The position numbers and the translations under genes are program-made. DNA of 64,000 nucleotides from Acrocarpospora corrugata (GTDB lineage Bacteria; Actinomycetota; Actinomycetes; Streptosporangiales; Streptosporangiaceae). The stretch is taken from the NCBI RefSeq assembly GCF_009687845.1, contig NZ_BLAD01000047.1, positions 62,001 to 126,000 on the forward strand, in the 5' to 3' direction. Every line of letters starts with the position of its first letter. Positions within the stretch are counted from its first letter, which is position 1. Shown in pieces: positions 1-64,000 of the stretch. The notes beneath the pieces are model-generated. The model ran no database searches, was not told the origin of the DNA, and saw only the letters and a program-made list of their open reading frames with translations.

Positions 1-50
1 ATAAATGAAGCTACCGCTTGGTATGGGCCGAAATTTCGGGTTATTGCTGG

Positions 51-1583
51 TTACAGGCGCAACAGGAGGAGGCTTTCGCCACGGAATATCGGGGTCACGT
101 CCTGGAGCTTCAACAGGAACTCGTTCTCGTTGGCGTGGCTGACGAGGATGTAGCGGATCCCGGCGGCGGCCAGCCGGGGGGCGGCCGGTCCCGGTTCTGC
201 GAGTAGCGCGCCCACCCGGCGGGCCAGCGGGTCCTCGGCGGTGACTGCGATCGTCCCGGACTCCCGCGATTCGATCATCAGCGTGTCGTTCCAGACCACC
301 CGGCGGGCGAAGAGTTTGGTCGCCGGGTCGAGGATGACCTGGCCGCCCGTCCACCGGAACACCCGATGCGCCCGCCAGGGCAGCGACACCAGCGCGCCCG
401 GGGCGGGATCCGCGTTGACGATCCGCTGCACCTGCCGCCATTCGGCCGGATAGTCGGCCGCCGTCAGCCTCCCGAAGGCCCCGATCGCCAGCGTCGGCAA
501 CACCAGCACGGGCACCACGACCGCGGCCAGGCCGAACCTGCCGCGCGCGAACGACGCGAGCCCGAGTGCCAGAACCAGGGCCAGCGGCGCCAGGTACACC
601 TGGCCGTCCCGGAGTGGCCCGAAGGCCGGCCACCAGCTGATCAGGGTTTTCAGCGCGTCCGGCAGGAAGGCGCCGAGGCAGGCGATCCCGAGCCCGAGCG
701 CGGCGGCGACGGCCAAGCCGCTCAGCGCCGGGTCGCGGCTGCGCCTGAGCAGCCGGGCGAAACCCCAGATGGCGATGGCCGAGACGAGGAGACGGATGGT
801 CGCCGACGCCCAGGAGCCCTGGCCCGGTACGCCCGCCTCGGCGTTCCAGATGCCGCCCAGCGAGAGCAGGCTGCCGACGGTGCCGAAGGGGCCGTCCGCG
901 CGGGCGGCGAAGGCGTCCACCCCGGCGGGATCAGTGGCCGCGCCCGAGCGCAGAGCGGGGATGAGCCATGGCAGGCTGAACACGGCGGCGACCGTGCTGG
1001 CGGTGGCAATCGCGCGCCATCGTTCGGGGTGCCGGGCGGTGACCGGTAGTACCGCGAGCAGGGTGACCAGCATGGCCTGGAAGCCGCCGACGGCTGCGGG
1101 GATCAGGGCGATCGCGAACCGGCGTACCCCGCTTTGGGCGGCGGCGCGGACGGCCCATGGCAGTCCGGCGTATCCCAGGAGGAGCGCCCACTGACCGAGT
1201 AGCAGGCGCTGGGCCAGGTACAGGTTCCAGGCGTAGAAGGCGGCGGCGACCAGGCGGGCGGCGGTCCGGTCGCGGGGCACCAGCGCCGCCGCTCCCGTCG
1301 CGGCCAGCAGGAAGATCCCGAGCAGGATGAGCTTCTGGACGAGCATGGCGGGGATCGGGTACGACAGGACGGCCACGACGAGGTCGCTGGGAACCGACCT
1401 GGGGAATCCCCCTAAGTCCCGAAATATGGGTGGATCGGGGACGAAGACCATGTCGTAGCGGAGGGTGAAGCCCGGCGCCAGGGCGGGACCGAGGGCGAGC
1501 ATGCCTAGCAGCACTCCGAGCAGGGCCGGCGAAAGCCGTACGAGGAGGGAGCGCTGCTTTCCGACGCTGATTTCCGGGATCAC
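51..1583 (-). CDS. Polytopic membrane protein, possibly GT-C glycosyltransferase-like
   Basis: A 510-residue protein made almost entirely of hydrophobic segments separated by short Arg-rich loops, with roughly ten or more membrane spans. The first hydrophobic stretch is at residues 15-40 and is followed by an extracytoplasmic loop containing an FVPDPP motif. The layout (long first loop, many spans, soluble C-terminal tail of about 120 residues) resembles actinobacterial GT-C-type membrane glycosyltransferases or their partners, but I see no clear catalytic Asp/Glu motif, so this is inference. It starts at GTG and has no strong ribosome site. It stands alone, with a tandem repeat upstream. Confidence 0.75.
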   Translation of the reverse strand: MIPEISVGKQRSLLVRLSPALLGVLLGMLALGPALAPGFTLRYDMVFVPDPPIFRDLGGFPRSVPSDLVVAVLSYPIPAMLVQKLILLGIFLLAATGAAALVPRDRTAARLVAAAFYAWNLYLAQRLLLGQWALLLGYAGLPWAVRAAAQSGVRRFAIALIPAAVGGFQAMLVTLLAVLPVTARHPERWRAIATASTVAAVFSLPWLIPALRSGAATDPAGVDAFAARADGPFGTVGSLLSLGGIWNAEAGVPGQGSWASATIRLLVSAIAIWGFARLLRRSRDPALSGLAVAAALGLGIACLGAFLPDALKTLISWWPAFGPLRDGQVYLAPLALVLALGLASFARGRFGLAAVVVPVLVLPTLAIGAFGRLTAADYPAEWRQVQRIVNADPAPGALVSLPWRAHRVFRWTGGQVILDPATKLFARRVVWNDTLMIESRESGTIAVTAEDPLARRVGALLAEPGPAAPRLAAAGIRYILVSHANENEFLLKLQDVTPIFRGESLLLLRL

Positions 1584-1617
1584 TGTCGCCGATGATATTG
1601 AGCTGTAACTCCGCGGC

Positions 1618-1729
1618 GCCGCCGTAACTGGGGTGCCGTATCGAGGCGTTCAGCCGTTCGAGAGCTGCTCGGTGCCGCCGTAACTGGGGTGCGGTACCGA
1701 GGTGTTCAGCCGTTCGAGAGCTGCGCGGT
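1618..1729. repeat. Two tandem copies of a 56-bp repeat
   Basis: Two head-to-tail copies (1618-1673 and 1674-1729) begin gccgccgtaactggggtgc and differ at only about four positions. They lie in the roughly 210-bp space upstream of the membrane protein gene, and I see no gene there. The function is unknown; a partial duplication of a regulatory segment is possible. Confidence 0.85.
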
Positions 1730-1792
1730 GCGCCGCAAATCGCAGGGGCGGCGTGGTGGGTTTTGGAGTTGACGGAATCGCCGTGAAAGGTG

Positions 1793-2245
1793 CTACGCGG
1801 CGCAGAACTCGTTGCCTTCCGGGTCCTGCATGATGCACCAGTGTCCGGCAGGTCCCTTGTTCACTTCGCGGACGCGGGTCGCGCCCAGGTCCTCCAGCCG
1901 CGCCACCAGCTTGTCGAGGCCACCAGGCTCACCGTGGACATCAATGTGCAGGCGGTTCTTGCCCGTCTTGCCCTCGGGGACATCCTGGAAGAGCAGTCGC
2001 CGACCGCGGCCGACGCCGCTGGTCTCGTCGAACGGATCCTCGGGATGGCGGATACCGGCGAAGCCGCGAAAGATCTTGTGCCCGTTGTGTTCGGCGATCG
2101 CTTCTTCGTTGATGTGACCGGCGGCCAGCAGTTGCTCGATGAGCGCGCTGGGATCTTCCACCTCATAGCCCAGTGCCGCGGCCCAGAAGTCCGCGAGTGC
2201 GGGCGCATTCGTGCTGTCAACGACGAGCTTCCAGTTCAATGCCAT
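1793..2245 (-). CDS. VOC family (glyoxalase/bleomycin resistance-like) protein
   Basis: A 150-residue protein with the VOC pattern: N-terminal beta strand (KLVVDSTNAPALADFWAAAL), a conserved LHIDVH strand near residue 99, and a C-terminal DPEGNEFC motif, which is where a metal-ligand Glu usually sits. A longer frame continues upstream, but the ATG at 2245 matches family N-termini and sits 7 bases after a good -10 hexamer, so the message is probably leaderless. VOC proteins of this small actinobacterial type have no single known substrate. It is divergent from the ArsR operon. Confidence 0.85.
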   Translation of the reverse strand: MALNWKLVVDSTNAPALADFWAAALGYEVEDPSALIEQLLAAGHINEEAIAEHNGHKIFRGFAGIRHPEDPFDETSGVGRGRRLLFQDVPEGKTGKNRLHIDVHGEPGGLDKLVARLEDLGATRVREVNKGPAGHWCIMQDPEGNEFCAA

Positions 2246-2282
2246 GTAACCAGTTATATTAGTTACACGACCTCTGTCGCAA
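2245..2282 (-). promoter_or_regulatory. Leaderless promoter with overlapping operator-like palindrome
   Basis: On the minus strand TTGCGA (2282-2277) and TATAAC (2258-2253) are 18 bases apart, and the ATG follows 7 bases after the -10. A 23-bp imperfect dyad with tgtaac/gttaca ends (2245-2267) covers the -10 and the start codon, as a repressor site would. The binding protein is not evident; it could be a MarR/TetR-type factor elsewhere. Confidence 0.55.
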
Positions 2283-2400
2283 CCCAACGGCTCACTCCGC
2301 ACGCCTGAATCGCCGCGAAACCGGGCGGATCCGACGACCCGCCTAAACAGGCTGCGCGGCGTCACCCCTGGCGAGGGCCGGGAGTCGAGCCTGAACACCC

Positions 2401-2431
2401 TTGCCAACACATAACAGTTTCGGGCTATCAT
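2401..2431 (+). promoter_or_regulatory. Probable leaderless promoter of the ArsR operon
   Basis: TTGCCA (2401-2406) and TATCAT (2426-2431) lie upstream of the ArsR gene with a long 19-base spacer. The ATG at 2438 lies 6 bases after the -10, where transcription would start, and no ribosome site precedes it. No clean palindrome is visible here. Confidence 0.4.
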
Positions 2432-2437
2432 CGCCAC

Positions 2438-2848
2438 ATGGCGATTAATAGTGACGCTGGTCCCTGTGTCAACGCAGAGATCGCCGCCGGCATCCCCCCG
2501 GCGGCGGCGCTGTTCCACTCGCTGGCCGATGAAACCCGGCTGAAGATCGTGCAGCGCCTGGCCCGGGGCGAGGCGCGAGTGGTGGACCTGACCGACCAGC
2601 TCGGCCTGGCCCAATCCACAGTCTCCAGGCACTTGGCATGCCTGCGTGACTGCGGGCTGGTCGACTACCGCGCCGAGGGCCGCCAGTCGTTCTACGCGCT
2701 GACCCGCCCCGAACTGCTGGACCTACTGGGCGCGGCCGAGCAACTACTGGCCGCCACCGGTCACACCGTCACGCTCTGCCCCGCCTCCGACCCCGCCCGC
2801 CTCGACCGCCACGCCACCGCGCCGATGGAGGGAGAGCCCGTCGCATGA
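2438..2848 (+). CDS. ArsR/SmtB family metal-responsive repressor
   Basis: A 136-residue winged-helix protein. The helix-turn-helix runs from about residue 25 to 90, with the typical LADETRLKIVQRL and STVSRHLACLRDCGLV segments. Cys residues near the N-terminus (Cys10), in and beside the recognition helix (HLACLRDC) and in the C-terminal part (LCPAS) could form a soft-metal site of the CmtR/CadC kind. The end overlaps the CDF transporter start by 4 bases, so it is translationally coupled and probably represses its own operon until metal binds. The metal (Cd, Zn, Pb or Co) cannot be told from sequence. Confidence 0.9.
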   Translation: MAINSDAGPCVNAEIAAGIPPAAALFHSLADETRLKIVQRLARGEARVVDLTDQLGLAQSTVSRHLACLRDCGLVDYRAEGRQSFYALTRPELLDLLGAAEQLLAATGHTVTLCPASDPARLDRHATAPMEGEPVA

Positions 2849-3642
2849 ACGCGCTGAACCTGCCCGGCCTCGGGTCCGCGTCGGCCCGGCGTGCCGTCCT
2901 GCGCCGCCGTGTCCGGCTGCTGGTGGCTGCGACCATCACCTATAACGTGATCGAAGCCGCCGTGTCCATCACGGCGGGAACCATCGCCTCCTCGGCCGCC
3001 TTGATCGGCTTCGGCCTGGACTCCGTCGTCGAGGTCGCCTCGGCTGCCGCGGTCGCCTGGCAGTTCTCGGTCACCGACCACGAGAAGCGCGAGAAGACCG
3101 CGCTGCGCGTCATCGCGATCTCGTTCTTCGCACTGGCCGCGTACGTCACCGTCGATGCCGCGCGCGCCTTGGCCGGTATCGGTGCGGCCGAACACTCCAC
3201 CCCTGGCTTGGTCCTGGCCGCCCTGTCACTGCTCGTCATGCCGTTCCTGTCGGCCGCTCAGCGCCGCGCCGGCCGCGAACTCGGCTCCGCCTCCGCGGTG
3301 GCCGACTCCAAGCAGACGCTGCTGTGCACCTACCTGTCGGCGGTCCTTCTCGTGGGCCTGACGCTCAACAGCTTGTTCGGCTGGTCGTGGGCCGATCCGA
3401 TCGCCGCCCTGGTCATCGCGGCCGTCGCGGTCAAGGAAGGCCGCGAGGCCTGGCGCGGCGACACCTGCTGCACCATCCCCAGCCCCACCGTCACCCGCGT
3501 CGACGAGTTGGGCGCCTCGACCGGGTGCGCGAACGACTACCGCACCGCCTTCGCAGATCCCACAGCACGCATGGGGACACTGCGCGCCTCGACCGGGTGC
3601 GCGGACGACTGCTGCACCGCAGAGAAGGAGAACGCCCGATGA
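2845..3642 (+). CDS. Cation diffusion facilitator (CDF) family metal transporter
   Basis: A 265-residue membrane protein with about six spans. The CDF metal site is seen as FGLDSVVE in span 2 (near residue 55) and the paired ADSKQT/WADP segments in spans 5 and 6, so it should export a divalent metal by proton antiport. It lacks the usual cytoplasmic C-terminal CDF domain. Instead it ends in about 60 polar residues with a DTCC motif and two copies of an ASTGCA-type repeat. It sits between the ArsR gene and the DUF3703 gene with 4-base overlaps at both ends, forming one metal-response operon. Confidence 0.88.
   Translation: MNALNLPGLGSASARRAVLRRRVRLLVAATITYNVIEAAVSITAGTIASSAALIGFGLDSVVEVASAAAVAWQFSVTDHEKREKTALRVIAISFFALAAYVTVDAARALAGIGAAEHSTPGLVLAALSLLVMPFLSAAQRRAGRELGSASAVADSKQTLLCTYLSAVLLVGLTLNSLFGWSWADPIAALVIAAVAVKEGREAWRGDTCCTIPSPTVTRVDELGASTGCANDYRTAFADPTARMGTLRASTGCADDCCTAEKENAR
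3512..3620 (+). repeat. In-frame 24-codon duplication in the CDF C-terminus
   Basis: Two 37-bp near-identical segments (3512-3548 and 3584-3620) lie exactly 72 bases apart and in frame. They encode ASTGCANDYRTA and ASTGCADDCCTA, so the transporter tail gained a second Cys-containing unit. The second copy has extra Cys residues (DDCC), suggesting metal binding, which is inference. Confidence 0.85.
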
Positions 3643-3989
3643 TCGGCCGTCCGATGCCCGCCGCCGTGCGGGCCACCTACCACGCCGAGATGACCGCCGC
3701 CCGAGCCACCTCTGATGCCGCGGCGCGCTGGCGGCATCTGGAGCGAGCACACATCATCTCCCAGCCCTGGCCCTGGCCCCACACCCGCAACCACCTCGCC
3801 ATGTTCGCCCTGGCCATCGCCCAGCGCGACCGCCGTGAAGCCTTCGGCCAGGTGGTGCGCATCATCGTGGCCGCGCCTGGCTCAGCGCTGGGCCGCTACC
3901 CCGAAGGCAACACCGGCCGCGCCCGCGTCGGCCTCACCCAGCCCATGCCCCTGCCCCCCGACCTGGCCGAGCTCCTGACAGCGAGGTGA
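3639..3989 (+). CDS. DUF3703 family protein
   Basis: A 116-residue protein with a helical core and conserved W/P/H-rich centre (ERAHIISQPWPWPHTRNH near residue 40) and an LGRYPEGNTGRA segment near residue 85. This matches the DUF3703 family, usually found beside metal efflux genes; its biochemical role is unknown. The ATG overlaps the stop of the CDF gene (ATGA), so it is the third gene of the ArsR-CDF operon. His and Cys-poor ends argue for a structural or accessory role rather than metal storage. Confidence 0.85.
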   Translation: MIGRPMPAAVRATYHAEMTAARATSDAAARWRHLERAHIISQPWPWPHTRNHLAMFALAIAQRDRREAFGQVVRIIVAAPGSALGRYPEGNTGRARVGLTQPMPLPPDLAELLTAR

Positions 3990-4054
3990 TCTCCCCAGGG
4001 CACTCACTAGCCCACCGACGCCCCGGATGAGCCCGCGCGGGCTGACGTTGGAAG

Positions 4055-4306
4055 ATGTCGCGGCTCTGGCCCACCCACGATGCGGGAGGCGCGACATGCG
4101 ACAGCGAGCGGTGGCGGTTGCAGGGCGTGATAGAGCGGATGGACGCGAGGATCGCCGACCGGATCCGGGCCCGGCACACCGCGGCGCGCACGCTGGAAGC
4201 CTGCCGGGCCGGTCACTGCGGGCTCGCGCCGACAGCGCAGACCAGTCGCCTGGTAGCTTTCGGGCAAACAAGCCCGGTCCCGTACGAAGGGGGTGTCGAG
4301 GCGTGA
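4055..4306 (+). CDS. Small hypothetical protein, uncertain
   Basis: An 83-residue frame starting at ATG. Its middle part (WRLQGVIERMDARIADRIR and TAARTLEACRAGHCG) looks like a genuine amphipathic helical protein, and its stop overlaps the GTG start of the following methyltransferase, as in a coupled pair. There is no recognised domain and only a weak ribosome site, so it may be a gene remnant. If it is not coding, the 313 bases between DUF3703 and the methyltransferase hold nothing else I can name. Confidence 0.35.
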   Translation: MSRLWPTHDAGGATCDSERWRLQGVIERMDARIADRIRARHTAARTLEACRAGHCGLAPTAQTSRLVAFGQTSPVPYEGGVEA

Positions 4307-5370
4307 CTACCGGCGAAGCCGATCACCACGGCCAGCCATCCGAATGGGGAGCGGCGTGGGAGGTGCTGGGACCCGTAACGGACCTGGTCACGCCAATGGC
4401 AGTGCGGGTCGCGGCCACGCTGAGGCTGACCGACCTGATGGCCGGCGACGCGGTCCCCGTCGAGGAACTCGCCCGCCGCTCTGACACCAACGCGGACGCC
4501 CTGGGCCGGCTGCTGCGTCACTTGACCTGCCGAGGTGTCTTCGTCGAACGGGAACCGGGCAGTTTCGCCGTCAACGAGCCTGCCGCGCTGCTGGCGTCCG
4601 ACCACCCCGCCGGGATGCGAGCATGGCTCGACTTGGGTGGCTTCGGCGGGCAGATGGACCTGGCGTTCACCGGCCTGCTGCACACAGTCCGCACCGGGCA
4701 ACCAGCGTGGGAGACGGTCTTCGGCGCCCCCTTCTGGCACCATCTCGCCACGAACCCGCAGATGAGCGCGTCATTCGACGCGTCAATGGCCGCCGGGACG
4801 GAGTACGTCATCGACGCGGCCACCGGATTCGACTGGTCCGGGACACGGCACGTGGTCGACGTCGGCGGCGGCACCGGCGCCCTGCTCGCCGAAATCCTGC
4901 GCGCCAACCCGGACATCCGCGCCACGCTCGTAGATCTCCCGGACACAGTGGCCCGAGGCCGGCAGTACCTGACCGAGCGCGGCCTGAACACACGGTGCGA
5001 GTTCGCCGCCCAAAGTTTCTTCGACCCGCTGCCCGCCGGAGCCGACGCGTACGTGCTCAGCGGTGTGATCCACGACTGGGGCGACGACGACGCCGTACTG
5101 ATCCTGCGCCGGTGCGCCGACGCGGCCGGACCGCACAGCCGCGTCGTCGTGATCGAGTCACTCGGCAGCGCCGGTGACCACCCGGCCATGTTCGCCGAAA
5201 TGAACCTGCGCATGCTCGTACTCAGCGGCGGCCGCGAACGCACCATCGAGGACTACACCGCCATTGCCGCCGAAGCCGGACTCGACTTCGCCAACGTTCA
5301 CACCACCCCACTCGGACAGGCCATCTTCGACTGCGGCCAACGACCTGAACGGGCAAGCCGTGATCGATAG
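4303..5370 (+). CDS. SAM-dependent O-methyltransferase (AcmB/plant COMT-like)
   Basis: A 355-residue two-domain enzyme. The N-terminal winged-helix dimerisation domain (about 15-110) has the family pattern of a polyketide or phenol O-methyltransferase. The C-terminal Rossmann domain carries the SAM loop VVDVGGGTGALL (near residue 187) and the IHDWGDDDA motif, whose His is the usual catalytic base. The GTG at 4303 has a GAAGGGGG ribosome site and is preferred over the upstream open frame, which has no family similarity. The acceptor is probably a phenolic natural product; no biosynthetic cluster is adjacent. Confidence 0.9.
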   Translation: MTTGEADHHGQPSEWGAAWEVLGPVTDLVTPMAVRVAATLRLTDLMAGDAVPVEELARRSDTNADALGRLLRHLTCRGVFVEREPGSFAVNEPAALLASDHPAGMRAWLDLGGFGGQMDLAFTGLLHTVRTGQPAWETVFGAPFWHHLATNPQMSASFDASMAAGTEYVIDAATGFDWSGTRHVVDVGGGTGALLAEILRANPDIRATLVDLPDTVARGRQYLTERGLNTRCEFAAQSFFDPLPAGADAYVLSGVIHDWGDDDAVLILRRCADAAGPHSRVVVIESLGSAGDHPAMFAEMNLRMLVLSGGRERTIEDYTAIAAEAGLDFANVHTTPLGQAIFDCGQRPERASRDR

Positions 5371-5557
5371 CCGACTCCTGGATCACTACGCCCGCCGCGA
5401 GCTGGTCTCACAAGTCGCGCCGTGAGTCTGGGCTTTTGTCGTGTCCAGAGAAGGCGCGACAGCCCAAGGGATGAGCAGGCCCGCGCCTACGCGTTGACCG
5501 ACGAGGAATGGGGAGTCTTCCGGGAGCGGTTGCGGCGGCAGGTCATCGCACACGCGA

Positions 5558-6349
5558 TCAATCGGCGGGCATTTCAGCCGCCACCAAGAACAACAAGGCC
5601 GAGGCCAGGAACGGGCGAGAGCCGAGGTCCTCGATCCACCCCGCGGCGTTGGGATCGAGATAGCCGGCATCGATGGCCCGAGCCACATTGCGTCGCAGCC
5701 CAAACACCTGATCGGCCACGGTGAAGTCGCGAAACACCGGTGCCACCGTCACCACGGACCGCACCACGAGACCCGCCTCCATACACAGCCGGGCGAGGCT
5801 GCGGCCGATGGTCGCGTTACGGATCACCTCCTCGACCAAGAACCGGCACAGCCCTCGGCTCATGGCCAGCTGCGGGGAGTCGATCAGCAGTCCCTCCCAG
5901 TCGGGTTCGGCCATGACAATCCGCCCTCCCGGGCGAGCCGCCCGGCGAAACTCCGCCAGCACCTTTGCCGGATCCGCCACATGCTGAAGCACACGGTCGG
6001 TGCGAGCTCGATCGACACTGCCGTCCTCCAACGGCAGCGCATGCACATCGCCAGGGCGAACCTCAATCAACGGCTGTCCAGTCAGGCGAGCACGAGCCTG
6101 CGCGATCATCACCGGATCCCGGTCAACGCCGATGACCCGGCCGGCCGGTCCGACGGCCGCCGCCATCGCCGCCAGATCAGTTCCTGGCCCGCACCCGATG
6201 TCGAGCACGGTCTGCCCAGGCTGGAGATCAAGCAGTTCCAGCACCTGCTGCTTATAGACCCGGCCCGATGCGCTCGCGGCCACCTGGTCGAGATAGGCGA
6301 TCGGGTCAGGACGAGACAAAGAGCCGCTGTCGATCATGCTCACAGCCAA
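5558..6349 (-). CDS. Class I SAM-dependent methyltransferase
   Basis: A 263-residue methyltransferase with the motif I loop VLDIGCGPGTDL near residue 48, the acidic strand end IGVDRD, and RTDRVLQHVADPAKVL as motif II/III (methyltransf_11/25 type). The start may be the ATG at 6349 or, four codons on, at 6337. It is last in a minus-strand unit after the F420-type nitroreductase and an 86-residue protein, all overlapping or nearly so, so it is probably co-transcribed. The acceptor substrate is unknown. Confidence 0.88.
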   Translation of the reverse strand: MAVSMIDSGSLSRPDPIAYLDQVAASASGRVYKQQVLELLDLQPGQTVLDIGCGPGTDLAAMAAAVGPAGRVIGVDRDPVMIAQARARLTGQPLIEVRPGDVHALPLEDGSVDRARTDRVLQHVADPAKVLAEFRRAARPGGRIVMAEPDWEGLLIDSPQLAMSRGLCRFLVEEVIRNATIGRSLARLCMEAGLVVRSVVTVAPVFRDFTVADQVFGLRRNVARAIDAGYLDPNAAGWIEDLGSRPFLASALLFLVAAEMPAD

Positions 6350-6600
6350 CCAAACGCAGATGCAGTTCCCGAGGAAGAGGTGTCGAGATCTCGTGCACCT
6401 GGCGCTCGGGCTTCACTATCCAGATCTCCCCCAAGGCCCAGCGCCAGGTGCAGTTCCTCTTTCGCCTGATCCAGCGCGGCGGCCGGTTTGCGGAACTCCG
6501 CCGGGCGGGACGTCCACTCGTGCCGGGGTCGGCGGACCAGCGCGACCCGGGCACGAAACGACCGCAGCCGCTCCATGATCGGCGGGCGCGGATGCGTCAC
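6340..6600 (-). CDS. Small hypothetical protein coupled to nitroreductase
   Basis: An 86-residue Arg/Glu-rich protein with no recognised domain. The GTG start overlaps the TGA of the nitroreductase gene (GTGA) and the end overlaps the start of the methyltransferase by about 10 bases. This spacing is typical of translational coupling and is the main reason to believe it. The N-terminal half is basic and helical (MERLRSFRARVALVRRPR) and the C-terminus is Gly/Ser-rich. It could be an uncharacterised partner or a pseudogene of one. Confidence 0.45.
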   Translation of the reverse strand: MTHPRPPIMERLRSFRARVALVRRPRHEWTSRPAEFRKPAAALDQAKEELHLALGLGGDLDSEARAPGARDLDTSSSGTASAFGWL

Positions 6601-7043
6601 CGTGGGGTGAGGCGGATCACCGGGTATATCCGGTCGGATTTGCGCTGGTACTTCTCATAGCGGGGCTGGGCGGCCGTGATGGACTTCCAGGCTCGCTCAC
6701 GCTCGGCCCCGTCGAGCACGTACGGCGTCACCGGGACGGCAGCCCGGCCGGGCAGTTCGATCGACGCCCGGTCGGGATGCGTCACCAGGTTGACGTGCCA
6801 GTCCGGGTGCCGGCTCCCGCCGCCCGACGCGACGATCAGCCAGGCGTCCTCGTCGTCGGCGAACCACGCCAGCGGCGTCTCCCGCGGCTGCCCGCTTCGG
6901 CGACCCACCGTGTTCAGGATCAGGACGTCCATGCCCATGAACTCACCGCGCCCTCCTCGGATCTTGCGGTTCATCCGGGCGTTCATCTTCCGCTGAATCC
7001 AGCGCGACAGCGCCCCGGGCGTACCCTGCTGGTCCTGTGCCAC
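6597..7043 (-). CDS. F420H2-dependent nitroreductase/DDN family protein
   Basis: A 148-residue protein of the deazaflavin-dependent nitroreductase family. Family marks are NRKIRGGRGEF, ILNTVGRRSGQPRETPL and WLIVASGGGSRHPDWHVNL, the last forming the F420 phosphate/deazaflavin pocket. The size matches the family (about 140-150). These enzymes use F420H2 to reduce quinones or nitro compounds at the membrane. The first of three overlapping minus-strand genes, it suggests a redox or detoxification unit in an F420-making actinomycete. Confidence 0.9.
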   Translation of the reverse strand: MAQDQQGTPGALSRWIQRKMNARMNRKIRGGRGEFMGMDVLILNTVGRRSGQPRETPLAWFADDEDAWLIVASGGGSRHPDWHVNLVTHPDRASIELPGRAAVPVTPYVLDGAERERAWKSITAAQPRYEKYQRKSDRIYPVIRLTPR

Positions 7044-7136
7044 TGGCTACCTCCAGTCAGTCGGCTTGATGTCCATGCCGGTCACACTAGGTACGGCTCG
7101 TTCAAGCCGCTTCTCGATTCCTGATGGGATGACCAC

Positions 7137-7427
7137 TCAGCGTTCGTCGATGATCTGGCCGTTCTGGGCCGTGGCGTCCTTGGTGAGCGCCATGGTCAGC
7201 GGAGCCTCGGGGAAGATGGGGATGGCCGCGAGCGCGGCGCCCAGCTGGTCGGCGGTCTCCCAGCGCCAGACGTCGCTGTAGGTGCCGTCATCGAGCTGGA
7301 CGAGCAGGGCCACCGTGAGCCCCGGGTGCGTCTTCCTGACGGTGGCGATCAGCGAGCTGCGGCGGGCCAGGAATTCCTCACGGTCGGCCTCGGCGACGGA
7401 GTAGCGGTGCGAGCGAACGGCGGGCAT
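7137..7427 (-). CDS. Small dimeric alpha/beta-barrel (ABM-like) protein
   Basis: A 96-residue protein starting at the ATG after GAGGAGACGTCCC. The pattern RSHRYSVAEADREEFLARR...THPGLTVALLVQLDDGTYSDVWRWE fits a ferredoxin-like, antibiotic-biosynthesis-monooxygenase-type fold. Such proteins act as small oxygenases or degrade or bind quinones. It lies 29 bases downstream of the AhpD-like gene on the same strand, so they are probably co-expressed in peroxide or quinone stress. No catalytic residue can be named. Confidence 0.75.
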   Translation of the reverse strand: MPAVRSHRYSVAEADREEFLARRSSLIATVRKTHPGLTVALLVQLDDGTYSDVWRWETADQLGAALAAIPIFPEAPLTMALTKDATAQNGQIIDER

Positions 7428-7456
7428 GGGACGTCTCCTCGTTGTGGGGTGGGGGC

Positions 7457-7909
7457 TTACCAGCTGCCTGCGATCTGGCGGATGGGGGCGTTGAGGCGGT
7501 TGAAGAGGTTCGTCACGGCGATCATGAGGATGATCGCGGCGAGCTGCTTCTCGTCGAAGTGATCCGCGGCGTTGTCCCAGACCTCGTCGGGCACCGCGTC
7601 GGAGCGGTCGGCCAGCTGGGTGGCGGCCTCGGCCAGCTCCAGCGCGGAACGCTCGGCGTCGGTGTAGTACGGCGTCTCGCGCCACGCGCTCACCAGCCCG
7701 ATCCGTTCGTCGCTCGAACCGCGCTTCCTCAAGGTCTTCAGGCCGCCGTCGACACAGAAGCTGCACCCGTTGATCTGGCTCACCCGCAGGTGAACCAGGT
7801 CCAGCAGCTCCTCATCGACGCCGGTGCTCTGGGCCGCCTTGATCAGCTCCTGGATGGGCCGCATCGCGCTGGGGATGATCGTCGCGCAGTTCTTCATCCG
7901 AGCCTGCAT
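7457..7909 (-). CDS. AhpD/carboxymuconolactone decarboxylase family protein
   Basis: A 150-residue protein with the AhpD-type redox centre NGCSFCVDGG (Cys-x-x-Cys with a nearby His-poor loop) near residue 48, and the helical core typical of CMD-family peroxidase-like proteins. It probably reduces peroxides or acts as a thiol-disulfide partner. The ATG at 7909 is preceded by an overlong open frame that is not similar to the family. It is divergent from the broken SARP gene and followed by the ABM-like gene. Confidence 0.9.
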   Translation of the reverse strand: MQARMKNCATIIPSAMRPIQELIKAAQSTGVDEELLDLVHLRVSQINGCSFCVDGGLKTLRKRGSSDERIGLVSAWRETPYYTDAERSALELAEAATQLADRSDAVPDEVWDNAADHFDEKQLAAIILMIAVTNLFNRLNAPIRQIAGSW

Positions 7910-8011
7910 GGTGGTTTCCTGTCTCTTTGGTGTTGCTGACAGAAATGAGGATGTACGCCCGTATTGATAGATTCGCGATGCGTGCACGATGCGACGGCGA
8001 TGGGGGGAAAG

Positions 8012-8266
8012 ATGCTGCGCTTCACCCTTCTGGGGCCGATGCAGGTGATCGCCGACGGAACCCCGCTGACCGGCATCGCCCCACGTCACCGGGCGGTTCT
8101 CGGCTATCTCCTGCTCAACGCCGGCCGGGTCATCAGCTTGGAACGGCTGATCGACGCGATGTGGGGACACGACCGGCCGGACACCGCCAGGTCGCAGATC
8201 CACGCCTCGATCACCGCCATCCGCAGGGTTCTGCGCGGGGTTGACGCCGCCGACCGGACGTTGTCG
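8012..8266 (+). pseudogene. Truncated SARP/AfsR-type regulator (DNA-binding domain only)
   Basis: It encodes about 85 residues of a Trans_reg_C/OmpR-like domain, from MLRFTLLGPMQVIADG through RVISLERLIDAMWGHDRP and IHASITAIRRVLRG. This is the start of a SARP regulator, with a GGGGGAAAG ribosome site before the ATG. The usual wing end, the bacterial transcriptional activator domain and all later domains are missing; similarity stops near 8266. The frame stays open and runs straight into the dioxygenase gene, so a fusion protein is possible in principle. Most likely it is a deletion remnant. Confidence 0.75.
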
Positions 8267-8407
8267 TCGCTTTGCACAGCCGATCTCTCCGCCGGGCACC
8301 CCGCGAGACCTGGGGCTAGTCTCGAATTGGGGGGCAGTCTCGTACAAGGACCGTCTCGCTCGCGTCTGCGTGATGGGACCGGTCGCCAGCACAGGAGGGG
8401 GAAGGTC

Positions 8408-9286
8408 ATGTCGATCGACCTGACCGAGAACTCGATCACCGAGGAGGTGCAGAGCACCTTCGACGGCTGCCGCGACGCGCGTACCCGGGAACTGTTCGTC
8501 GCGCTGGTCCGGCATCTGCACGACTACACCCGTGAGGTGCGGCTCACCGGCGAGGAATGGTTCACCGCGATGGACTTCCTGGAACGCGTCGGCAAGATCA
8601 CCACTGCGACGCGCCAGGAGTACGTGCTGCTCTCCGACATTCTCGGAGTAAGCGTCCTGGTCGACCTGATCAACGACCACAGTGGGCCGTGCACCACCGA
8701 CAGCACCCTCCTCGGGCCCTTCTACGTGGAAGGCCGGCCGGCCGTGCCCAACGGCGCCGACATCTCCGCGGGCCGCGTCCCGGGTATGCCCCTGTTCTTC
8801 ACCGGCAGGGTCGCCACCCGGTCCGGAGACCCCGTCGCCGGAGCGCGGGTGGACACCTGGCACAGCGACGGGGAGGGGCACTACGACGTGCAGCAGGCCG
8901 AACGACTGCACGGCCACCTGGCGATGCGAGCGCTGCTGACCACCGACGAGGAGGGCCGGTTCTGGTACCGGTCGATCGCCCCCCGGTACTATCCGGTGCC
9001 CACCGACGGGCCCGGCGGCGAGATCATCCGCGCCGCCGGCCGTTCGCCGATGCGGCCCGAGCACATCCACTTCTGGCTGCACGCGGAGGGCTACGAGCCT
9101 CTGATCACCATGCTCGTCCGCAGCGACGATCCCTACCTGAACCACGACGCCGTCTTCGCGGTCAAACGTTCGCTGGTCGTGGACTTCGTCCAGCGCGAAC
9201 CCGGCACCGCTCCCGACGGGACCGTCGTCAAGGAGCCCTTCCAGACCGTGGACTGGACCTTCACCCTGAGCCCGAACGCCGGTTAG
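8408..9286 (+). CDS. Intradiol ring-cleavage dioxygenase (catechol/hydroxyquinol 1,2-type)
   Basis: A 292-residue enzyme of normal family length. It has an N-terminal helical dimerisation domain (about 1-100), then a beta-sandwich with the non-haem Fe(III) ligands: Tyr in GRFWYRS, Tyr in the PRYYPVPTDGP segment, and two His in PEHIHFWLH. It should cleave catechol or hydroxyquinol between the hydroxyls to a muconate-type acid, in the cytoplasm. The start at 8408 has a GGGGGAAGG ribosome site. The nearby AhpD/ABM and quinone oxidoreductase genes suit aromatic catabolism, but no muconate-pathway enzymes lie beside it. Confidence 0.9.
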   Translation: MSIDLTENSITEEVQSTFDGCRDARTRELFVALVRHLHDYTREVRLTGEEWFTAMDFLERVGKITTATRQEYVLLSDILGVSVLVDLINDHSGPCTTDSTLLGPFYVEGRPAVPNGADISAGRVPGMPLFFTGRVATRSGDPVAGARVDTWHSDGEGHYDVQQAERLHGHLAMRALLTTDEEGRFWYRSIAPRYYPVPTDGPGGEIIRAAGRSPMRPEHIHFWLHAEGYEPLITMLVRSDDPYLNHDAVFAVKRSLVVDFVQREPGTAPDGTVVKEPFQTVDWTFTLSPNAG

Positions 9287-9425
9287 GCGGGAGGTCCCGG
9301 CAGGCGCCGCTGCCGTTCCGGAAATTCATGGCGCGCCGTGGCGACCTCGATGTGTTCCGGTTGCTCGCGAACGCACCCGCAGTGTACGGCGGATGGGTGC
9401 CCCATCTCCCGGAAGGGAGCGCGTC

Positions 9426-10025
9426 ATGCGCGCGCTACGTTTCACTCGTTTCGGGCCACCCGAGAACGTCCTGGAAGTCGTCGATGTTTCCGATCCCGGC
9501 GGCGGCGATTGCCTGGTCGCGGTCAAGGCGGCCTCGGTGAATCCTTCGACCTGAAGAACGTCGCCGGCGCCATGGAAGGCACGGTCCTGCCCCGCGTCCC
9601 CGGCCGGGACTTCGCCGGAGTGGTCCTGCGAGGGCCACCGGACTGGATCGGCGCCGAAGTCTGGGGAACAGGTGGCGACGTGGGTTTCACCCGCGACGGA
9701 TCGCACGCCGAGAGCCCTCGCCTCGCTGGCATCACGGGGCAGGCTCGTGGTCATCAGCGCGGTCGGCACCCGGACCGTCGAAATCGACCTGATCGACTTC
9801 TACCACAATGAAGTACGCATGCTGGGGGCCGACAGCAGGAAGCTCGACTGCGTCCGGTCCGCCGAACGGCTCTCCCGGTTCTCCCCCTATTTCGAGGCGG
9901 GTGACTTGCACCCGCTTCCCATCGCGCGCACCTTCACCCTGGAGCAGGGCAGGAACGCCTACTCCGCGGTCGCGGGCCGGCCTCCCGGCCGCGTCGTGAT
10001 CTGCCCTGAATCGGCGCTGGTTTAA
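9426..10025 (+). pseudogene. Decayed zinc-type/quinone oxidoreductase (MDR family)
   Basis: The first 42 codons (MRALRFTRFGPPENVLEVVD...) are an intact MDR N-terminus but hit TGA just after VNPS. Shifting one base near 9546 restores DLKNVAG through PGRDFAGVV and HAE. The frame then shifts and about 100 residues of the cofactor domain are missing before the C-terminal part (LASRGRLVVISAVG through GRVVICPE) ends at 10025. So it has one frameshift plus a large internal deletion. It was probably an NAD(P)H:quinone or enone reductase partnering the dioxygenase next to it. Confidence 0.85.
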
Positions 10026-10037
10026 GAAAGTTAAGAT

Positions 10038-10073
10038 CAACTTCTTGAAAGTTGAAGTTTCGCCGGGTATAAC
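10038..10073 (+). promoter_or_regulatory. Strong promoter with palindrome, leaderless start
   Basis: TTGAAA (10045-10050) and TATAAC (10068-10073) are separated by exactly 17 bases. A perfect 6-bp-arm palindrome, caactt/aagttg with a 5-base loop (10038-10054), covers the -35. The ATG at 10081 lies 7 bases after the -10, where transcription would start, so the DUF2089 message looks leaderless and repressible. Confidence 0.7.
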
Positions 10074-10080
10074 TTTAGAT

Positions 10081-10458
10081 ATGAGAGAGCAGGCGATGGA
10101 CTGGCAGGAGCTCACGAACCTGACCCGGGGCCAGCCGTTCGTCGTGGAGCGGGTGCGTCTGGAAGGCAGCGGCGTCGCGATCGAGGGCGAGTTCGAGCTA
10201 CCGCAACTGGCTCAGCTCAACGTCGAGGACCAGGTCTTCGTCACGGCGTTCGTGCGGTGCCACGGCTCCATCAAGGAGATGGAACGGATCTTCGGGGTGA
10301 GCTACCCGACGATCAAAGCACGACTGAAGCGGATCACGCAGATGCTCGACTTCGTCGAGACCGATCCGGCGCCGTCGCAGGCGGACGTCGTCGATCGGTT
10401 GCGCCGCGGCGAGATCACCGCACAGCAGGCATTGTCCGAACTGGATGGCCGGACGTGA
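10081..10458 (+). CDS. DUF2089 family regulatory protein
   Basis: A 125-residue protein. The core VTAFVRCHGSIKEMERIFGVSYPTIKARL (near residue 60) is an HTH-like segment typical of DUF2089, and the C-terminus (RLRRGEITAQQALSEL) is the SHOCT-like helix pair also seen in the third gene of the operon. It is probably a DNA-binding regulator of the following membrane and SHOCT genes. Start choice: the ATG at 10081 for leaderless transcription, or 10096, which has a purine-rich GAGAG in front. The stop overlaps the next start (TGATG). Confidence 0.85.
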   Translation: MREQAMDWQELTNLTRGQPFVVERVRLEGSGVAIEGEFELPQLAQLNVEDQVFVTAFVRCHGSIKEMERIFGVSYPTIKARLKRITQMLDFVETDPAPSQADVVDRLRRGEITAQQALSELDGRT

Positions 10459-10715
10459 TGCCGCAGTTGGTGACCGTGCGGGTCAAACGCCCGGACCGTC
10501 GTCCCATCCGGATCTGGGTTCCGGTGCTCCCCGCGGCGCTCGTGTTCGCACCGATCGTCATCCTGGCCGTACTGGGGGTGGTCGTGGCCTGCGTCGTGTT
10601 TCACGTCGATGTGGTGCGGGCGCTCGGCACCGGTTGGCGCATCATCTCCGCGTTGCCCGGCACCCGGTTCGACATCGAGCAGGACCGTACGGCTGTGCTG
10701 GTAATTATCCGATAG
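10458..10715 (+). CDS. Small membrane protein of the DUF2089 operon
   Basis: An 85-residue protein with a basic N-terminus (RVKRPDRRPIRIW), one long hydrophobic stretch or hairpin (about 23-55, LPAALVFAPIVILAVLGVVV), and a short C-terminal tail. The start ATG overlaps the stop of DUF2089. It has no known function; by position it is an envelope partner of the YvlB-like protein, similar to the small membrane proteins of Bacillus yvl-type operons (inference). Confidence 0.75.
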   Translation: MPQLVTVRVKRPDRRPIRIWVPVLPAALVFAPIVILAVLGVVVACVVFHVDVVRALGTGWRIISALPGTRFDIEQDRTAVLVIIR

Positions 10716-10726
10716 GAGAGGTTCCA

Positions 10727-11149
10727 ATGAATGAGCAGCGCAAGGACATCCTCGACATGCTGGCCGAGGGCAAGATCACCGCGGAGGAGGCGGAGCAGCT
10801 CATCGCCGCGCTCGAACGGGACCAGTCGCCGGTGGCGTCGGGTCTCACCGCCCGGCCGAGGGGCAAGGCGAAGTACCTGCGAGTGGTGGTGGAGGCCCTG
10901 GAGAACGGTGAGATGGGGCGGGTCAACATTCGGGTGCCGCTGCAGCTGCTGCGGGCCGGCGTACAGCTGGCGGCCCTGATCCCGCCGCAGGCACTGGGCA
11001 AGGCCAACGCCGAACTGAACAAGTCGGGCGTGCCGTTCGACCTGACGCAGCTCAAGCCCGAACAGCTTGAGGCGTTCGTGGAGCACCTCGACGAGATGCT
11101 CGTGGAGATCGACCAGACCGATGCCAAGGTGCGCATCTTCTGCGAGTAG
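10727..11149 (+). CDS. SHOCT-like/YvlB N-terminal domain protein
   Basis: A 140-residue protein. The N-terminal 35 residues (DILDMLAEGKITAEEAEQLI) are the SHOCT-like helical pair seen in YvlB-type proteins, and the rest (KYLRVVVEALENGEMGRVNIRVPL and on) forms the beta-rich region. It has a strong ribosome site ATAGGAGAGG. Family members occur with DUF2089 proteins and small membrane proteins in envelope-stress operons; the molecular role is unknown. Confidence 0.8.
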   Translation: MNEQRKDILDMLAEGKITAEEAEQLIAALERDQSPVASGLTARPRGKAKYLRVVVEALENGEMGRVNIRVPLQLLRAGVQLAALIPPQALGKANAELNKSGVPFDLTQLKPEQLEAFVEHLDEMLVEIDQTDAKVRIFCE

Positions 11150-11227
11150 ACGCCGTCCAGTTGGACGGAGGGTGCGGAACTACCCGAGTGGATCAGCCGT
11201 GAGTGGCTAATCCATGTCATCAAACAT

Positions 11228-11270
11228 GTCACGGGCGACAATCGTGACGAAAGAATGAACGGATATCCGT
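11228..11270 (+). promoter_or_regulatory. Palindromic sites upstream of the ABC exporter
   Basis: An inverted repeat gtcacg/cgtgac with a 9-base spacer (11228-11248) and, directly before the GTG start, a perfect 12-bp palindrome acggatatccgt (11259-11270). No clear -10/-35 pair accompanies them. They are plausible repressor sites for the exporter pair. Confidence 0.4.
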
Positions 11271-12080
11271 GTGACACTTTATCAGGTCCAGGCGCCTGCG
11301 ATCCACGTGCAGGGCCTGGAGAAATCGTACAAGGAGCTGCGGGTGCTGCGCGGCGTCGACTTCGACGTGGCGCGGGGCAGCATCTTCGCCCTGCTCGGCT
11401 CCAACGGAGCGGGCAAGACCACGGTCGTGAAAATCCTGTCCACGCTGCTCAAGGCCGACGCGGGGACCGCCAGCGTCAACGGCTTCGACGTCGCCACCCA
11501 GGCTGCGGACGTGCGGGAGTCCTTCAGTCTCACCGGGCAGTTCGCCGCCGTCGACGAGATCCTCAGCGGGCGGGAGAACCTCGTGCTGGTCGCCCGGTTA
11601 CGGCACCTCAAGGCTCCGGGCAACATCGCGGATGACCTGCTCGATCGTTTCTCGCTGACCGACGCGGGCGCGCGGAAGGTGTCGACGTATTCGGGTGGCA
11701 TGCGCCGCCGGCTCGACATCGCGATGAGTCTCATCGGGAATCCGCCGGTCATCTTCCTCGACGAGCCGACGAGCGGGCTGGACCCCCAGGGCCGCATCGA
11801 GGTGTGGCAGGCCGTCAAGGAACTCGCCGGCCAGGGTACGACGGTGCTGCTCACGACGCAGTACCTGGACGAGGCCGAACAACTCGCCGACCGGATCGCG
11901 ATCCTCCACGAGGGCCGGATCATCGTGAACGGCACCCTCACCGAACTCAAGCAGCTGCTTCCGCCCGCCAAGGTCGAATACGTCGAAAAGCAACCGACCC
12001 TCGAGGACGTCTTCCTCGCGCTCGTCGGCGCCGACGGCAAGGACGCGACGCCGGCGACGACGCGTAAGGAATCTCGATGA
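11271..12080 (+). CDS. ABC exporter ATP-binding protein (DrrA-like)
   Basis: A 269-residue ATPase with Walker A GSNGAGKTT (near residue 44), the Q-loop, signature YSGGMRRRLDIA, Walker B VIFLDEPTSGLDP, and an H-loop position occupied by LLTTQYLDEA. Gln instead of the switch His is typical of DrrA-type drug exporters. The C-terminal extension ending in LEDVFLALVG is also typical. GTG start, 12-bp palindrome before it. It overlaps the permease start by 4 bases; together they should export a drug-like amphiphile. Confidence 0.92.
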   Translation: MTLYQVQAPAIHVQGLEKSYKELRVLRGVDFDVARGSIFALLGSNGAGKTTVVKILSTLLKADAGTASVNGFDVATQAADVRESFSLTGQFAAVDEILSGRENLVLVARLRHLKAPGNIADDLLDRFSLTDAGARKVSTYSGGMRRRLDIAMSLIGNPPVIFLDEPTSGLDPQGRIEVWQAVKELAGQGTTVLLTTQYLDEAEQLADRIAILHEGRIIVNGTLTELKQLLPPAKVEYVEKQPTLEDVFLALVGADGKDATPATTRKESR

Positions 12081-12838
12081 CCAAGCATTTCTTCGGCGAC
12101 ACCGGCGTCCTGCTGGGACGATCCCTGCGCCACATCACGCGCAGCGTGGACACCATCATCACGACCACGATCATGCCGATCGCCTTCATGCTGCTGTTCG
12201 TCTACGTGCTCGGCGGCGCGATCGACTCAGGAACTGATTCGTATGTGAGCTATCTGCTGCCCGGCATCCTGCTCATCACGGTCGCCTCGGGCATCGCGTA
12301 CACCGCGTTCCGCCTCTTCCTGGACATGAGGAGCGGCATCTTCGAGCGATTCCAGTCCATGCCGATCGCACGCTCGTCCGTGCTCTGGGCACACGTGCTG
12401 ACCTCACTGGTCGCCAATCTGATCTCACTCGCGGTCGTCGTGCTCGTCGCCCTCCTCATGGGCTTCCGCTCATCGGCCGGACCGCTGGCATGGCTCGCGG
12501 TCATCGGCATCCTGATCCTGTTCACCCTGGCGTTGACGTGGCTCGCCGTCATCCCCGGCCTCACCGCGAAGTCCGCGGACGGCGCGGGCGCGTTCTCCTA
12601 CCCGCTCATCCTCCTGCCGTTCATCAGCTCGGCCTTCGTCCCCACCGACAGCATGCCCGGCCCGGTACGCGCCTTCGCCGAGCATCAGCCGGTGACCTCC
12701 ATCGTCAACGCCATCCGCGACCTGTTCGCCCAGCAGACGGTCGGCGCCGACATCTGGATCGCGCTCGCCTGGTGTCTCGGCCTCCTCGTCCTCGCGTACG
12801 CCTTCGCCATGGTCACCTACCGCCGCAGGATCTCCTAG
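12077..12838 (+). CDS. ABC exporter permease (DrrB-like)
   Basis: A 253-residue integral membrane protein with six predicted spans of the ABC2 type. The family pattern runs from SVDTIITTTIMPIAFMLLFVY at the N-terminus to the PLILLPFISSAFVPTDSMP and AEHQPVTSIVNAIRDL segment before the last span. The start overlaps the ATPase stop (ATGA). It forms the membrane half of the exporter. Its 3' end lies 8 bases from the convergent GNAT gene. Confidence 0.92.
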   Translation: MTKHFFGDTGVLLGRSLRHITRSVDTIITTTIMPIAFMLLFVYVLGGAIDSGTDSYVSYLLPGILLITVASGIAYTAFRLFLDMRSGIFERFQSMPIARSSVLWAHVLTSLVANLISLAVVVLVALLMGFRSSAGPLAWLAVIGILILFTLALTWLAVIPGLTAKSADGAGAFSYPLILLPFISSAFVPTDSMPGPVRAFAEHQPVTSIVNAIRDLFAQQTVGADIWIALAWCLGLLVLAYAFAMVTYRRRIS

Positions 12839-12845
12839 CCGAGAA

Positions 12846-13409
12846 TCAGAGGGGCGGGTCGGTGGCGAGGCGGGCATGGAGGTGCTCGTCGTGGTACTCA
12901 CCGTCGCCGAAGCGGTGCGAGCGGCGCAGGGTGCCTTCGGCGGGGTAGCCGCAGCGGGTCGCCACCCGGCAGGAGGCCTCGTTGCCGACCCCGTGGGCGA
13001 GTTCGATCCGGCGGGCGCCCGCGACGCCGAAGCCCCAGCCGGTGATCGCCCGTACGGCTCTGGTCGCGACGCCGCGCTCGCGGGCGGCCGGGACGGTCCA
13101 GTAGCCCAGCATGGCCAGGTTGTCCGGGCGGTCGACCCAGCGCAGGGTCACCGCGCCGAGCAGGCCGCCCGTCGTCGCGTCCATGACCGCGAAGGGGGTG
13201 GCGGCGCCCGCGTCCCACCTGGCGGCCAGGGTGTCGATCCACTCGCCGGCGCTGGCCGGGTCGGTCACCGGGATCGGGTTCCACAGCGCCAGCCGGGGGT
13301 CGCGGGCCGCCTCGGCCACCGCGGCCAGCAGGTCATATCCGCCCAGGTTCCTGCTCCAGGGGCGCAGAACGAGATCAGCCAGGGGAAGATCAGCCCGTTC
13401 GTACGTCAT
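12846..13409 (-). CDS. GNAT family N-acetyltransferase (RimJ-like)
   Basis: A 187-residue acetyltransferase of the ribosomal-protein-alanine type: N-terminal LVLRPW strand, ...GYWTVPAARERGVATRAVRAI acetyl-CoA loop (R-x-x-G-x-A/G) near residue 115, and GNEASCRVATRCGYPAEGTLR near residue 146, which is diagnostic of this subfamily. Start at 13409 with AAGGGGT before the ATG; the longer upstream open frame lacks similarity. The acceptor is unknown. Confidence 0.88.
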   Translation of the reverse strand: MTYERADLPLADLVLRPWSRNLGGYDLLAAVAEAARDPRLALWNPIPVTDPASAGEWIDTLAARWDAGAATPFAVMDATTGGLLGAVTLRWVDRPDNLAMLGYWTVPAARERGVATRAVRAITGWGFGVAGARRIELAHGVGNEASCRVATRCGYPAEGTLRRSHRFGDGEYHDEHLHARLATDPPL

Positions 13410-13681
13410 ACCCCTTCTATACCGTGACCATGACATCGATCGGCCAGGTCGCCCTGAGCTTCCGAATGTTTCACGCTGTCGAATTCCATAGATGCAGCTC
13501 AGCGCCTCATTGCCGACGATCGCCGAATCGTTTCCATCGTCGCGTTGACACGATTCGGAGCGCTTCACACACTGATTCCGCGGTCGGTCGGCCCTTGTTC
13601 CGATGGTGCCGACGTCTTCCGGATTCAGTACTGCGACCGCATGCGTCATCCGCGGTCGCGGGGAGAAAGGACGCGGCTTCC

Positions 13682-15313
13682 ATGGGGAACATGACACGCC
13701 TGCTCAGCGGGCTCACGGCCGGAGTGGCGCTGATCGCGGCGGCGGTGTTCGCCACCGGTTCGGCCAGCGCCGAGTCCAACGGCGGGGTACGGGTGATGCC
13801 GCTCGGCGACTCCATCACCGACGGGCTCACCGTGCCGGGCGGCTACCGGATCAACCTGTGGCAGCGCGTGGTGTCCGGCGGCTACACCGTCGACTTCGTC
13901 GGCTCCGGATTCAACGGCCCGGCCAGCCTCGGCGACCACGACCACGAGGGGCACTCCGGCTGGCGGATCGACCAGATCGACGCCAACATCGTCAACTGGC
14001 TGCGCACCTACACCCCTCGCACCATGCTGCTGCACATCGGCACCAACGACATGTTCCAGAACCCCAGCGGCGCCCCCGCGCGGCTGGCCACCCTGATCGA
14101 CCGCATCACCACCAACGCCCCGAACACCGAGTTGTTCGTCGCCACGATCATCCCCCTGTCCGGCGCCGACGCCGCCGTCCGCACCTTCAACGCGGCCATC
14201 CCCGGCATCGTCCAGACCAGGGCCAGCGCCGGCCGCCGCGTGCACCTGGTCGAGATGTACAGCGCGCTCACCACCGCAGACCTCGCGGACGGCGTGCACC
14301 CCAACGCCGGCGGCTACAACAAGATGGCCGCCGTCTGGTACAACGCGCTCCAATCGGTGCCCGGCAGCCTGAGCAACGGCACCCCGTCGCCGTCGCCCAC
14401 CGACACCACTCCCCCGACGACGCCGGGCGCCCCGTCGGCCGCCAACGTCACCGCCTCCGCCGCGACCATCTCCTGGGGCGCGTCGACCGACCCGGGCGGC
14501 AGCGGCCTGGCGGGCTACAACCTCTACCGCGAGCAGGGCGCCACGGACCCGCAGATCGGCCAGTCGGCCACCAACTCGGTCACGCTCACCGGACTGACCG
14601 CCGGCACCCAGTACCAGTTGTACGTCCGGGCGCGTGACGGTGCGGGCAACCTGTCCGGCAACTCCACCCTGGTCACCTTCACCACCACGACCAGCGGCGA
14701 CACCTCCCCGCCGACGGCTCCCGGCGCCCTGACCGCGTCGGGCACCACCACCACGGGCACGAATCTGTCCTGGACGGCCTCCAGCGACAACACCGGCGTC
14801 ACCGGCTACGACATCCTGCGCGCCCCCGGCGCCAGCGGCGGCGCCTTCACCCAGGCCGACACCGCGACCGCCACCTCCTTCAGCGACACCGGCCTGACCG
14901 CCGGCACCACCTACCGCTACCAGGTCAGAGCGCGCGACGCCGCGGGCAACCTCTCCCCGGTCTCCAACACCGTCCAGATCACCACCCAGACCGGCGGCAC
15001 CACCGGAACCTGCACCGCCACCCCGACGGTCCAGACCCAGTGGAACAGCGGTTACGTCATCCAGCCGCTCACGATCGCCAACACGGGCACCGCGACGATC
15101 ACCGGCTGGACGGTCACGCTCACCCTGCCCGCCGGGCACACCCTGACCGGTTCCTGGAACGGCACGGTCACGGTCAGCGGGCAAAGCGTCACCATCAGAA
15201 ATGTCGGCCACAACGGCACGCTGGCCCCCGGCGCGAGCACCACCAGCGTCGGCTTCCAGGTCAGCCGCCCCAACGGCAACACCGCCCTGCCATCCGGATA
15301 CACCTGCGCCTGA
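13682..15313 (+). CDS. Secreted SGNH/GDSL hydrolase with two FnIII domains and CBM2
   Basis: A 543-residue exported enzyme. The signal peptide is about residues 1-30 (cleaves after SASA). The SGNH catalytic domain has PLGDSITDG (Ser44), HIGTND (Asn near 121) and DGVHPN (Asp/His near 203). Thr/Pro linker near 235, two fibronectin III domains (about 245-335 and 340-435), then a C-terminal CBM2 (about 440-543) with paired Cys and WNSGY/GWTV motifs. It probably de-esterifies acetylated plant polysaccharide while bound to cellulose or xylan. A second ATG at 13691 is an alternative start. About 270 bases upstream hold no gene; a TTGACA at 13545 lacks a good -10. Confidence 0.92.
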   Translation: MGNMTRLLSGLTAGVALIAAAVFATGSASAESNGGVRVMPLGDSITDGLTVPGGYRINLWQRVVSGGYTVDFVGSGFNGPASLGDHDHEGHSGWRIDQIDANIVNWLRTYTPRTMLLHIGTNDMFQNPSGAPARLATLIDRITTNAPNTELFVATIIPLSGADAAVRTFNAAIPGIVQTRASAGRRVHLVEMYSALTTADLADGVHPNAGGYNKMAAVWYNALQSVPGSLSNGTPSPSPTDTTPPTTPGAPSAANVTASAATISWGASTDPGGSGLAGYNLYREQGATDPQIGQSATNSVTLTGLTAGTQYQLYVRARDGAGNLSGNSTLVTFTTTTSGDTSPPTAPGALTASGTTTTGTNLSWTASSDNTGVTGYDILRAPGASGGAFTQADTATATSFSDTGLTAGTTYRYQVRARDAAGNLSPVSNTVQITTQTGGTTGTCTATPTVQTQWNSGYVIQPLTIANTGTATITGWTVTLTLPAGHTLTGSWNGTVTVSGQSVTIRNVGHNGTLAPGASTTSVGFQVSRPNGNTALPSGYTCA

Positions 15314-15320
15314 CAGGCGC

Positions 15321-16145
15321 TCAGCGGACAAGCGGCACGCGGAGCACGAAGCAGGCGCCACCGTCGGCCGCGTCCTCGACGTGCAGGGTGCCCTGGTGGG
15401 CCTGGGCGATGTCACGGGCGATGGCCAAGCCCAGGCCGGTGCCTCCGCAGTCGCGGCTGCGGGCGGTGTCCAAGCGGACGAATCGGTCGAATATCCGCTC
15501 GCGGTCGGCGGGGGAGATTCCTTCCCCGTCGTCGGCCACGGCCAGTTCCGCGTGACCGCCGGTGCGGCGCAGGTCGACCTTCAGCCGGTGGGCGGCGTGC
15601 CGCAGGGCGTTGTCCAGCAGGTTGGCGAGCAGGCGGGCGAGCTGCCCGGAGGCGGCTTGCACGGTCACCGCCGGCTCGACGCTGAGCCGTACATCATGAG
15701 TCTGGACGCACTGAGCCGCCGCCGTCTCGACCAGGGTGGTCAGGTCCACTTCTTCCCGCGATCTGTCGAGGTCGGACTCGATCGTGGCCAGCAGGAGCAA
15801 GTCGTCGACGATGTCCTCGAGCCGGCCGAGGTCATCCGTCACGTGCTTCAGCAGATCGGGCAGGTCGATGTCGTCCGGGTGCCGCTGCGCCGCCTCCACC
15901 TGTACGCGCAGCGCGGTGAGCGGCGTGCGCAACTCGTGTGAGGCGTCGGCCGCGAATTGCCGTTGCCGTCCCAGCAACTGAGTGCGGTCATGGGACACAT
16001 GCCGGCCCAGTACGTCCTCTCGCCGGCGTCCGCAGACGTCGAGGTAGGCCTGGTTCACGGCCACGATGTTCAAATCCGGCGACATGACCAGGCATGGGCC
16101 CGGAATGGCCGCGAACAGGGCGGCGTGGTCGGCGCTGTGTTCCAT
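15321..16145 (-). CDS. Soluble sensor histidine kinase with shortened PAS domain
   Basis: A 274-residue kinase without any membrane span. Residues 1-50 are the start of a PAS domain (AAIPGPCLVMSPDLNIVAVN, then AYLDVCGRRREDVLGRHV); the rest of the PAS fold is missing. HisKA follows with phospho-His in SHELRTPLTAL (near residue 70), then N box NLLDNALRHA, DDGEGI and GGTGLGLAIAR of the ATPase domain. It has a good ribosome site (AGAAGGGGG). No response regulator is adjacent. It lies just downstream of a decayed paralogue, from which it may derive in part. Confidence 0.85.
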   Translation of the reverse strand: MEHSADHAALFAAIPGPCLVMSPDLNIVAVNQAYLDVCGRRREDVLGRHVSHDRTQLLGRQRQFAADASHELRTPLTALRVQVEAAQRHPDDIDLPDLLKHVTDDLGRLEDIVDDLLLLATIESDLDRSREEVDLTTLVETAAAQCVQTHDVRLSVEPAVTVQAASGQLARLLANLLDNALRHAAHRLKVDLRRTGGHAELAVADDGEGISPADRERIFDRFVRLDTARSRDCGGTGLGLAIARDIAQAHQGTLHVEDAADGGACFVLRVPLVR

Positions 16146-16165
16146 CAGAATCCCCCTTCTGGCGC

Positions 16166-16650
16166 TCACGGGTCCATCGCCGCGCGACGGCGCCGTCCCG
16201 GCCCGGCCAGCGGAAGCCGCAGCACGAAGCACGCGCCGCCGGTCTCGGACTCCCCGGCCCGCAGGCTGCCGATATGGGCCTGGGCGATCTCGCGGGCGAT
16301 GGCCAGGCCCAGGCCGGTGCCGGCGTGGTCGAGCCGGCGCGCGGCCTCCAGCCGGCCTCCATGCCGGCGAGGACACGCAGATCGGTGATGATCGCGTCCA
16401 GTCGCTCGACGTCCCGCAGCGCGCTGGCGATCAGGTCGCCGAGGTCGGTCTGATCGGGATGCAGGCGGGCCTCTTCCAGCTCCGTGCGCAACCCGGCGAT
16501 CGCCGTACGGAGCTCGTGGGAGGCGTCGGACGCGAAACGCTGCTTCTTCTGCAGTTCGCGCATCATGAGCTGGATCGGCCTCGCGATGAGGCCGTCGGCA
16601 GGCGGGTGGGGGACCTCGCGGTCGAACAGGGGTGTTGGCTGTGCAGTCAC
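16166..16650 (-). pseudogene. Decayed histidine kinase
   Basis: The first 90 residues in frame (MTAQPTPLFDREVPH... and SHELRTAIAGL, with Ala in place of the usual Pro) form a HisKA domain up to RVLAGMEAG. The frame then shifts near 16350, and most of the ATPase domain is missing; only the end (GTGLGLAIAREIAQAH ... FVLRLPL) remains in a second frame. The remaining parts closely resemble the downstream intact kinase, so this is a tandem duplicate that lost the N box and D box. Confidence 0.8.
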
Positions 16651-16778
16651 AACACAGACTTCCTTCCGTCTTCGGGGGATTTCGCCGCCGGGGCATGCGT
16701 TGCCATCCGGTCGTCAGCTATGACAGGGCAGCCCGCGGGCCTGTGACAGGTCCACGCGAACCATTACCTGCGACGCCG

Positions 16779-17678
16779 TCAGGACACCGCGGTGATCTTG
16801 GCCGGGTTCATCATCCACAGCACCTGGCCGACGCCCGCCGCGGAGGCGTCGACCGTGAGGACCGCGAACACCTGTCCGTCGCGGCTCAGCAGGGCGGCGG
16901 TCTGCCCATTCGTGCTCGCGTACCGCACGTCGACTCCGGTCCAGAAGCGGCTCGCGAACGCCCTGACGTACTTGGCCACGCGCGGCGCGCCGACCACGGG
17001 GAAACGAGAGGCGCGCACGACGCCGCCGCCGTCGGAGTAACTGATCACGTCCCCGGCGAAGAGTTCCTCCAGCGTGGTCAGGTCGCCGGAGCGGGCGGCG
17101 GCGACGAAGGCCGTCAGCAGCCTGCGCTGCTCTGCCCTGCTCACCGGCTTGCGACGTTCGGCGAGTACGCGCTTGCGGGCCCTGCTGACCAGTTGCCGTA
17201 CAGCCGCCTCGGTGACCTGGATGATGTCGGCGATCTGCCGGTAGGGGTAGTCGAAGGCCTGCCGCAGCACGTATGCGGCGCGTTCGGTCGGCGAGAGCCG
17301 CTCCAGGAGAAGCAGGACCGCGAACTCCAGCGCCTCCCCCCGCTCGGCGCCGAGGTACGGGTCCGCGCCCGTGTCGACCGGTTCGGGCAGCCATGAGCCG
17401 ATATAGGTTTCGCGTCGCACCCGAGCGGACTGGCTCGCGTTGATGGCCAGCCGGGTGGTCGCCGTCGCCAGGAACGCGGCCGGGTTGTCCACCGCGGCGC
17501 GGTCGTAGCTCTGCCAGCGCAGCCAGACGTCCTGCACCAGATCCTCGGCTTCTGTGACGCTGCCCAGCATCCGGTAGGCGATACCGAACAGCCGCGGCCG
17601 TACATCCACGAACACTTCGGCGGCGCGTTCAAGATCTTCCGGCCCGCCGGATTCGTCCGCCGGCACGCTGTCCGCCAC
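16779..17678 (-). CDS. ECF41-type sigma factor with fused SnoaL-like C-terminal domain
   Basis: A 299-residue sigma factor. Region 2 (about 20-90: LFGIAYRMLGSVTEAEDLVQDVWLRW) and region 4 (about 130-180, ending ALRQ..YPYRQIADIIQV) are canonical. The linker carries SWLPEP, and the C-terminal NTF2-like domain has the ECF41 marks YSDGGG (near residue 215) and NPAKI at the end. In ECF41 proteins this domain switches activity without a separate anti-sigma factor. A cupin gene with a matching promoter is divergent. No own promoter is obvious. Confidence 0.9.
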   Translation of the reverse strand: MADSVPADESGGPEDLERAAEVFVDVRPRLFGIAYRMLGSVTEAEDLVQDVWLRWQSYDRAAVDNPAAFLATATTRLAINASQSARVRRETYIGSWLPEPVDTGADPYLGAERGEALEFAVLLLLERLSPTERAAYVLRQAFDYPYRQIADIIQVTEAAVRQLVSRARKRVLAERRKPVSRAEQRRLLTAFVAAARSGDLTTLEELFAGDVISYSDGGGVVRASRFPVVGAPRVAKYVRAFASRFWTGVDVRYASTNGQTAALLSRDGQVFAVLTVDASAAGVGQVLWMMNPAKITAVS

Positions 17679-17865
17679 TGTCGCCGCCCCAATCCTCGGA
17701 CCCCTACCTGCCGCCTACCCCTTGCGCGGCGAGGCCAGGACAGCGGCCAGAAGATCTTCTTTGGCGGCTTCCAGGCGTACCCGACAAGCGAGCCGCAGCC
17801 GGGGGCGAGCGCTCTTGATCATTAGGATGATGCCATTCACGGCCTGAAATGAATTTCGCGGCAGC

Positions 17866-17892
17866 TGTCACAAGCCCGAAGACCTTCCTGTC
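17866..17892 (+). promoter_or_regulatory. ECF41-like promoter of the cupin gene
   Basis: TGTCACA (17866-17872), a 16-base spacer, then TGTC (17889-17892) on the plus strand. The ECF41 target consensus, as I recall it, is TGTCACA at -35 and CGTC at -10 with about 16 bases between, so this fits apart from one base. The next gene downstream is the cupin at 17967 (leader of about 65 bases). It lies in the gap divergent from the ECF41 sigma gene. Confidence 0.7.
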
Positions 17893-17966
17893 TTAGCTGA
17901 TGGGCACGATCCGCTACCGCGACTGGATCGGCCGAAAATAGCGCCCATTTACGAAAGGAACGTTCC

Positions 17967-18371
17967 ATGGCCGACAAGCCGAGATCTACCGCGTGGCAGA
18001 CGGCGGTGACCGTTCTGCAGGAAGCCGAACCGCCGTTCATCCCGGCGGGCGCGCACGCGATGACCATCGTCGTCGAGTACCCGCCCGGCGACCCCGGCAC
18101 TCCGCCGCACCGGCACTCCGGGCCGGCGTTCGGCTACGTGCTGGAAGGCGAGATGCTGCTGGAACTGGAGGGCGAGCCGGAGCGGGTCGTACGCGCCGGG
18201 GAGGTGTTCTGGGAGCCGGGCGGCGACGTCATCCACCACCAGGACGGCAACAACCGCGACGACATCCCGCTCCGGTTCACCGTCACCATGCTGTGCGAGC
18301 CAGGCCAGCCGATGCTCACGCTGGTCGACGACGAGGAGCTCGCCCAGCGCCGCAGCGCTCCCCCGTCCTGA
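17967..18371 (+). CDS. Cupin domain protein, ECF41-linked
   Basis: A 134-residue single-domain cupin. Metal ligands are expected in PPHRHSGPAFGYVLEGE (two His and Glu, cupin motif 1, near residues 51-66) and motif 2 in EPGGDVIHHQDG (two His near 96). The ribosome site GAAAGGAACG precedes the ATG at 17967. Cupins, CMD proteins and oxidoreductases are frequent ECF41 neighbours and presumed targets; here an ECF41-like promoter lies in front. It probably binds a small metabolite or metal. Confidence 0.88.
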   Translation: MADKPRSTAWQTAVTVLQEAEPPFIPAGAHAMTIVVEYPPGDPGTPPHRHSGPAFGYVLEGEMLLELEGEPERVVRAGEVFWEPGGDVIHHQDGNNRDDIPLRFTVTMLCEPGQPMLTLVDDEELAQRRSAPPS

Positions 18372-18393
18372 GCACGGATTGTGGGTGCAGGAC

Positions 18394-18825
18394 ATGACCG
18401 AGGTGAGAACGCCAGCGGAGATGCTCGACGAACGCCGGCATCCGCTCATGACCAGGCTCCCGCCCGCCAGCCATGATCGCGTCGCGCGCCGGTTCGCCGC
18501 GGCGTGCGCAAGGGGCGACACGGCGGCGCTGAAAGCGGTTCTGACCGCGGAAGCGACCGTCGTGAGCGACACCGGCGGCAAACTGCGCGCCGCCGTACGC
18601 CCGACCCGCGGCGCCGACGCGTCCGCCCGGTTCCTCACCGCGTTGCCGACCGGCCAGCCGGACACCACGACCACCGTCGAGCCCGTGAACGGCCGGACAG
18701 GTCTGGTCCTGCGCCGGGCGGGCCAAGCCGTGGCGGTGGTCAGCGTAACCGTCACCGGAACCGAGGTCGCCGCCGTATGGATCGTCCTGAACCCCGACAA
18801 GCTGCGGCGCTGGCACCGCCCATGA
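18394..18825 (+). CDS. Orphan ECF41-type C-terminal (SnoaL/NTF2-like) domain protein
   Basis: A 143-residue protein. From residue 30 it matches the regulatory tail of ECF41 sigma factors: FAAACARGDTAALKAVL, VVSDTGGKL (the DGGGK-like motif), and at the end VAAVWIVLNPDKLRRW (the NPDKL motif). There is no sigma region 2 or 4. Start ATG at 18394 after GTGCAGGAC; an upstream TTG at 18379 is less likely. It follows the cupin gene and is 23 bases from it. It could be a free-standing regulator of the sigma factor, or a remnant of a second one. Confidence 0.75.
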   Translation: MTEVRTPAEMLDERRHPLMTRLPPASHDRVARRFAAACARGDTAALKAVLTAEATVVSDTGGKLRAAVRPTRGADASARFLTALPTGQPDTTTTVEPVNGRTGLVLRRAGQAVAVVSVTVTGTEVAAVWIVLNPDKLRRWHRP

Positions 18826-18882
18826 CCGCAGCCTGTACGTTGATCACGTGCAGGGACAACCCACATCGCGTATCGAGGAACG

Positions 18883-19626
18883 ATGACAGCAGGCGGCATC
18901 GCGGTGGTGACAGGCGCAGGCTCGGGAATCGGCCGGGTGGTCAGCAGGGCCCTCCTGAACGCCGGGTACGGGGTCGCGCTCGCCGGTCGGCGGGCGGAGG
19001 CGCTGCGCGAAACCGCCCAGGACCACCCCGGCGCGCTGGTGACACCCACCGACGTCACCGACCCGGACTCGGTGGCCGCCCTCTTCCACGCGGTACGCGA
19101 ACGCTGGGGCCGGGTGGACCTGCTCTTCAACAACGCGGGCACCTTCGGCCCTCCGGGAGCCGTCGACGAGATCTCACTCGCCGACTGGCGCAGAACCGTG
19201 GACGTCAACCTGACGGGCACGTTCCTGTGCGCGCACCACGCGGTCGCGCTGATGAAGGAGCAGCGCCCCCAGGGCGGCCGGATCATCAACAACGGCTCGA
19301 TCTCCGCGCACACCCCCCGCCCGGCGAGCGTGGCCTACACGGCCGGCAAGCACGCGCTGACGGGCCTGACCAAGTCGATCTCACTGGACGGACGGCCTCA
19401 TCAAATCGCCTGCGGGCAGATCGACATCGGCAACGCGGCCACCGAGATGACCGGCGGCATGGCTCTGGGGGTCGCCCAGGCGGACGGCACCCAGGCCGTG
19501 GAACCCACCTTCGACCCGGCGCACGTCGCGGAGGCGGTGCTCTTCATGGCGAATCTCCCCCTGGACACGAACGTGCTGTTCCTCACGATCACAGCGACCG
19601 GGATGCCGTTCGTCGGCCGGGGGTAA
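18883..19626 (+). CDS. SDR family oxidoreductase
   Basis: A 247-residue classical SDR with the cofactor loop TGAGSGIG (residues 10-17), NNAG (near 83), Ser of NNGSISAH, and catalytic YTAGK (near 151). An Arg in AGRRAEAL after beta-2 suggests NADP(H). The start follows GAGGAACG. Third gene after the cupin and orphan ECF41-tail genes, 57 bases apart, so it is probably in the ECF41-linked unit. The substrate is unknown. Confidence 0.9.
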
Positions 19627-19721
19627 CCGGGACGAGCTGGTGATGGCGAGGAGTGCCTCACGCCCAGCCGGTCGGCCACCGACGTCATGGTCGGCAGCAG
19701 CCGATAAGCCGCGATACACGC

Positions 19722-19754
19722 GAGGCCATGCCGTTGCTGAAACGGCATGGCCTC
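19722..19754. terminator. Bidirectional intrinsic terminator
   Basis: A perfect 14-bp stem (gaggccatgccgtt and its complement, 19722-19735 and 19741-19754) with a 5-base loop, followed by a T-rich run on the plus strand. It lies between the convergent SDR and DHFR-like genes. About 95 bases before it hold no gene. Confidence 0.85.
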
Positions 19755-19764
19755 GTTTCGTTGC

Positions 19765-20307
19765 CTATTCTTTCGGCGCGTAGATGAGAACGACGACGCC
19801 GGAGGCGAACGGCCTGGTACCCACCAGCTTCAGGTGGGTGGTGTCGAGCCCGTCGAGGAGACGCCGACCGCCACCGGCGATAACGGGAAATAACCAGAAA
19901 TGGTATTCGTCGACGAGCCGGTGCTCCAGGAGAGTGTGGTCAAGCTCGCCGGTTCCGTACTTCAGGATGTTCCTGCCGGGCTCTTCCTTCAGCCTGGCGA
20001 CCTCCTTGGCGACGTCGCCCTCGATGATCGTGGCGTTCCAGGTCGCCTCCTTCAGGGTCCGGGAGGCGACGTATTTCGGGAGGGCGTTCATTCGGGCGGC
20101 GTCGTCGCCCTCGGTCTTCTCCATTTTCGGCCACACCTCGGCGAACGCCTCGTAGGTCTCGCGGCCGAGCAGCAGCGCGTCCGAGGCGGAGAAGAGCTCC
20201 TCACCGTAGGCCGCGTGCTCCTCATCCCAGTACGGCGCGCCCCACTGCTCCGGCGAGTCAATGACTCCGTCCAGCGTCACGAACGTCGATTCGATGAGCT
20301 TTCTCAT
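19765..20307 (-). CDS. Dihydrofolate reductase/RibD C-terminal family protein
   Basis: A 180-residue protein of the YyaP/DHFR-like family: MRKLIESTFVTLDGVIDSPE at the N-terminus, LLLGRETYEAFAEVW (near 50), GNILKYGTGEL (near 115) and LFPVIAGGGRRLLDGL (near 143). These are the NADPH and dimer segments. The start at 20307 matches family N-termini, with AAAGG about 8 bases upstream. Members reduce unknown pterin-like or other substrates and are usually stand-alone genes, as here. Confidence 0.88.
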   Translation of the reverse strand: MRKLIESTFVTLDGVIDSPEQWGAPYWDEEHAAYGEELFSASDALLLGRETYEAFAEVWPKMEKTEGDDAARMNALPKYVASRTLKEATWNATIIEGDVAKEVARLKEEPGRNILKYGTGELDHTLLEHRLVDEYHFWLFPVIAGGGRRLLDGLDTTHLKLVGTRPFASGVVVLIYAPKE

Positions 20308-20469
20308 CCTTTTCGCCTTTCGGATGTCGGGATGTCTGCCGACGCACAATATCGAACATGCGTGCTACCGTGCCAGCTCAATGAAACCGCATTTTGAAGG
20401 TACGGCCTCATAGGCAGCCGAAAATACCGCCAAAGTTTAAACAGAAGGTTCAACGATAAAGTCGAACCC

Positions 20470-21654
20470 ATGACGTCCTCGATCCGGGACGCCGCCCGTC
20501 AGTTCACCGGCGGCGCCCTCACCGCGCTCCTGTCCCCCGCCACCCGCCTGCTCGGCCTCGGCGAGCCCACCCACGGCGTCGAAGCCTTCCTCGAACTGCG
20601 CAACGAGCTCTTCCGCCACCTCGTCGAACACGAGGGCTACCGCTCGATCGCCATCGAGAGCGACTGCCTGATGGCCTTGACCGCCGACGCGTACGTCACC
20701 GACGGCATCGGCACCCTCGACGAGGTGATGAGCCGCGGCTTCAGCCACGGTTTCGGCGCCTCACCCGCCAACCACGAACTCCTGCGCTGGATGCGCGCCT
20801 GCAACGAGCAGCGTCCCCCGTACGAGCGGCTCCGCTTCTACGGCTGCGACGGCCCCCTGGAGATCACCGGCGCCGCCGGCCCACGCCCGGCCCTGACCGC
20901 GCTGCACGACTACCTCGCCGCCCACCTCGACCTGGCCTGGAACCGCGAGACCCTCGACGAGCTGCTCGGCCCCGACGAGCGCTGGACCAACCCGGCCGCC
21001 CTCATGGATCCCGCCCAGTCCGTCGGCCGCACCCCCGAGGCCGGCGAACTGCGCCTGATCGCCGACGACCTGCGCGTGCTGCTCACCGCGCACTCCCCCC
21101 ACCTGACGGCCGCCACCTCCCCCGACGACTGGTGGCGCGCCGACCTGCACGCCCGCACCGCGGCCGCGCTCCTGCGCTACCACGCCGGCCTGGCCGACCC
21201 CGCGCCCACCCGCGTCGACGCGCTCATGTGCCTGCGCGACGCGATGATGGCCGACAACCTCGACGCCGTCGTCACCCGCGAGTCCCGCCGCGGCCCCACC
21301 CTCGCCTTCGCCCACAACCGCCACCTGCAGCGCGACAAGAGCCACCTGCGTCTGGCCGACCTGCCACTCCAGTGGTGGAGCGCCGGCGCCATCATCGCCA
21401 CCCGCCTCGGCGACCAGTACGCCTTCGCCGCCACCACCTTCGGCACCCGCGGCCCCGATGTCCCTCCTCCCGACACCCTCGAAGGACTCCTGTCGACCCT
21501 CCCCGACACCCGCGCCGTCATCGATCCCGGCCTCCTCGCCACGACCCTCGACCGGAAGCCGGCACCCCGCGTCCCGGCCGACCACACGTACTTCTCCATC
21601 GACCCGGCCACCATCGGCCAGATCGACGCCCTCGTCTTCATCAAGGAAATCTGA
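20470..21654 (+). CDS. Erythromycin esterase family hydrolase
   Basis: A 394-residue protein of the erythromycin-esterase/succinoglycan-biosynthesis family. It has the conserved GLGEPTHGVEAFLELRNE (His as general base, near residue 35), IAIESD (near 59), and AHNRHLQRDK (His near 282), with the usual total length of about 400. Members include macrolide-lactone esterases but also many of unknown substrate; whether it inactivates a macrolide is open. An AT-rich leader of about 120 bases precedes it; no clear promoter was assigned. Confidence 0.82.
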   Translation: MTSSIRDAARQFTGGALTALLSPATRLLGLGEPTHGVEAFLELRNELFRHLVEHEGYRSIAIESDCLMALTADAYVTDGIGTLDEVMSRGFSHGFGASPANHELLRWMRACNEQRPPYERLRFYGCDGPLEITGAAGPRPALTALHDYLAAHLDLAWNRETLDELLGPDERWTNPAALMDPAQSVGRTPEAGELRLIADDLRVLLTAHSPHLTAATSPDDWWRADLHARTAAALLRYHAGLADPAPTRVDALMCLRDAMMADNLDAVVTRESRRGPTLAFAHNRHLQRDKSHLRLADLPLQWWSAGAIIATRLGDQYAFAATTFGTRGPDVPPPDTLEGLLSTLPDTRAVIDPGLLATTLDRKPAPRVPADHTYFSIDPATIGQIDALVFIKEI

Positions 21655-21678
21655 GCCCGCGGGTAGAACCTTCAACCG

Positions 21679-22941
21679 TCACCAGGGCGGCGCGTGGTGG
21701 CCCAGAATGCCGCCGAATCCGGCGGTGTCCGGTGGTGTGGTCAGCTGGTTGAGGGGTGCCAGTGTGTCCAGGTCGTACAAGGTGACGGCGGCGGCGCCGG
21801 GGGCCCCGACGGTGATCTTGAGGTTGGCGGTGATCGTGACGGTGGTGCCGAAGCGGTCGCCGGGGCGGCCGTCCGGGGCGGTGAGCAGGGTGGCCGGGGT
21901 TTTCGGGTTCGTCCCGCCGACGCTGATGGCTCCGCGTCCGTCTTCGGCTTGTGGCATTCCGACGATTGCCCGTCCGTCGGATATGGCGACGGCGGTGCCG
22001 AAACCAACGCCCGGTTTAGGGGGGAACAGCGTGTTCTGTACTTCCAGGGGGCGGTGTCCGTCGGTTTTGATGACGTCGACGGCGTCCGCGCCGGGGGCGC
22101 CCACCAGGAGGTAGCTGTCCTCGTCGAGGTTGCCGGCCGCGAGGGCGTAGCCGTACCGGGCGCCCGGCACGGCGCCCTGGGCGTAGGTGTACTTGCGGCT
22201 GCGCCGGGCGTCGGCCAGCGGGTTGATGAGCAGGACCATCGCGCCCGCGGACTTGACGCCGACGCCGTTCTCGGCTTCGGCGCCGTCGGTGTTCTCGTCG
22301 GGGACGCCGACCGCGAGGACGGCACCAGGGCGCTCCGGGGACCGACCGGCGGCCAGCGACCAGCCGAAATGGTCGCCCGACTCGCTGTTCCCTGCCACGC
22401 CCGGGGTGTTCTGGCTGATGCGCTGGAAGTCGGCGGGCTCGCGGCCGGCGAAAGCGTACAGGTAGACCGCGCCGGAGGCGGGCGCGCCGGGGTCGTCGTC
22501 GTTGGGCGCGCCGACGGCGAGGATGTTGCGGTACGCCGACAGCGAGCGGCCGAAGTCACTGGCACCGCGGCCGGGTGGCGGGCGCAGGATTCTGGTCTGA
22601 GCTTGCCCGTGTTTCGTGCCCCAAATGATCATTACGGTGGCGTCGGCGAGACCGGCTATGACGTCCGGGCACCTGTCCTCATCGAGGTTGGCGACCATGA
22701 GGGCAATGGGCCTGGCGGGGGTGACAATCCGGGCCCGCCGTACACCGATCAGCCAGAGCGACCGCGCGTCCCCGGCCAGCACGTTGCGGCCATCGCAGCC
22801 GACGGCGGACGAATCCGCCGAGTTCAGACCGACCGGCCTCGGTTCAGCGGCGGGTTGAGCAACCGGGACCGGGACGGCGGGGTCGCGCAGCAGGAACAGC
22901 GCGACAAGGGCAAGGCCGATGGCGACCGCCACGACCGGCAA
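21679..22941 (-). CDS. Membrane-anchored FG-GAP repeat protein
   Basis: It starts with one transmembrane segment (residues 1-20) after a basic stretch, then about 390 exposed residues with integrin-like FG-GAP repeats: SDFGRSLSAYRNILAVGAP, GDHFGWSLAAG, ARYGYALAAG...LLVGAPG, GVGFGTAVAISDG, GDRFGTTVTI, each followed by an acidic loop that may bind calcium. The listed start (TTG, 22941) is only the first codon of this open frame; an RRRRRF segment extends before it in the same frame, and the real start is probably the ATG at 23084 with one frameshift between. Possible surface adhesion or signal partner of the NTPase. Confidence 0.7.
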   Translation of the reverse strand: MPVVAVAIGLALVALFLLRDPAVPVPVAQPAAEPRPVGLNSADSSAVGCDGRNVLAGDARSLWLIGVRRARIVTPARPIALMVANLDEDRCPDVIAGLADATVMIIWGTKHGQAQTRILRPPPGRGASDFGRSLSAYRNILAVGAPNDDDPGAPASGAVYLYAFAGREPADFQRISQNTPGVAGNSESGDHFGWSLAAGRSPERPGAVLAVGVPDENTDGAEAENGVGVKSAGAMVLLINPLADARRSRKYTYAQGAVPGARYGYALAAGNLDEDSYLLVGAPGADAVDVIKTDGHRPLEVQNTLFPPKPGVGFGTAVAISDGRAIVGMPQAEDGRGAISVGGTNPKTPATLLTAPDGRPGDRFGTTVTITANLKITVGAPGAAAVTLYDLDTLAPLNQLTTPPDTAGFGGILGHHAPPW

Positions 22942-23080
22942 CGGCCGGAACCGGCGACGGCGTCGCGTCGTGACCAGGGTGGGTGCGTCGTTGATGTCGA
23001 TGCCGGATATGACGCCAATGCGCGCTGAAAAGTTTGGCGGTCCCGCAAGGTCCCCGCGGACGGCCCCGGAACAGGGTTAC

Positions 23081-24051
23081 TCATCGGCCGAGCAGCGCGG
23101 CGATGAACGCCGACTGCTCGTCCAGGCGCTGCTGGAAGATCATCTCGAACTGGTCGATGATCAGGAGCAACCGGCCGCCGGGATCGTCGGCCAAGCCGCG
23201 CCAGTGCGCGTCGGCCTCGACCGCCTGCCGCATCAGAAGGTGCGCCTGCGAGGGGCGCTCACGGAGCGCCGCGAGCACGCCCGGAGCCGGAAGCCCGGCG
23301 AGACCGGCCAGCCGGGTGGCCAGGCGCGGCATCGGATCGGCGGCGGGCTGTTCGATCAGCACGCGCGGCCAGTCACGGGCGGCCGGTGACAGCTCGCCCC
23401 GCCCGATCGCCGGGATCAGCCCCGCCCGCGGCAACGACGACTTGCCCACCCCGGACGCGCCGGTGACGACCAGCGGCCCCGGCTCGCCCTGACGTTGCGC
23501 CAGCGTGGCCACGAGCCTGGCGGTGACGAACTCCCGCCCGTAGAACACCTCGGCGTCCGCCTGCCCGAACGGCACGAGTCCCCGTACGGCGACCCGCCCG
23601 TCCACCGGGAGCCGGCGCTTCCGGCGGGCGGAGTCCCGCGGTCGCGGAGTGCGGCGACCTGATCCAGCAGAAGCCTGCTGTCGGCGGCCTGCCGGTACTG
23701 CAGTCCGACCGAAATCTCAAGATCCGCGATCACGCGCAGGAGGTGGGCGCCCTGCTCGTCCATCCCCGCCTGGATCGAGCGCAGTTCGGCCCTCAGGTCG
23801 GCGAGCACGAATCCGAATTCGCCGAACCTCGTGCCCAGTTCCTCCAGCCCCGTGGCGAGGGCGGTCTGCAGGTCACGCCCGCCCGCTTCGACAGCTGCCT
23901 GGACGGCGGCCCCCACGGCCCCGATCTCGGCGAGCACTCCGGCCAGTTCGGTACGGAGCCGTTCTCCTCGTTCGCCGCCCTCCTCCAGGATGTCCCGGAT
24001 CCGCTCCTCAAGGTCGGCCTCGCCGGCGCCCGGCTCGTCGGAGGGACTCAT
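23081..24051 (-). pseudogene. Frameshifted nSTAND-type NTPase, truncated
   Basis: From the ATG at 24051 the first about 140 residues (LEERIRDILEEGG, LAEIGAVGAAVQAAV, LQYRQAADSRLLL) form a helical, effector-associated N-terminus. Near 23620 the frame must shift to continue as GLVPFGQADAEVFYGRE, then Walker A GASGVGKSS (near 23465) and Walker B LLLIIDQFE. It then stops at 23081 after about 175 codons, where relatives continue with a STAND helical domain and WD40 repeats. So one frameshift plus an early stop. The stop overlaps an ATG that opens the FG-GAP region. This is the expected order of a larger actinobacterial signalling protein. Confidence 0.75.
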
Positions 24052-24326
24052 GCGCGTGAAAAAACGGCACGGATCACGTCGGTGAGCACGTTGCCGCCGA
24101 CCGACGCGAGCGCCGCCACGCCCGCCGCCGCCATCGCCGCCGCACCCACGCCGCTGACCAGCAACGGCGCGAAGGCGCCGGCCGCGAGCATCGCGATCAG
24201 CGTGGGCGGAGTCCATCTGCGCGCCTCGGATCCGGTGGCGCGCGCCAGCCGGGAGATCCGCGCCCGGACCCCTGCGCGCATCGCCTCGGGCAGGTCGCGC
24301 GACCGCTCAGCCTCATCCACATCCAC
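24048..24326 (-). CDS. Small membrane-segment protein upstream of the NTPase
   Basis: A 92-residue protein with a basic N-terminus (RARISRLARATGSEARRW) and an Ala/Gly-rich hydrophobic region (about 44-83: LIAMLAAGAFAPLLVSG, AAAMAAAGVAALASVGG), then VLTDVIRAVF. It overlaps the NTPase start by 4 bases (ATGA). In relatives this region is the N-terminal part of the same protein, so it is a probable membrane anchor of the NTPase signalling unit. Confidence 0.65.
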   Translation of the reverse strand: MDVDEAERSRDLPEAMRAGVRARISRLARATGSEARRWTPPTLIAMLAAGAFAPLLVSGVGAAAMAAAGVAALASVGGNVLTDVIRAVFSRA

Positions 24327-24354
24327 ATATCGCGATATCGACCGAGATCATTAG

Positions 24355-25344
24355 CTACGAATCGTGTCCGGTCGCGGCTTTGGCGTAGCGGCGGGCCAGT
24401 TGTGCGCAGGCGTCCTTGAGCTCGGCCGGGCCGACGACCTCGATGTCGGCGTCGAACTTGCCGACGCTCGCGGCCAGGCCGTGCCAGGACCACGAGCTCA
24501 GGATGAGCCGGCAGCGGTTCTGGCCGAGTTCCTCGACGACTCCGTCGCGGGTGTAGCGGGACACGACGGCGGCGGGCAGGCCGATGATCACCTCGCCCCG
24601 GCAGGGCCAGTGGCCGGAGTCGTCCACGCCCCGGAACCTGCCGGCCACGAAGGCGGCCACGTCGCCTCCGGGTAGTTCGCGCGGGGTGAAGCGGGGGCCG
24701 GTGGGGGTGCGCGGGGTGATCCGGTCGGCGCGGAAGGTGCGCCAGTCCTCGCGGTCGAGGTCCCAGGCGACGAGGTACCAGCGCCCGCTCCAGGTGACGA
24801 GGTGATGGGGTTGCGCCCGGCGGGGCGGGGTCTGCGCGCCGTTGTCGTCCGGGATGGCGGGGGTGTAGTCGAAGCGCAGCACCTCGCGGGCGTGGACGGC
24901 GGCGCCGAGTGCCATCAGCACGCCGCTGCCGACCTGGGGGTCCGGCCAGGTGGCGCTCCGCTCGACGGCGGTGACCTGGAAGGTGTCGATGCGGCGGCGC
25001 AGCCGGGCGGGCATGACCTGCCGGACGGTGTTCAGCGCGCGAGCCGCGGCCTCCTCGATGCCGACCCCGGTGGTGGTGGCGACTTGGAGTGCGATGGCCA
25101 GGGCGACGGCCTGCTCGTCGTCGAACAGCAGCGGGGGCAACTCCGTGCCGGCGTCGAGCCGATAGCCGCCGTCCGGGCCCTTGAAGGCCACGATGGGATA
25201 GCCGAGTTCGCGCAGGCGGTCGACGTCACGGCGCACGGTGCGCGGGCTGATGTCCAGCCGTTCGGCCAGCAGCGCCCCCGGCCAGTCCCGGCGGGCCTGG
25301 AGCAGCGAGAGCAACGCCAGCAGTCGCGCGGAAGTCTTCGGCAT
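24355..25344 (-). CDS. YafY-type HTH/WYL-domain transcriptional regulator
   Basis: A 329-residue regulator. The N-terminal helix-turn-helix (about 5-60: LLALLSLLQ...ISPRTVRRDVDRLRELGYP) is followed by a middle dimer region and a WYL domain (about 135-235) with the literal WYLVAWD motif and DWRTFRADRI, then a C-terminal beta domain. WYL regulators bind nucleic acid-like or other small ligands. Start at 25344 (MPKT); an ATG three codons earlier is possible. It is divergent from the DinB gene, which it probably controls. Confidence 0.88.
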   Translation of the reverse strand: MPKTSARLLALLSLLQARRDWPGALLAERLDISPRTVRRDVDRLRELGYPIVAFKGPDGGYRLDAGTELPPLLFDDEQAVALAIALQVATTTGVGIEEAAARALNTVRQVMPARLRRRIDTFQVTAVERSATWPDPQVGSGVLMALGAAVHAREVLRFDYTPAIPDDNGAQTPPRRAQPHHLVTWSGRWYLVAWDLDREDWRTFRADRITPRTPTGPRFTPRELPGGDVAAFVAGRFRGVDDSGHWPCRGEVIIGLPAAVVSRYTRDGVVEELGQNRCRLILSSWSWHGLAASVGKFDADIEVVGPAELKDACAQLARRYAKAATGHDS

Positions 25345-25444
25345 GCTCCCCATTTTGCCCGGAGAAGCGGCCACATCCTGTCCTCTTCTCCTGCGAGTGT
25401 GTGGCGTACCAGGCAATGACGACAACCCGAAAGGTTCTAACGCC

Positions 25445-26020
25445 GTGACCGTCACCACGACTTCCGCGACCCTCGACGCCGAGCGGGGCGACCTGCTCGC
25501 CGCGCTCGCGGCCGCGCGATCCACCCTGACCAACACCGTCCGCGGGCTCAGCGACGAGCAACTCGGCGAGCGCCCGACGGTCAGCGCGCTGTGCCTGGGC
25601 GGGCTGATCAAGCACGCCGCGTCCACGGAGGAGGCGTGGCTGCGCTTCGTGGTCGACGGTTCTTCGGCCATGCGCCTCGACCTGCCAGACGGCGTCACCT
25701 GGGCCGATTTCATGGGCGGCACCGCACGCGAGGTGCCGCAGTGGGCGATCGACCGCCAGAACGACTTCCGGATGCTGCCCGGTGAGACGATGGCCGGGAT
25801 CCTCACGCGTTACGAGCGGGTCGCCGCCCGCACCGAGGAGCTCGTCACCGCCGTCCCCGACCTGTCGGCGACGCACCCGCTGCCGGAGGCGCCCTGGCAC
25901 GAGCCGGGAGCGGTCCGCAGCGTGCGCCAGGTGCTGATGCACGTCGTCGCTGAGACGGCGCAGCACGCCGGGCACGCCGACATCCTGCGCGAGTCCCTCG
26001 ACGGGCAGACAGCGACCTGA
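25445..26020 (+). CDS. DinB/TIGR03086-type maleylpyruvate isomerase-like protein
   Basis: A 191-residue four-helix protein with the DinB pattern: DAERGDLLAALAAARSTL, GGLIKHAASTEEAWLR (His near residue 60), RYERVAARTEELVTA, and VRQVLMHVVAETAQHAGHADILRE, whose His residues form the metal site of the family. GTG start at 25445. It is divergent from the WYL regulator and probably under its control. Members act as thiol (mycothiol)-dependent transferases or isomerases. Confidence 0.88.
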   Translation: MTVTTTSATLDAERGDLLAALAAARSTLTNTVRGLSDEQLGERPTVSALCLGGLIKHAASTEEAWLRFVVDGSSAMRLDLPDGVTWADFMGGTAREVPQWAIDRQNDFRMLPGETMAGILTRYERVAARTEELVTAVPDLSATHPLPEAPWHEPGAVRSVRQVLMHVVAETAQHAGHADILRESLDGQTAT

Positions 26021-26105
26021 GCGTGAAGGACCGAATCCTGCCTGAAATCGAAAGGAACGGCTTCACCGTGAAGACGCGCGACAGGTCCGGCGAGCGTGCC
26101 GCCGG

Positions 26106-27221
26106 ATGACCGTTCTCGTCACCCGGGCGCTCAACCGCGCGACACTCGCCCGCCAGCTGCTGCTCGATCGCGCCGACCTGCCGGTCCTGGACGCCGTCGC
26201 GCACGTGTGCGGCCTGCAGGCGCAGGAGCCGCAGGAACCGTTCGTCGGGCTCTGGTCCCGGCTGCGCGCGTTCGACCCGGCCGTGCTCTCTGACCTGCTG
26301 GTACGGCGGCGCGTGGTCCGGACCCACCTCATGCGCCGCACCGTCCACCTCGTCGCCGCCGACGACGTCCTGGCCTGGCGGGCCCGCCACGACGCCATGC
26401 TGCGCCAGCGCGTACTCGGCGTCTACCGGCCCGAGCTGGCCGGGGTCGACCTCGACGAGCTCGCGGCGGCGGGCCGGGCGGTGCTGGCCGACGGCGAACC
26501 CCGCTCGATGGCCGAGCTGGCGCGGGCCCTGGCCGAGCGCTGGCCGGCGCCGGAGCCGAGGGCGCTGGGCGAAATGCTGCTGGCCCTCGTCCCGACGGCG
26601 CAGCTGCCGCCGCGCGGGCTCTGGCGCACCAGAGCGGGAGTGCGCAACGCCCTGCTCTCCGACTGGCTGGGGCGCGACATCGACCCGCCCGCCCCTGACG
26701 GCACCGATCCGGTCGGCAAAGCGCTGGTACTGCGCTATCTGGCCGCGTTCGGCCCCGCCGCCACGGCCGACCTGCGCGCCTGGTGCGGCCTCGCCGGACT
26801 GCCGGCCGCGGTGACCGCCGTACGCGAGGAGCTGGTCGCCTTCCGCGACGAACGGGGCCGGGAACTGCTGGACCTCCCGGACGCGCCGCGCCCCGACCCC
26901 GGCACACCCGCGCCGGTGCGGTTCCTGCCGGCGTTCGACAACGCGCTCCTCGGTTACCACGACCGCGGCCGGATCGTCGACGACGCCCACCGCGGCCTGT
27001 CGGTGGCCGGTACCCGCGTCGTCCTGGTCGACGGCCGGGTCGCCGCGACCTGGATCGTCGAGGCCGGCACCGTGATCGTCACCCCGCTGCGCACCTTCTC
27101 CCACACCGATCGCACCGCCGTGGCCGACCAGGGGCAGGCGCTGGCATCGTTTCTGTCCGGCGGCGAGAGCGACCGCATACAGATCGCCGAGGCTCGCCGT
27201 TTGCAAGTGCGCGACAAGTGA
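26106..27221 (+). CDS. Winged-helix DNA-binding protein (AlkX/YcaQ-like, DUF1006)
   Basis: A 371-residue protein with the winged-helix DNA-binding family pattern: LLLDRADLPVLDAVAHVCGLQAQEPQEPF near the N-terminus (the Q-x-Q-DNA interface), RRVVRTHLMRRTVHLV (near 72), then a helical middle and C-terminal PVRFLPAFDNALLGYHDR (near 270). This family includes DNA glycosylase-like AlkZ/YcaQ relatives. It may act on damaged DNA or drug-linked bases. It stands between the DinB gene and DUF5685. Confidence 0.82.
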   Translation: MTVLVTRALNRATLARQLLLDRADLPVLDAVAHVCGLQAQEPQEPFVGLWSRLRAFDPAVLSDLLVRRRVVRTHLMRRTVHLVAADDVLAWRARHDAMLRQRVLGVYRPELAGVDLDELAAAGRAVLADGEPRSMAELARALAERWPAPEPRALGEMLLALVPTAQLPPRGLWRTRAGVRNALLSDWLGRDIDPPAPDGTDPVGKALVLRYLAAFGPAATADLRAWCGLAGLPAAVTAVREELVAFRDERGRELLDLPDAPRPDPGTPAPVRFLPAFDNALLGYHDRGRIVDDAHRGLSVAGTRVVLVDGRVAATWIVEAGTVIVTPLRTFSHTDRTAVADQGQALASFLSGGESDRIQIAEARRLQVRDK

Positions 27222-27241
27222 AGCCTGGCAGGCTGAGGCAT

Positions 27242-28321
27242 ATGTTCGGGATTGTTCGCCCTTGCCGGCACGGAATGTGCGGCGGGCTGTTCAAGGAGTG
27301 GATGGCGCATCTGTGCGGGCTCTGCCTGGCGCTCAGGGACGAGCACGGGCACGCCTCCCGGCTGGTGACCAACTACGACGGCTTGCTGGTGTCCGTACTC
27401 ACCGAGGCGCAGGCGCCGGTTTCCTCCCCGCACCGGCGCGCGGCGGCCTGCGCCCTGCGCGGGTTCAAGGGGGCCGACGTCGTGGCGGCCGGCGGGGTAC
27501 GGCTGGCGGCGGCCGTGTCGCTGCTGCTGGCCTCGGGCAAGCTCAGGGACCACATCGAGGACGGCGACGGCGTCTACGCGCGCCCGCTGGTGGCGGCCGG
27601 CGCGGGACGGATGGCCGACCGCTGGTCGGCGGCCGGGTCCGGTACGGCTGCCGCCCTCGGCTTCGACCCCGGCCCGCTGCTCACGGCCGTCCAGGAGCAG
27701 ACCCGGCTGGAGCGCCTACCGGCTCCGCGCCTGCTCCAGCTCACCGCCCCCACCGAGGCCGCGGTCGCCGCCGCCTTCGGGCACACCGCGATGCTGGCCG
27801 GCAAGCCGGGCAACCGGGAGGCGCTGGAGGAGGCCGGACGCCACTTCGGCCGCCTGGCCCACCTGCTGGACGCCGTCGAGGACCTGGCCCGCGACCGCGA
27901 CCAGGGGGCCTACAACCCGCTCATCGCCTCGGGCACGGATCTGGCCGACGCGCGGCGGCGCTGCGACGACGCCGCGCACGGACTGCGCCTCGCGGTGGCC
28001 GACCTGGACCTGGAGCGACGTCACCTGGTCAGCGCGCTGCTGGTCAAGGAGACCGGCCGCGCCGTCGACCGGGTCTTCGGCGAGGCGGAGCGCCCCAAGG
28101 CGCCGCCGCGTGATCCGCGGCTGAAGCCGAACCCGGGCGGGCTGCTGTCGCTGCTGTGCGTGTCGGCGTCCTGCTGCACCTGCGGGCTGTACCGGCCGCC
28201 GTGGGACGAGGACCGCTACAAGTCGTGCGGTGAGCGCTGCGACCCCGGCGGCTGCGACTGCTGCGGGCAGTGCGGCGACGGCTGCTCGGGTTGTTGTGAC
28301 TGCTGCAGTTGCGACTGCTAG
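27242..28321 (+). CDS. DUF5685 family protein with cysteine-packed tail
   Basis: A 359-residue protein. It begins with the actinobacterial DUF5685 signature (MFGIVRPCRHG, MAHLCGLCLALRDEHG, LVTNYDGLLVSVL), followed by a long helical domain with SLLLASGKLRDHIEDGDG and a LLDAVEDLARDRDQGAYNPL region. The last about 60 residues are unusual: 17 Cys in CC, CxC and CxxC patterns, separated by Gly and Asp, suggesting metal or Fe-S binding. ATG at 27242, about 20 bases after AlkX. The function is unknown. Confidence 0.85.
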   Translation: MFGIVRPCRHGMCGGLFKEWMAHLCGLCLALRDEHGHASRLVTNYDGLLVSVLTEAQAPVSSPHRRAAACALRGFKGADVVAAGGVRLAAAVSLLLASGKLRDHIEDGDGVYARPLVAAGAGRMADRWSAAGSGTAAALGFDPGPLLTAVQEQTRLERLPAPRLLQLTAPTEAAVAAAFGHTAMLAGKPGNREALEEAGRHFGRLAHLLDAVEDLARDRDQGAYNPLIASGTDLADARRRCDDAAHGLRLAVADLDLERRHLVSALLVKETGRAVDRVFGEAERPKAPPRDPRLKPNPGGLLSLLCVSASCCTCGLYRPPWDEDRYKSCGERCDPGGCDCCGQCGDGCSGCCDCCSCDC

Positions 28322-28336
28322 AGGCGTACAAGAAAA

Positions 28337-28368
28337 AGGTCCCCCGCGGCATGCGCCGCGGGGGACCT
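28337..28368. terminator. Bidirectional intrinsic terminator
   Basis: A perfect 14-bp stem (aggtcccccgcggc / gccgcgggggacct) with an atgc loop, between the convergent DUF5685 and GH95 genes. An A-run before it (28333-28337) gives the T-tail for the minus strand. Confidence 0.88.
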
Positions 28369-28381
28369 GGGATCGCTACCG

Positions 28382-31300
28382 TCAGCTCTCCGGTGTGCCG
28401 CCGTTCTCGACGAGCAGCGCGTTGGCGTCGCGCAGCAGCGTGGCCTTCACCTCGGCGTTGGAGACGTTCTTCGGGTCGTTGACGGTTTCCACGAACCTTT
28501 CGAGCTTCTTGACGATCTTCTTCTTGTCCCGCTCTCTTCCCTTGTCCTCGGACACCATCACCTTGGAGATCCGGTCCTGCAGCTTGGCCGCGCCGCCGGC
28601 GGTGAGCTTGCCTTCGGCCTCGAATCGGTCGATCAGCGCGGAGATGTCGTCCGTCGAGGTCCACACGGAGAACGTCACCGTCTGCACGGTCTGCTTGCCG
28701 GCGTTGTTGACGGCGGTGACGACGAGCGTGTGCTCGCCCAGGGCCAGCTTGTACAGCGACTGGACGGTCCCGGGCTGGAGCGGCTGCCCGTCCAGGGTGC
28801 CGGTCACCGTCTTCACGCCGGACCCGGCGTCGATGGCCTCCCAGCCGATCGACAGGTCCAGGCTGTCGCCGTACCTGGTGCCGTCGGCGACACCGGTGAT
28901 CAGCACGGTGGGCGCGCTGTCGTCGATCTTGACCGTGACGGCCTTGATCTCCTCGACGTTCCCGGCCTTGTCGGTCGAGCGGTACCGCAGCTCGTGCTGC
29001 CCCTCGCCCGTGATGCTGACCGTCTGGGCGTACGGCGTCCAGGCGCCGCCGTCCAGCGAGTACTCGGTGCCCGCCACGCCGGAGGTGTCGTCCGTCGCGG
29101 TGAGGACCACCGGCACGTTGTCGCCGTGCCAGCCGCCGTCGTTCCCAGGAGCGGGCTCCGCGGTGGTCACCGGCGCGGTCGCGTCCACCTTGACCGCGAG
29201 GGTCTTGACGGCCTCGACATTGCCGGCCTTGTCGGTGGCGCGGTAGGCCAGCGTGTGCGGGCCGTCGCCGGTGATGACGACCGGCTCGGCGTAGCCGGTC
29301 CAGGCGCCGCCGTCGAGCTGGTACTCGATCCGGTCGAGCCCGGTGCCCTGCGCCTCGTCGGCGGCGGACAGCGAGACCAGCGCCGCACCGGTGAACCAGC
29401 CGCCGGCCGGCTGCGCCGGGTCGGTGGTCGCGGTCGTGACCGGCGCGAACTTGTCGGCCAGCTGCTTCCAGTTCTTCACCTCGGCCGAGGACAGCTTCTT
29501 GGCGATGATGACGGCGCGGTCCACGCCGCCGGTCATGCGCTGGCCGCCGCCCTGGTCCGCGGCGAAGCGCAGCGAACGGGAGGTGCAGCCGGTGATGCCG
29601 TCGGAGGTGGCCTGGCCGGTGGCCTTCTGCTCGCCGTCCACGTAGACGGTGATCAGGCCGGTCCGGTCCAGGGTGACCACCAGGTCGATCCAGCGGCCGG
29701 TGGGCAGCGCGGTGTTCAGGGTGACGCCCGCGCCCGCGCCGATGAGCCGCAGCTGGTTGCTGGGCGTCACGTCGATGAGGATCCCGTCGGTGCCGGGGTT
29801 GCCGGACGGCTGGGAGTCGAACAGGCGCCGGTAACCGGTGCCGCCGATCTTCACCTCGGCCGCGAACGTGGCCTCGGGCAGGTAACCGAGCAGGGTGTTG
29901 CCGGTGACCAGGTAGGTGGAACCGGTCAGGTTCAGCCCACTGCCGGTCGGCGCGGTGCTGTCGTAGGTGGCCGTGCCGCCGGCGACGCTGGCGTGGCGGC
30001 CGTTGCCGGAGGAGTCGGTGACGGTGGCGCCCTGCCTCGGGTCCCAGGCGACCAGCACCGAGCCGGTCGGCGGGGAGAAGCAGGGGGTCATGGCGAGCAC
30101 GGCCGAAGCCGAGCCGCGCCAGGATTCGCCCGCGACGTTGGCGATGATCTGCGCCTGGCGTGAGCCGCTGGCCGGGCCGGGGGTGACGGTGAAGGTCGCC
30201 GTGCGGGGGGAACCGGGCGAGGCGGCCGGCAGCTGCCGGGAAGCCGGCACGGCGGTCCACCCGGCCGGCAGGGTGAGGGTCACGTCGGAGGCTGGCACCT
30301 CACGCTCGCGGATGGCCGTGACGGTGACCTCGGCGTCGAACGGGACGCCGGGCGAGGCCGCGGCCGGCGCCTTGAGGGTGACGGCGGACTCGTTCTCGAT
30401 CGTGTACGCCTGGCCCGCCTGCGCCTCCCAGCTCAGGACGTCGCCGTCGCGCTGCGGGGTGACGCTGTTGCCCTGCGCGTCGGAGACCCGGTAGTGGCCG
30501 GTGACGATGGACGACTTGACCTTGATCGGGCCGGTCTTGCCGGGCCTGATGGTGATCGTGTCAGGGGCGCCGCCCTTCCACGCGGCGTCGACGGTGACGT
30601 CGCCGCGAGCGCGCAGGCCGGTCACCGAGCCGTTCTTCCACGTGCTGGGCAGCGCGGGGAACACGTGCACCACGTCGTGCTGGCTCTGCACCAGCATCTC
30701 GGCGATACCGGCGGTGGCGCCGAAGTTGCCGTCGATCTGGAACGGCGGGTGGGTGTCCCACAGGTTGTCCAGGGTGGAGGACTTGAGCTGCTCGGCGAGC
30801 ATCTTGTGGGCGTGGTCGCCGTCCAGCAGCCGCGCCCAGAAGTTGATCTTCCAGGCCTTGGACCAGCCGGTGCCGCCGTCGCCGCGCGCGTTCAGGGAGA
30901 TCTTCGCGGCCTCGCCCGCCGGGGTGCCCGCGGTGATCTGGTTGCCCGGGTGCAGGCCGAACAGGTGCGAGACGTGCCGGTGGGTGTCGGTGGGCGAGTC
31001 CCAATCGGTCTTCCATTCCTGGAGCTGGCCCCAGGAACCGATCCGGATGCCGGGGTCGAGCTTGCTCAGGGCCGTGGTGACCTCGGCCTGGAACTCGGGG
31101 TCGAGGTTCAGCTTCTTGGCCGAGGCCAGCGCGTTGCTGAGGACCTCGTGCACGATCTGCTGCGACATCGAGGCGCCGGCCGAGAACTGGCCGTTCTCCG
31201 GGGAGAAGCTGGGCGACACGACGAGCTTGCCGTCACGCGGGTCGACGTGCAGGAAGTCCAGCCAGAACTCGGCCGCACCCTTGATCACCGGGTACGCGGT

Positions 31301-32806
31301 GTCGCGCAGGTAGTCGACGTCGCCGGTGAAGCGGTAGGTGTCGTACATGTGCTGGGTCGTCCAGGCCGCGGCCTCGGGGAACCAGAACGAGGCCGGGTAG
31401 TTGTGCAGGCCGGTGAAGCCGAACGGGTTGGTCTCGTTGTTGACGACCCAGCCGCGGGCGCCGTACATGTCCTGCGCGGTCTTGCGGCCCGGGGCGACCA
31501 TGGAGGCGATGTACTTGTCGTAGGGCTTGGTGGTCTCGTGCAGGTTGGTCTGCTCGGCCAGCCAGTAGTTCATCTGCAGGTTGATGTTGACGTGGTAGTC
31601 GGCGTCCCACGGCGGGTTGGTGACGTTGTTCCACACGCCCTGCAGGTTGGCGGGCAGGATGTCGTTCTCGCGCGAGGAGGAGATCAGCAGGTACCGGCCG
31701 TACGCGAAGAACAGCGCTTCGAGGGCGCGGTCCTCGGTGGCGGAGCCGCCGGTGTAGTTCCTGCGGAGCTGGTCGGTGGGGATCGCGGGCGTGGTCTGGC
31801 CGAGGTCCAGCTTCACCCGGTCGAACAGCTTGTGGTAGTCGGCGACGTGGGCGGCCTTGAGCTGGTCGAAGCTCTTGGCCGCGGCGGCGTCCACCGCGGC
31901 GGTGACGGCGGCGTGCGGGTCCTCGCCCCGGTAGGCCGGGTACGTCTCCGCGTAGTCGGTGCCGGCCGAGAGCACGAACACCGCGCTGTCGGCGCCGGTC
32001 ACCGTGATCCGGTCCCCGGCGTCCACCCGGGTGCCGCCCTGGACGATCACCTGGGCCTGGGCCTCGAACTTCATCCGGTTGGAGGTCAGCGCGCCGCGGA
32101 TGGTGAGCCGCCCGTCGGCGGCGGTGACGGTCTTGTCGTTGCGCGGCGAGGTGTGCCGCAGCGTGAAGGAGACCTTGCCGCCCTGGTCGGCGGAGAGCCG
32201 GCCCACGATCACGTTGCCCGGGTTGCTGGCGAAGTACTCGCGGGAGTAGGCGACCCCGTCGGCGGTGTAGCCGACCCGGGCCACGGAGTCGCGCAGGCTC
32301 AGCTCGCGGCGGTAGCCGGTGGTGCTCTGCGGCGCGTTGGGGATGTCCAGGTACAGGTCGCCAAAAGTTTGGTACGAGCCGAAACCGGACTTGCCCTGCC
32401 CGAGCTTGGCCGCCACGCTGTCCGGCGACATCCGGCCGTCCCGGTCGAGCTGCTGCTGGACCTCGGCGATGGCGCCGGGGCGCGGGGTCTTCCAGTTGCC
32501 GTAGTCGTACCCGGCCTGACCTGGGCCGCCGCTCCACAGGGTCTTCTCGTTGAACTGGATCTGCTCGGTGGCCACGCCGCCGAAGACCTTGGCGCCCAAC
32601 GGGCCATTGCCGATCGGCAGGGCCTGGGTCTCCCAATCGGTCGCGGGCTTGTCGTACCACAGGGTTAAGTCATCGGGTGTCTGAACTGCATTGGCGGCGG
32701 CGGGTTCAGGGTCGGCCTGCGCCTGCACCGGTACGGTCAACCCGACAGCCAGCGCTAACGCGGCCACCAGGGAGATTCCTAATCTTCGCCGAGGAGAGTT
32801 AATCAC
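28382..32806 (-). CDS. Secreted GH95 alpha-L-fucosidase, multidomain
   Basis: A 1474-residue exported enzyme. Signal peptide 1-31. GH95 N-terminal domain (about 48-300) then the catalytic (alpha/alpha)6 barrel, with the expected catalytic Asn pair in HVNINLQMN (about 407/409), Glu in QLQEW (about 597) and Asp in IDGNFG (about 692). Next come a NEW3-like domain (about 808-905), a LamG-like domain (about 910-1110), two OmpL47-type repeats (about 1118-1290: LDGGAWT, RSTDKAGNVE), an Ig-like region, and a charged FIMAH-like helical tail (about 1385-1474). GTG start with CGGAGGA. It should release fucose from plant or host glycans. Confidence 0.93.
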   Translation of the reverse strand: MINSPRRRLGISLVAALALAVGLTVPVQAQADPEPAAANAVQTPDDLTLWYDKPATDWETQALPIGNGPLGAKVFGGVATEQIQFNEKTLWSGGPGQAGYDYGNWKTPRPGAIAEVQQQLDRDGRMSPDSVAAKLGQGKSGFGSYQTFGDLYLDIPNAPQSTTGYRRELSLRDSVARVGYTADGVAYSREYFASNPGNVIVGRLSADQGGKVSFTLRHTSPRNDKTVTAADGRLTIRGALTSNRMKFEAQAQVIVQGGTRVDAGDRITVTGADSAVFVLSAGTDYAETYPAYRGEDPHAAVTAAVDAAAAKSFDQLKAAHVADYHKLFDRVKLDLGQTTPAIPTDQLRRNYTGGSATEDRALEALFFAYGRYLLISSSRENDILPANLQGVWNNVTNPPWDADYHVNINLQMNYWLAEQTNLHETTKPYDKYIASMVAPGRKTAQDMYGARGWVVNNETNPFGFTGLHNYPASFWFPEAAAWTTQHMYDTYRFTGDVDYLRDTAYPVIKGAAEFWLDFLHVDPRDGKLVVSPSFSPENGQFSAGASMSQQIVHEVLSNALASAKKLNLDPEFQAEVTTALSKLDPGIRIGSWGQLQEWKTDWDSPTDTHRHVSHLFGLHPGNQITAGTPAGEAAKISLNARGDGGTGWSKAWKINFWARLLDGDHAHKMLAEQLKSSTLDNLWDTHPPFQIDGNFGATAGIAEMLVQSQHDVVHVFPALPSTWKNGSVTGLRARGDVTVDAAWKGGAPDTITIRPGKTGPIKVKSSIVTGHYRVSDAQGNSVTPQRDGDVLSWEAQAGQAYTIENESAVTLKAPAAASPGVPFDAEVTVTAIREREVPASDVTLTLPAGWTAVPASRQLPAASPGSPRTATFTVTPGPASGSRQAQIIANVAGESWRGSASAVLAMTPCFSPPTGSVLVAWDPRQGATVTDSSGNGRHASVAGGTATYDSTAPTGSGLNLTGSTYLVTGNTLLGYLPEATFAAEVKIGGTGYRRLFDSQPSGNPGTDGILIDVTPSNQLRLIGAGAGVTLNTALPTGRWIDLVVTLDRTGLITVYVDGEQKATGQATSDGITGCTSRSLRFAADQGGGQRMTGGVDRAVIIAKKLSSAEVKNWKQLADKFAPVTTATTDPAQPAGGWFTGAALVSLSAADEAQGTGLDRIEYQLDGGAWTGYAEPVVITGDGPHTLAYRATDKAGNVEAVKTLAVKVDATAPVTTAEPAPGNDGGWHGDNVPVVLTATDDTSGVAGTEYSLDGGAWTPYAQTVSITGEGQHELRYRSTDKAGNVEEIKAVTVKIDDSAPTVLITGVADGTRYGDSLDLSIGWEAIDAGSGVKTVTGTLDGQPLQPGTVQSLYKLALGEHTLVVTAVNNAGKQTVQTVTFSVWTSTDDISALIDRFEAEGKLTAGGAAKLQDRISKVMVSEDKGRERDKKKIVKKLERFVETVNDPKNVSNAEVKATLLRDANALLVENGGTPES

Positions 32807-33200
32807 AGATTCCTCCGATCACATGGGGTCCGAAATAAGGAAATAGCACCGAAATCTGGCCGCAACAAGACTCGCGGTCCGATGTATTCCCACTCGTGAT
32901 CAGACGTCAGTGATCACCTCCCACCGCTCGCCTCCCCCGGCGGAACTTGACCACCGCAGCTCACCCCCCCTTACGAGAGCATTCTGGGCATGTTCCACCC
33001 CTCCACAACCGGAGGGAATCAGAACAATCTTCTGCTCGACTCTGATTGACCAGGCCAAGACATCCGACGTATCGTCCGCTAACTCTCATGGCCTGAATGC
33101 TCGCCTCCGACCGCTGGTGATGTAAAACTTTCTAGACATCAGGTAAAGGATTTGATACTTTCGGCGTGTCAAAGATTCTGTACATCGAAAGGGGGACGAC
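32807..33200. promoter_or_regulatory. Divergent control region with operator-like repeats
   Basis: A 394-base gene-free region between the fucosidase and the oxidoreductase. It holds two TGATCA palindromes 8 bases apart (32897-32902 and 32911-32916) forming an imperfect dyad, and nearer the oxidoreductase an inverted repeat tttgata/tgtcaaa (33151-33173). The region is less GC-rich than the genes. Neither -10/-35 pair is convincing. No local regulator gene sits beside either gene, so the sites, if real, serve a factor encoded elsewhere. Confidence 0.45.
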
Positions 33201-34175
33201 ATGAAAGCGATCGCCCAGGACGTCTACGGCTCAGCCGAGGTGCTCCAGTTGCGCGACGTCGACGAGCCGTCGATCGGGGCCGGCCAGGTGCTGGTCCAAG
33301 TGCGTGCCGCCGGGGTGGATCCCGGCGTGTGGGTCTGCATGACCGGCCGGCCGTACGCCGCCCGGCTCGCGTTCGGGCTGAGGCGGCCCAAGGTGGCGGT
33401 GCTCGGCCGGGCGCTGGCCGGAGTGGTGGCGGCGGTCGGGCCCGACGTGCGGGACGTGCAGCCAGGGGACGAGGTGTACGGCACCAGCCCGTCCGGCACG
33501 TTCGCCGAGTACGCGGCCGTCTCGGTGCAGCGGCTCGCCGCCAAACCGCCCAGGCTGTCGTTCGAGCAGGCCGCGGCGGTGCCCATCTCCGGGGTGACCG
33601 CGCTGGAGAGCGTCCGCGACGGCGGCCGGGTGAAGGCCGGGCAGCGGGTCATGATCATCGGCGCGGCCGGCGGCATCGGGTCGTTCGCGGTGCAGATCGC
33701 CAAGGAGTTCGGCGCGCACGTCACCGGCGTGTGCAGCACCGGCAAGGTGGACCTGGTGCGATCGCTCGGCGCCGACGAGGTCATCGACTACACCCGCGAC
33801 GAGATCGACCGCGACGGGCCACGCTACGACGTGATCATCGACATCGCGGGGTGCCGCCCGCTGCCACTGCTGCGGCGCGCCCTGACCCCCCGCGGAACGC
33901 TGGTGCTGACCGGCGGCGGGCATGACGCCGGCGGGCTGCTCGGCGGCTACACCCGCCAGCTGCGCGCACCCCTGATGACCCTGTTCACCAGCCAGCACCT
34001 GCGCGGCCTGGCCTCCAGGGAGCGCGCCCAGGAACTGGAGGAACTGGGACGGCTGATCGAATCCGGCGCGGTCACCCCGGTCATCGACCGCACCTACCCC
34101 CTGGCCGACACCTCCAGCGCGATCCGCTACCTCGCCGAAGGCCACCCCGCCGGCAAGGTCATCGTCACCGTCTGA
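33201..34175 (+). CDS. Zinc-free MDR family NAD(P)H oxidoreductase
   Basis: A 324-residue quinone-oxidoreductase-like MDR. N-terminal GroES-like domain (about 1-130: YGSAEVLQLRDVDEPSIGAG, VGPDVRDVQPGDEVYGT), Rossmann domain with GAAGGIGSFAVQIAKEFGAHV (near residue 154) and the STGKVDLVRSLGADEVIDY loop typical of NADPH binding. No zinc-ligand Cys set is seen. ATG has a GAAAGGGGG ribosome site. Probably reduces an enone or quinone. Confidence 0.9.
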   Translation: MKAIAQDVYGSAEVLQLRDVDEPSIGAGQVLVQVRAAGVDPGVWVCMTGRPYAARLAFGLRRPKVAVLGRALAGVVAAVGPDVRDVQPGDEVYGTSPSGTFAEYAAVSVQRLAAKPPRLSFEQAAAVPISGVTALESVRDGGRVKAGQRVMIIGAAGGIGSFAVQIAKEFGAHVTGVCSTGKVDLVRSLGADEVIDYTRDEIDRDGPRYDVIIDIAGCRPLPLLRRALTPRGTLVLTGGGHDAGGLLGGYTRQLRAPLMTLFTSQHLRGLASRERAQELEELGRLIESGAVTPVIDRTYPLADTSSAIRYLAEGHPAGKVIVTV

Positions 34176-34193
34176 CCGGAGTGACGAAGTCGC

Positions 34194-34310
34194 TCATCCG
34201 CCATCCGCACCGGAGACGGCCGCATTCTCGGCCAGGGTGAGGATGCGCTCATTGACAAGATCAGGCCGTTCCAGCGGTACGGCATGGCCGACGCCCGGCA
34301 CAATCGGAAC
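34194..34310 (-). pseudogene. C-terminal remnant of an alpha/beta hydrolase
   Basis: In the minus frame ending at TGA (34194-34196) the translation reads VPIVPGVGHAVPLERPDLVNE... then ILTLAENA, which is the usual end of an alpha/beta-hydrolase, with its catalytic His in GVGHAVPL. No upstream part of the enzyme is found before the double-CMD gene, so only about 40 residues survive. This supports past deletion or recombination at this edge of the catabolic locus. Confidence 0.5.
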
Positions 34311-34406
34311 CGGCGTCCTCCTGGGGCAGCGGAGCGCCGACGACGCGATGGCCGTGATCCGCCACCGCCTGGACCGGATCGGCCTGCCGTGATCCGGCCC
34401 GGCGCT

Positions 34407-35162
34407 TCAGCGGGTCGCGGCGAGTTCCTCGGCGAGGATGGGGGCCGCGACGGTGGCGGCGTGGATGCCGATGACGCTGACGATGGCCAGTACTTCCATG
34501 ATCTCCTCGGCTGTGGCGCCGTAGCCGATGGCGTTGCGCATGTGGAGTTTGAGGCCGGGGGCGTACAGGTGGGTGGCGGAGGCGTCGAAGGCGATGTAGA
34601 CGAATTCCTTGATTTTGGGTTCCAGGACGCCGGTGGTCCAGGGGACGCCGGAGAAGTCGAGGTAGGCCTCGAAGAGGTCGGGGTCGAGTTCCAGGAGGCC
34701 GTCCCAGAAGGTGTGCCAGTAGCCGCGGCGTTCGGTGAAGGCGGCTTTCAGGGATTCTCTGCGGTCGTCGAGGGGGGCGGGGCCGGTGCGCAGGCCCTCC
34801 TCTTCCAGGACTTCCAGGAGTAGGGGCACGCCGATGTTGGCGGCGTGGATGCCGAGTGTGCTGGTGAGTTCCAGCACTTCCATGATCTCCTCGGCTGTCG
34901 CGCCGTGGGCCAGGGCGGCGCGGACGTGCTGGCGGATGCCGGGTGTGTACAGGTGGGTGGCGGCGGCGTCGGCGGCGATGTAGATGAACTCCTTGACCAC
35001 CGGGGGGAGCACCTCTCTGCGCCACGGCACGGATGAAAGGCGCAGGTAGGACTCCAGGAAGCCGGCGTCGAGGCGCAGGATGTGCTCCCACGCGTCCCCC
35101 CAGGTGCCGCGGACCCGCACGAACTCGTCCTTGATCTCCTGCAGGCGTGGCGTGAGCGCCAT
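34407..35162 (-). CDS. Tandem carboxymuconolactone decarboxylase (CMD) domain protein
   Basis: A 251-residue protein made of two CMD repeats (about 20-125 and 140-245). Each has the segments VKEFIYIAADAAATHLYTPG or IKEFVYIAFDASATHLYAPG and then GATAEEIMEVLELTS. The Cys-x-x-Cys of AhpD types is absent; the conserved His and Glu of the PcaC-like core are present. ATG at 35162 after GAAGGACACG. The last gene of the left catabolic arm, 26 bases after the SDR. It may isomerise or decarboxylate a pathway intermediate. Confidence 0.85.
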   Translation of the reverse strand: MALTPRLQEIKDEFVRVRGTWGDAWEHILRLDAGFLESYLRLSSVPWRREVLPPVVKEFIYIAADAAATHLYTPGIRQHVRAALAHGATAEEIMEVLELTSTLGIHAANIGVPLLLEVLEEEGLRTGPAPLDDRRESLKAAFTERRGYWHTFWDGLLELDPDLFEAYLDFSGVPWTTGVLEPKIKEFVYIAFDASATHLYAPGLKLHMRNAIGYGATAEEIMEVLAIVSVIGIHAATVAAPILAEELAATR

Positions 35163-35188
35163 CGTGTCCTTCTCTCTTGTGAGCAATG

Positions 35189-35998
35189 TCAGTCCTGTGG
35201 GGTCCAGGCGCCCGAGCCGCCGGAGCGGACCACGGTGTTTACCATGAACGCGCCGCCGTCGGCGGAGACGACCTCCCCGGTGACGTAGGAGGCGTCCTCG
35301 CCGAGCAGGAACGCGACGACGCCGGCGATCTCGTCCACGGTGCCGACGCGCCGCATCGGGGTGGTGCCGCCGCGCAGCGCCAGGGTCTGGGCGCGGTCGG
35401 CGTGGCCGGAGGCGGCGAAGATGCCGGTGGGGATCAGTCCGGGGGCGACCGCGTTCACCCGGATTCCCCGCGGCCCGCCGTACATGGCGGCGCCGCGCAC
35501 CAGGCCCAGCAGTCCGTGCTTGGACGTCTGGTACGGCAGCTGGTCATCGGCCCCCCGCAGCGAGGAGATCGACGCGGTGACGACGACGGCCCCGCCGCCG
35601 TCCTGTTCCCGGTAGCGGCGGAAGGCGGCGCGCAGTCCGAGGAAGGATCCGCGCAGGTTCACCGCGATCACGTGATCGAAGTCGGCGGGGTCGACGTCGG
35701 GCAGGGGCGCCATTGTGCCGAGCACCCCGGCGTTCAGATGATGCAGGTCGATCCGCCCGAAACGATCCACGGCCGCGCGGATGTAGGCGTCCACCCCGGC
35801 TTCGGTGGAGACGTCGGCGGTCACCGCCACCGCCTCCCCCGGCAGCTCGCCCGCCACCCTGGCCGCCGACTCGCCGTCGACGTCGGCCACCACGACGTAC
35901 GCCCCCTCCCGGGCGAGGCGGCGCGCGCTGGCGGCGCCGATCCCGCTGCCGCCGCCCGTGACGACGGCCACCTTCCCGGCGAACCTCCCGCCGGTCAT
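35189..35998 (-). CDS. SDR oxidoreductase, left arm
   Basis: A 269-residue classical SDR. Cofactor loop TGGGSGIG (near 15), Asp after beta-2 (VVADVDG) suggesting NAD(H), Ser and Tyr-x-x-x-Lys in SISSLRG...YQTSKHG. The usual NNAG is replaced by HHLNAG, exactly as in the second SDR at 47287-48135, so the two form a special pair. Also shared is the segment RGAAMYGGPRGIRVNAVAPGL. The start overlaps the lactonase stop by 4 bases. Probably oxidises a hydroxy group of the opened ring. Confidence 0.9.
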   Translation of the reverse strand: MTGGRFAGKVAVVTGGGSGIGAASARRLAREGAYVVVADVDGESAARVAGELPGEAVAVTADVSTEAGVDAYIRAAVDRFGRIDLHHLNAGVLGTMAPLPDVDPADFDHVIAVNLRGSFLGLRAAFRRYREQDGGGAVVVTASISSLRGADDQLPYQTSKHGLLGLVRGAAMYGGPRGIRVNAVAPGLIPTGIFAASGHADRAQTLALRGGTTPMRRVGTVDEIAGVVAFLLGEDASYVTGEVVSADGGAFMVNTVVRSGGSGAWTPQD

Positions 35999-36795
35999 GG
36001 CGTCACGCGGGCGACCTGGCCGCCCGCGCCGTCCAGGAGCGGGAAACGGCGCAGCACGTCCGGGTCGTGCCCGGCCACCAGCACTCGGCCGGGATCGGCG
36101 GCCATCTCGCGCAGCAGCTCGTACGCGCGGTAGGTGTCCGCCAGGTCGGTCAGGTAGGTGAACGGCCGGTCCAGCTCGATCTCCTCGTAGAAGTGGGCGG
36201 CGTCGGAGGTGAGAATGGCCTGCCCGCCCTCGACGGCCACCAGGACGACGAGCTGCCCGGGGGTGTGCCCGCCGACGGGCACCACCTCGATGCCGGGGGC
36301 GACGGTCACCGCCCGATCCACGAAGGTGGCGCGCCCCTGGTCGCGGATGTCCCCCAGGTGGGCCAGCTCGGCGGCCTCCGTCGTGTACGCGAACTGACGC
36401 CGCCCGGCGTACGGCCCGGTCCAGAAGTCGAACTCGGCGCGGCCCATCACGATCTCCGATTCGGGGAAGGCGGCCAGGTTGCCGATGTGGTCGTAGTGCG
36501 CGTGGGTGGCGATGACCTGCGGCGCGTCCTCGGGGCGCACCCCCAGGGCGGCCAGGGCGGCCATCGGCTCGGCCAGCTCGGTGCGCTGTTTCCGCTTGGT
36601 GGGGCCCGCGGCGGCGTACCCGGTGTCGATCACGACCGTGTGCTGCTCGTTCCTGGCCACCCAGAGGTAGAAGTCCATGTCGATCGGGCCGTCCGGCTCG
36701 CCGTACACATGGTGGTTGAGGAACATCTCGGCGCGGGAACCGGTACGGGTGGCGTACCGGATCGCGAGCACCTCGTAGCTCGCCGCGCCGGTCAT
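35995..36795 (-). CDS. MBL-fold lactonase, left arm (AHL-lactonase-like)
   Basis: A 266-residue metallo-beta-lactamase fold hydrolase. Metal motif THAHYDH (about residues 97-103), later VPVGGHTPGQLV (near 170), SDAAHFYEE (near 192) and GHDPDV near the C-terminus. This is the AttM/AiiA-type dinuclear zinc arrangement, fitting a lactonase. It is paralogous to the lactonase at 46483-47265 (shared EVLAIRYATR and FWTGPYAGR). ATGA overlaps on both sides. Confidence 0.9.
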   Translation of the reverse strand: MTGAASYEVLAIRYATRTGSRAEMFLNHHVYGEPDGPIDMDFYLWVARNEQHTVVIDTGYAAAGPTKRKQRTELAEPMAALAALGVRPEDAPQVIATHAHYDHIGNLAAFPESEIVMGRAEFDFWTGPYAGRRQFAYTTEAAELAHLGDIRDQGRATFVDRAVTVAPGIEVVPVGGHTPGQLVVLVAVEGGQAILTSDAAHFYEEIELDRPFTYLTDLADTYRAYELLREMAADPGRVLVAGHDPDVLRRFPLLDGAGGQVARVTP

Positions 36796-37721
36796 GGGAA
36801 GAGCAGGGCGCCGGCGTTCGCCCCGAGCATGCGGCGGATGTCGTCCTCGGGCAGGCCGGCGTCGAGCAGGCCGCGCGCGCCGCGCCGGAACAGCGTCACC
36901 GGCAGCGGGTTGGTCTTCTGGCCGGAGTCGGAGGACAGCACGGTCTGTGCGGGACCGGCGGCCTTGATGAACGCCAGCAGCTCGCCGAGGTCGCGGCGGC
37001 GTTCCGGGCGGCCGAAGTACATCACCAGGCAGTGCTCGATGTGCGCGCCCTGGCGGGCCCACTCCGCGGCCTGCTCGGTGGAGGCGCCCACCACGAAGCA
37101 GGGGTGGTTGACCAGGATTCGGTCCACCCCCTCCTGCCGGGCCGCCCCGATCAGCTTGCTGGTCTCCGCCACGCCCAGGTGGCCGCAGGTCAGCACGGCC
37201 CGCTCGGCCGCGATGACGGACAGGATGTCGCGCACCTCGGGCAGCACTTCGCCGTCCTCGCCGAGAATGGTGATCACCGTGTCGGCGCGCAGCGCGACGG
37301 TGGGGGTGGGGAACCCGGTGTCGTGCGCGGCATGGTGCTGGATGTGCGCGGCCGAGGAGAGCGTGGGGAACCACACCACCCGCCCGCCCATCCGCAGGGC
37401 CAGCTCGACCGCGTACGGATTGAGGCCGCCGACGCTCCGGTTGAGCGCGACGCCGCCGCGTACCGCGATGGGCAGGTCGTCGAGCCCGGCCGGGCCGAGC
37501 GCCAGGATGTCGGTGACCATGCTGTGGTGGTGGGATTTGGCGACGATGGCCTTGAAGCCCGCGCCGGCCGCGTCCCTGGCCGCGTCGAGGATGGTCATCC
37601 GGCGCGGGAACGGGCTGGGGCCGGGGTGCTGGTGCAGGTCCACGGCCCCCACCAGCAGGGCGTCGGCTTCCGGGTCGGCGTCCAGCCGGTCGCCGTCCAG
37701 CTCGGGGTCGAGCAGGGTCAT
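36792..37721 (-). CDS. DUF6282 family amidohydrolase-like protein
   Basis: A 309-residue protein with metal-ligand patterns of the amidohydrolase superfamily: VDLHQHPGPS (HxH near residue 30), AKSHHHSMV (near 61), TCGHLG (near 178) and LVNHPCF (near 204), ending with LSSDSGQ. Length and motifs fit DUF6282, whose reaction is unknown. It sits between the ABC ATPase and the lactonase, overlapping the latter, so it probably hydrolyses the imported compound or an intermediate. Confidence 0.82.
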   Translation of the reverse strand: MTLLDPELDGDRLDADPEADALLVGAVDLHQHPGPSPFPRRMTILDAARDAAGAGFKAIVAKSHHHSMVTDILALGPAGLDDLPIAVRGGVALNRSVGGLNPYAVELALRMGGRVVWFPTLSSAAHIQHHAAHDTGFPTPTVALRADTVITILGEDGEVLPEVRDILSVIAAERAVLTCGHLGVAETSKLIGAARQEGVDRILVNHPCFVVGASTEQAAEWARQGAHIEHCLVMYFGRPERRRDLGELLAFIKAAGPAQTVLSSDSGQKTNPLPVTLFRRGARGLLDAGLPEDDIRRMLGANAGALLFP

Positions 37722-37737
37722 CAGTTCTCCTTGTTTC

Positions 37738-38829
37738 TCAAGTGCGGGGATCCCTGGTCACCAGAACCTGGTGGCCGGGATCCCAGTAGGCGATCACGCC
37801 GCCGCCGGGCCGGAGCTCGGCCCCGGTGGCGTCGGGCGGGAGCACGGCGCTGCCGGTGCTGCCGTGGCCGTAGTCGAGTTCGACCCGCTGGTGGGTGCCC
37901 TGGAAGTAGAGGCCGGTCACGGTCGCGGGCACCCGGTTGGCCCGCTCGGGCACCTCGCCGGGCGTGCCGGCCAGGCGCAGCCGTTCTGGGCGTACGACCA
38001 GGTCGTGCCCGGGTGGCGCGCTGTCGTCGGCGGCCCATTTGCAGCCGTGCCACTCGTAGCCGCCGCCCGGCCGCGGGCTCCCGTCGAACAGGTTCGACTC
38101 GCCCAGGAAGCGGGCCACGAACCGGGTGCCGGGGTTGCGGTAGAGGTCGGCGGGGGTGCCCACCTTCTCGATCCGCCCGTCGTTGAAGACGGCGATGCGG
38201 TCCGAGAGCGACATCGCCTCGTCCTGGTCGTGGGTGACGAAGACGAAGGTGAGTTTGAGCTCCTGGTGCAGCCGCTTGATCTCCTGCTGCAGGCTCTGCC
38301 TGAGCTTGCGGTCCAGGGCGCTGAGCGGCTCGTCCAGCAGCAGCACGCTGGGCGAGAAGACGACGGCCCTGGCCAGCGCGACCCGCTGCTGCTGCCCGCC
38401 GGAGAGTTCGTCGGGGCGGCGGCCGTCCATGCCGGTCAGGTCCACCAGTTCCAGCACCTCCGCCACCCGCCGCGCGATCTCGGCTTTGGGGACGCGGCGC
38501 TCGCGCAACGGGAAGGCGATGTTCTGGGCCACGGTCATGTGCGGGAACAGGGCGTAGTTCTGGAAGACCATGCCGAAGTTCCGCTTGTGCGGCGGGAGCG
38601 GCGCGATGTCGCGCCCGCCGAGCCGGATGCCGCCGGAGGTCACGTCGGTGAACCCGGCGATCATGTTGAGGGTGGTGGTCTTGCCCGATCCGCTGGGGCC
38701 GAGGAGGGTGAGGAACTCGCCGGAGGCGATGTCGAGGGTCACGTCGTCCACGACCAGCGGGCCGGAGCCGTACCGCTTGCACAGGCTGGTGAGTTCGATC
38801 CGCCCGCCGTCGGAGGTGGGAGTGGTCAT
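37738..38829 (-). CDS. ABC importer ATP-binding protein (PotA-like)
   Basis: A 363-residue ATPase. Walker A GPSGSGKTT (near residue 43), Q-loop VFQNYALFPHMTVAQNIAFPL, signature LSGGQQQRVALARA, Walker B LLLDEPLSALD, switch THDQDEAM, and a C-terminal TOBE-like regulatory domain (about 275-360). This is the spermidine/putrescine/iron-type (MalK-PotA) group. It overlaps the second permease by 4 bases. Part of the left arm transporter. Confidence 0.93.
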   Translation of the reverse strand: MTTPTSDGGRIELTSLCKRYGSGPLVVDDVTLDIASGEFLTLLGPSGSGKTTTLNMIAGFTDVTSGGIRLGGRDIAPLPPHKRNFGMVFQNYALFPHMTVAQNIAFPLRERRVPKAEIARRVAEVLELVDLTGMDGRRPDELSGGQQQRVALARAVVFSPSVLLLDEPLSALDRKLRQSLQQEIKRLHQELKLTFVFVTHDQDEAMSLSDRIAVFNDGRIEKVGTPADLYRNPGTRFVARFLGESNLFDGSPRPGGGYEWHGCKWAADDSAPPGHDLVVRPERLRLAGTPGEVPERANRVPATVTGLYFQGTHQRVELDYGHGSTGSAVLPPDATGAELRPGGGVIAYWDPGHQVLVTRDPRT

Positions 38830-39617
38830 CGCGGTGTTCCTCTTCTTCCTCGGCGCGCGCCGATCACCTGCCCGAGCAGGATGGGCACGCTGACCACCAG
38901 CACCATGAGGCTGGAGGCGGCCGAGATGGTCGGGTCGATCTGCACGGTCACGCTGTTGAACATCTGCACGGGCAGGGTGATGGCCGTGGGCGACTGCAGG
39001 AACAGCGCGATCACGACCTCGTCGAAGGAGGTGACGAACGCCAGGACCGCGCCGGAGAGCACGCCCGGCATGGCCAGCGGGAGGGTGACCTTCCTGAAGA
39101 CCGAGAACGGGGTCGCGCCGAGGCTGCCGCCCGCCTTCTGCAGGGCCGGGTCCATGCCCTGCAGCCGCGCCGTCACCGCGATCACCACGAACGGCAGGGC
39201 CAGCGCGGTGTGCGCGAGCGCGATGCCGAACAGGCTGCCGGTGAGGCCGAGCCGCAGGAAGGCCGAGAAGATCACCAGGGCGATCAGGATGTTGGGGATG
39301 ATGATCGGCGACAGCAGGAACCCGACGGCGAGCCCTCGGGCGCGTTCGCCCAGCCGGGTCACGCCGATCGCGGCGGCGGTGCCGAGCACGGTGGCGAACA
39401 CCGCCGTGATCAGCCCCACCTGCAGCGAGTTCTGGATGGCGACGGTCCACTCGGGCGAGGTGAACAGCCGCTCGTACCACTCCAGGGACCAGCCCTCGGG
39501 CGGGAACCTGAAGGTCTTGGCCGAGGAGAAGCTCATCGGGAGGACGACCATCGTCGGCACGGTCAGGAAGAGCCCGATCAGCACCGCGACGATCTTCAGC
39601 CAGGGGCGGGCGGTCAT
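38826..39617 (-). CDS. ABC importer permease 2 (PotC-like)
   Basis: A 263-residue permease with six spans and the EAA-type loop, seen as QKAGGSLGATPFSVFRKVTLPLAMPG (near residue 165). The conserved FDEVVIALF near 205 is typical of PotC/PhnV-type permeases. It overlaps neighbours on both sides (ATGA). Forms the inner membrane channel with permease 1. Confidence 0.93.
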   Translation of the reverse strand: MTARPWLKIVAVLIGLFLTVPTMVVLPMSFSSAKTFRFPPEGWSLEWYERLFTSPEWTVAIQNSLQVGLITAVFATVLGTAAAIGVTRLGERARGLAVGFLLSPIIIPNILIALVIFSAFLRLGLTGSLFGIALAHTALALPFVVIAVTARLQGMDPALQKAGGSLGATPFSVFRKVTLPLAMPGVLSGAVLAFVTSFDEVVIALFLQSPTAITLPVQMFNSVTVQIDPTISAASSLMVLVVSVPILLGQVIGARRGRRGTPR

Positions 39618-40522
39618 CGGTCGTTCCTTCCGGCTATCGCGTGGGCCGCGCCGGCGGCGGCGCCGGGACCGGTCAGGCGGCGGCTGGCGGCCAGCACCGC
39701 CAGCGTGACCACCAGCATGAAGACGCCCATCGCGCCGGCTCCCCCGAAGTCGAGCAGCTCCCGGGTCCGTACGCTGATCACCTGGGCGATCAGCGAACTC
39801 TGCGGCGAGCCGAGCAGGGCGGGGGTGACGTAGAAGCCGAGCGCCAGCACGAAGACCAGCGACGCGCCCGCGGCGACGCCCGGCAGCGAGAGCGGGAAGT
39901 ACACCTTGCGGAACGTGGCCAGCCGGCTGGCGCCCAGGCTCTGCCCGGCCAGCAGCAGCCGCCGGTCGATCTGCTGCATGACGCTGAACATGGGCAGCAC
40001 CATGAACGGCAGCAGCACCTGCGTCATCGAGATGGCCACTGCGGTGGTCGTGCCGAGCAGGGTGACCTCGCCCAGCCCGACCAGGCCGAGCAGGCCCTGC
40101 ACCACGCCGCCGTCCTGCATCAGCACCATCCAGGCGAAGTTGCGGGCCAGCATGCTGGTCCAGAACGGCACCAGCACGACCGTGATCATCACCGCCCGCG
40201 CGGTCTGCCCGGCCAGCGTCATCATGTACGCGTACGGGTAGGCCAGCGTCACCCCGGCCACCGTGACCACCAGCGCCACCAGCAGCGTGCGCCCCAGCAC
40301 CCGCAGCGTGTAGCCGTCGGTGAAGAGCGAGGCGTAGTTGCCCAGGCCGGGCTCGGGGTCGGTGAAGCTGTCCAGCAGGATGCTCAGCAGCGGCAGCACG
40401 AAGAACAGGGTCAGCGCCACCAGGGCGGGCAGCAGGAGCAGCGGTCCCGCGGCCCGCCGCCGGCCGCCCGGTGCGGGCGACGGCGGGGCCTCCGGAGCGG
40501 CGGCGGTGGTGATGGCCGGCAT
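39614..40522 (-). CDS. ABC importer permease 1 (PotB-like)
   Basis: A 302-residue permease with six spans and an N-terminal Pro/Ala-rich extension. The EAA-type loop is GQSLGASRLATFRKVYFPLSLPG (near 207). It is 3 bases downstream of the substrate-binding lipoprotein gene, in the order lipoprotein-permease-permease-ATPase, all on the minus strand. Confidence 0.93.
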   Translation of the reverse strand: MPAITTAAAPEAPPSPAPGGRRRAAGPLLLLPALVALTLFFVLPLLSILLDSFTDPEPGLGNYASLFTDGYTLRVLGRTLLVALVVTVAGVTLAYPYAYMMTLAGQTARAVMITVVLVPFWTSMLARNFAWMVLMQDGGVVQGLLGLVGLGEVTLLGTTTAVAISMTQVLLPFMVLPMFSVMQQIDRRLLLAGQSLGASRLATFRKVYFPLSLPGVAAGASLVFVLALGFYVTPALLGSPQSSLIAQVISVRTRELLDFGGAGAMGVFMLVVTLAVLAASRRLTGPGAAAGAAHAIAGRNDR

Positions 40523-40525
40523 CGG

Positions 40526-41578
40526 CTAGCTGACCTTCCAGCTCGTCCAGCGCTTCACGACGGCGTCGGTGTTGGCGATCCACCACGGCTTGTCCTGCTC
40601 CAGCAGCCGGCCGCGGTCGGGCAGGAAGGCGTTGAAGGACTTCTGCAGGTCGCTGTAGGCGATGCTGGAGATGTCCACGTCCGTCCGCGCGGGCGCGGTT
40701 CCGGTGAGCTCGGCGTACGCCTTGGCCTGGGCCGGCTCGGTCACGAAGGCGATGCCCTGCTGGGCCAGGGCCTTGTTGGGCGAGCCCTTCGGGATCACCA
40801 GGGCGCCGATGTCGGTGGTGGTGAAGTCCCACACCGCCTTCAGGTTGGCGCCGCTCTGGGCGGTCACGATCGACCGGGCGGTCACGGTGATCACCATCGA
40901 GCCCTGGCGGTCCACCAGCATCTGCTGCACGGCGCCGTAGCTGGGCGCGAAGACCAGCGAGTCCTTGATGGTGTCGAGTTTTCGGAAGGCCCGGTCCAGG
41001 TCCAGCGGGTAGACCTGGTCGGGGGCCACCCCGTCGGCGATCAGGGCGGCTTCCAGCAGGCCGCTCTTGGGGTAGTCCTGGACGATCCGCTTGCCGGGGA
41101 AGCGGGCCACGTCGAAGAAGTCGTCGATCTTGGTGGGCGGGTCGGCCTTGTAGTCGTCGGCGTTGTAGCTGAAGACGTTCGCGTACCGGTAGGTGGGGAC
41201 GAAGCAGTCGTGGGTGGTGCCCGGGGGGAACTTGCTCCGGTCCAGGCTCGGGTCGTCGAGTTTCTCGTACAGTTCGCCGCAGTACGCGCCGGCGTAGATC
41301 CAGCTCATGTTGGCCAGGTCCCAGGTCGTCTTGCCGGCCGCCACCATGGCCTTGACCTGGGCCGGTTCGGCGGGGCTGACATTGACGAAGGTGGTGCCCG
41401 TCTTGGCGGTGAAGGGCTCCTGAAGGGCCTTCTTCTCATCGGCCTGGAACTGGCCGCCGGTGCTCGCCCAGGTCAGGGTCTTCGCCGCGGCCTCGGTTCC
41501 GCTCTGGCCGCCGCAGGCCGCCGTGGCGGCCAGGAGCGCGCCGGTCACCAGCAGGGTGCGCAGGTGTTCATGCCTCAT
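40526..41578 (-). CDS. Extracellular solute-binding lipoprotein (PotD/SBP-like)
   Basis: A 350-residue lipoprotein: basic start, hydrophobic stretch and lipobox AATAACGG, cleaved so that Cys22 carries the lipid. The rest is a bilobed periplasmic-binding-protein type 2 fold: LTWASTGGQFQADEKKALQEPF (near 36), MVAAGKTTWDLANMSW, and RGRLLEQDKPWWI near the end. The family includes carriers for polyamines, Fe3+, and 2-aminoethylphosphonate-like and opine-like compounds; the ligand here is unknown. First gene of the left arm after IclR. Confidence 0.92.
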   Translation of the reverse strand: MRHEHLRTLLVTGALLAATAACGGQSGTEAAAKTLTWASTGGQFQADEKKALQEPFTAKTGTTFVNVSPAEPAQVKAMVAAGKTTWDLANMSWIYAGAYCGELYEKLDDPSLDRSKFPPGTTHDCFVPTYRYANVFSYNADDYKADPPTKIDDFFDVARFPGKRIVQDYPKSGLLEAALIADGVAPDQVYPLDLDRAFRKLDTIKDSLVFAPSYGAVQQMLVDRQGSMVITVTARSIVTAQSGANLKAVWDFTTTDIGALVIPKGSPNKALAQQGIAFVTEPAQAKAYAELTGTAPARTDVDISSIAYSDLQKSFNAFLPDRGRLLEQDKPWWIANTDAVVKRWTSWKVS

Positions 41579-41703
41579 GTTCTTGCCTTTCTAGAGCGAT
41601 AGATCATCGCGCTCGCGCAGAGCGTCGGATGATCCCGGGTTCGCCCCCGATCACCCGCTTGTTTGTGACCGTTCCGGCCCTGGGGCCGATCCGGCTTGAG
41701 TGG

Positions 41704-42495
41704 TCAGTCGCCCGCGACTTCGAGCGAGGCCCGCAGCGCCTGGGTGATGGCCCGCGCGCCGTCGCGCAGGACCATCACCACGTCGCTGTCGTCCTCCTCG
41801 GGCACCAGCGAGGTCACGCCGACCACGGCCAGGGTGGCGACGACCATCCCGCCGGCGTCCCGGACGGGCACGGCGACCGCGCGCACGCCCTCCGAGGAGC
41901 TGGACCGGATCGCGACGCCGCTGCGGCGCACCTCCTCCAGCCCGCCGACCGGGTCCTGGGCGAGGTCCGCGGGTCTTTCGCGGTAGTGGCGGTGGAAGGA
42001 CTCGTCCTGGAACGCGCGGAACACGCAGTCCTGGGCGGTCCCGGCCCGCAGCGTGCTGCCGACCCTTATGACGACGTGGGCGGTGCGGCTGCTGTCCTCG
42101 TGGACCTGGGCCACCACCGGGCACCGGCCGTTCCAGATGCTGAGCACGACCGTGTGCCGGACCCGGAGGCTGACCTGTTCCATCACCGGCCTGGCCAGGT
42201 TGACCACGCCCAGCCGGGACAGCGCCATCGTGCCCAGCTCGGCCAGCAGCGTGCCGAACTCGTAGCGGTTGCGGCTGCGGCGCTGCAGCAGCCCGTGATT
42301 CTCCATGGAGGCCAGGTAGCGGTGGGCCGTGGACTTGCCGACCTGCAGCTCCTGTGCCGCCGAGACCAGGTCGATGCTCCCGGCCTCGCCGAGCAGCCGC
42401 AGCAGTTGCACCACCCGGGCGACGACCTGGATGTCACCGCTGGGTATGTCCAGCCCCTCTTTCGCGGGCTTGGTCTCCTCAAGGTGGGATGCCAC
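41704..42495 (-). CDS. IclR family transcriptional regulator of the catabolic locus
   Basis: A 263-residue IclR protein. The N-terminal winged helix (about 18-78: VVARVVQLLRLLGE...LQVGKSTAHRYLASMENHGLL) is followed by the GAF-like effector domain (about 95-260) with RVGSTLRAGTAQDCVF. GTG start at 42495 with GGAGGG at good spacing; the upstream continuation in frame is not part of the family. It lies between the two arms and reads toward the transporter, so it is the likely regulator of both. Confidence 0.9.
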   Translation of the reverse strand: MASHLEETKPAKEGLDIPSGDIQVVARVVQLLRLLGEAGSIDLVSAAQELQVGKSTAHRYLASMENHGLLQRRSRNRYEFGTLLAELGTMALSRLGVVNLARPVMEQVSLRVRHTVVLSIWNGRCPVVAQVHEDSSRTAHVVIRVGSTLRAGTAQDCVFRAFQDESFHRHYRERPADLAQDPVGGLEEVRRSGVAIRSSSSEGVRAVAVPVRDAGGMVVATLAVVGVTSLVPEEDDSDVVMVLRDGARAITQALRASLEVAGD

Positions 42496-42597
42496 TGCGC
42501 GGGCCCTCCAATATGCGTTCTGTCCCGTACTTCGGGGCGGCTGTCCACTTATCCGATACGCCGGACTGTAGGGCACGCCCTTTGGGGTGCGTCAAGA

Positions 42598-42622
42598 TTT
42601 CCAGAACATTTCACCTGGGAAA
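42598..42622. promoter_or_regulatory. Candidate IclR operator between the arms
   Basis: Arms tttcc (42598-42602) and ggaaa (42618-42622), with further matching bases (cag/ctg-like) inside, form a pseudo-palindrome of the spacing typical for IclR sites. It lies in the 248-base gap between the divergent IclR gene and the aldolase gene. About 20 bases downstream is TTGACG with an 18-base spacer to a weak tacggt. Confidence 0.45.
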
Positions 42623-42743
42623 CTTTTGCGCCGTATGGGGCTCTTGACGCGGTTCGTCGCCAAAGCCTACGGTCAAGCCGATCCCGACATGCAGGACATC
42701 CATCCCGCATAGCGGTGACACGAGAGATGGACAGGAGACCTCC

Positions 42744-43508
42744 ATGCGCATGCTTGAACGGCTTCGCGACGCCGGCCGGTGCCTGGTCGGCACCTGGGTG
42801 AAGATCCCGGCGCTGGAGACCGTCGAACTGCTGGCCCGCGCGGGCTTCGACTTCGTCGTGGTCGACATGGAGCACAGCCCGATCAGCCTGGAGTCGGCCT
42901 ACCGGGCCGTCCTCACCGCCCAGGGCCTGGGCCTGCACGCCCTGGTCCGGGTTCCCGACGCGGGCGGCAGCCACCTGCAGCGCGTGCTGGACACCGGCGC
43001 GGACGGCATCCTGGTGCCGCACGTCACCGGCCGCGCCGACGCCGAGCGCGCGATCGGCGGCATGCTCTTCCCGCCGCGCGGCACCCGGGGCCTGGGCACC
43101 ACCTCCCGCGCCGGCGCCTGGGGGCTCGACGGCACCGCCGAATACCTCAGGCGCGGCGACGAGGAGACGCTGCGCATCCCCCAGCTGGAGGACCCGGGGG
43201 CGCTGGAGCAGGCCGAGGAGATCCTGGACACTCCCGGCCTGAACGGCGTCTTCCTCGGCATGGGCGACCTGACGCTCGCCACCGGCCTGCCCGCCGACGA
43301 TCCCGGCCTGCGGCGGCACACCGACCGCCTGCTCGCCGGCGCCAAGGCCCGCGGCCTGCCCTGCGGCACCGCGGCCCGCGACGCCGCCGCCGCCCGGGCG
43401 GCGGCCGATCGGGGCTTCACCTTCGTCATGATCAGCAACGACGCGGGCATCTTCGGCCAGGCCGCGGCCGACTTGCGCGCCGCGGCCGGCCCGCTCCCCC
43501 TGCACTAA
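42744..43508 (+). CDS. HpcH/HpaI family aldolase
   Basis: A 254-residue class II aldolase. LVGTWVKIPALETVELLARAGFDFVVVDMEHSP near the start holds the conserved Asp/Glu; RVPDAGGSHLQRVLDTGADGILVPHV (near 72) and GVFLGMGDLTLATGL (near 165) form the metal and substrate site. Members cleave 2-keto-3-deoxy or 4-hydroxy-2-oxo acids to pyruvate and an aldehyde, or do the reverse. First gene of the right arm, with a strong AGGAGACC ribosome site. Probably the last carbon-carbon cleavage of the pathway. Confidence 0.9.
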   Translation: MRMLERLRDAGRCLVGTWVKIPALETVELLARAGFDFVVVDMEHSPISLESAYRAVLTAQGLGLHALVRVPDAGGSHLQRVLDTGADGILVPHVTGRADAERAIGGMLFPPRGTRGLGTTSRAGAWGLDGTAEYLRRGDEETLRIPQLEDPGALEQAEEILDTPGLNGVFLGMGDLTLATGLPADDPGLRRHTDRLLAGAKARGLPCGTAARDAAAARAAADRGFTFVMISNDAGIFGQAAADLRAAAGPLPLH

Positions 43509-43529
43509 CCCCCAGAGGAGACCATTCCC

Positions 43530-44438
43530 ATGCCTTACGACCCCAGCGACGCGCGTTCCGCGCTGCCGGGAGCGACCGCCACCGCGCCGGCCGGTCCCGC
43601 CGCCGACGCCGACCACGTCAAGTTCTACGAACTGCCCCCCACCGCCACCGAAGGCGGCGCCCGCACCTGGTACGGCCGCAGCCAGCACCTCGTCATCGGC
43701 TACACCGACCTGGCCGGCGAAACCGAGTTCACCCTCCCCGGCGGCGGCGACGAGTCCGCGGTCCTGATGCCGGAAACCACCACCACCGCCCTGATCAGCC
43801 TGAACGGCGAGACCACGGAAGTCCCCGGCGGAACCCTCAGCTTCCTCCCCCCGGCCCAGGCCACGGTACGGCTCAGCGGCCACGGCCGGGTGGTCACGAT
43901 CTTCACCGCGCGCACCGCACCGCCATGGGCCGCCGCCGCCAACGCCGAGTCCTACCGCGAACCGCACCCCAACGTCGCCCCCCTGACCGCCTGGCCCGAC
44001 CCGGCCGGCGGCCCCCGGCTGCGCACCTACGACCTGGACGTGCCGGGCCTGGCCGAACCGCCGTTCCGGCTCTTCCGGTGCTCGACGTTCATGGTGAACT
44101 ACATCCACCCGCGGACCGGCCCGCGCGACACCACCCGCATGTCCCCGCACAAGCACGACGACTTCGAGCAGTGCTCGCTGGTCCTGGAGGGCGACTACGT
44201 CCACCACCTGCGCTGGCCGTGGGGCACGGATCTGAGCGAGTGGCGAGACGACCAGCACGAGCGCTGCGGCAGCCCGTCGCTCACCGTCATCCCGCCGCCG
44301 GCGCTGCACACCAGCCAGGCGGTCGGCGCGGGCGTCAACCATCTGATCGACATCTTCGCGCCGCCCCGGCTGGACTTCTCGCGGATGGACGGCTGGGTGC
44401 TGAACGCGGCCGACTATCCGATGCCGGGCGAGGCGTGA
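43530..44438 (+). CDS. Two-domain cupin (bicupin)
   Basis: A 302-residue protein with two cupin-like halves. The N-terminal half (about 45-135) lacks a clear ligand set; the C-terminal half (about 185-290) has SPHKHDDFEQCSLVLEG (two His, Glu) and PPPALHTSQAVG (His), giving the usual metal site. It resembles sugar-acid isomerase-like or dioxygenase-like bicupins of unknown role. ATGA-like TGATG overlap with the next CMD gene. Confidence 0.8.
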   Translation: MPYDPSDARSALPGATATAPAGPAADADHVKFYELPPTATEGGARTWYGRSQHLVIGYTDLAGETEFTLPGGGDESAVLMPETTTTALISLNGETTEVPGGTLSFLPPAQATVRLSGHGRVVTIFTARTAPPWAAAANAESYREPHPNVAPLTAWPDPAGGPRLRTYDLDVPGLAEPPFRLFRCSTFMVNYIHPRTGPRDTTRMSPHKHDDFEQCSLVLEGDYVHHLRWPWGTDLSEWRDDQHERCGSPSLTVIPPPALHTSQAVGAGVNHLIDIFAPPRLDFSRMDGWVLNAADYPMPGEA

Positions 44439-45004
44439 TGAGCAGGCTCCGGCTGTTCGAGACCAGTGAGCTGACCGCCCGGCAGTGGGCCATCTACGAG
44501 CGGCTGACCGGCGGGCGGCGGGTCGGCAGGACGCCGTACCCGATCGTCGACGAGGCGGGCCGGCTGCTGGGGCCCACCAACGCCTGGCTGCTCAGTCCCG
44601 CCCTCGGCGAGGCGTTCGAGATGCTCGGCGAGGCCATCAGGTTCGACCTGTCGGTCAGCCACCGGATCAGGGAGATCGTCACGTTCCTGGTCGCCCAGCA
44701 CCGCGACAGCCCGTACGAGATCTACGCCCACCGCCTCACCGCGCCCGGCGCGGGGCTCTCCGAGACCGAGATCGAGAACCTGTGCGCGGGCCGCGACCCG
44801 GGCCTGACCGACGAGCGGGAACTCGTCGCGTACACGGTCACCCGCACTCTGATCGACTCCGGTGACCTCGACGAGGCCGCCTACGGGCAGGCGGTCGCCC
44901 TGCTCGGGGCGCAGGGCCTGTTCGAGATCACCGTGCTCGTCGGCTACTACCTGCTCACGGCCACGCAGCTCGCCGTCTTCGGCGTCACGCCGCCCAGCCC
45001 GTGA
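44438..45004 (+). CDS. CMD family protein, right arm 1
   Basis: A 188-residue carboxymuconolactone-decarboxylase-like protein. It starts MSRLRLFETSELTARQWAIYERL and has the helical core with REIVTFLVAQHRDSPYEIYAHRL and FEITVLVGYYLLTATQLAVFG, a pattern of the AhpD/PcaC superfamily without CxxC. The start overlaps the bicupin stop (TGATG). Function in the pathway unknown. Confidence 0.8.
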   Translation: MSRLRLFETSELTARQWAIYERLTGGRRVGRTPYPIVDEAGRLLGPTNAWLLSPALGEAFEMLGEAIRFDLSVSHRIREIVTFLVAQHRDSPYEIYAHRLTAPGAGLSETEIENLCAGRDPGLTDERELVAYTVTRTLIDSGDLDEAAYGQAVALLGAQGLFEITVLVGYYLLTATQLAVFGVTPPSP

Positions 45005-45016
45005 AAGGGGTCTGTG

Positions 45017-46486
45017 ATGCCCGATAGCGCGATCGGCGCAGTCGCGATCATCGGCGGCGGGTTCGGCGGCATCGCCGCCGCGGTCAAACTGCGGCAGGCC
45101 GGAATCGACGACTTCACCGTCTTCGAGCAGTCGCCGGGCCCCGGCGGCACCTGGTGGGACAACCGCTACCCCGGCTGCGAGGTGGACATCCCCTCCCACG
45201 CCTACTCCTTCTCCTTCGCCCCGCGCGACTGGCCGCGCACCCACGCCACCCAGCCGGAGCTGCGCGAGTACGCCGAGTCGGTGGTGGAGCAGTTCCGGCT
45301 GAGAGCCCGGTTCCGCTTCGGCGTCCGGGTGGAGTCGGTGACCTGGGACGAGGCGTCCGGATGCCACCGGGTGCGCACCAGCGACGGCGCGGAGCGGCCC
45401 TACCGCTTCGTCATCAGCGCGGTCGGCCTGCTGAACGTGCCGCGCTACCCGGCGTGGCCGGGGCTGGACACCTTCGAGGGGACCAGTTTCCACACCTCCC
45501 GGTGGGATCAGGAAGTGGATCTCACCGGCCGGCGGGTCGCCATCGTCGGCACCGGCTCGACCGCGGTCCAGATCGTGCCGGCCATCGCCGCGCAGGTCGA
45601 GCGGCTGCGGGTCTTCCAGCGGGAGCCCGGCTGGGTGGAGCCGAAGGGCGAGCGGGCCTTCACCCCCGCGGAACGGGCCCGCTTCCGGCGTTTCCCCGCG
45701 CTGCGCAGGCTCTACCGGTTCAGGCTCTTCCTGCAGTCGGCGCGCCGGTTCAAGGGTTATGACCTGGCCGGGCGGGAGCAGCGCCGGATGCGCGAGCGAT
45801 GCCTGCGCTACATCGGCGCCGCCATCGACGACCCGGCCGTGCGCGCGACCGTGACCCCCGCCTACCCGTGGGGCTGCAAACGCCCGATCTTCGCCAGCGG
45901 CTTCTATCCCGCCCTGAACCGCCCGAACGTCGAGCTGGTCCCCCACGCGATCAAGGAGGTCACCCCCAAGGGCGTCGTCGACGACCTCGGCGTCGAGCAC
46001 GAGGCCGACGTCCTCATCCTGAGCACCGGCTTCCAGCCGACCCGCTTCCTGTCCCAGTTCACCGTGACCGGCCGCGACGGCACGGACCTCCAGGACTTCT
46101 GGGGCGACCGCCCGCGCGCCTTCCTGGGCGTCACCGTGCCCGGCTTCCCCAACTTCTTCATCCTGTACGGCCCGAACACCAACGGCGGCTTCTCCATCAT
46201 CGCCCAGCTCGAACGCCAGGCCGAAGTGGCGGTGCGCGCCATCCGCACCGTGCTCCGCAGACGCGCCAAAGCGGTCGACACCCGCCCCGAGGTCCTGGAC
46301 CGCCACGTGCGCTGGCTGGACCGCCAGCTCGCAGATCACGCCTCAGCGATGGACTCCGGCTGCCACAACTACTACCACTCGCCGTCGGGCGCGAACGTCA
46401 CCCAGTGGCCGCGCACCCACTTCGTCTACTACCTGCTCTGCCGGACCCTGCCGCGGGCCGCGCTGATCTACCAGGGACGGTCATGA
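45017..46486 (+). CDS. Baeyer-Villiger-type flavin monooxygenase
   Basis: A 489-residue class B monooxygenase. First Rossmann motif IGGGFGGIAAAVKL (about 11-24) for FAD, GGTWWDNRYPGCEVD (near 47), the BVMO fingerprint GTSFHTSRWD (near 155), a second Rossmann IVGTGSTAVQIVPAI for NADPH (near 177), and STGFQP near the C-terminus. It should turn a ketone (often cyclic) into an ester or lactone with O2 and NADPH. Start at 45017 with GAAAGGGG. It overlaps the lactonase that follows, which is a logical next step. Confidence 0.92.
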   Translation: MPDSAIGAVAIIGGGFGGIAAAVKLRQAGIDDFTVFEQSPGPGGTWWDNRYPGCEVDIPSHAYSFSFAPRDWPRTHATQPELREYAESVVEQFRLRARFRFGVRVESVTWDEASGCHRVRTSDGAERPYRFVISAVGLLNVPRYPAWPGLDTFEGTSFHTSRWDQEVDLTGRRVAIVGTGSTAVQIVPAIAAQVERLRVFQREPGWVEPKGERAFTPAERARFRRFPALRRLYRFRLFLQSARRFKGYDLAGREQRRMRERCLRYIGAAIDDPAVRATVTPAYPWGCKRPIFASGFYPALNRPNVELVPHAIKEVTPKGVVDDLGVEHEADVLILSTGFQPTRFLSQFTVTGRDGTDLQDFWGDRPRAFLGVTVPGFPNFFILYGPNTNGGFSIIAQLERQAEVAVRAIRTVLRRRAKAVDTRPEVLDRHVRWLDRQLADHASAMDSGCHNYYHSPSGANVTQWPRTHFVYYLLCRTLPRAALIYQGRS

Positions 46487-47265
46487 GTTACGAAGTTCTC
46501 GCGGTCCGCTACGCGACCCGGCACACCCGGGCGAGCCACCTGTACGCCAACAGCTGGATATATGGCGAACCCGACCGCGATGTCCGGATGGACTACTACT
46601 TCTGGCTGGTGCGCGGCGGCGGCCGGACCATCATGGTGGACACCGGTTTCACCCCGGAGGTCGGCGACGCGCGCGGCCGGACCACGCTGTGCCCCGTGCC
46701 GGAGGCGCTGGCCCGCCTGGGCGTGAACCCCGCCGACGTCGACGCCGTCGTCCTCACGCACGGCCACTACGACCACGCCGGCCAGACCGGCCTCTTCCCG
46801 CGCGCCGAGATCGCGATCAGCGACCGCGAGCTGACGTTCTGGACCGGGCCCTACGCGGGCCGCCCCCAGTTCGCGCACGCCGTCGAAGCCGCCGACATCC
46901 AGGCGCTGCGCCACCTCGACGACGCCGGCCGGATCACCCGGCTCGGCGACCGCCACCCGCTCGCCCCCGGCGTCGAAATCGTCGAAGTCGGCGGGCACAC
47001 CCCCGGCCAGCTCGTCGCCCTGGTGGACGGCGAGGGCGGCCCGGTGCTGCTCGCCTCCGACGCCGTCCACTACTACGACGAACTCGGCCTCGACCGGCCG
47101 TTCGCCGTCTTCGCGAACCTGACCGGCATGTACCGGGGCCTCGACACCGTCCGCGAACTGGCGGGAGCGGACGTCGCCGTCGTCGCCGGGCACGACCCGG
47201 ACGTGCTGACCCGGTTCACCCCCTGGGATCGGGCCGACCCGGGCTTCGCGGTCCGCGTCAGCTGA
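46483..47265 (+). CDS. MBL-fold lactonase, right arm
   Basis: A 260-residue metallo-beta-lactamase fold protein: LTHGHYDHAG (near residue 93) for metal binding, VEVGGHTPGQLV, SDAVHYYDE and AGHDPDV as further ligand segments. Same architecture and shared segments (SYEVLAVRYATR, FWTGPYAGRPQFA) as the left arm lactonase. The ATG overlaps the monooxygenase stop. Probably opens the lactone made by the monooxygenase. Confidence 0.9.
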   Translation: MSYEVLAVRYATRHTRASHLYANSWIYGEPDRDVRMDYYFWLVRGGGRTIMVDTGFTPEVGDARGRTTLCPVPEALARLGVNPADVDAVVLTHGHYDHAGQTGLFPRAEIAISDRELTFWTGPYAGRPQFAHAVEAADIQALRHLDDAGRITRLGDRHPLAPGVEIVEVGGHTPGQLVALVDGEGGPVLLASDAVHYYDELGLDRPFAVFANLTGMYRGLDTVRELAGADVAVVAGHDPDVLTRFTPWDRADPGFAVRVS

Positions 47266-47286
47266 CCCGCCAGAAAGGAGATATAC

Positions 47287-48135
47287 GTGCACAGGAGATT
47301 CGAGGACAGGGTCGCCGTGGTCACCGGCGCCGGGTCCGGCATCGGCGCGGCCACGGCCAGACGCCTGTCGGCGGAGGGCGCGTCGGTGGTCGTGGTCGAC
47401 CTCGCCGGGGACGCCGCCCGCCACGTCGCGGCGGCGCTGCCCGGTCCCGCGCTGGCGGTCCAGGCGGACGTCTCGCGCGAGGAGGACACCGAGGCGTATC
47501 TGGCCTCGGCCGTGGACCGGTTCGGCCGCGTCGACCTGCACCATCTGAACGCGGGCGTGATCGGCACCTTCGACCGGCTGCCCGACATCGCGATCGAGGA
47601 CTTCGACCGGGTCGTGGCGGTCAACCTGCGCGGCGTGTTCCTGGGCGTGCGGGGCGCGTTCCGCCGGTACGCGGCGCAGGGCAGCGGCGGTGCCATCGTC
47701 ATCACCGCGTCCATCGCGAGCCTGCGCGGCAGCCATGACCTGCTGCCGTACGAGTCGTCCAAGCATGGCGTGCTCGGCGTCATGCGCGGCGCCGCCATGT
47801 ACGGCGGCCCGCAGGGCGTGCGGGTGAACGCCGTCGCGCCCGGCCTCGTCCCGACCGGCCTGTTCGCCGGCTCCGGCGGCGTCTCCGGAGCCGGTGACGA
47901 TCTGGCGCGGCGCGGCGCCACCGTCCCGCAGCGCCGTACCGGCACGCCCGAGGAGGTCGCCGCGGCCGTGACCTACCTGCTCAGCGACGACGCCTCCTAC
48001 GTGAACGGCGAGGTGCTCTCGGTGGACGGCGGCTCGGCCTGGGTGAACACCGTACGCCCCGGCGGCGGGGCGGGCGCCTGGGATCCGGGCCCGGTCGACG
48101 CCGCCGCCCGCGTGATCGTGGAGCGGGCCCGATGA
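47287..48135 (+). CDS. SDR oxidoreductase, right arm
   Basis: A 282-residue SDR, with TGAGSGIG (near 14), VVVDL after beta-2, HHLNAG in place of NNAG (near 85), Ser in SIASLRG and YESSKHG (near 160), plus a C-terminal tail rich in Gly. It has a GTG start with AAAGGAG. It matches the left arm SDR along its whole length and shares its odd HHLNAG motif, suggesting gene duplication with the lactonases. The stop overlaps the following dehydrogenase. Confidence 0.9.
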   Translation: MHRRFEDRVAVVTGAGSGIGAATARRLSAEGASVVVVDLAGDAARHVAAALPGPALAVQADVSREEDTEAYLASAVDRFGRVDLHHLNAGVIGTFDRLPDIAIEDFDRVVAVNLRGVFLGVRGAFRRYAAQGSGGAIVITASIASLRGSHDLLPYESSKHGVLGVMRGAAMYGGPQGVRVNAVAPGLVPTGLFAGSGGVSGAGDDLARRGATVPQRRTGTPEEVAAAVTYLLSDDASYVNGEVLSVDGGSAWVNTVRPGGGAGAWDPGPVDAAARVIVERAR

Positions 48136-49067
48136 ACGACACTCATGGAGCAGACCCGATGAACGGCACCGGCTTCATCGGCCTCGGGAACATGGGCGGC
48201 CGGATCACCCGGCGGCTGGTCGAGGCGGGCCACTCCGTCCTCGGGTACGACCCGGCGGCGGGCGCGGCCGAACGCGCCGGCGCGACCCCCGCCGCCGACG
48301 TCGCCGAGGTCGCCCGTGAAAACGATCTGGTTCTGCTCTCCCTGCCTGACAGCCGGGCGGTGGAGGCCGTGGTGCTCGGCGAGGACGGCGTGCTCGCCCA
48401 CGCCCGGCCCGGTCAGATCGTCGTGGACCTCAGCACCGCGGCCCCCGACTCGACCCGGCGCATCGCCGCGGCCCTGGCCGGCCGTGACGCCCGCTACCTG
48501 GACGCCGGCATCTCCGGCGGCGCGGCCGGCGCGGAGAAGGGCGTCCTGACCCTCATGGTGGGCGGCGAGGAACAGGCCCTGGACCAGGCCCGCCCCACGC
48601 TGACGGCCTTCGCCGCGAAGATCTTCCACATGGGGCCGTCCGGCACCGGCCATTCGGCCAAGCTGCTGAACAACTTCCTGAACGCGGTCAGCCTGGCGGC
48701 CACCAGCGAAGTCATGGTCGCCGCTCGCAAAGCCGGCCTGGACCTGCGCACGCTCCTGGACGTGCTCAACTCCTCCAGCGGCGCGAACTGGGCCACCGCC
48801 AACCGCTTCCCGCACATCGTCGAAGGCGACTACCTGGAGGGCGGGCTCACCTCCACCCTGATGACCAAGGACGTGATCCTCTACGTCGACCACCTGCGCG
48901 CCCTCGGCGTGCCGTCGCTGAACTCGGCGGGCCCGCTCGCCAGCTTCGGCCTCGCCGCCAACCTGGGCTACGCCGACCAGATCAGCAACCGCGTCGTGGA
49001 CGCCATCGGCGACATCACCGGCGGCGTCCGCCTGCACGACGAGCCCGAAGGAACGGTGACCACATGA
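48132..49067 (+). CDS. Beta-hydroxyacid dehydrogenase family (HIBADH-like) 1
   Basis: A 311-residue protein: FIGLGNMGGRITRRL (near 15) for NAD(P)H binding, a VLLSLPDS region, DAGISGGAAGAEKG (near 125, the substrate-loop), SGTGHSAKLLNNFLNA (near 175, catalytic Lys) and TLMTKDVILYVDHL near 245. Dehydrogenates or reduces a beta-hydroxy or semialdehyde acid. It overlaps the SDR stop by 4 bases. Confidence 0.9.
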   Translation: MNDTHGADPMNGTGFIGLGNMGGRITRRLVEAGHSVLGYDPAAGAAERAGATPAADVAEVARENDLVLLSLPDSRAVEAVVLGEDGVLAHARPGQIVVDLSTAAPDSTRRIAAALAGRDARYLDAGISGGAAGAEKGVLTLMVGGEEQALDQARPTLTAFAAKIFHMGPSGTGHSAKLLNNFLNAVSLAATSEVMVAARKAGLDLRTLLDVLNSSSGANWATANRFPHIVEGDYLEGGLTSTLMTKDVILYVDHLRALGVPSLNSAGPLASFGLAANLGYADQISNRVVDAIGDITGGVRLHDEPEGTVTT

Positions 49068-49095
49068 GAGACAAGCCCAAGAAGCGGCGCCCACG

Positions 49096-49488
49096 ATGAG
49101 AATCGTGCGCGGCCACGCCGAGGGGACGGCCTCCGTCCTCAAATCCGACACCTTCGTCGGCACGGTCTGGGCCGACTCGGTCCTGCCGACGACCGACGGC
49201 AACACCATCAACATCGTCACCTTCACCCCCGGCGCCAGGACCAACTGGCACGAACACACCCACGGCCAGATCCTGCAGGTACTGGCCGGCCAGGGCTGGG
49301 TCTGCACCGAAGGGGAACACCCCCGCCCACTACTGCCCGGCGACACCGTCTGGGTCCCCCCGGGCGAACGCCACTGGCACGGCGCGACCGAGACCACGCT
49401 GCTGACCCACACCGCCATCTCCATCGGCCCCACCCGCTGGTACGGCGAGGTCCGCGACGAGGACTACCCAACCGAGGAGTCACGATGA
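49096..49488 (+). CDS. Small cupin protein, right arm
   Basis: A 130-residue cupin: FTPGARTNWHEHTHGQILQVLAGQG (two or three His and Gln) and PPGERHWHGATE (His near 96). These are the two cupin motifs, with the size of quercetinase/CupinB-type proteins often found with CMD genes. It overlaps the CMD gene that follows (ATGA). Likely isomerase or metal-dependent auxiliary. Confidence 0.88.
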   Translation: MRIVRGHAEGTASVLKSDTFVGTVWADSVLPTTDGNTINIVTFTPGARTNWHEHTHGQILQVLAGQGWVCTEGEHPRPLLPGDTVWVPPGERHWHGATETTLLTHTAISIGPTRWYGEVRDEDYPTEESR

Positions 49489-49880
49489 ACCCCGAACGCT
49501 TCGAGGCCGGCCTGGCGATGCGCAAGAAAGTACTCGGCACCGAGCACGTCGAACGCTCACTCGCCGCGGTGAGCGACTTCAGCCGCCCCGTGCAGGAACT
49601 GGTGACCGAATACTGCTGGGGCGAAATCTGGACCCGCGAGGGCCTCGACCCGCGCACCCGCAGCCTGCTCAACCTCGCCATGCTCACCGCCCTCAACCGC
49701 GGCCACGAATTCGCCGTCCACGTGCGCGGCGCGATCGCCAACGGCGTCACCGAGTCAGAAATCCAAGAGGCCCTACTACAGGCCGCCGTCTACGTCGGCG
49801 CCCCCGCCGCCCTGGAATCCTTCCGCATCGCGGAACGAACCCTCACGGAACTACGCGAGCAGGGCGTGACAATCCCATGA
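49485..49880 (+). CDS. 4-carboxymuconolactone decarboxylase-like (PcaC) protein
   Basis: A 131-residue CMD protein of PcaC size: MRKKVLGTEHVERSL, YCWGEIWTREGLDPRTRSLLNLAMLTALNRGHEF and IQEALLQAAVYVGAPAALESFR. The conserved Arg/His/Glu of this family (TRSLL, RGHE) are present and there is no CxxC. Coupled on both sides by ATGA overlaps. It may act on a muconolactone- or butenolide-like intermediate. Confidence 0.9.
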   Translation: MNPERFEAGLAMRKKVLGTEHVERSLAAVSDFSRPVQELVTEYCWGEIWTREGLDPRTRSLLNLAMLTALNRGHEFAVHVRGAIANGVTESEIQEALLQAAVYVGAPAALESFRIAERTLTELREQGVTIP

Positions 49881-50851
49881 AGACCCCAGCCGAGCCGATA
49901 CGGCCTGGGGCCATGGCTGGCACCGTCACAGCCCCCGCTGAACCATCAGCCAAACCGGTACAGCCCGGGGCCGTGGTCGGTTTCATCGGGCTGGGCAGGA
50001 TGGGCCTGCCGATGGCCATCCGGCTGGCCTCGGCCGGCTACCGCGTCCGGGCGTACGACATGGCCGAGACGGCCCGCCGGGCCGCCCCCGCGGGCATCGA
50101 TGTCACTGGGGACGTCACGGCGGTGGCCGAGGGCGCCGATGCGGTGGTGCTGATGCTGCCCGACTCCGACGTGGTGGCGGCGGTGCTGGACGACGCGGGC
50201 CTGCTCGCCGCCGTCGCCCCCGGCACCGTGCTGATCGACATGGGCTCCTCGCAGCCGCTGCGCACCCGCGAACTGGCCGCGCGAGCCGCCGAACGGCAAG
50301 CGCGCCTGGTCGACGCGCCCGTCTCCGGCGGCGTCAAGGGCGCGGTCGACGGAACCCTCACCATCATGGCCGGCGGCGACCCCGGCGACCTCGCCCGGGT
50401 CTCCCCGCTCCTGGCGATCCTGGGCGGCCGGATGCTCCGGCTCGGTCCGGCCGGAGCCGGGCACGCGATGAAGGCGCTGAACAACCTGATGTCCGCCACC
50501 CACCTGCTCATCACCGCCGAGGCCCTGCTCGCCGGGCAACGTTTCGGCCTCGACCCGGAAACCATGCTGACGGCCGTGAACGGCTCCAGCGGGCGCAGCG
50601 GCTCAACCGAGAACAAATGGCCGAACTTCGTCCTCCCCGGCACCTTCGACTCAGGCTTCGCCCTGCGCCTGATGCTCAAGGACATGCGCATCGCGGTCGA
50701 ACTCGCCGAAGCGACCGGCATCGCATCACGACTCGGCCGCGCCTCCACCGACCTGTGGTCAGACGCGGCCGACCACCTACCTCCCACCGCCGACCACACC
50801 GAAATCGTCCGGCGCCTGCACCAGATCCAGCAGGACAACGAAGTGACCTGA
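49877..50851 (+). CDS. Beta-hydroxyacid dehydrogenase family (HIBADH-like) 2
   Basis: A 324-residue relative of the first dehydrogenase: VGFIGLGRMGLPMAIRLASAGYRV (near 35), VVLMLPDSDVV, DAPVSGGVKGAVDG (near 140), GAGHAMKALNNLMSAT (near 195, catalytic Lys), LMLKDMRIAVELAE. Its N-terminal 30 residues contain an imperfect repeat (AEPIRPGAMAG / AEPSAKPVQPGAVVG), so the start may lie further in. Last gene of the right arm. Confidence 0.88.
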   Translation: MKTPAEPIRPGAMAGTVTAPAEPSAKPVQPGAVVGFIGLGRMGLPMAIRLASAGYRVRAYDMAETARRAAPAGIDVTGDVTAVAEGADAVVLMLPDSDVVAAVLDDAGLLAAVAPGTVLIDMGSSQPLRTRELAARAAERQARLVDAPVSGGVKGAVDGTLTIMAGGDPGDLARVSPLLAILGGRMLRLGPAGAGHAMKALNNLMSATHLLITAEALLAGQRFGLDPETMLTAVNGSSGRSGSTENKWPNFVLPGTFDSGFALRLMLKDMRIAVELAEATGIASRLGRASTDLWSDAADHLPPTADHTEIVRRLHQIQQDNEVT

Positions 50852-50952
50852 CGGCCGCCGCAGCTCCTCCCCCGGGGCATCACCTGCCGCCACACGCGAG
50901 ACGATGCGGCAACTCGATGAACCGGACCCGGTAGTACGACCCCTGGCGGCTG

Positions 50953-51160
50953 GTGTTCGAGCCAGCCGGTGAGACGTCGCTCCGCCGGGCGGACATTGAG
51001 GTGAGCGCGTGGTGCGGTGATGCTTTACCGTGCGGACACGTGGCATCAGCGGGTGCTGAGGTGGTGCTCTACCGTGCGGACACGTGCGTCGTGCCGGACG
51101 GGGTAGTGCGAGTTGTGTTCGGGCCGACGTGTGAGGCGTCGCTCTACCGGGAGAGCGCGT
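50953..51160. repeat. Degenerate repeat region downstream of the locus
   Basis: About 310 gene-free bases follow the last dehydrogenase. A 26-bp segment (gtgRtgctYtaccgtgcggacacgtg) occurs at 51017-51042 and 51061-51086 with two differences. A longer, less exact copy pair starting gtgttcg lies at 50953 and 51115, about 160 bases apart. The repeats may mark past duplication or recombination at the locus edge; no gene or RNA was recognised. Confidence 0.75.
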
Positions 51161-51164
51161 GAGG

Positions 51165-51635
51165 TCAGCGGGTGGCGAGTACTTCGGCGAGTCGGTCCAT
51201 GGACTCGCGGCCGCCCCTTGCGCCGTCCGCGCGCACGATCGCGTCGCGGGCCTCCACCGACTGGTGCACGGACTGGGCGATGTACGTCGTTCTGCCCTCG
51301 GTTTCGACGAGGGTGACGGTCTCCAGTGCCACGTCGGCCGGTGCGCCCTCGAACGCCCAGGTGCGGACGAAGCGCTCCGGGGCGACGATGTCGTGGTAGA
51401 CGCCGCCGAAGGCGTACTCGATGCCGTCGGTGTCGATGTTGAGGCAGCGCCAGTGGCCGCCGGGTCGGACCTCCATGCGGTCGACGCGGGTGGTGAGGGA
51501 ACGTGGCCCCCACCAGCGCGGCAGCAGTTCCGGGTCGGTGATGACCCGGAACACCAGCTCGCGGGGTGCGTCGAAGACGCGGGTCATGACGATGTCCTGG
51601 CGGCCGGGTTCGATGACGAACGCGGTGTCACTCAT
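51165..51635 (-). CDS. SRPBCC/AHSA1-type protein
   Basis: A 156-residue START-like protein: TRVFDAPRELVFRVITDPELLPRWWGP near the start, VDRMEVRPGGHWRCLN and the VTLVETEGRTTYIAQS strand. These fit the AHSA1/aha1 family, hydrophobic-ligand binding. The start overlaps the stop of an ArsR gene (ATGA), a frequent pair in actinobacteria in which the ArsR-type protein regulates its neighbour. Confidence 0.88.
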   Translation of the reverse strand: MSDTAFVIEPGRQDIVMTRVFDAPRELVFRVITDPELLPRWWGPRSLTTRVDRMEVRPGGHWRCLNIDTDGIEYAFGGVYHDIVAPERFVRTWAFEGAPADVALETVTLVETEGRTTYIAQSVHQSVEARDAIVRADGARGGRESMDRLAEVLATR

Positions 51636-51967
51636 GGTCGTCCTTCCTGCTGGATCTGCTTGATCTCCCGGTCGAGGCGGTCGAACCTGTCGGTCCAGTT
51701 GCCCCGGTAGCGGGCGATCCATTCCGAGGCGCCGTCCAGCGGGGCCGTCTCCAGGCGGCAGGGCCGCCACTGGGCGTCGCGCCCCCTGCTGATGAGCCCG
51801 GCCCGCTCCAGCACCTTGAGGTGTTTGGAGACCGCCTGAAGGCTCATGTCGAACGGCTCGGCCAGTTCGTTGACCGTCGCCTCGCCGTCGGCCAGCCGGG
51901 CCAGGATCGCACGCCTGGTCGGGTCGGCCAGGGCGGCGAAGGTGAGGCTGAGCTGGTCGTCCGGCAT
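51632..51967 (-). CDS. ArsR-type regulator paired with SRPBCC
   Basis: A 111-residue winged-helix protein with the LADPTRRAILARLADGEATVNELAEPFDMSLQAVSKHLKVLERAGLI pattern. It lacks metal-ligand Cys residues, so the signal is probably not a metal. The C-terminal tail is rich in W and R. It overlaps the SRPBCC gene. Probably auto-regulatory. Confidence 0.9.
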   Translation of the reverse strand: MPDDQLSLTFAALADPTRRAILARLADGEATVNELAEPFDMSLQAVSKHLKVLERAGLISRGRDAQWRPCRLETAPLDGASEWIARYRGNWTDRFDRLDREIKQIQQEGRP

Positions 51968-51998
51968 CCGGGGTCCTTCGGGGTCCTTCGAAAAGGGG

Positions 51999-52751
51999 TC
52001 AGTAGTCGACGATCGCGCCGCAGGAGAGGTTGACGGTCGCCGAGGTCATGGTCCTGGCCCGGTCGGAGGCCACGAACGCGGCCACGTTCCCCACGTCGGC
52101 CAGGGTAGCGGTCCGCCTCAGCAGGGTCGATTCGGTCAGGCTCGCGGCCAGTTCGTCCCTGTCGGCGAAGTCGGCGGGCAGGCTTTCCGGCACGCCGCCG
52201 GTGACCATGGTGACGACGCGGATGCCGTACCGGCCGGCCTCGCAGGCCCACTGCCGCCGCATGCCCTCCATGGCGTCGAGCGCCACCTTGAAGCCGCCCA
52301 GGCCGGGAATCGTCTGGGGGCCGCTGCCGCCGAACATCAGGATCACCCCGGACCCGCGCGGGATCATGTGCCGGACGGCGGCCCTGGTGGTCAGGAACTG
52401 AGTTCTCGCGGCGTTCGCGATCGGCCGCGCGAACTCCTCGGCGGTGATCTCCATCAGCGGCCGCTGCACGTCCTGGATGTCGATGGCGTTGAAGGATACG
52501 TCGATGCCGCCGGCCCGCTCGGCGACCGTGCCGGCGAAGGCGTCGACGGCCTCTTCGTCCAGCGCGTCGACCAGCGCCGCCTCGGCCGCGCCGCCGGCCG
52601 AGCGGATGTCGGCGGCGACCTTGTCGAGCGTGGCGGAGGTGCGACCGGCCAGGAAGACGCGGGCCCCCTCGCGGGCGAAGCCCCTGGCCGCCGCACCACC
52701 GATCGAGCCCCCGGCACCGTACACCACAGCGATCTTGTTCTCGAGGATCAT
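51999..52751 (-). CDS. SDR family protein with non-canonical active site
   Basis: A 250-residue SDR: GAGGSIGGAAARGF at residue 12, then an AGRTSATL cofactor loop, and IRVVTMVTGGVPES. The catalytic Tyr-x-x-x-Lys is changed: the Lys sits in GLGGFKVALDAME and the position four before is Leu, with no Tyr there. Many such SDRs bind NADPH with a changed reaction or none. ATG at 52751 with GGGAGG ribosome site, preferred over a TTG nine bases upstream. The start lies just before a nested dyad. Confidence 0.85.
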   Translation of the reverse strand: MILENKIAVVYGAGGSIGGAAARGFAREGARVFLAGRTSATLDKVAADIRSAGGAAEAALVDALDEEAVDAFAGTVAERAGGIDVSFNAIDIQDVQRPLMEITAEEFARPIANAARTQFLTTRAAVRHMIPRGSGVILMFGGSGPQTIPGLGGFKVALDAMEGMRRQWACEAGRYGIRVVTMVTGGVPESLPADFADRDELAASLTESTLLRRTATLADVGNVAAFVASDRARTMTSATVNLSCGAIVDY

Positions 52752-52753
52752 GC

Positions 52754-52791
52754 TATTCAACCTCCCGGTTAATTAACTTGTGGGTTGAATA
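52754..52791. promoter_or_regulatory. Nested 38-bp dyad operator-like site
   Basis: Outer arms tattcaacc (52754-52762) and ggttgaata (52783-52791) are perfect complements, and in the exact centre is a second perfect palindrome, gttaattaac (52768-52777). Both share one centre. It covers the ribosome site of the SDR gene at 51999-52751. Such nested symmetry suits a TetR-type repressor binding as two dimers. Confidence 0.75.
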
Positions 52792-52838
52792 TAGAGCCCT
52801 CAGCCAGTCACGTCAAAATCGCCCACCGGGCTGCCCGG

Positions 52839-53690
52839 TCAGGTTGTCGCGCGGACCAGGCGGCAGACGTCGGCCGGCACGAGCGGGTCGTGCCGCCGCC
52901 AGAGCCCGGCGGTCACGGCCTGCTCCTGGCGGACGTGCTCGGCCACCTTCAGGCCGTGTACGGCCAGCGTCGCCGACAGTTCTTCCGGAGTGAAGAAGCT
53001 CAGCCACGGCTCCCCTCGCTCAGCGGAGGCCGCCATGGCGATTCCGGCGTAGGAGGCGCCCCGGTCGTCGCGCAGGGCGGGCGGCAGGGCATACTCCATG
53101 ATCAGTTCGCTGCCCGGGGAGAGGCGGCCGATCTCGGCGAGCGTGGCGGCGATCGCCTCGCCGGTCAGGTACATGCTGACGCCCAGCCAGCTCACCAAGG
53201 CGGGCCGGGCGGGATCGAAGCCGCCGGAAACCAGTCGCCGGCCGAGGGTGTCGCTTTCGAAGTCGGCCCCGACGAAGGCCAGGCCGCCCGGCGGGGTGAT
53301 CCCCGCGGCCGCCAGCAGGCCGCGCTTCCATCGCTGGGTGGCCGGATGGTCGACTTCGAAGACCGCGAGCTGCGCGGCCAGGGGCGAACGGTAGGCGAAA
53401 GTGTCCAGTCCCGCGCCGAGGATGACGTACTGGGTGAGGCCGCGGGACGCCAGTTCGGCCAGGCGGCGCTCGGTGTAATGGCTTCGGGTGGTGACCTGTG
53501 CGCGGACGCCCGACAGGATCAAGTGGTCGCCGTAGGTCCGGTGATAGCCGATCAGTTACTCGGCGGCGTCACCCAGTAGCGCGCAGGCGACGGTGTCCTC
53601 GAAGAGGAAAGGCTTCTGGTCCACCACCAGGTGGGCCGCGCGTCCCGCCGCCGCCAGGAGGGCGGTCTGGCTTGGTTCCTCGTTATTCAT
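52839..53690 (-). pseudogene. SAM-dependent methyltransferase (TIGR00027/LCMT type) with in-frame stop
   Basis: From the ATG at 53690 (ribosome site AAAGGGA) the frame runs 44 codons (AAHLVVDQKPFLFEDTVACALLG), then TAA at 53556-53558, and continues with no shift for about 238 codons: VTTRSHYTERRLAELASRG, YVILGAGLDTFAYR (SAM loop), FEVDHPATQRWKRGLL and VSWLGVSMYL. One base change from GAA/GAG to TAA explains it. The second part could start at a TTG (53522), but lacks the N-terminal part that closes the SAM pocket. Confidence 0.8.
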
Positions 53691-53899
53691 GTCGGCTCAT
53701 TCCCTTTCGAGCTGTGGGAATGACGATATTAATCGCGCCGCAGAATATTTTTTCTCAATATATCACTTGAAAATAAATGTGCGGTAACGCATGAATGGCA
53801 GTTGGAACTCATTGAATGCATGCCGGTCTCGGGCGATCCCCTGAGCCCGCGACCGGGGTCGCGTTCCGCACGACGATCGGGAAAGCCTAATGTCCTGAT

Positions 53900-55471
53900 A
53901 TGACTGACACCCGGTACGCCGTTAACGGCATGGTTTGCACAGTTGACCATCTCGCCTCCTCCGCGGGCGTCACCGCACTTGACCGAGGGGGCAGCGCCGC
54001 CGACGCCGCGGTGGCGGCCAACGCGGTTCTGGCGGTCACCGCCCCGCACCTGTGCGGGCTGGGCGGCGATCTGTTCGCGCTGGTGCACGACGGCACCGGG
54101 GTGAGCGCGCTGAACGCCTCCGGACGCGCCGGCAGCGGCGCCGACCCGGAGCGGCTGCGCGCCGAAGGTCACCACCGGATGCCCCACCTGTACGACATCC
54201 GGTCGGTGCCCGTGCCCGGCTGCGTGGACGGCTGGCTGACGCTGCACGAGCGTTACGGGCGGCTCCCCCTCGACGTGGTCCTCGCTCCCGCCATACGCCT
54301 GGCCGCCGACGGATTCCCGGCCTCACCGCTGCTCGTGCCCGGAGCGCCGTTCATCGGGTCGCTACCGGGAGCCGGCGACTACGCCGAAGTCCGCTCGGTC
54401 GGCGACCTCATCCGGCGGCCCGGCGCGGCACGGGCACTCGACGCGATCGCGACCAGCGGACGCGCGGGCTTCTACCAGGGCGAATTCGGCCGCGGCCTGC
54501 TCGCCCTCGGCGCCGGCGAATACACCGAAGCCGACCTGGCCAGAGTCAACGCCGACTGGGTGACCCCGCTGCAGGTCACCGCGTTCGGGCACGGCGTGTG
54601 GACGATCCCCCCGAACTCGCAGGGCTACCTGCTGCTGCTCGGGCTCGCCGTACTGGCGGGCTTCGAACTGCCCGCCGATCCGGCCGACCCGCGCTGGGCG
54701 CACCTGCTCATCGAAGCCGCCCGCGCCGCCGGGCACGACCGGCCCGACGTGCTGCACGAGGGCGGGCAGGCCCCGCTCGGCTCGGCCGCCGACCGCCGCG
54801 CCCTGATCGACCCCGATCGGCGCACGGCCGGGCTGGGCGGCGCGGCGGCCCGCGGCGACACCACCTACCTGTGCGCGGTGGACGGCGACGGCATGGGCGT
54901 CTCGCTGATCCAGTCGAACGCCGCCGGATTCGGCAGCCTGCTGTTCGAACCGAACACCGGCATCAACCTGCACAACCGCGGCATCGGCTTCTCACTCACC
55001 CCCGGCCACCCCACCGAGTACGGCCCCGGCCGCCGCCCCCCGCACACCCTCTCCCCCGCCCTGATCACCCGCCCCGACGGATCCCTGCGCACGGTACTCG
55101 GGACGATGGGCGGCGACGCGCAACCGCAGATCCTGCTCCAACTCGTCACCCGCCTCCTGGCCCACGGCCAGACCCCCGGCGAGGTGATCGACGCCCCCCG
55201 CTGGGCACTCGGCGTCGACCACAGCACCGGCTTCGACACCTGGCACGGCGCCGAGGTCGTCGTCGAAGTCGAGGACGGCGCCCCCTGGGCCCCCGGCCTG
55301 GCCGAGCGCGGTCACCCGATCCGCCCCGAACCGTACGGCGACGGCTTCGGGCACGCGCACCTCATCGACGTACTGCCCTCCGGCATGCTCGCGGGGGCCG
55401 CGGACCCGCGCGCCCGCATCGGCACCGCCCTCGGCGCAACCGGGACCCCAGCGGCCCGCGAGCGCGGCTGA
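53900..55471 (+). CDS. Gamma-glutamyltransferase family protein
   Basis: A 523-residue Ntn-hydrolase-like protein. The catalytic nucleophile is expected at the first Thr of GDTTYLCAVDGDG (near residue 320), where the chain self-cleaves. Also seen are VDHLASSAGVTALDRGGSAADAAVAANAVL at the start and GRRPPHTLSPALI (near 380). No signal peptide, so cytosolic, unlike classical GGT; similar proteins act on acylated or glutamylated small molecules. It is free-standing. Confidence 0.9.
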   Translation: MTDTRYAVNGMVCTVDHLASSAGVTALDRGGSAADAAVAANAVLAVTAPHLCGLGGDLFALVHDGTGVSALNASGRAGSGADPERLRAEGHHRMPHLYDIRSVPVPGCVDGWLTLHERYGRLPLDVVLAPAIRLAADGFPASPLLVPGAPFIGSLPGAGDYAEVRSVGDLIRRPGAARALDAIATSGRAGFYQGEFGRGLLALGAGEYTEADLARVNADWVTPLQVTAFGHGVWTIPPNSQGYLLLLGLAVLAGFELPADPADPRWAHLLIEAARAAGHDRPDVLHEGGQAPLGSAADRRALIDPDRRTAGLGGAAARGDTTYLCAVDGDGMGVSLIQSNAAGFGSLLFEPNTGINLHNRGIGFSLTPGHPTEYGPGRRPPHTLSPALITRPDGSLRTVLGTMGGDAQPQILLQLVTRLLAHGQTPGEVIDAPRWALGVDHSTGFDTWHGAEVVVEVEDGAPWAPGLAERGHPIRPEPYGDGFGHAHLIDVLPSGMLAGAADPRARIGTALGATGTPAARERG

Positions 55472-55620
55472 TCGCCGCCCGGAAGCACTTCGGGTGGACA
55501 GCCACGGGAAGGGCAGGACGACGGACCAGACGGCCGCCTCGCCATACCCATTTGTCCTGCGGGAGCCGTCCAGCCGGAGCAGCCGTGGGCGAGTGGTTTC
55601 GGGAAGGTTCGCACCCCTCG

Positions 55621-56508
55621 TCAGTCGTCAAGGACGGCCAGGTCGAGTCGGCGGAGGCGGTCGGGGTCGGCGATCGCGTCGATTTCCACGATCTTGCCGT
55701 GGGCGACGGTGAAGCCGATGACCGCGATCGGCTGACCGGCCATGGTGATGACGACGCCCGCGGCTCCGTTCACCAGGGCGGGCCGGACCAGTGCGGAGGG
55801 CTGGTGGAATTTGAGCGCCTGATCGGCGACTGCCGCCGCGCCGTGGACCACCACGGAAGCGTCCGGACGCGCTGTGCCCCCGTCGGATCGCAGCACGGCG
55901 TCGGGCGCCAGGACGGCGATGAGTGCGTCGAGGTCGCCGCGGCGCGCTGCGGCGTAGAAGGCGTCCGCGGCTTCCCACTGGCGGCCGATATCGGGGTCGG
56001 CGGCCGCGATCTCGGCCCCGCGCACCCGGCGCCGGGCCCGGCTGGCGAGTTGCCTCGCCGTGGCCGGGGAACGCCCCACCATGCGGGCGATCTCGTCGAA
56101 GGGCAGGTCGAACATGTCGTGCAGGACGAACGCCAGCCGCTCGGCGGGGGTCAGTGTTTCGAGCACCACGAGCAACGCGAGCCCGACCGAGTCGGCCAGC
56201 AGCACCTCATCCTCAGGGTTCATCCCGTCCGTACGGCTGATGACCGGGTCGGGGACGTGCACGCCCACGGGCTCCTCACGCCGTGTCGTACGCGCGCGCA
56301 GCACGTTCAGGCACACCCGGGCGACGATGGTGGTCAGCCAGGCGCCGAGGCTGTCGACACCTTCGGCGTCCGACCGGCTGGCGCGCAGCCAGGCTTCCTG
56401 GACGGCGTCGTCGGCCTCGGCGAGCGAGCCGAGCATCCGGTAGGCCACCGCCCTCAGACGGATCCGGTTCTTCTCGAAGCCCTCCGCCAGCCAGTCGGAC
56501 TCGCTCAT
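55621..56508 (-). CDS. ECF sigma factor with SnoaL-like C-terminal domain (SigJ type)
   Basis: A 295-residue sigma factor. Region 2 (about 10-80: LRAVAYRMLGSLAEADDAVQEAWLR) and region 4 (about 125-175, LPFDEIARMVGRSPATARQLASRAR) are followed by a linker and an NTF2-like domain (about 185-295) with VLRSDGG and ADPDRLRRL, the counterparts of the ECF41 marks. Strong ribosome site GGAGGA. Upstream lies TGTCACA, 16 bases, GGTC. It is divergent from YceI. Confidence 0.88.
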   Translation of the reverse strand: MSESDWLAEGFEKNRIRLRAVAYRMLGSLAEADDAVQEAWLRASRSDAEGVDSLGAWLTTIVARVCLNVLRARTTRREEPVGVHVPDPVISRTDGMNPEDEVLLADSVGLALLVVLETLTPAERLAFVLHDMFDLPFDEIARMVGRSPATARQLASRARRRVRGAEIAAADPDIGRQWEAADAFYAAARRGDLDALIAVLAPDAVLRSDGGTARPDASVVVHGAAAVADQALKFHQPSALVRPALVNGAAGVVITMAGQPIAVIGFTVAHGKIVEIDAIADPDRLRRLDLAVLDD

Positions 56509-56532
56509 CAGTCACGTTCCTCCGCCGCTGGG

Positions 56533-56571
56533 TGTCATATAGGTGACCCCCCAAATCCGTCGGATGTGACA
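56533..56571. promoter_or_regulatory. Divergent ECF-type promoter elements
   Basis: Minus strand: TGTCACA (56571-56565), 16 bases, GGTC (56548-56545), placed 37 bases before the sigma factor ATG. Plus strand: TGTCATA (56533-56539), 18 bases, CGTC (56558-56561), toward YceI. The first fits the ECF41-type consensus except for one base; the second has a longer spacer. This suggests auto-control of the sigma factor, and possibly of YceI. Confidence 0.5.
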
Positions 56572-56599
56572 CATGAGCGACTCCAGGAGCAGCCAAAGT

Positions 56600-57133
56600 A
56601 TGACAACCTCCAAACTCAGCGAGCTGACCGGCGACTACGTCCTCGACACCGCCCGCACGCGGATCGGCTTCGTCGGCCGGCACGCGATGGCCACCAGGGT
56701 GCGCGGGCGGTTCGACGAGTTCGAAGGCGGCGCGCACCTGGACGGCGACAACCCGTCGAAGTCGAGCGCCGAGCTCACGATCCAGGCGAAGAGCATCCAG
56801 ACCCGCCACCTGTGGCGCGACGAACACCTGCGCGGCAAGTTCCTGGACGTGGACAGCCACCCGACCATCACCTTCGCCTCCACCTCGGTGGAACAGGTCG
56901 GCGAGACCAGCTTCAAGGTCACCGGTGACCTGACCATCCGCGGCGTGACCAAGCCGGTCACCGTGGACTTCGCGCTGACCGGCGACCAGAACGACCCCTC
57001 CCGGGTCGGCTTGAAGGGCAGCGTCACGATCAACCGCATGGACTGGGCAGTGAACTGGAACGCCGCGACCGGCATCCTGCTCAGCGAGAAGGTGACGCTG
57101 GAGTTCGACGCCACCGCCCTCCGGCAGTCCTGA
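56600..57133 (+). CDS. YceI family lipid/isoprenoid-binding protein
   Basis: A 177-residue lipocalin-like protein with GDYVLDTARTRIGFVGRHAMATRVRGRF near the start, an IQTRHLWRDEHLRGKFLDVDSHPTITF centre (near 62), VTGDLTIRGVTKPVTVDF and the GSVTINRMDWAVNW end. It has no signal peptide, so it is cytoplasmic. It probably binds a polyisoprenoid or fatty amide. The ATG at 56600 has GGAGC upstream; the ATG at 56573 has none. Divergent from the ECF sigma factor. Confidence 0.88.
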   Translation: MTTSKLSELTGDYVLDTARTRIGFVGRHAMATRVRGRFDEFEGGAHLDGDNPSKSSAELTIQAKSIQTRHLWRDEHLRGKFLDVDSHPTITFASTSVEQVGETSFKVTGDLTIRGVTKPVTVDFALTGDQNDPSRVGLKGSVTINRMDWAVNWNAATGILLSEKVTLEFDATALRQS

Positions 57134-57207
57134 CCCGATGGCCCGGCGTGGGGTAGAAGGTGGCGCTTGTGTTCGAAGTCACCGCCATCCTGATCAACGG
57201 GCTGCCG

Positions 57208-58089
57208 TCATCCTGGATGAAGGGCCAGTCGGTGGGCGCGCGCGTTGATCGCCGCCCGTAGCCGCCAGGGCAGCAGCCGGGTCACCAGCTCGTCGACGAG
57301 CCAGGCGTCGGGCGCCAGGTGGTACTTGAATCGTGGTTTCGGCCTGTCGACGATGCGGTGAAGCTTGCCGGCGATCCGCTCGGCGGTCGGCAGGAGCCGG
57401 GAGTCGCGTGAGCTTGCGCTCATCGTCGCGTAGTGATCCAGCATGTCGCGGTAGCGTTCGCGGCCGGCGGCGGGCATCTGGTTCAGGCTTTCGATCCCTC
57501 CGCTCGTCGTCTTCTCCAGCAGCGGGGTCCTGGTGATGCCGGGGACCGCGAGCACGGTGTGGACGCCCAGCAGGCCGAGGTCGTAGTGCATCGACTCTGA
57601 CAGCCCTACGAGGGCGAACTTGGACGCGTTGTAGAACGGGATGAACGGCGAGGACATCAGCCCGGCCCAGGAGGCCACGTTCACTACCCGGGAGCGAACC
57701 TCGTTCCGGCTGTTGTGGCGGATCAGCAGTGGCAGCAGCGCTTTGGTGATGCGGAAAGGCGCCATGAGGTTGACGTCCATCACTTCACGGGCGCGTTTCT
57801 CGTCGGCGAACTCGAACGGGGCGGCGTAGGTGATCCCGGCGTTGTTGACGATCGCGTACAGGCCGTCCTCGCCGACTTCCCGGGCGATCAGTTCAACGGC
57901 CGCCTCAAGCTGGGCCGCGTCGGTGACGTCCAGTTCCACGGGATGGATGTTCTCGCGCCCCTGCAGCGCCGGCAGGTCGGCGGGCTTGCGGTAGGTGGCG
58001 AAGACCTGGTAGCCCTCGGCGGCGAAGCGGGCGGCGCTCGCCTGGCCGATGCCCGAGGTGGCGCCGGTGATGAGCACGGTCTTCCTCAT
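57208..58089 (-). CDS. SDR family oxidoreductase, TetR-linked
   Basis: A 293-residue SDR: TGATSGIGQASAARF (near 8), ATYRK after beta-2 (NADP type), NNAGITYAAP (near 88), VASWAGL (Ser) and YNASKFALVGLSE (near 153). The C-terminal extension (WLVDELVTRLLPWRLRAAI) may contact a membrane. The start overlaps the TetR gene stop by 4 bases, so it is co-transcribed and probably its target. The substrate is likely a steroid or fatty alcohol-like ketone. Confidence 0.9.
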   Translation of the reverse strand: MRKTVLITGATSGIGQASAARFAAEGYQVFATYRKPADLPALQGRENIHPVELDVTDAAQLEAAVELIAREVGEDGLYAIVNNAGITYAAPFEFADEKRAREVMDVNLMAPFRITKALLPLLIRHNSRNEVRSRVVNVASWAGLMSSPFIPFYNASKFALVGLSESMHYDLGLLGVHTVLAVPGITRTPLLEKTTSGGIESLNQMPAAGRERYRDMLDHYATMSASSRDSRLLPTAERIAGKLHRIVDRPKPRFKYHLAPDAWLVDELVTRLLPWRLRAAINARAHRLALHPG

Positions 58090-58652
58090 GGCCGGTCTCC
58101 CGCGGGTGTACGCCGATCGCTCATCAGGTGGACCGCGTGGCGCATGAGGTCGACGTACTCCTCGGGTGAGCTCGTCAGCCGCTTGAGCCCGTGGGATGTC
58201 GCGTAGAGGATCCGGGCCGAGCGGTCGGCCGCCGGGACGTCCTCCGGGAGCGATTCCGCCAGGGCCGTCGCGAACTCCGCGATGATGGACTGCTCAAGAG
58301 CCGGAGGGGCTCCCTCGCGACGCGCCGCCGCCACCTCCAGGAGTTCGTCGAGATGGTCGGTGTGAATGTCGGCGAGCGCGGCGAACGCGGCAGTCAATCG
58401 GTCCTCCAGAGCGTGGCCGTCTCGTCCGAGCTCACGGCGGACCGCCTCAGCGGCCTGGTCGATCAGATGGTCGATGGTCGCGTCGAAGAGGGCTTCCTTG
58501 GTCGGGAAGCGCAGGTAGAGGCCCTGACGTGAGAGCCCCGCGGCGCGAGCCACGTCATCCATCGAGGTCTTGCGGAATCCGAACCGGAGAAACCGGTCCG
58601 AGGACGCGCTGAGGATATCGAGATCCCGGCGCTGCGTTCCGTGTGCGGTCAT
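58086..58652 (-). CDS. TetR family transcriptional regulator
   Basis: A 188-residue repressor. The N-terminal HTH (about 10-60) contains FLRFGFRKTSMDDVARAAGLSRQGLYLRFPTKEALFDATIDHL, typical of TetR; the C-terminal ligand domain is all helical. Start ATG at 58652 with AAGGAGGAGCG. It leads a two-gene unit with the SDR gene. The promoter is visible upstream. Confidence 0.92.
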   Translation of the reverse strand: MTAHGTQRRDLDILSASSDRFLRFGFRKTSMDDVARAAGLSRQGLYLRFPTKEALFDATIDHLIDQAAEAVRRELGRDGHALEDRLTAAFAALADIHTDHLDELLEVAAARREGAPPALEQSIIAEFATALAESLPEDVPAADRSARILYATSHGLKRLTSSPEEYVDLMRHAVHLMSDRRTPAGDRP

Positions 58653-58673
58653 CGCTCCTCCTTGGCATGTCAA

Positions 58674-58701
58674 GATTTACAGAAGCGGCACATATTGTCA
58701 A
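58674..58701 (-). promoter_or_regulatory. Promoter of the TetR-SDR operon
   Basis: On the minus strand TTGACA (58701-58696), a 16-base spacer, then TAAATC (58679-58674). A second TTGACA copy starts 5 bases after the -10, giving a direct repeat. The initiation point would fall just before the ribosome site of the TetR gene. Confidence 0.6.
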
Positions 58702-58899
58702 CCACGCCCACTCGGTTGGAGAACCGGAAGCGTGGCGCGGCCGGGATGGCCACCGAAGCCCCGGCCGACGCGGGCGTCGCGGACGGGACGGCCTCGAAGC
58801 CACGGTCGATGGTGGGCTCGCGGACGGCCCCGAAGTCGGCGGGGGATGGTGTCGGGCGCAGAGGTTGAGCCCAGGAACCTGTCGGGCCGTTGGACCCTA

Positions 58900-58932
58900 A
58901 CCCCCTCGCCACCCCCTCGCCACCCCCTCGGC
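58900..58932. repeat. Three tandem copies of an 11-bp unit
   Basis: The unit accccctcgcc occurs three times in a row (58900-58910, 58911-58921, 58922-58932, with gg for gc in the last). It lies in the roughly 350-base gap between the TetR gene and the MgtC-like gene, where I see no gene. Confidence 0.85.
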
Positions 58933-59053
58933 ACTCCGGCCGAGGGCCGCGGCGAGGCGGCCGGGATCGATGACGGCGCGGGCGATCGTTCAGCACGCCG
59001 GGGTGGCGCGGCACCAAGTGCCGGGGGCGGCGCGGTAGAAGTGGGATGGGGGC

Positions 59054-59809
59054 ATGACAGGGGGCTTTATGCAGGCCGGGGACTGGTTCGGGCAGGATTG
59101 GACGCAGGTCGGGGAGTTCGGGACCGCGTTCGCGCTGTCGTGCGCGATCGGCCTGGAGCGGGAGATCAGGCAGAAGGCCGCCGGGCTGCGCACCTACACG
59201 GTGGTCGGCATGGGCGCCGCGCTGTTCACCCTCATGAGCAAGTACGGCTTCGCCGACGTACTCGACCCCGGCAGGGTGGTGCTCGACCCGTCACGGGTGG
59301 CCGCGCAGATCGTCTCCGGGCTGGGCTTCATCGGAGCCGGGATCATCTTTGTCCAGCGCGGTTCGGTGCGAGGGCTGACCAGCGCCGCCACCATCTGGAT
59401 GACCGCCGCCGTGGGCGCGTCCGCCGCGGCGGGCCTGCCCGTGCTGGCGGTGATCACGACATTGGCCTACTTCGCGGTCAGCTACCTCATCCACCCGCTC
59501 ACGCATCGGCTGCCACGGCTGAGCGGCCGGAGCACCCACTACCGCATCACCTACAGCCAGGGCAGCGGCCTGCTCCGCGACCTGGTCGACCTGTGCGGCC
59601 AGGCCGGCTTCTCCATCACCGACCTGACCACGCTGACCACGTCCGCCACGACCGTCCCCGTGACCCACGCACCCGGCCAGGACGTCTCGGGGCAGGCGGT
59701 GCAGATCTCCCTCGGCGTTCTCGGCCGCGGCGACCCCGCCGAACTGGCCGCCCAACTGTCCTCCGTTCCCGGTGTCCTGGCCTGCGCGATGTTCAGAGAG
59801 GACGACTGA
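59054..59809 (+). CDS. MgtC/SapB family membrane protein
   Basis: A 251-residue protein. N-terminal membrane domain with about five spans and the family motifs LEREIRQKAAGLRTYTVVGMGAALFTL, GLGFIGAGIIF and GLTSAATIWMTAAVGA, then a cytoplasmic ACT-like tail (about 165-250). It affects acid, Mg2+ and virulence-type stress in other bacteria. It is free-standing; no riboswitch was seen upstream. Confidence 0.9.
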   Translation: MTGGFMQAGDWFGQDWTQVGEFGTAFALSCAIGLEREIRQKAAGLRTYTVVGMGAALFTLMSKYGFADVLDPGRVVLDPSRVAAQIVSGLGFIGAGIIFVQRGSVRGLTSAATIWMTAAVGASAAAGLPVLAVITTLAYFAVSYLIHPLTHRLPRLSGRSTHYRITYSQGSGLLRDLVDLCGQAGFSITDLTTLTTSATTVPVTHAPGQDVSGQAVQISLGVLGRGDPAELAAQLSSVPGVLACAMFREDD

Positions 59810-59828
59810 CGAATCGTGGGGGGTCGCC

Positions 59829-60461
59829 TCACCGTGGCTCGTTCATGCGGTTGGGCCCTGTCCCCCGCTGCCGGCCGTCCGGCTTGCGGGTACGTGAGGC
59901 GAGCAGTCCCCCAGCAAGAAGGAGCAATCCTGGAAGCAGTACAGGTGTCACCTGCATCAGGTCGAAAGGCATGTCCTGGTCCCGTACGCCGAACATGCCG
60001 AGAACGTCGTAGTAGACGTTCTCGATGTCATAGACCACACCCAACGCGGCCAGTGTCGTGTACGCCAGAGTGAGCACCCACAGGAACCGGCTCCGCTCGT
60101 AGACCGCCAGCGCGATGAGGCCGATCCCGATCGCCAGCAGGCCGAAGTCGTACCTGACGAAGAACGGCCACAGCCAGACCAGCGAGGACAACCTCCACAG
60201 GATCGGGGCGAATCCCAGAACCACCCACAGCACGATCGGGAGCAGGCTGGCCGGTCGGCCGCGTCGCCTGTACCACCATTGAGTCAGAACGGCGCCGACC
60301 GCCAACCCCATCAACCACAGGAAATCAAAGGCACTTCCCCGAAGCAGCAGGTCAGCTGAACGTCCGTAGTAGAGCGGTGCGATCGCCACGGCAAAAGCAC
60401 CGAAGAAGAGCAACGGAAAGCGCCAGGCTGGTCGAAGGGTACGCTCGACGTCGGAGGGCAT
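59829..60461 (-). CDS. Integral membrane protein, unknown
   Basis: A 210-residue protein with six to seven hydrophobic spans (LLFFGAFAVAIAPLYYG, FDFLWLMGLAVGAVLTQWW, LLPIVLWVVLGFAPILWRL, FGLLAIGIGLIALAVY, LTLAYTTLAALGVVYD, LLPGLLLLAGGLLA) and basic ends. No family mark recognised. Convergent with MgtC, 20 bases apart. Could be a small transporter or envelope scaffold. Confidence 0.75.
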   Translation of the reverse strand: MPSDVERTLRPAWRFPLLFFGAFAVAIAPLYYGRSADLLLRGSAFDFLWLMGLAVGAVLTQWWYRRRGRPASLLPIVLWVVLGFAPILWRLSSLVWLWPFFVRYDFGLLAIGIGLIALAVYERSRFLWVLTLAYTTLAALGVVYDIENVYYDVLGMFGVRDQDMPFDLMQVTPVLLPGLLLLAGGLLASRTRKPDGRQRGTGPNRMNEPR

Positions 60462-61243
60462 GCGGCCAGGGTGGCATCACAAGGAATCTCAGGCAAGAGG
60501 CCACCACCGACATATTGTTGACGCAGCGCACCACGGACACTTCCCGTATGGCTACCCCGACTACGAAGGCACAGAACCGGGCTTTTCAATCCTGACCATG
60601 AATGATTCCCCCCTGTCTGTTGTTGCACAGAAGCCCGAGAATCTTTCGAGCCCCGCCGACGTGAGTTCTTGATGGTGGAAATTGATGTCGTGGTCCCTGT
60701 CTTTGCAGGTCGAGTGGGCGAACGGCCAGCCACGCGGGATCACAATTTGATCGCCCACGGCTCGGTAAGGACAGTTCCCCCGCGCCTGGATGAGCGCGGA
60801 GGATTCGAATTTCCGCTCGGACTCTCCGCCATCTCGCTATCGCCAACGCGGCGAATCACTACGCGCACCTGCCTCGACGATCATTCGGGCTGCAGAGCTT
60901 GACCGGAATCGAGATTTTATTGATTCCGCGCGGTGCGCGCAAATCGGGTATTCGGTCGAGCGACTAGCCATCGATCGGCAGAAAGTACTGATCGCGACAT
61001 CGCCAACGACGAAAAGCCATCCAGCGGACGTTTGCGGAATTAACAGCAATTAAGCTGATTTGCGCTTGTCTGCGCAGGCGTGAAGGTCACTCTCTCATAC
61101 GGTAGACGCTGGAGAACACACCTCACGCTCGCCCGGGACCGCCGCCCGATACGGCGTGTTTCAGAAGTCCTAAGCCCATAGTCCGATGCGGCAGAGGCGG
61201 GATGAGACATAGCGTCGACATCTCACCCAAAGAAAGGCAAGCA
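60462..61243. other. Gene-free region, less GC-rich
   Basis: About 780 bases between the membrane protein and the NmrA-like gene. The sequence is visibly richer in A/T than the genes. The open frames here (60 to 86 codons) lack codon bias and ribosome sites. A stretch near 60805 with ggattcgaatttccgc followed by ctccgcca recalls a tRNA 3' end, but no matching arms exist. A pseudo-gene too decayed to name is possible. Confidence 0.5.
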
Positions 61244-62071
61244 ATGACGTTTCTGGTGACCGGAGCGACGGGCAAGGCCGGCCGGCACGTGGTCCGCCAC
61301 CTACTCCGGGCAGGTCAGAGCGTACGTGCGCTGACCAGGGATCCGGACAGGGCCGGCCTGCCGCAGCAGGTGGAGGTGGTGCGGGGCGATCTCACCGATC
61401 CCGGAACGCTGGGACCCGCCTTCGACGGTGTCGAGGGCGTGCATCTCCTGACCATAGGCGGCGACGACTACGCCACGCTGCGAACCGGACCGGAACTGGC
61501 CAAACTGGCCGAGGAAGCGGGAGTGCGGCGGGTCGCGCTCCTGTGGAACGGCCAGGTGGGCCCAGTGGAAGAGGCATTCGCGGCGAGCAGCCTCGAATGG
61601 ACCGGACTGCAGCCGGTTGACTTCATGAGCAACACACTCGGCTGGGCACCGGCCATCAGGGCAGAAGGCGAAGTCCGCGAACCGTTCGCCGACGTTCCGG
61701 GCGGGATCGTCGACGAGGCCGACGTCGGCGCCGTGGCCGCCGCGGTACTCATGCACGGCGGCCACGGCGGCCAGACATATGTCCTCACGGGCCCTCAGAC
61801 GCTCAGCCAGCGCCAGCGCCTGGCCGTGATCGCGGAGGCGACCGGCCGTCCGCTCCGCCTCGTCGAACTCACCCAGGAGCAAGCCCGCCAACGCTGGCGG
61901 CAGGCGGGACACGGCGAGGAACTAATCGAACTGCTCACCTCCTGGCAGAGCAGCCCACCACCCGAGTCCACCTCCATCTCACCCGCAGTCCGTGAGATCA
62001 CCGGCCGCGAGCCGCGTTCATTCGCAGAATGGGCCACCGAACACGCCGCCCACTTCCGCGCGGAGGCCTAG
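61244..62071 (+). CDS. NmrA-like NAD(P)-binding protein
   Basis: A 275-residue atypical SDR with TGATGKAGRHVVRHLLRAGQSVRALTRDP at the N-terminus (glycine-rich loop and Arg for NADPH), VVRGDLTDPGTL and IVDEADVGAVAAAVL. It resembles azoreductase-like or NmrA redox sensors. ATG at 61244 follows AAGAAAGG; an upstream in-frame ATG at 61202 lacks a ribosome site. It is free-standing. Confidence 0.88.
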   Translation: MTFLVTGATGKAGRHVVRHLLRAGQSVRALTRDPDRAGLPQQVEVVRGDLTDPGTLGPAFDGVEGVHLLTIGGDDYATLRTGPELAKLAEEAGVRRVALLWNGQVGPVEEAFAASSLEWTGLQPVDFMSNTLGWAPAIRAEGEVREPFADVPGGIVDEADVGAVAAAVLMHGGHGGQTYVLTGPQTLSQRQRLAVIAEATGRPLRLVELTQEQARQRWRQAGHGEELIELLTSWQSSPPPESTSISPAVREITGREPRSFAEWATEHAAHFRAEA

Positions 62072-62239
62072 CACCTACCTCTCGCGGGGATGACCGCTGT
62101 GAGTGGCACCGTGTCGCTCAACTGCTCCACAATCTTCACCTTCTCGCACCACCACTACCGGGACGATGGTTGCGAGGGTGCCCAACTCGTTGATCACGAG
62201 CGTCAGCACCCTCGCCCCACTGCGCCGTATCATGCCCCC

Positions 62240-63653
62240 GTGATCGTGACGATCGCGGTGTTCATCGTCGTCCTGGGTATTCCCGCTGCACTCATGTGCG
62301 GGTCCGTGTTCCTCGCGGCGCGATCGACTTCTGCGCCCGTACGCTCCGGCCGCCGGCTCTGGGGCGTCGCCTTGGCAGCGATCGGCTTGGCCGTCATGGC
62401 GCAAACCGCGTCGGCCATCCACGAGGACCAGCACTACGACGACTTCGGATCGGCGGGGACCATCCTCCTGGGGTTCCTGGGCGCGGGAGTCTTCCTCCTC
62501 GGGCTCGGTCCCTTCATCCCTTGGCTGTTGCGCACGTTCGAGCGCCTCGCCGTACGGCTGCCGGTGCCGTTCCGGTTGGCGGCCCGCGATATGGGCGAGC
62601 GTCCCGTCCTCACGGCGGCCGCGGTCGCGCTGACCATGGTGATCACAGCCCTTACGGTCGCCGTACTGATCGTCTCGGCCGCCATGACGGCCTTGCACAG
62701 GGTGGAATACCAGCCGCGAGCCCGTCCGGGAGCTCTCGTGGTGGACGAATTCAGGAACGACCAGGCGGCCACGGTTCAGGCGGCCGTCCAGCGTGAGCTG
62801 CCCACCGTGTCCATCGTCCTGAGCCACGATGAGACCGATTTCGGATATTTCGTTCCCGACGTCGCCAGCGGGCTGCTCACCCCTGTCCATGTCGGTGATC
62901 AGGCACTGCTGCGCTACCTCACCGGGGACCCGTCCGCGCCTTTCCGCGAGGACACGGCTGTGGTCGTCACGGGGGAGAACCTCGCGATCAGCTCGTTGAC
63001 GATCGTGCACAACCTCTCCGGCGAGCCAGGCGACTACGACGCCTACCCGCGCCAGAGTGTCCCGGCCGTCACCGCCCGCCCCGCCGATCCTCAAGTCGAG
63101 GCGATCTTCATTCCGTCGAAGGTCATCCAGGACCTCGGCTTCCATCTGGTGCCGGAGCAGCTGATCGTCGATCCCGGCGTCCATCGGATCTCGCCGCTTG
63201 AGCAGGAACGGCTCGAAGAACGTCTGGGCGGGACCGCGACCGTGTACGTCGAACGGGGATTCCAGCCCTCGACCGGTTGGCAGGCGTTCGTCGCGGTCAT
63301 GGCCGTGATCGCCCTCGGCAGCGCGCTGGTCGCGACCGGCTGGACGTCCGCCGGGTCGCGGTCCACGCGCGTCCTGCTGAGGGCGAGGGGCGGCTCGTCC
63401 GCGGCCCTGCGGTGGCTGGCCGTCTGCCGTGCAGGGGTCGGCACCGCCTGCGGCACGATCCTGGGCGCCGCCGCCGGCTGCGCCATCGGTCTGCTGTTGA
63501 GATGGCCGCTGACCACCTCGGCCGACTGGGATCCGCAAGCGACCGCCTTTCGACGTGCCCTGGCCGGTCATCGCCGCGCTGGCCGTCGGACTGCCCCTGC
63601 TCGCGGCGGCCATCGCGGCCCTGCTGACCCCCAGACGAATCGCTGAGCATTGA
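62240..63653 (+). pseudogene. Truncated and frameshifted FtsX-type ABC permease
   Basis: Starting GTG at 62240, it encodes the latter half of a two-domain FtsX permease: spans near 1-20, 30-50, 70-95, RLAARDMGERPVLTAAAVALTMVI (near 120), a large extracytoplasmic part (near 165-345), and spans near 350-440. The usual N-terminal half is missing. Near 63545 the frame shifts; the true end (FDVPWPVIAALAVGLPLLAA to RRIAEH) is in another frame, ending at 63653. No ABC ATPase is adjacent. A clear decayed gene. Confidence 0.75.
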
Positions 63654-63832
63654 AAGTGTTCGTGTGCGCGGACTGCCGTACCGTGCTGACCGGCTGTGAC
63701 CTGGACAGCCGAGCCGGGCCGAACGGCGACGCCTCCGTCATCCGATACCGGGCATGCCAGGCGGATGCCTCGACGGATTGCCAAATACCTACTTGAATAG
63801 TGGTGAACCTGTCCTGAGATCGGAGAGACCTG

Positions 63833-64000
63833 ATGAGCGTCACTGATGAACTGGTGGCCAACGCCGAGCGCTACGCCGCCTCATTCACCTTCGGCGACCT
63901 CCCCCTCCCGCCCGCGAGAGGAGTGGCGATCGTCGCCTGCATGGACGCGCGCCTCAACGTTTACGGACTCCTCGGCCTGCGCGAAGGCGACGCGCACGTC
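63833..64000 (+). CDS. Beta-class carbonic anhydrase, N-terminal part (runs off window)
   Basis: The first 56 codons of a beta-carbonic anhydrase: MSVTDELVANAERYA, ARGVAIVACMDARLNVYGLLGLREGDAHV. Cys and Asp in CMDAR are zinc-site ligands of this class. ATG at 63833 after CGGAGAGACC. The gene continues beyond the window. It interconverts CO2 and bicarbonate in the cytoplasm. Confidence 0.85.
   Translation, partial: MSVTDELVANAERYAASFTFGDLPLPPARGVAIVACMDARLNVYGLLGLREGDAHV

Follow-up and report, generated by a model that had tools for sequence, protein, structure and literature searches.

The question raised by positions 34407–50851 of the window (the whole 64,000-nucleotide stretch of Acrocarpospora corrugata DNA that was analysed) is which pathway the genes encode and which of them form its core. 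We favor, with a probability of roughly one half, an IclR-controlled catabolic locus in which a variable front end would feed a common back end, the triad of an HpaI-type aldolase, a bicupin and a DUF6282 protein, with a polar organic acid as the substrate. Open reading frames and profile searches gave 19 genes in two divergent arms, eight on the left and ten on the right of the IclR gene (Table 1). The initial annotation had the arms, the IclR gene, the order and the coordinates right, but counted about 18 genes. Its family names agree with Pfam and NCBIfam except for the bicupin, DUF6282 and CMD_R1; the last two were matched by Pfam alone, without an NCBIfam match, CMD_R1 barely above the Pfam cut-off (23.4 versus 23 bits). 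Nine of the 16 within-arm junctions overlap by 1–4 bases, so the earlier statement that most do so holds by a narrow margin; the remaining seven have gaps of 3–28 bases. For IclR, HIB1 and HIB2 the gene caller left the start codon uncertain; as its training set consisted of genes from the window itself, it is not an independent check on them. The IclR start at 42495 is preferred because a longer frame to 42576 enters the conserved promoter-like region.

Table 1. Features of the locus, in window coordinates, with the basis of each assignment
Feature	Coordinates	Strand	Basis
CMD2, two carboxymuconolactone-decarboxylase-like repeats	34407..35162	-	Pfam CMD, 2 stretches
SDR_L, short-chain dehydrogenase	35189..35998	-	Pfam, NCBIfam, motif
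MBL_L, metallo-beta-lactamase-fold, AHL-lactonase-like	35995..36795	-	Pfam, NCBIfam, HxHxDH
DUF6282, amidohydrolase-like barrel, core member	36792..37721	-	Pfam PF19799, E 9e-66
ABC importer ATPase, PotA/PhnT-like	37738..38829	-	Pfam, NCBIfam
ABC permease B, PotC-like	38826..39617	-	Pfam, NCBIfam
ABC permease A, PotB-like	39614..40522	-	Pfam, NCBIfam
Solute-binding protein, SBP_bac_8	40526..41578	-	Pfam
IclR-family regulator, first gene of the left arm	41704..42495	-	Pfam, ORF start choice
Divergent promoter/operator region	42496..42743		Two facing promoter-like sites and dyads
HpaI/GarL-type class II pyruvate aldolase, core member	42744..43508	+	Pfam, NCBIfam, residues
Bicupin, undescribed family, core member	43530..44438	+	Alignments, AlphaFold, Foldseek
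CMD_R1, weak carboxymuconolactone-decarboxylase-like protein	44438..45004	+	Pfam
Predicted type I Baeyer-Villiger monooxygenase (BVMO)	45014..46486	+	Both fingerprints, solved-chain matches
MBL_R, metallo-beta-lactamase-fold, lactonase-like	46483..47265	+	Pfam, NCBIfam, HxHxDH
SDR_R, short-chain dehydrogenase	47287..48135	+	Pfam, NCBIfam, motif
HIB1, 3-hydroxyisobutyrate/tartronate-semialdehyde-reductase family, start uncertain	48132..49067	+	Pfam, NCBIfam
Single-domain cupin, (R)-mandelonitrile-lyase-like group	49096..49488	+	121.1 bits versus cut-off 140
CMD_R2, PcaC-like carboxymuconolactone decarboxylase	49485..49880	+	Pfam, NCBIfam
HIB2, second HIBADH/TSR-family protein, start uncertain	49877..50851	+	Pfam, NCBIfam

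The gene-order search suggested in the initial annotation found all 19 genes, in the same order and orientation, in four other genomes (G002, G003, G004 and G085), and 18 of them, MBL_R being absent, in the same order in G152 and G154; since the whole order is kept, the gene set is not a chance arrangement. Within the divergent region, two promoter-like sites (CTTGAC ... TACNGT) face each other, with spacers of 19 on the left and 18 on the right in the window. The left site was present in all nine regions compared, with a spacer of 19 throughout, and the right one in eight; the left site was found with a pattern widened after inspection of the alignment, while the initial pattern with spacers of 16–18 had given 0/9 and 8/9, respectively. 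Dyads resembling TCCCG-N5-CGGGA occur three times in the window region against 0.11 expected, and two to four times in each of eight relatives. These facing sites and repeated dyads make joint control of both arms likely, as do the rearranged relatives Actinomadura madurae and Streptomyces tagetis, in which right-arm genes are placed in the left arm. The words common to the SBP–IclR gap and the divergent region were only short GC-rich ones, and it is the dyads within the divergent region that constitute the signal. With a control region that is likely shared, the inducer, and hence the substrate, could be sought by reporter assay.

The stable core of the locus is the triad, while the importers and front-end enzymes vary. 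Among 80 bicupin loci the HpaI-type aldolase was found in 71 and DUF6282 in 64; in the 67 neighbourhoods of at least 17 kb the numbers were 63 and 58, with both in 56 (four lacked the aldolase and nine DUF6282). The loci were located via the bicupin, and its own constancy is therefore built in. In the set from the order, the aldolase was present in 33 and DUF6282 in 36 of 40 fetched stretches; because DUF6282 is confined to 92 of the 345 genomes of the order, a chance meeting would, by our own arithmetic and for this order only, occur in about one per thousand 20-kb stretches. The full triad occurs in loci from Actinomycetota, Pseudomonadota and Bacillota, and one locus of the three from Chloroflexota also has it. 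The small sets are little more than a transporter and the triad: MFS, IclR, HpaI, bicupin and DUF6282 followed by a CoA-transferase pair in Microvirga, and IclR, TRAP, a DHOD-like protein, DUF6282, HpaI and bicupin in Paracoccus. The window carries an elaborate version of the triad locus. No description of the gene set was found in the open-licence literature, in agreement with the earlier remark that no described pathway was known to have it. Two families without an assigned function, one of them lacking any Pfam or NCBIfam match, are linked by neighbourhood across several phyla to the well-understood release of pyruvate by HpaI-type aldolases, and their function is therefore testable directly with three purified proteins.

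The aldolase scored above the Pfam PF03328 (HpcH/HpaI) cut-off (76.5 versus 25 bits), and its H44, R69, E149 and D175, which we take to be the catalytic and metal residues of HpaI, are conserved at a frequency of 0.99 or higher across 105 aligned proteins 235–280 aa long. It reached the NCBIfam equivalog cut-off neither for HpaI proper (4-hydroxy-2-oxoheptanedioate aldolase, 126.6 versus 368.8 bits) nor for GarL proper (2-dehydro-3-deoxyglucarate aldolase, 124.7 versus 393). Its best solved match was GarL (1dxe, E 1.9e-30) and the best NCBIfam match of HIB2, below the cut-off, was tartronate semialdehyde reductase, which speaks for a sugar-acid (aldarate or uronate-lactone) pathway with the bicupin as a KduI/IolB-like isomerase, the aldolase cleaving a 2-keto-3-deoxy acid as GarL does and the HIB proteins acting as tartronate semialdehyde reductases. 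The Actinomadura and Paractinoplanes versions include a TPP enzyme of the acetolactate-synthase/glyoxylate-carboligase group, and other clusters have TTT and TRAP carboxylate importers; both would also suit such a pathway. The sugar-acid reading is nevertheless distinctly unlikely: the HpaI and GarL models score alike, the best 50 of 1849 Foldseek matches of the bicupin include no KduI or IolB, and we know of no role of a BVMO in aldarate catabolism. The TPP enzyme was rejected as glyoxylate carboligase (247.3 and 240.8 versus 791 bits, no better than with acetolactate-synthase models). The galactarate/glucarate pathway, with its GarL–GarR sequence, resembles the locus in joining a GarL-like aldolase to partners of the tartronate-semialdehyde-reductase family, but the locus has no aldarate dehydratase family, contains BVMO and MBL proteins and misses the equivalog scores.

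The bicupin had no match in Pfam or NCBIfam, nor in a single-sequence search of the PDB, while its profile gave a weak match to a Cupin_2 protein among PDB sequences (E 0.00083). Alignments showed an invariant 3-His/1-Glu set (H207, H209, E213, H260) in the C-terminal cupin. The AlphaFold model (pLDDT 93.2) matched ureidoglycine aminohydrolase, oxalate decarboxylase, quercetinase, BacB and AerE among the best 50 of 1849 Foldseek matches, all general two-domain cupins with TM about 0.3–0.7, so that a role as hydratase or isomerase is a guess. The overall fold is that of ureidoglycine aminohydrolase, BacB and AerE, but identity to them is 8–14% and the invariant 3-His/1-Glu set is confined to the C-terminal domain. 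The same residues, quercetinase among the fold matches and the oxygenases present in several bicupin clusters would fit a gentisate- or quercetinase-like dioxygenase cleaving a ring or diketone, with the aldolase splitting its 2-oxo acid product. This is improbable, as oxalate decarboxylase and aminohydrolase fit the fold equally, and two plasmids encode a separate extradiol-dioxygenase-family protein along with the bicupin, so that a further ring-cleaving enzyme would be superfluous.

In DUF6282, for which no functional description was found in the open-licence literature, D28, H30, H32, K62, H64, H181, H206 and D265 are invariant. Five of these (H30, H32, H181, H206 and D265, invariant in 47 aligned sequences) are putative metal ligands, since they follow strands 1, 5, 6 and 8 of the predicted barrel, and match the HxH, H, H, D ligand pattern of the amidohydrolase superfamily. 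The AlphaFold model (pLDDT 95.8) matched an amidohydrolase in Foldseek at E 6.9e-9, along with many PTE-like lactonases and dipeptidases, and the profile gave a weak match to a renal dipeptidase family protein among PDB sequences (E 0.0031). DUF6282 shares barrel fold and ligand pattern with PTE-like lactonases and renal-dipeptidase-like amidohydrolases, but is only 9–16% identical to them in the listed Foldseek matches and adds K62-x-H64 after strand 2.

The predicted type I BVMO, a putative ketone oxygenase, carries both of what we take to be the fingerprints of this type, FxGxxxHxxxW[PD] and [AG]GxWxxxx[FY]PGxxxD (FEGTSFHTSRWD at 154, GGTWWDNRYPGCEVD at 44). Its closest solved chains are cyclohexanone monooxygenases (E 8.6e-81), although its 490 aa fall about 50 residues short of the length of most solved relatives (532–655 aa). 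The two MBL proteins, 48% identical, both have HxHxDH, presumably the motif of MBL-fold AHL lactonases; they did not reach the NCBIfam equivalog cut-offs for AiiA, AttM, AidB, AhlS and YtnP, with best scores of 66.0 and 83.6 versus 360 bits for AidB. These enzymes suggest ketone-to-lactone catabolism, in which the BVMO would make a lactone from a cyclic ketone acid, the MBL enzymes would open it and the rest would handle the linear product. The BVMO gene directly follows the bicupin gene in three Paractinoplanes, Actinomadura and a Microbacteriaceae MAG, and the 13 rows with a BVMO form one supported group (99/95) in the bicupin tree. That tree excluded near-duplicates (L037, L039, L041, L042, L045), L106 and rows below 270 aa; only its BVMO group was used, and its 'noDUF' labels reflected the fetched region only (L157, so labelled, has DUF6282 as a neighbour). 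However, a BVMO is present in just 9 of the 80 bicupin loci, all of one clade, and the triad therefore exists elsewhere without it. Among known systems, the cyclohexanol/cyclohexanone (chn) clusters likewise have a BVMO, a lactonase-like protein and an adjoining SDR, but the locus has MBL proteins, a pyruvate aldolase and an ABC importer, while the alpha/beta-hydrolase lactonase and aldehyde dehydrogenase, which with a BVMO we take to define a chn-type cluster, are both absent from the 19 genes; the missing aldehyde dehydrogenase also counts against the ketone-to-lactone route, a possibility that we consider less likely than not. The importer, regulator and pyruvate-type aldolase sustain the catabolic reading of the initial annotation, but a ketone-to-lactone step is not supported as its defining feature: the label "lactone or ketone" suits no more than the BVMO branch. 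The initial annotation did not mark out the triad as a core, and the complete import-to-cleavage route that it put forward is a proposal.

The importer resembles the Pot type, with the NCBIfam equivalog or subfamily cut-offs for PotABCD reached by neither the ATPase (344.1 versus 355.6 bits for PotA, among the matches listed) nor the permeases (133.3 versus 348 for PotB and, for permease B among the matches listed, 168.9 versus 326 for PotC). It was rejected as a guide to the substrate: the solute-binding protein had no NCBIfam match, and its class fixes no ligand. Importers of other triad clusters include MFS, TRAP, TTT and several ABC types, so that transport indicates organic acids only broadly. 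SDR_L and SDR_R, 63% identical, both have YxxxK; SDR_R exceeded a single subfamily cut-off (220.9 versus 215), that of PRK07231, a model which carries the name glucose 1-dehydrogenase but is too broad to give a substrate. Among solved chains, CMD2 is closest to 2q0t (E 2.2e-100), a putative CMD subunit, and CMD_R2 fell narrowly under the NCBIfam equivalog cut-off for PcaC, 4-carboxymuconolactone decarboxylase (151.1 versus 155.7 bits). Close family models gave no substrate either, as no window enzyme reached an NCBIfam equivalog cut-off among the matches listed. BVMOs and lone cupins are also found in actinomycete biosynthetic clusters, but a biosynthetic or tailoring role for a secondary metabolite is very improbable for a locus with an importer, an IclR regulator and a pyruvate aldolase, none of whose 19 genes belongs to a scaffold-building family such as PKS, NRPS or terpene synthase and whose triad has TRAP, TTT or ABC importers in other clusters.

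In the favored catabolic reading, the order of steps that we infer would start with uptake of a polar organic acid by the Pot-type ABC importer. The clade-specific front end of SDRs, BVMO and MBL hydrolases would oxidise the compound, insert oxygen next to a carbonyl and open the resulting ester or lactone. DUF6282, presumably a metal-dependent hydrolase, and the bicupin might then convert the product to a 4-hydroxy-2-oxo acid by hydrolysis followed by hydration or isomerisation, the aldolase would split this acid to pyruvate and an aldehyde, and HIB1 and HIB2 would reduce or oxidise the small product, which may resemble tartronate semialdehyde or malonate semialdehyde. A more far-reaching version, which we consider doubtful, is that the bicupin founds a new enzyme class, a metal hydratase/isomerase unrelated to the FAA type that makes the aldolase's 4-hydroxy-2-oxo acid, and that, with DUF6282 opening a lactone or enol-lactone, the two make up a portable back end for "pyruvate release", used in four phyla with varied importers and oxygenases.

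The lower part of the homoprotocatechuate (4-hydroxyphenylacetate) meta-cleavage pathway is HpaH–HpaI, with a final HpaI-type class II aldolase releasing pyruvate, as proposed for the locus. The 19 genes differ from it in having no FAA-family protein or ring-cleavage dioxygenase, and in the presence of bicupin and DUF6282 and of the BVMO and MBL front end. In two plasmid relatives, meta-cleavage genes do accompany the bicupin and HpaI, and one of these plasmids also encodes a p-hydroxyphenylacetate 3-hydroxylase that exceeds its NCBIfam cut-off. A search of these two plasmids found no FAA-type hydratase on either; both encode an NTF2-like protein that could act as the hydratase. An Agrobacterium plasmid has a bicupin with neither HpaI nor DUF6282 within 9 kb, and two other bicupin plasmids, from Sphingopyxis and Paracoccus, do carry FAA-family proteins.

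The locus comprised 19 genes (by the ORF list) arranged in two divergent arms around an IclR gene, and the gene family names proposed in the initial annotation agreed with both Pfam and NCBIfam. Overlaps of 1–4 bases were present at 9 of the 16 within-arm junctions. The metallo-beta-lactamase-fold (MBL) proteins of the left and the right arm were 48% identical to each other, the two short-chain dehydrogenases (SDR) 63–64% and the two HIBADH-family proteins (HIB1 and HIB2) about 40%. The peripheral enzyme families are ordinary. In the open-licence literature searched, no paper on DUF6282 was found and none of the papers listed dealt with this gene set, reports elsewhere being possible; the combination appears to be new as a catabolic gene cluster and its core to be undescribed.

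Coordinates of the locus, its flanks and related loci (window positions unless a locus or contig is named)
Feature	Position	Strand	Content
Locus	34407–50851		19 genes
Left arm, transcription order		minus	SBP, permease A, permease B, ATPase, DUF6282, MBL, SDR, double CMD
IclR			centre, between the arms
IclR start, preferred	42495
IclR start, alternative longer reading	42576
HpaI start	42744
Right arm, in order		plus	HpaI aldolase, bicupin, CMD, BVMO, MBL, SDR, HIBADH, cupin, CMD, HIBADH
Overlapping pair between the two HIBADH genes	49096–49880		mandelonitrile-lyase-like single cupin, PcaC-like CMD
ORF immediately left of locus	28382–32806	minus	1474 aa
Gene right of locus	53900–55471		gamma-glutamyltransferase-like (by eye from sequence)
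Rhodococcus opacus and Pseudosulfitobacter plasmids	L034:9232–15629 and L161:8998–17593		bicupin and HpaI in ring-cleavage sets
Agrobacterium plasmid	L158:5967–9885		bicupin set
Second triad cluster of the host (L046)	G000:C39:53700–73699		DUF6282-bicupin-HpaI
Second DUF6282 paralogue	L079:14191–16603; L081:13523–15878; L086:12901–15181

The window belongs to contig C47 of a 9.27-Mb genome. A bicupin search in 345 genomes of the host's order gave matches in 41 genomes; counting the window, 46 places scored over 100 bits, and the neighbourhoods were examined for 42 of them (the window plus 41 places in 40 stretches). The full 19-gene order was retained in four genomes (G002, G003, G004 and G085), only the right-arm MBL was missing from the gene set in two more (G152 and G154), and the same genes were present in a rearranged order in G252. 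Among the best 80 of 347 confirmed bicupin relatives, a Baeyer-Villiger monooxygenase (BVMO) was found in nine loci, namely in Acrocarpospora pleiomorpha, a Streptosporangiaceae bacterium, Nonomuraea fuscirosea, Actinomadura madurae, Streptomyces tagetis, three Paractinoplanes and a Microbacteriaceae MAG. In Actinomadura madurae (G252 stretches L042 and L043) the block MBL-SDR-HIB1-cupin-CMD-HIB2, arranged as in the right arm of the window, was placed after DUF6282 in the left arm, and in S. tagetis MBL-SDR-HIB1 stood behind the left-arm DUF6282 as far as the stretch end. These right-arm blocks within left arms link the two arms and suggest duplication or later addition as the origin of the window's second SDR and second MBL.

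HpaI-type aldolase and DUF6282 protein accompanied the bicupin outside the BVMO clade as well, as a core triad. Of the same best 80 relatives, 71 had HpaI, 64 had DUF6282 and 61 had the two together; when only the 67 loci spanning 17 kb or more are counted, these figures become 63, 58 and 56, respectively. Judged by record titles, Pseudomonadota accounted for 59 of the 80 loci, Actinomycetota for 13, Bacillota for 5 and Chloroflexota for 3. The triad was present in every one of the five loci from Bacillota and in one of the three from Chloroflexota, the other two having only bicupin and DUF6282, one of them on a 6.4-kb contig. Within the host's order, DUF6282 was found in 36/40 and HpaI in 33/40 of the fetched stretches; since only 92 of the 345 genomes contain DUF6282, we calculate that it would lie nearby by chance in roughly one of a thousand 20-kb stretches, a value for this order only.

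The genes around the triad were variable. Importers belonged to Pot-type ABC, NMT1-type ABC, SBP_5, TRAP, TTT or MFS types, and a recurrent partner cluster represented by BKACE was present in 40 of 124 stretches; further recurrent partners were aldehyde dehydrogenases, flavodoxin-like oxidoreductases, 'Cyclase' hydrolases, luciferase-like monooxygenase, flavin reductase, thiolase and CoA-transferase (families named by Pfam on one representative per cluster). Small sets were found in Microvirga (MFS, IclR, HpaI, bicupin, DUF6282, then a CoA-transferase pair) and Paracoccus ferrooxidans (IclR, TRAP, DHOD-like, DUF6282, HpaI, bicupin). The second, divergent triad cluster in the window's own genome was accompanied by lipocalin-like and amidohydrolase genes, two CoA-transferase and two alpha/beta-hydrolase genes, acyl-CoA ligase, aldo/keto reductase, aldehyde dehydrogenase and an SBP_bac_5 protein; this neighbourhood was retained in eight other fetched stretches, two of them without HpaI. 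One 20-kb stretch of genome G001 contained two distant bicupins (L073 and L074) with neither DUF6282 nor HpaI, which form a separate branch perhaps differing in function. The divergent second DUF6282 paralogue, about 29–31% identical to that of the window, adjoined CMD_R1-like and MBL-like genes in a separate recurring trio.

On two plasmids from different phyla, those of Rhodococcus opacus and Pseudosulfitobacter, the ring-cleavage sets holding bicupin and HpaI shared a flavin monooxygenase, flavin reductase, NTF2-like protein, alpha/beta-hydrolase and extradiol-dioxygenase-family protein. The Pseudosulfitobacter monooxygenase scored as p-hydroxyphenylacetate 3-hydroxylase (688.2 vs the cut-off of 650 bits) and the Rhodococcus dioxygenase as biphenyl-2,3-diol dioxygenase (415.4 vs 366.45 bits), the Pseudosulfitobacter dioxygenase remaining under its cut-offs. 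Proteins of the FAA family, which includes hydratases, were absent from both plasmids in a search of the plasmid sequences; two further plasmids had them at five (Sphingopyxis) and two (Paracoccus) places. The Agrobacterium plasmid counts against the triad reading: its bicupin had no HpaI or DUF6282 within 9 kb and stood beside RraA-family, muconate-lactonizing-enzyme-family and aldehyde dehydrogenase genes. The RraA family includes other pyruvate aldolases, and another aldolase is perhaps in the place of HpaI there.

The bicupin (302 aa) had no match in Pfam, NCBIfam or PDB in a single-sequence search. Its H207, H209, E213 and H260, all in the C-terminal cupin, were invariant in 53 sequences, and the predicted model (pLDDT 93.2) resembled two-domain cupins in general among the best 50 of 1849 structure matches. 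In the DUF6282 protein (309 aa), D28, H30, H32, K62, H64, H181, H206 and D265 were invariant in 47 sequences, the structural matches of its predicted model (pLDDT 95.8) being an amidohydrolase, PTE-like lactonases and renal dipeptidases. Each of the HpaI residues H44, R69, E149 and D175 was conserved in a fraction of 0.99 or more of the 105 proteins aligned.

The firmest point of the mechanism that we propose is the HpaI-type aldolase, whose catalytic residues are all present and for which the preceding steps would yield a 4-hydroxy-2-oxo acid. For the bicupin, a hydratase or isomerase would be the first choice, because HpaI is its most constant neighbour (63 of the 67 long loci) and because it occupies the expected hydratase position in both ring-cleavage plasmids. 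DUF6282, a hydrolase-fold protein, would act ahead of the bicupin, and in the window's BVMO clade SDR, BVMO and MBL would form an additional front end; this agrees with conversion of a ketone to an ester and then an acid, without defining a particular substrate. The scheme as a whole has, in our estimate, a probability of about 0.5, and any single assignment within it clearly less; rival explanations partly overlap with it, and the odds are not meant to sum to one.

Between the IclR and HpaI starts, two promoter-like sites faced each other, with GTCAAG and CTGTAG (left site) and CTCTTGACGC and TACNGT (right site) invariant in a four-genome alignment. The IclR start at 42495 seems better than that at 42576 because conserved promoter-like DNA lies above it. 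The pattern CTTGAC-N-spacer-TA(C/G)N(G/A)T was found at the left site in 9/9 regions (spacer 19; 0/9 with an earlier, narrower pattern) and at the right site in 8/9 (spacer 17–18), while imperfect dyads (A/G)TCC(C/G)-N5-7-(C)GG(A/G) downstream of each -10 numbered three in the window region vs 0.11 expected and 2–4 in each of eight relatives (shuffle frequency 0–0.063, weakest in S. tagetis); all these numbers are flattering, since both patterns were composed after viewing the sequences. We infer that the region acts as promoter and operator. Farther right, between the locus and the gamma-glutamyltransferase-like gene, SRPBCC-like, SDR-like and methyltransferase-like genes, all named by eye, lie on the minus strand.
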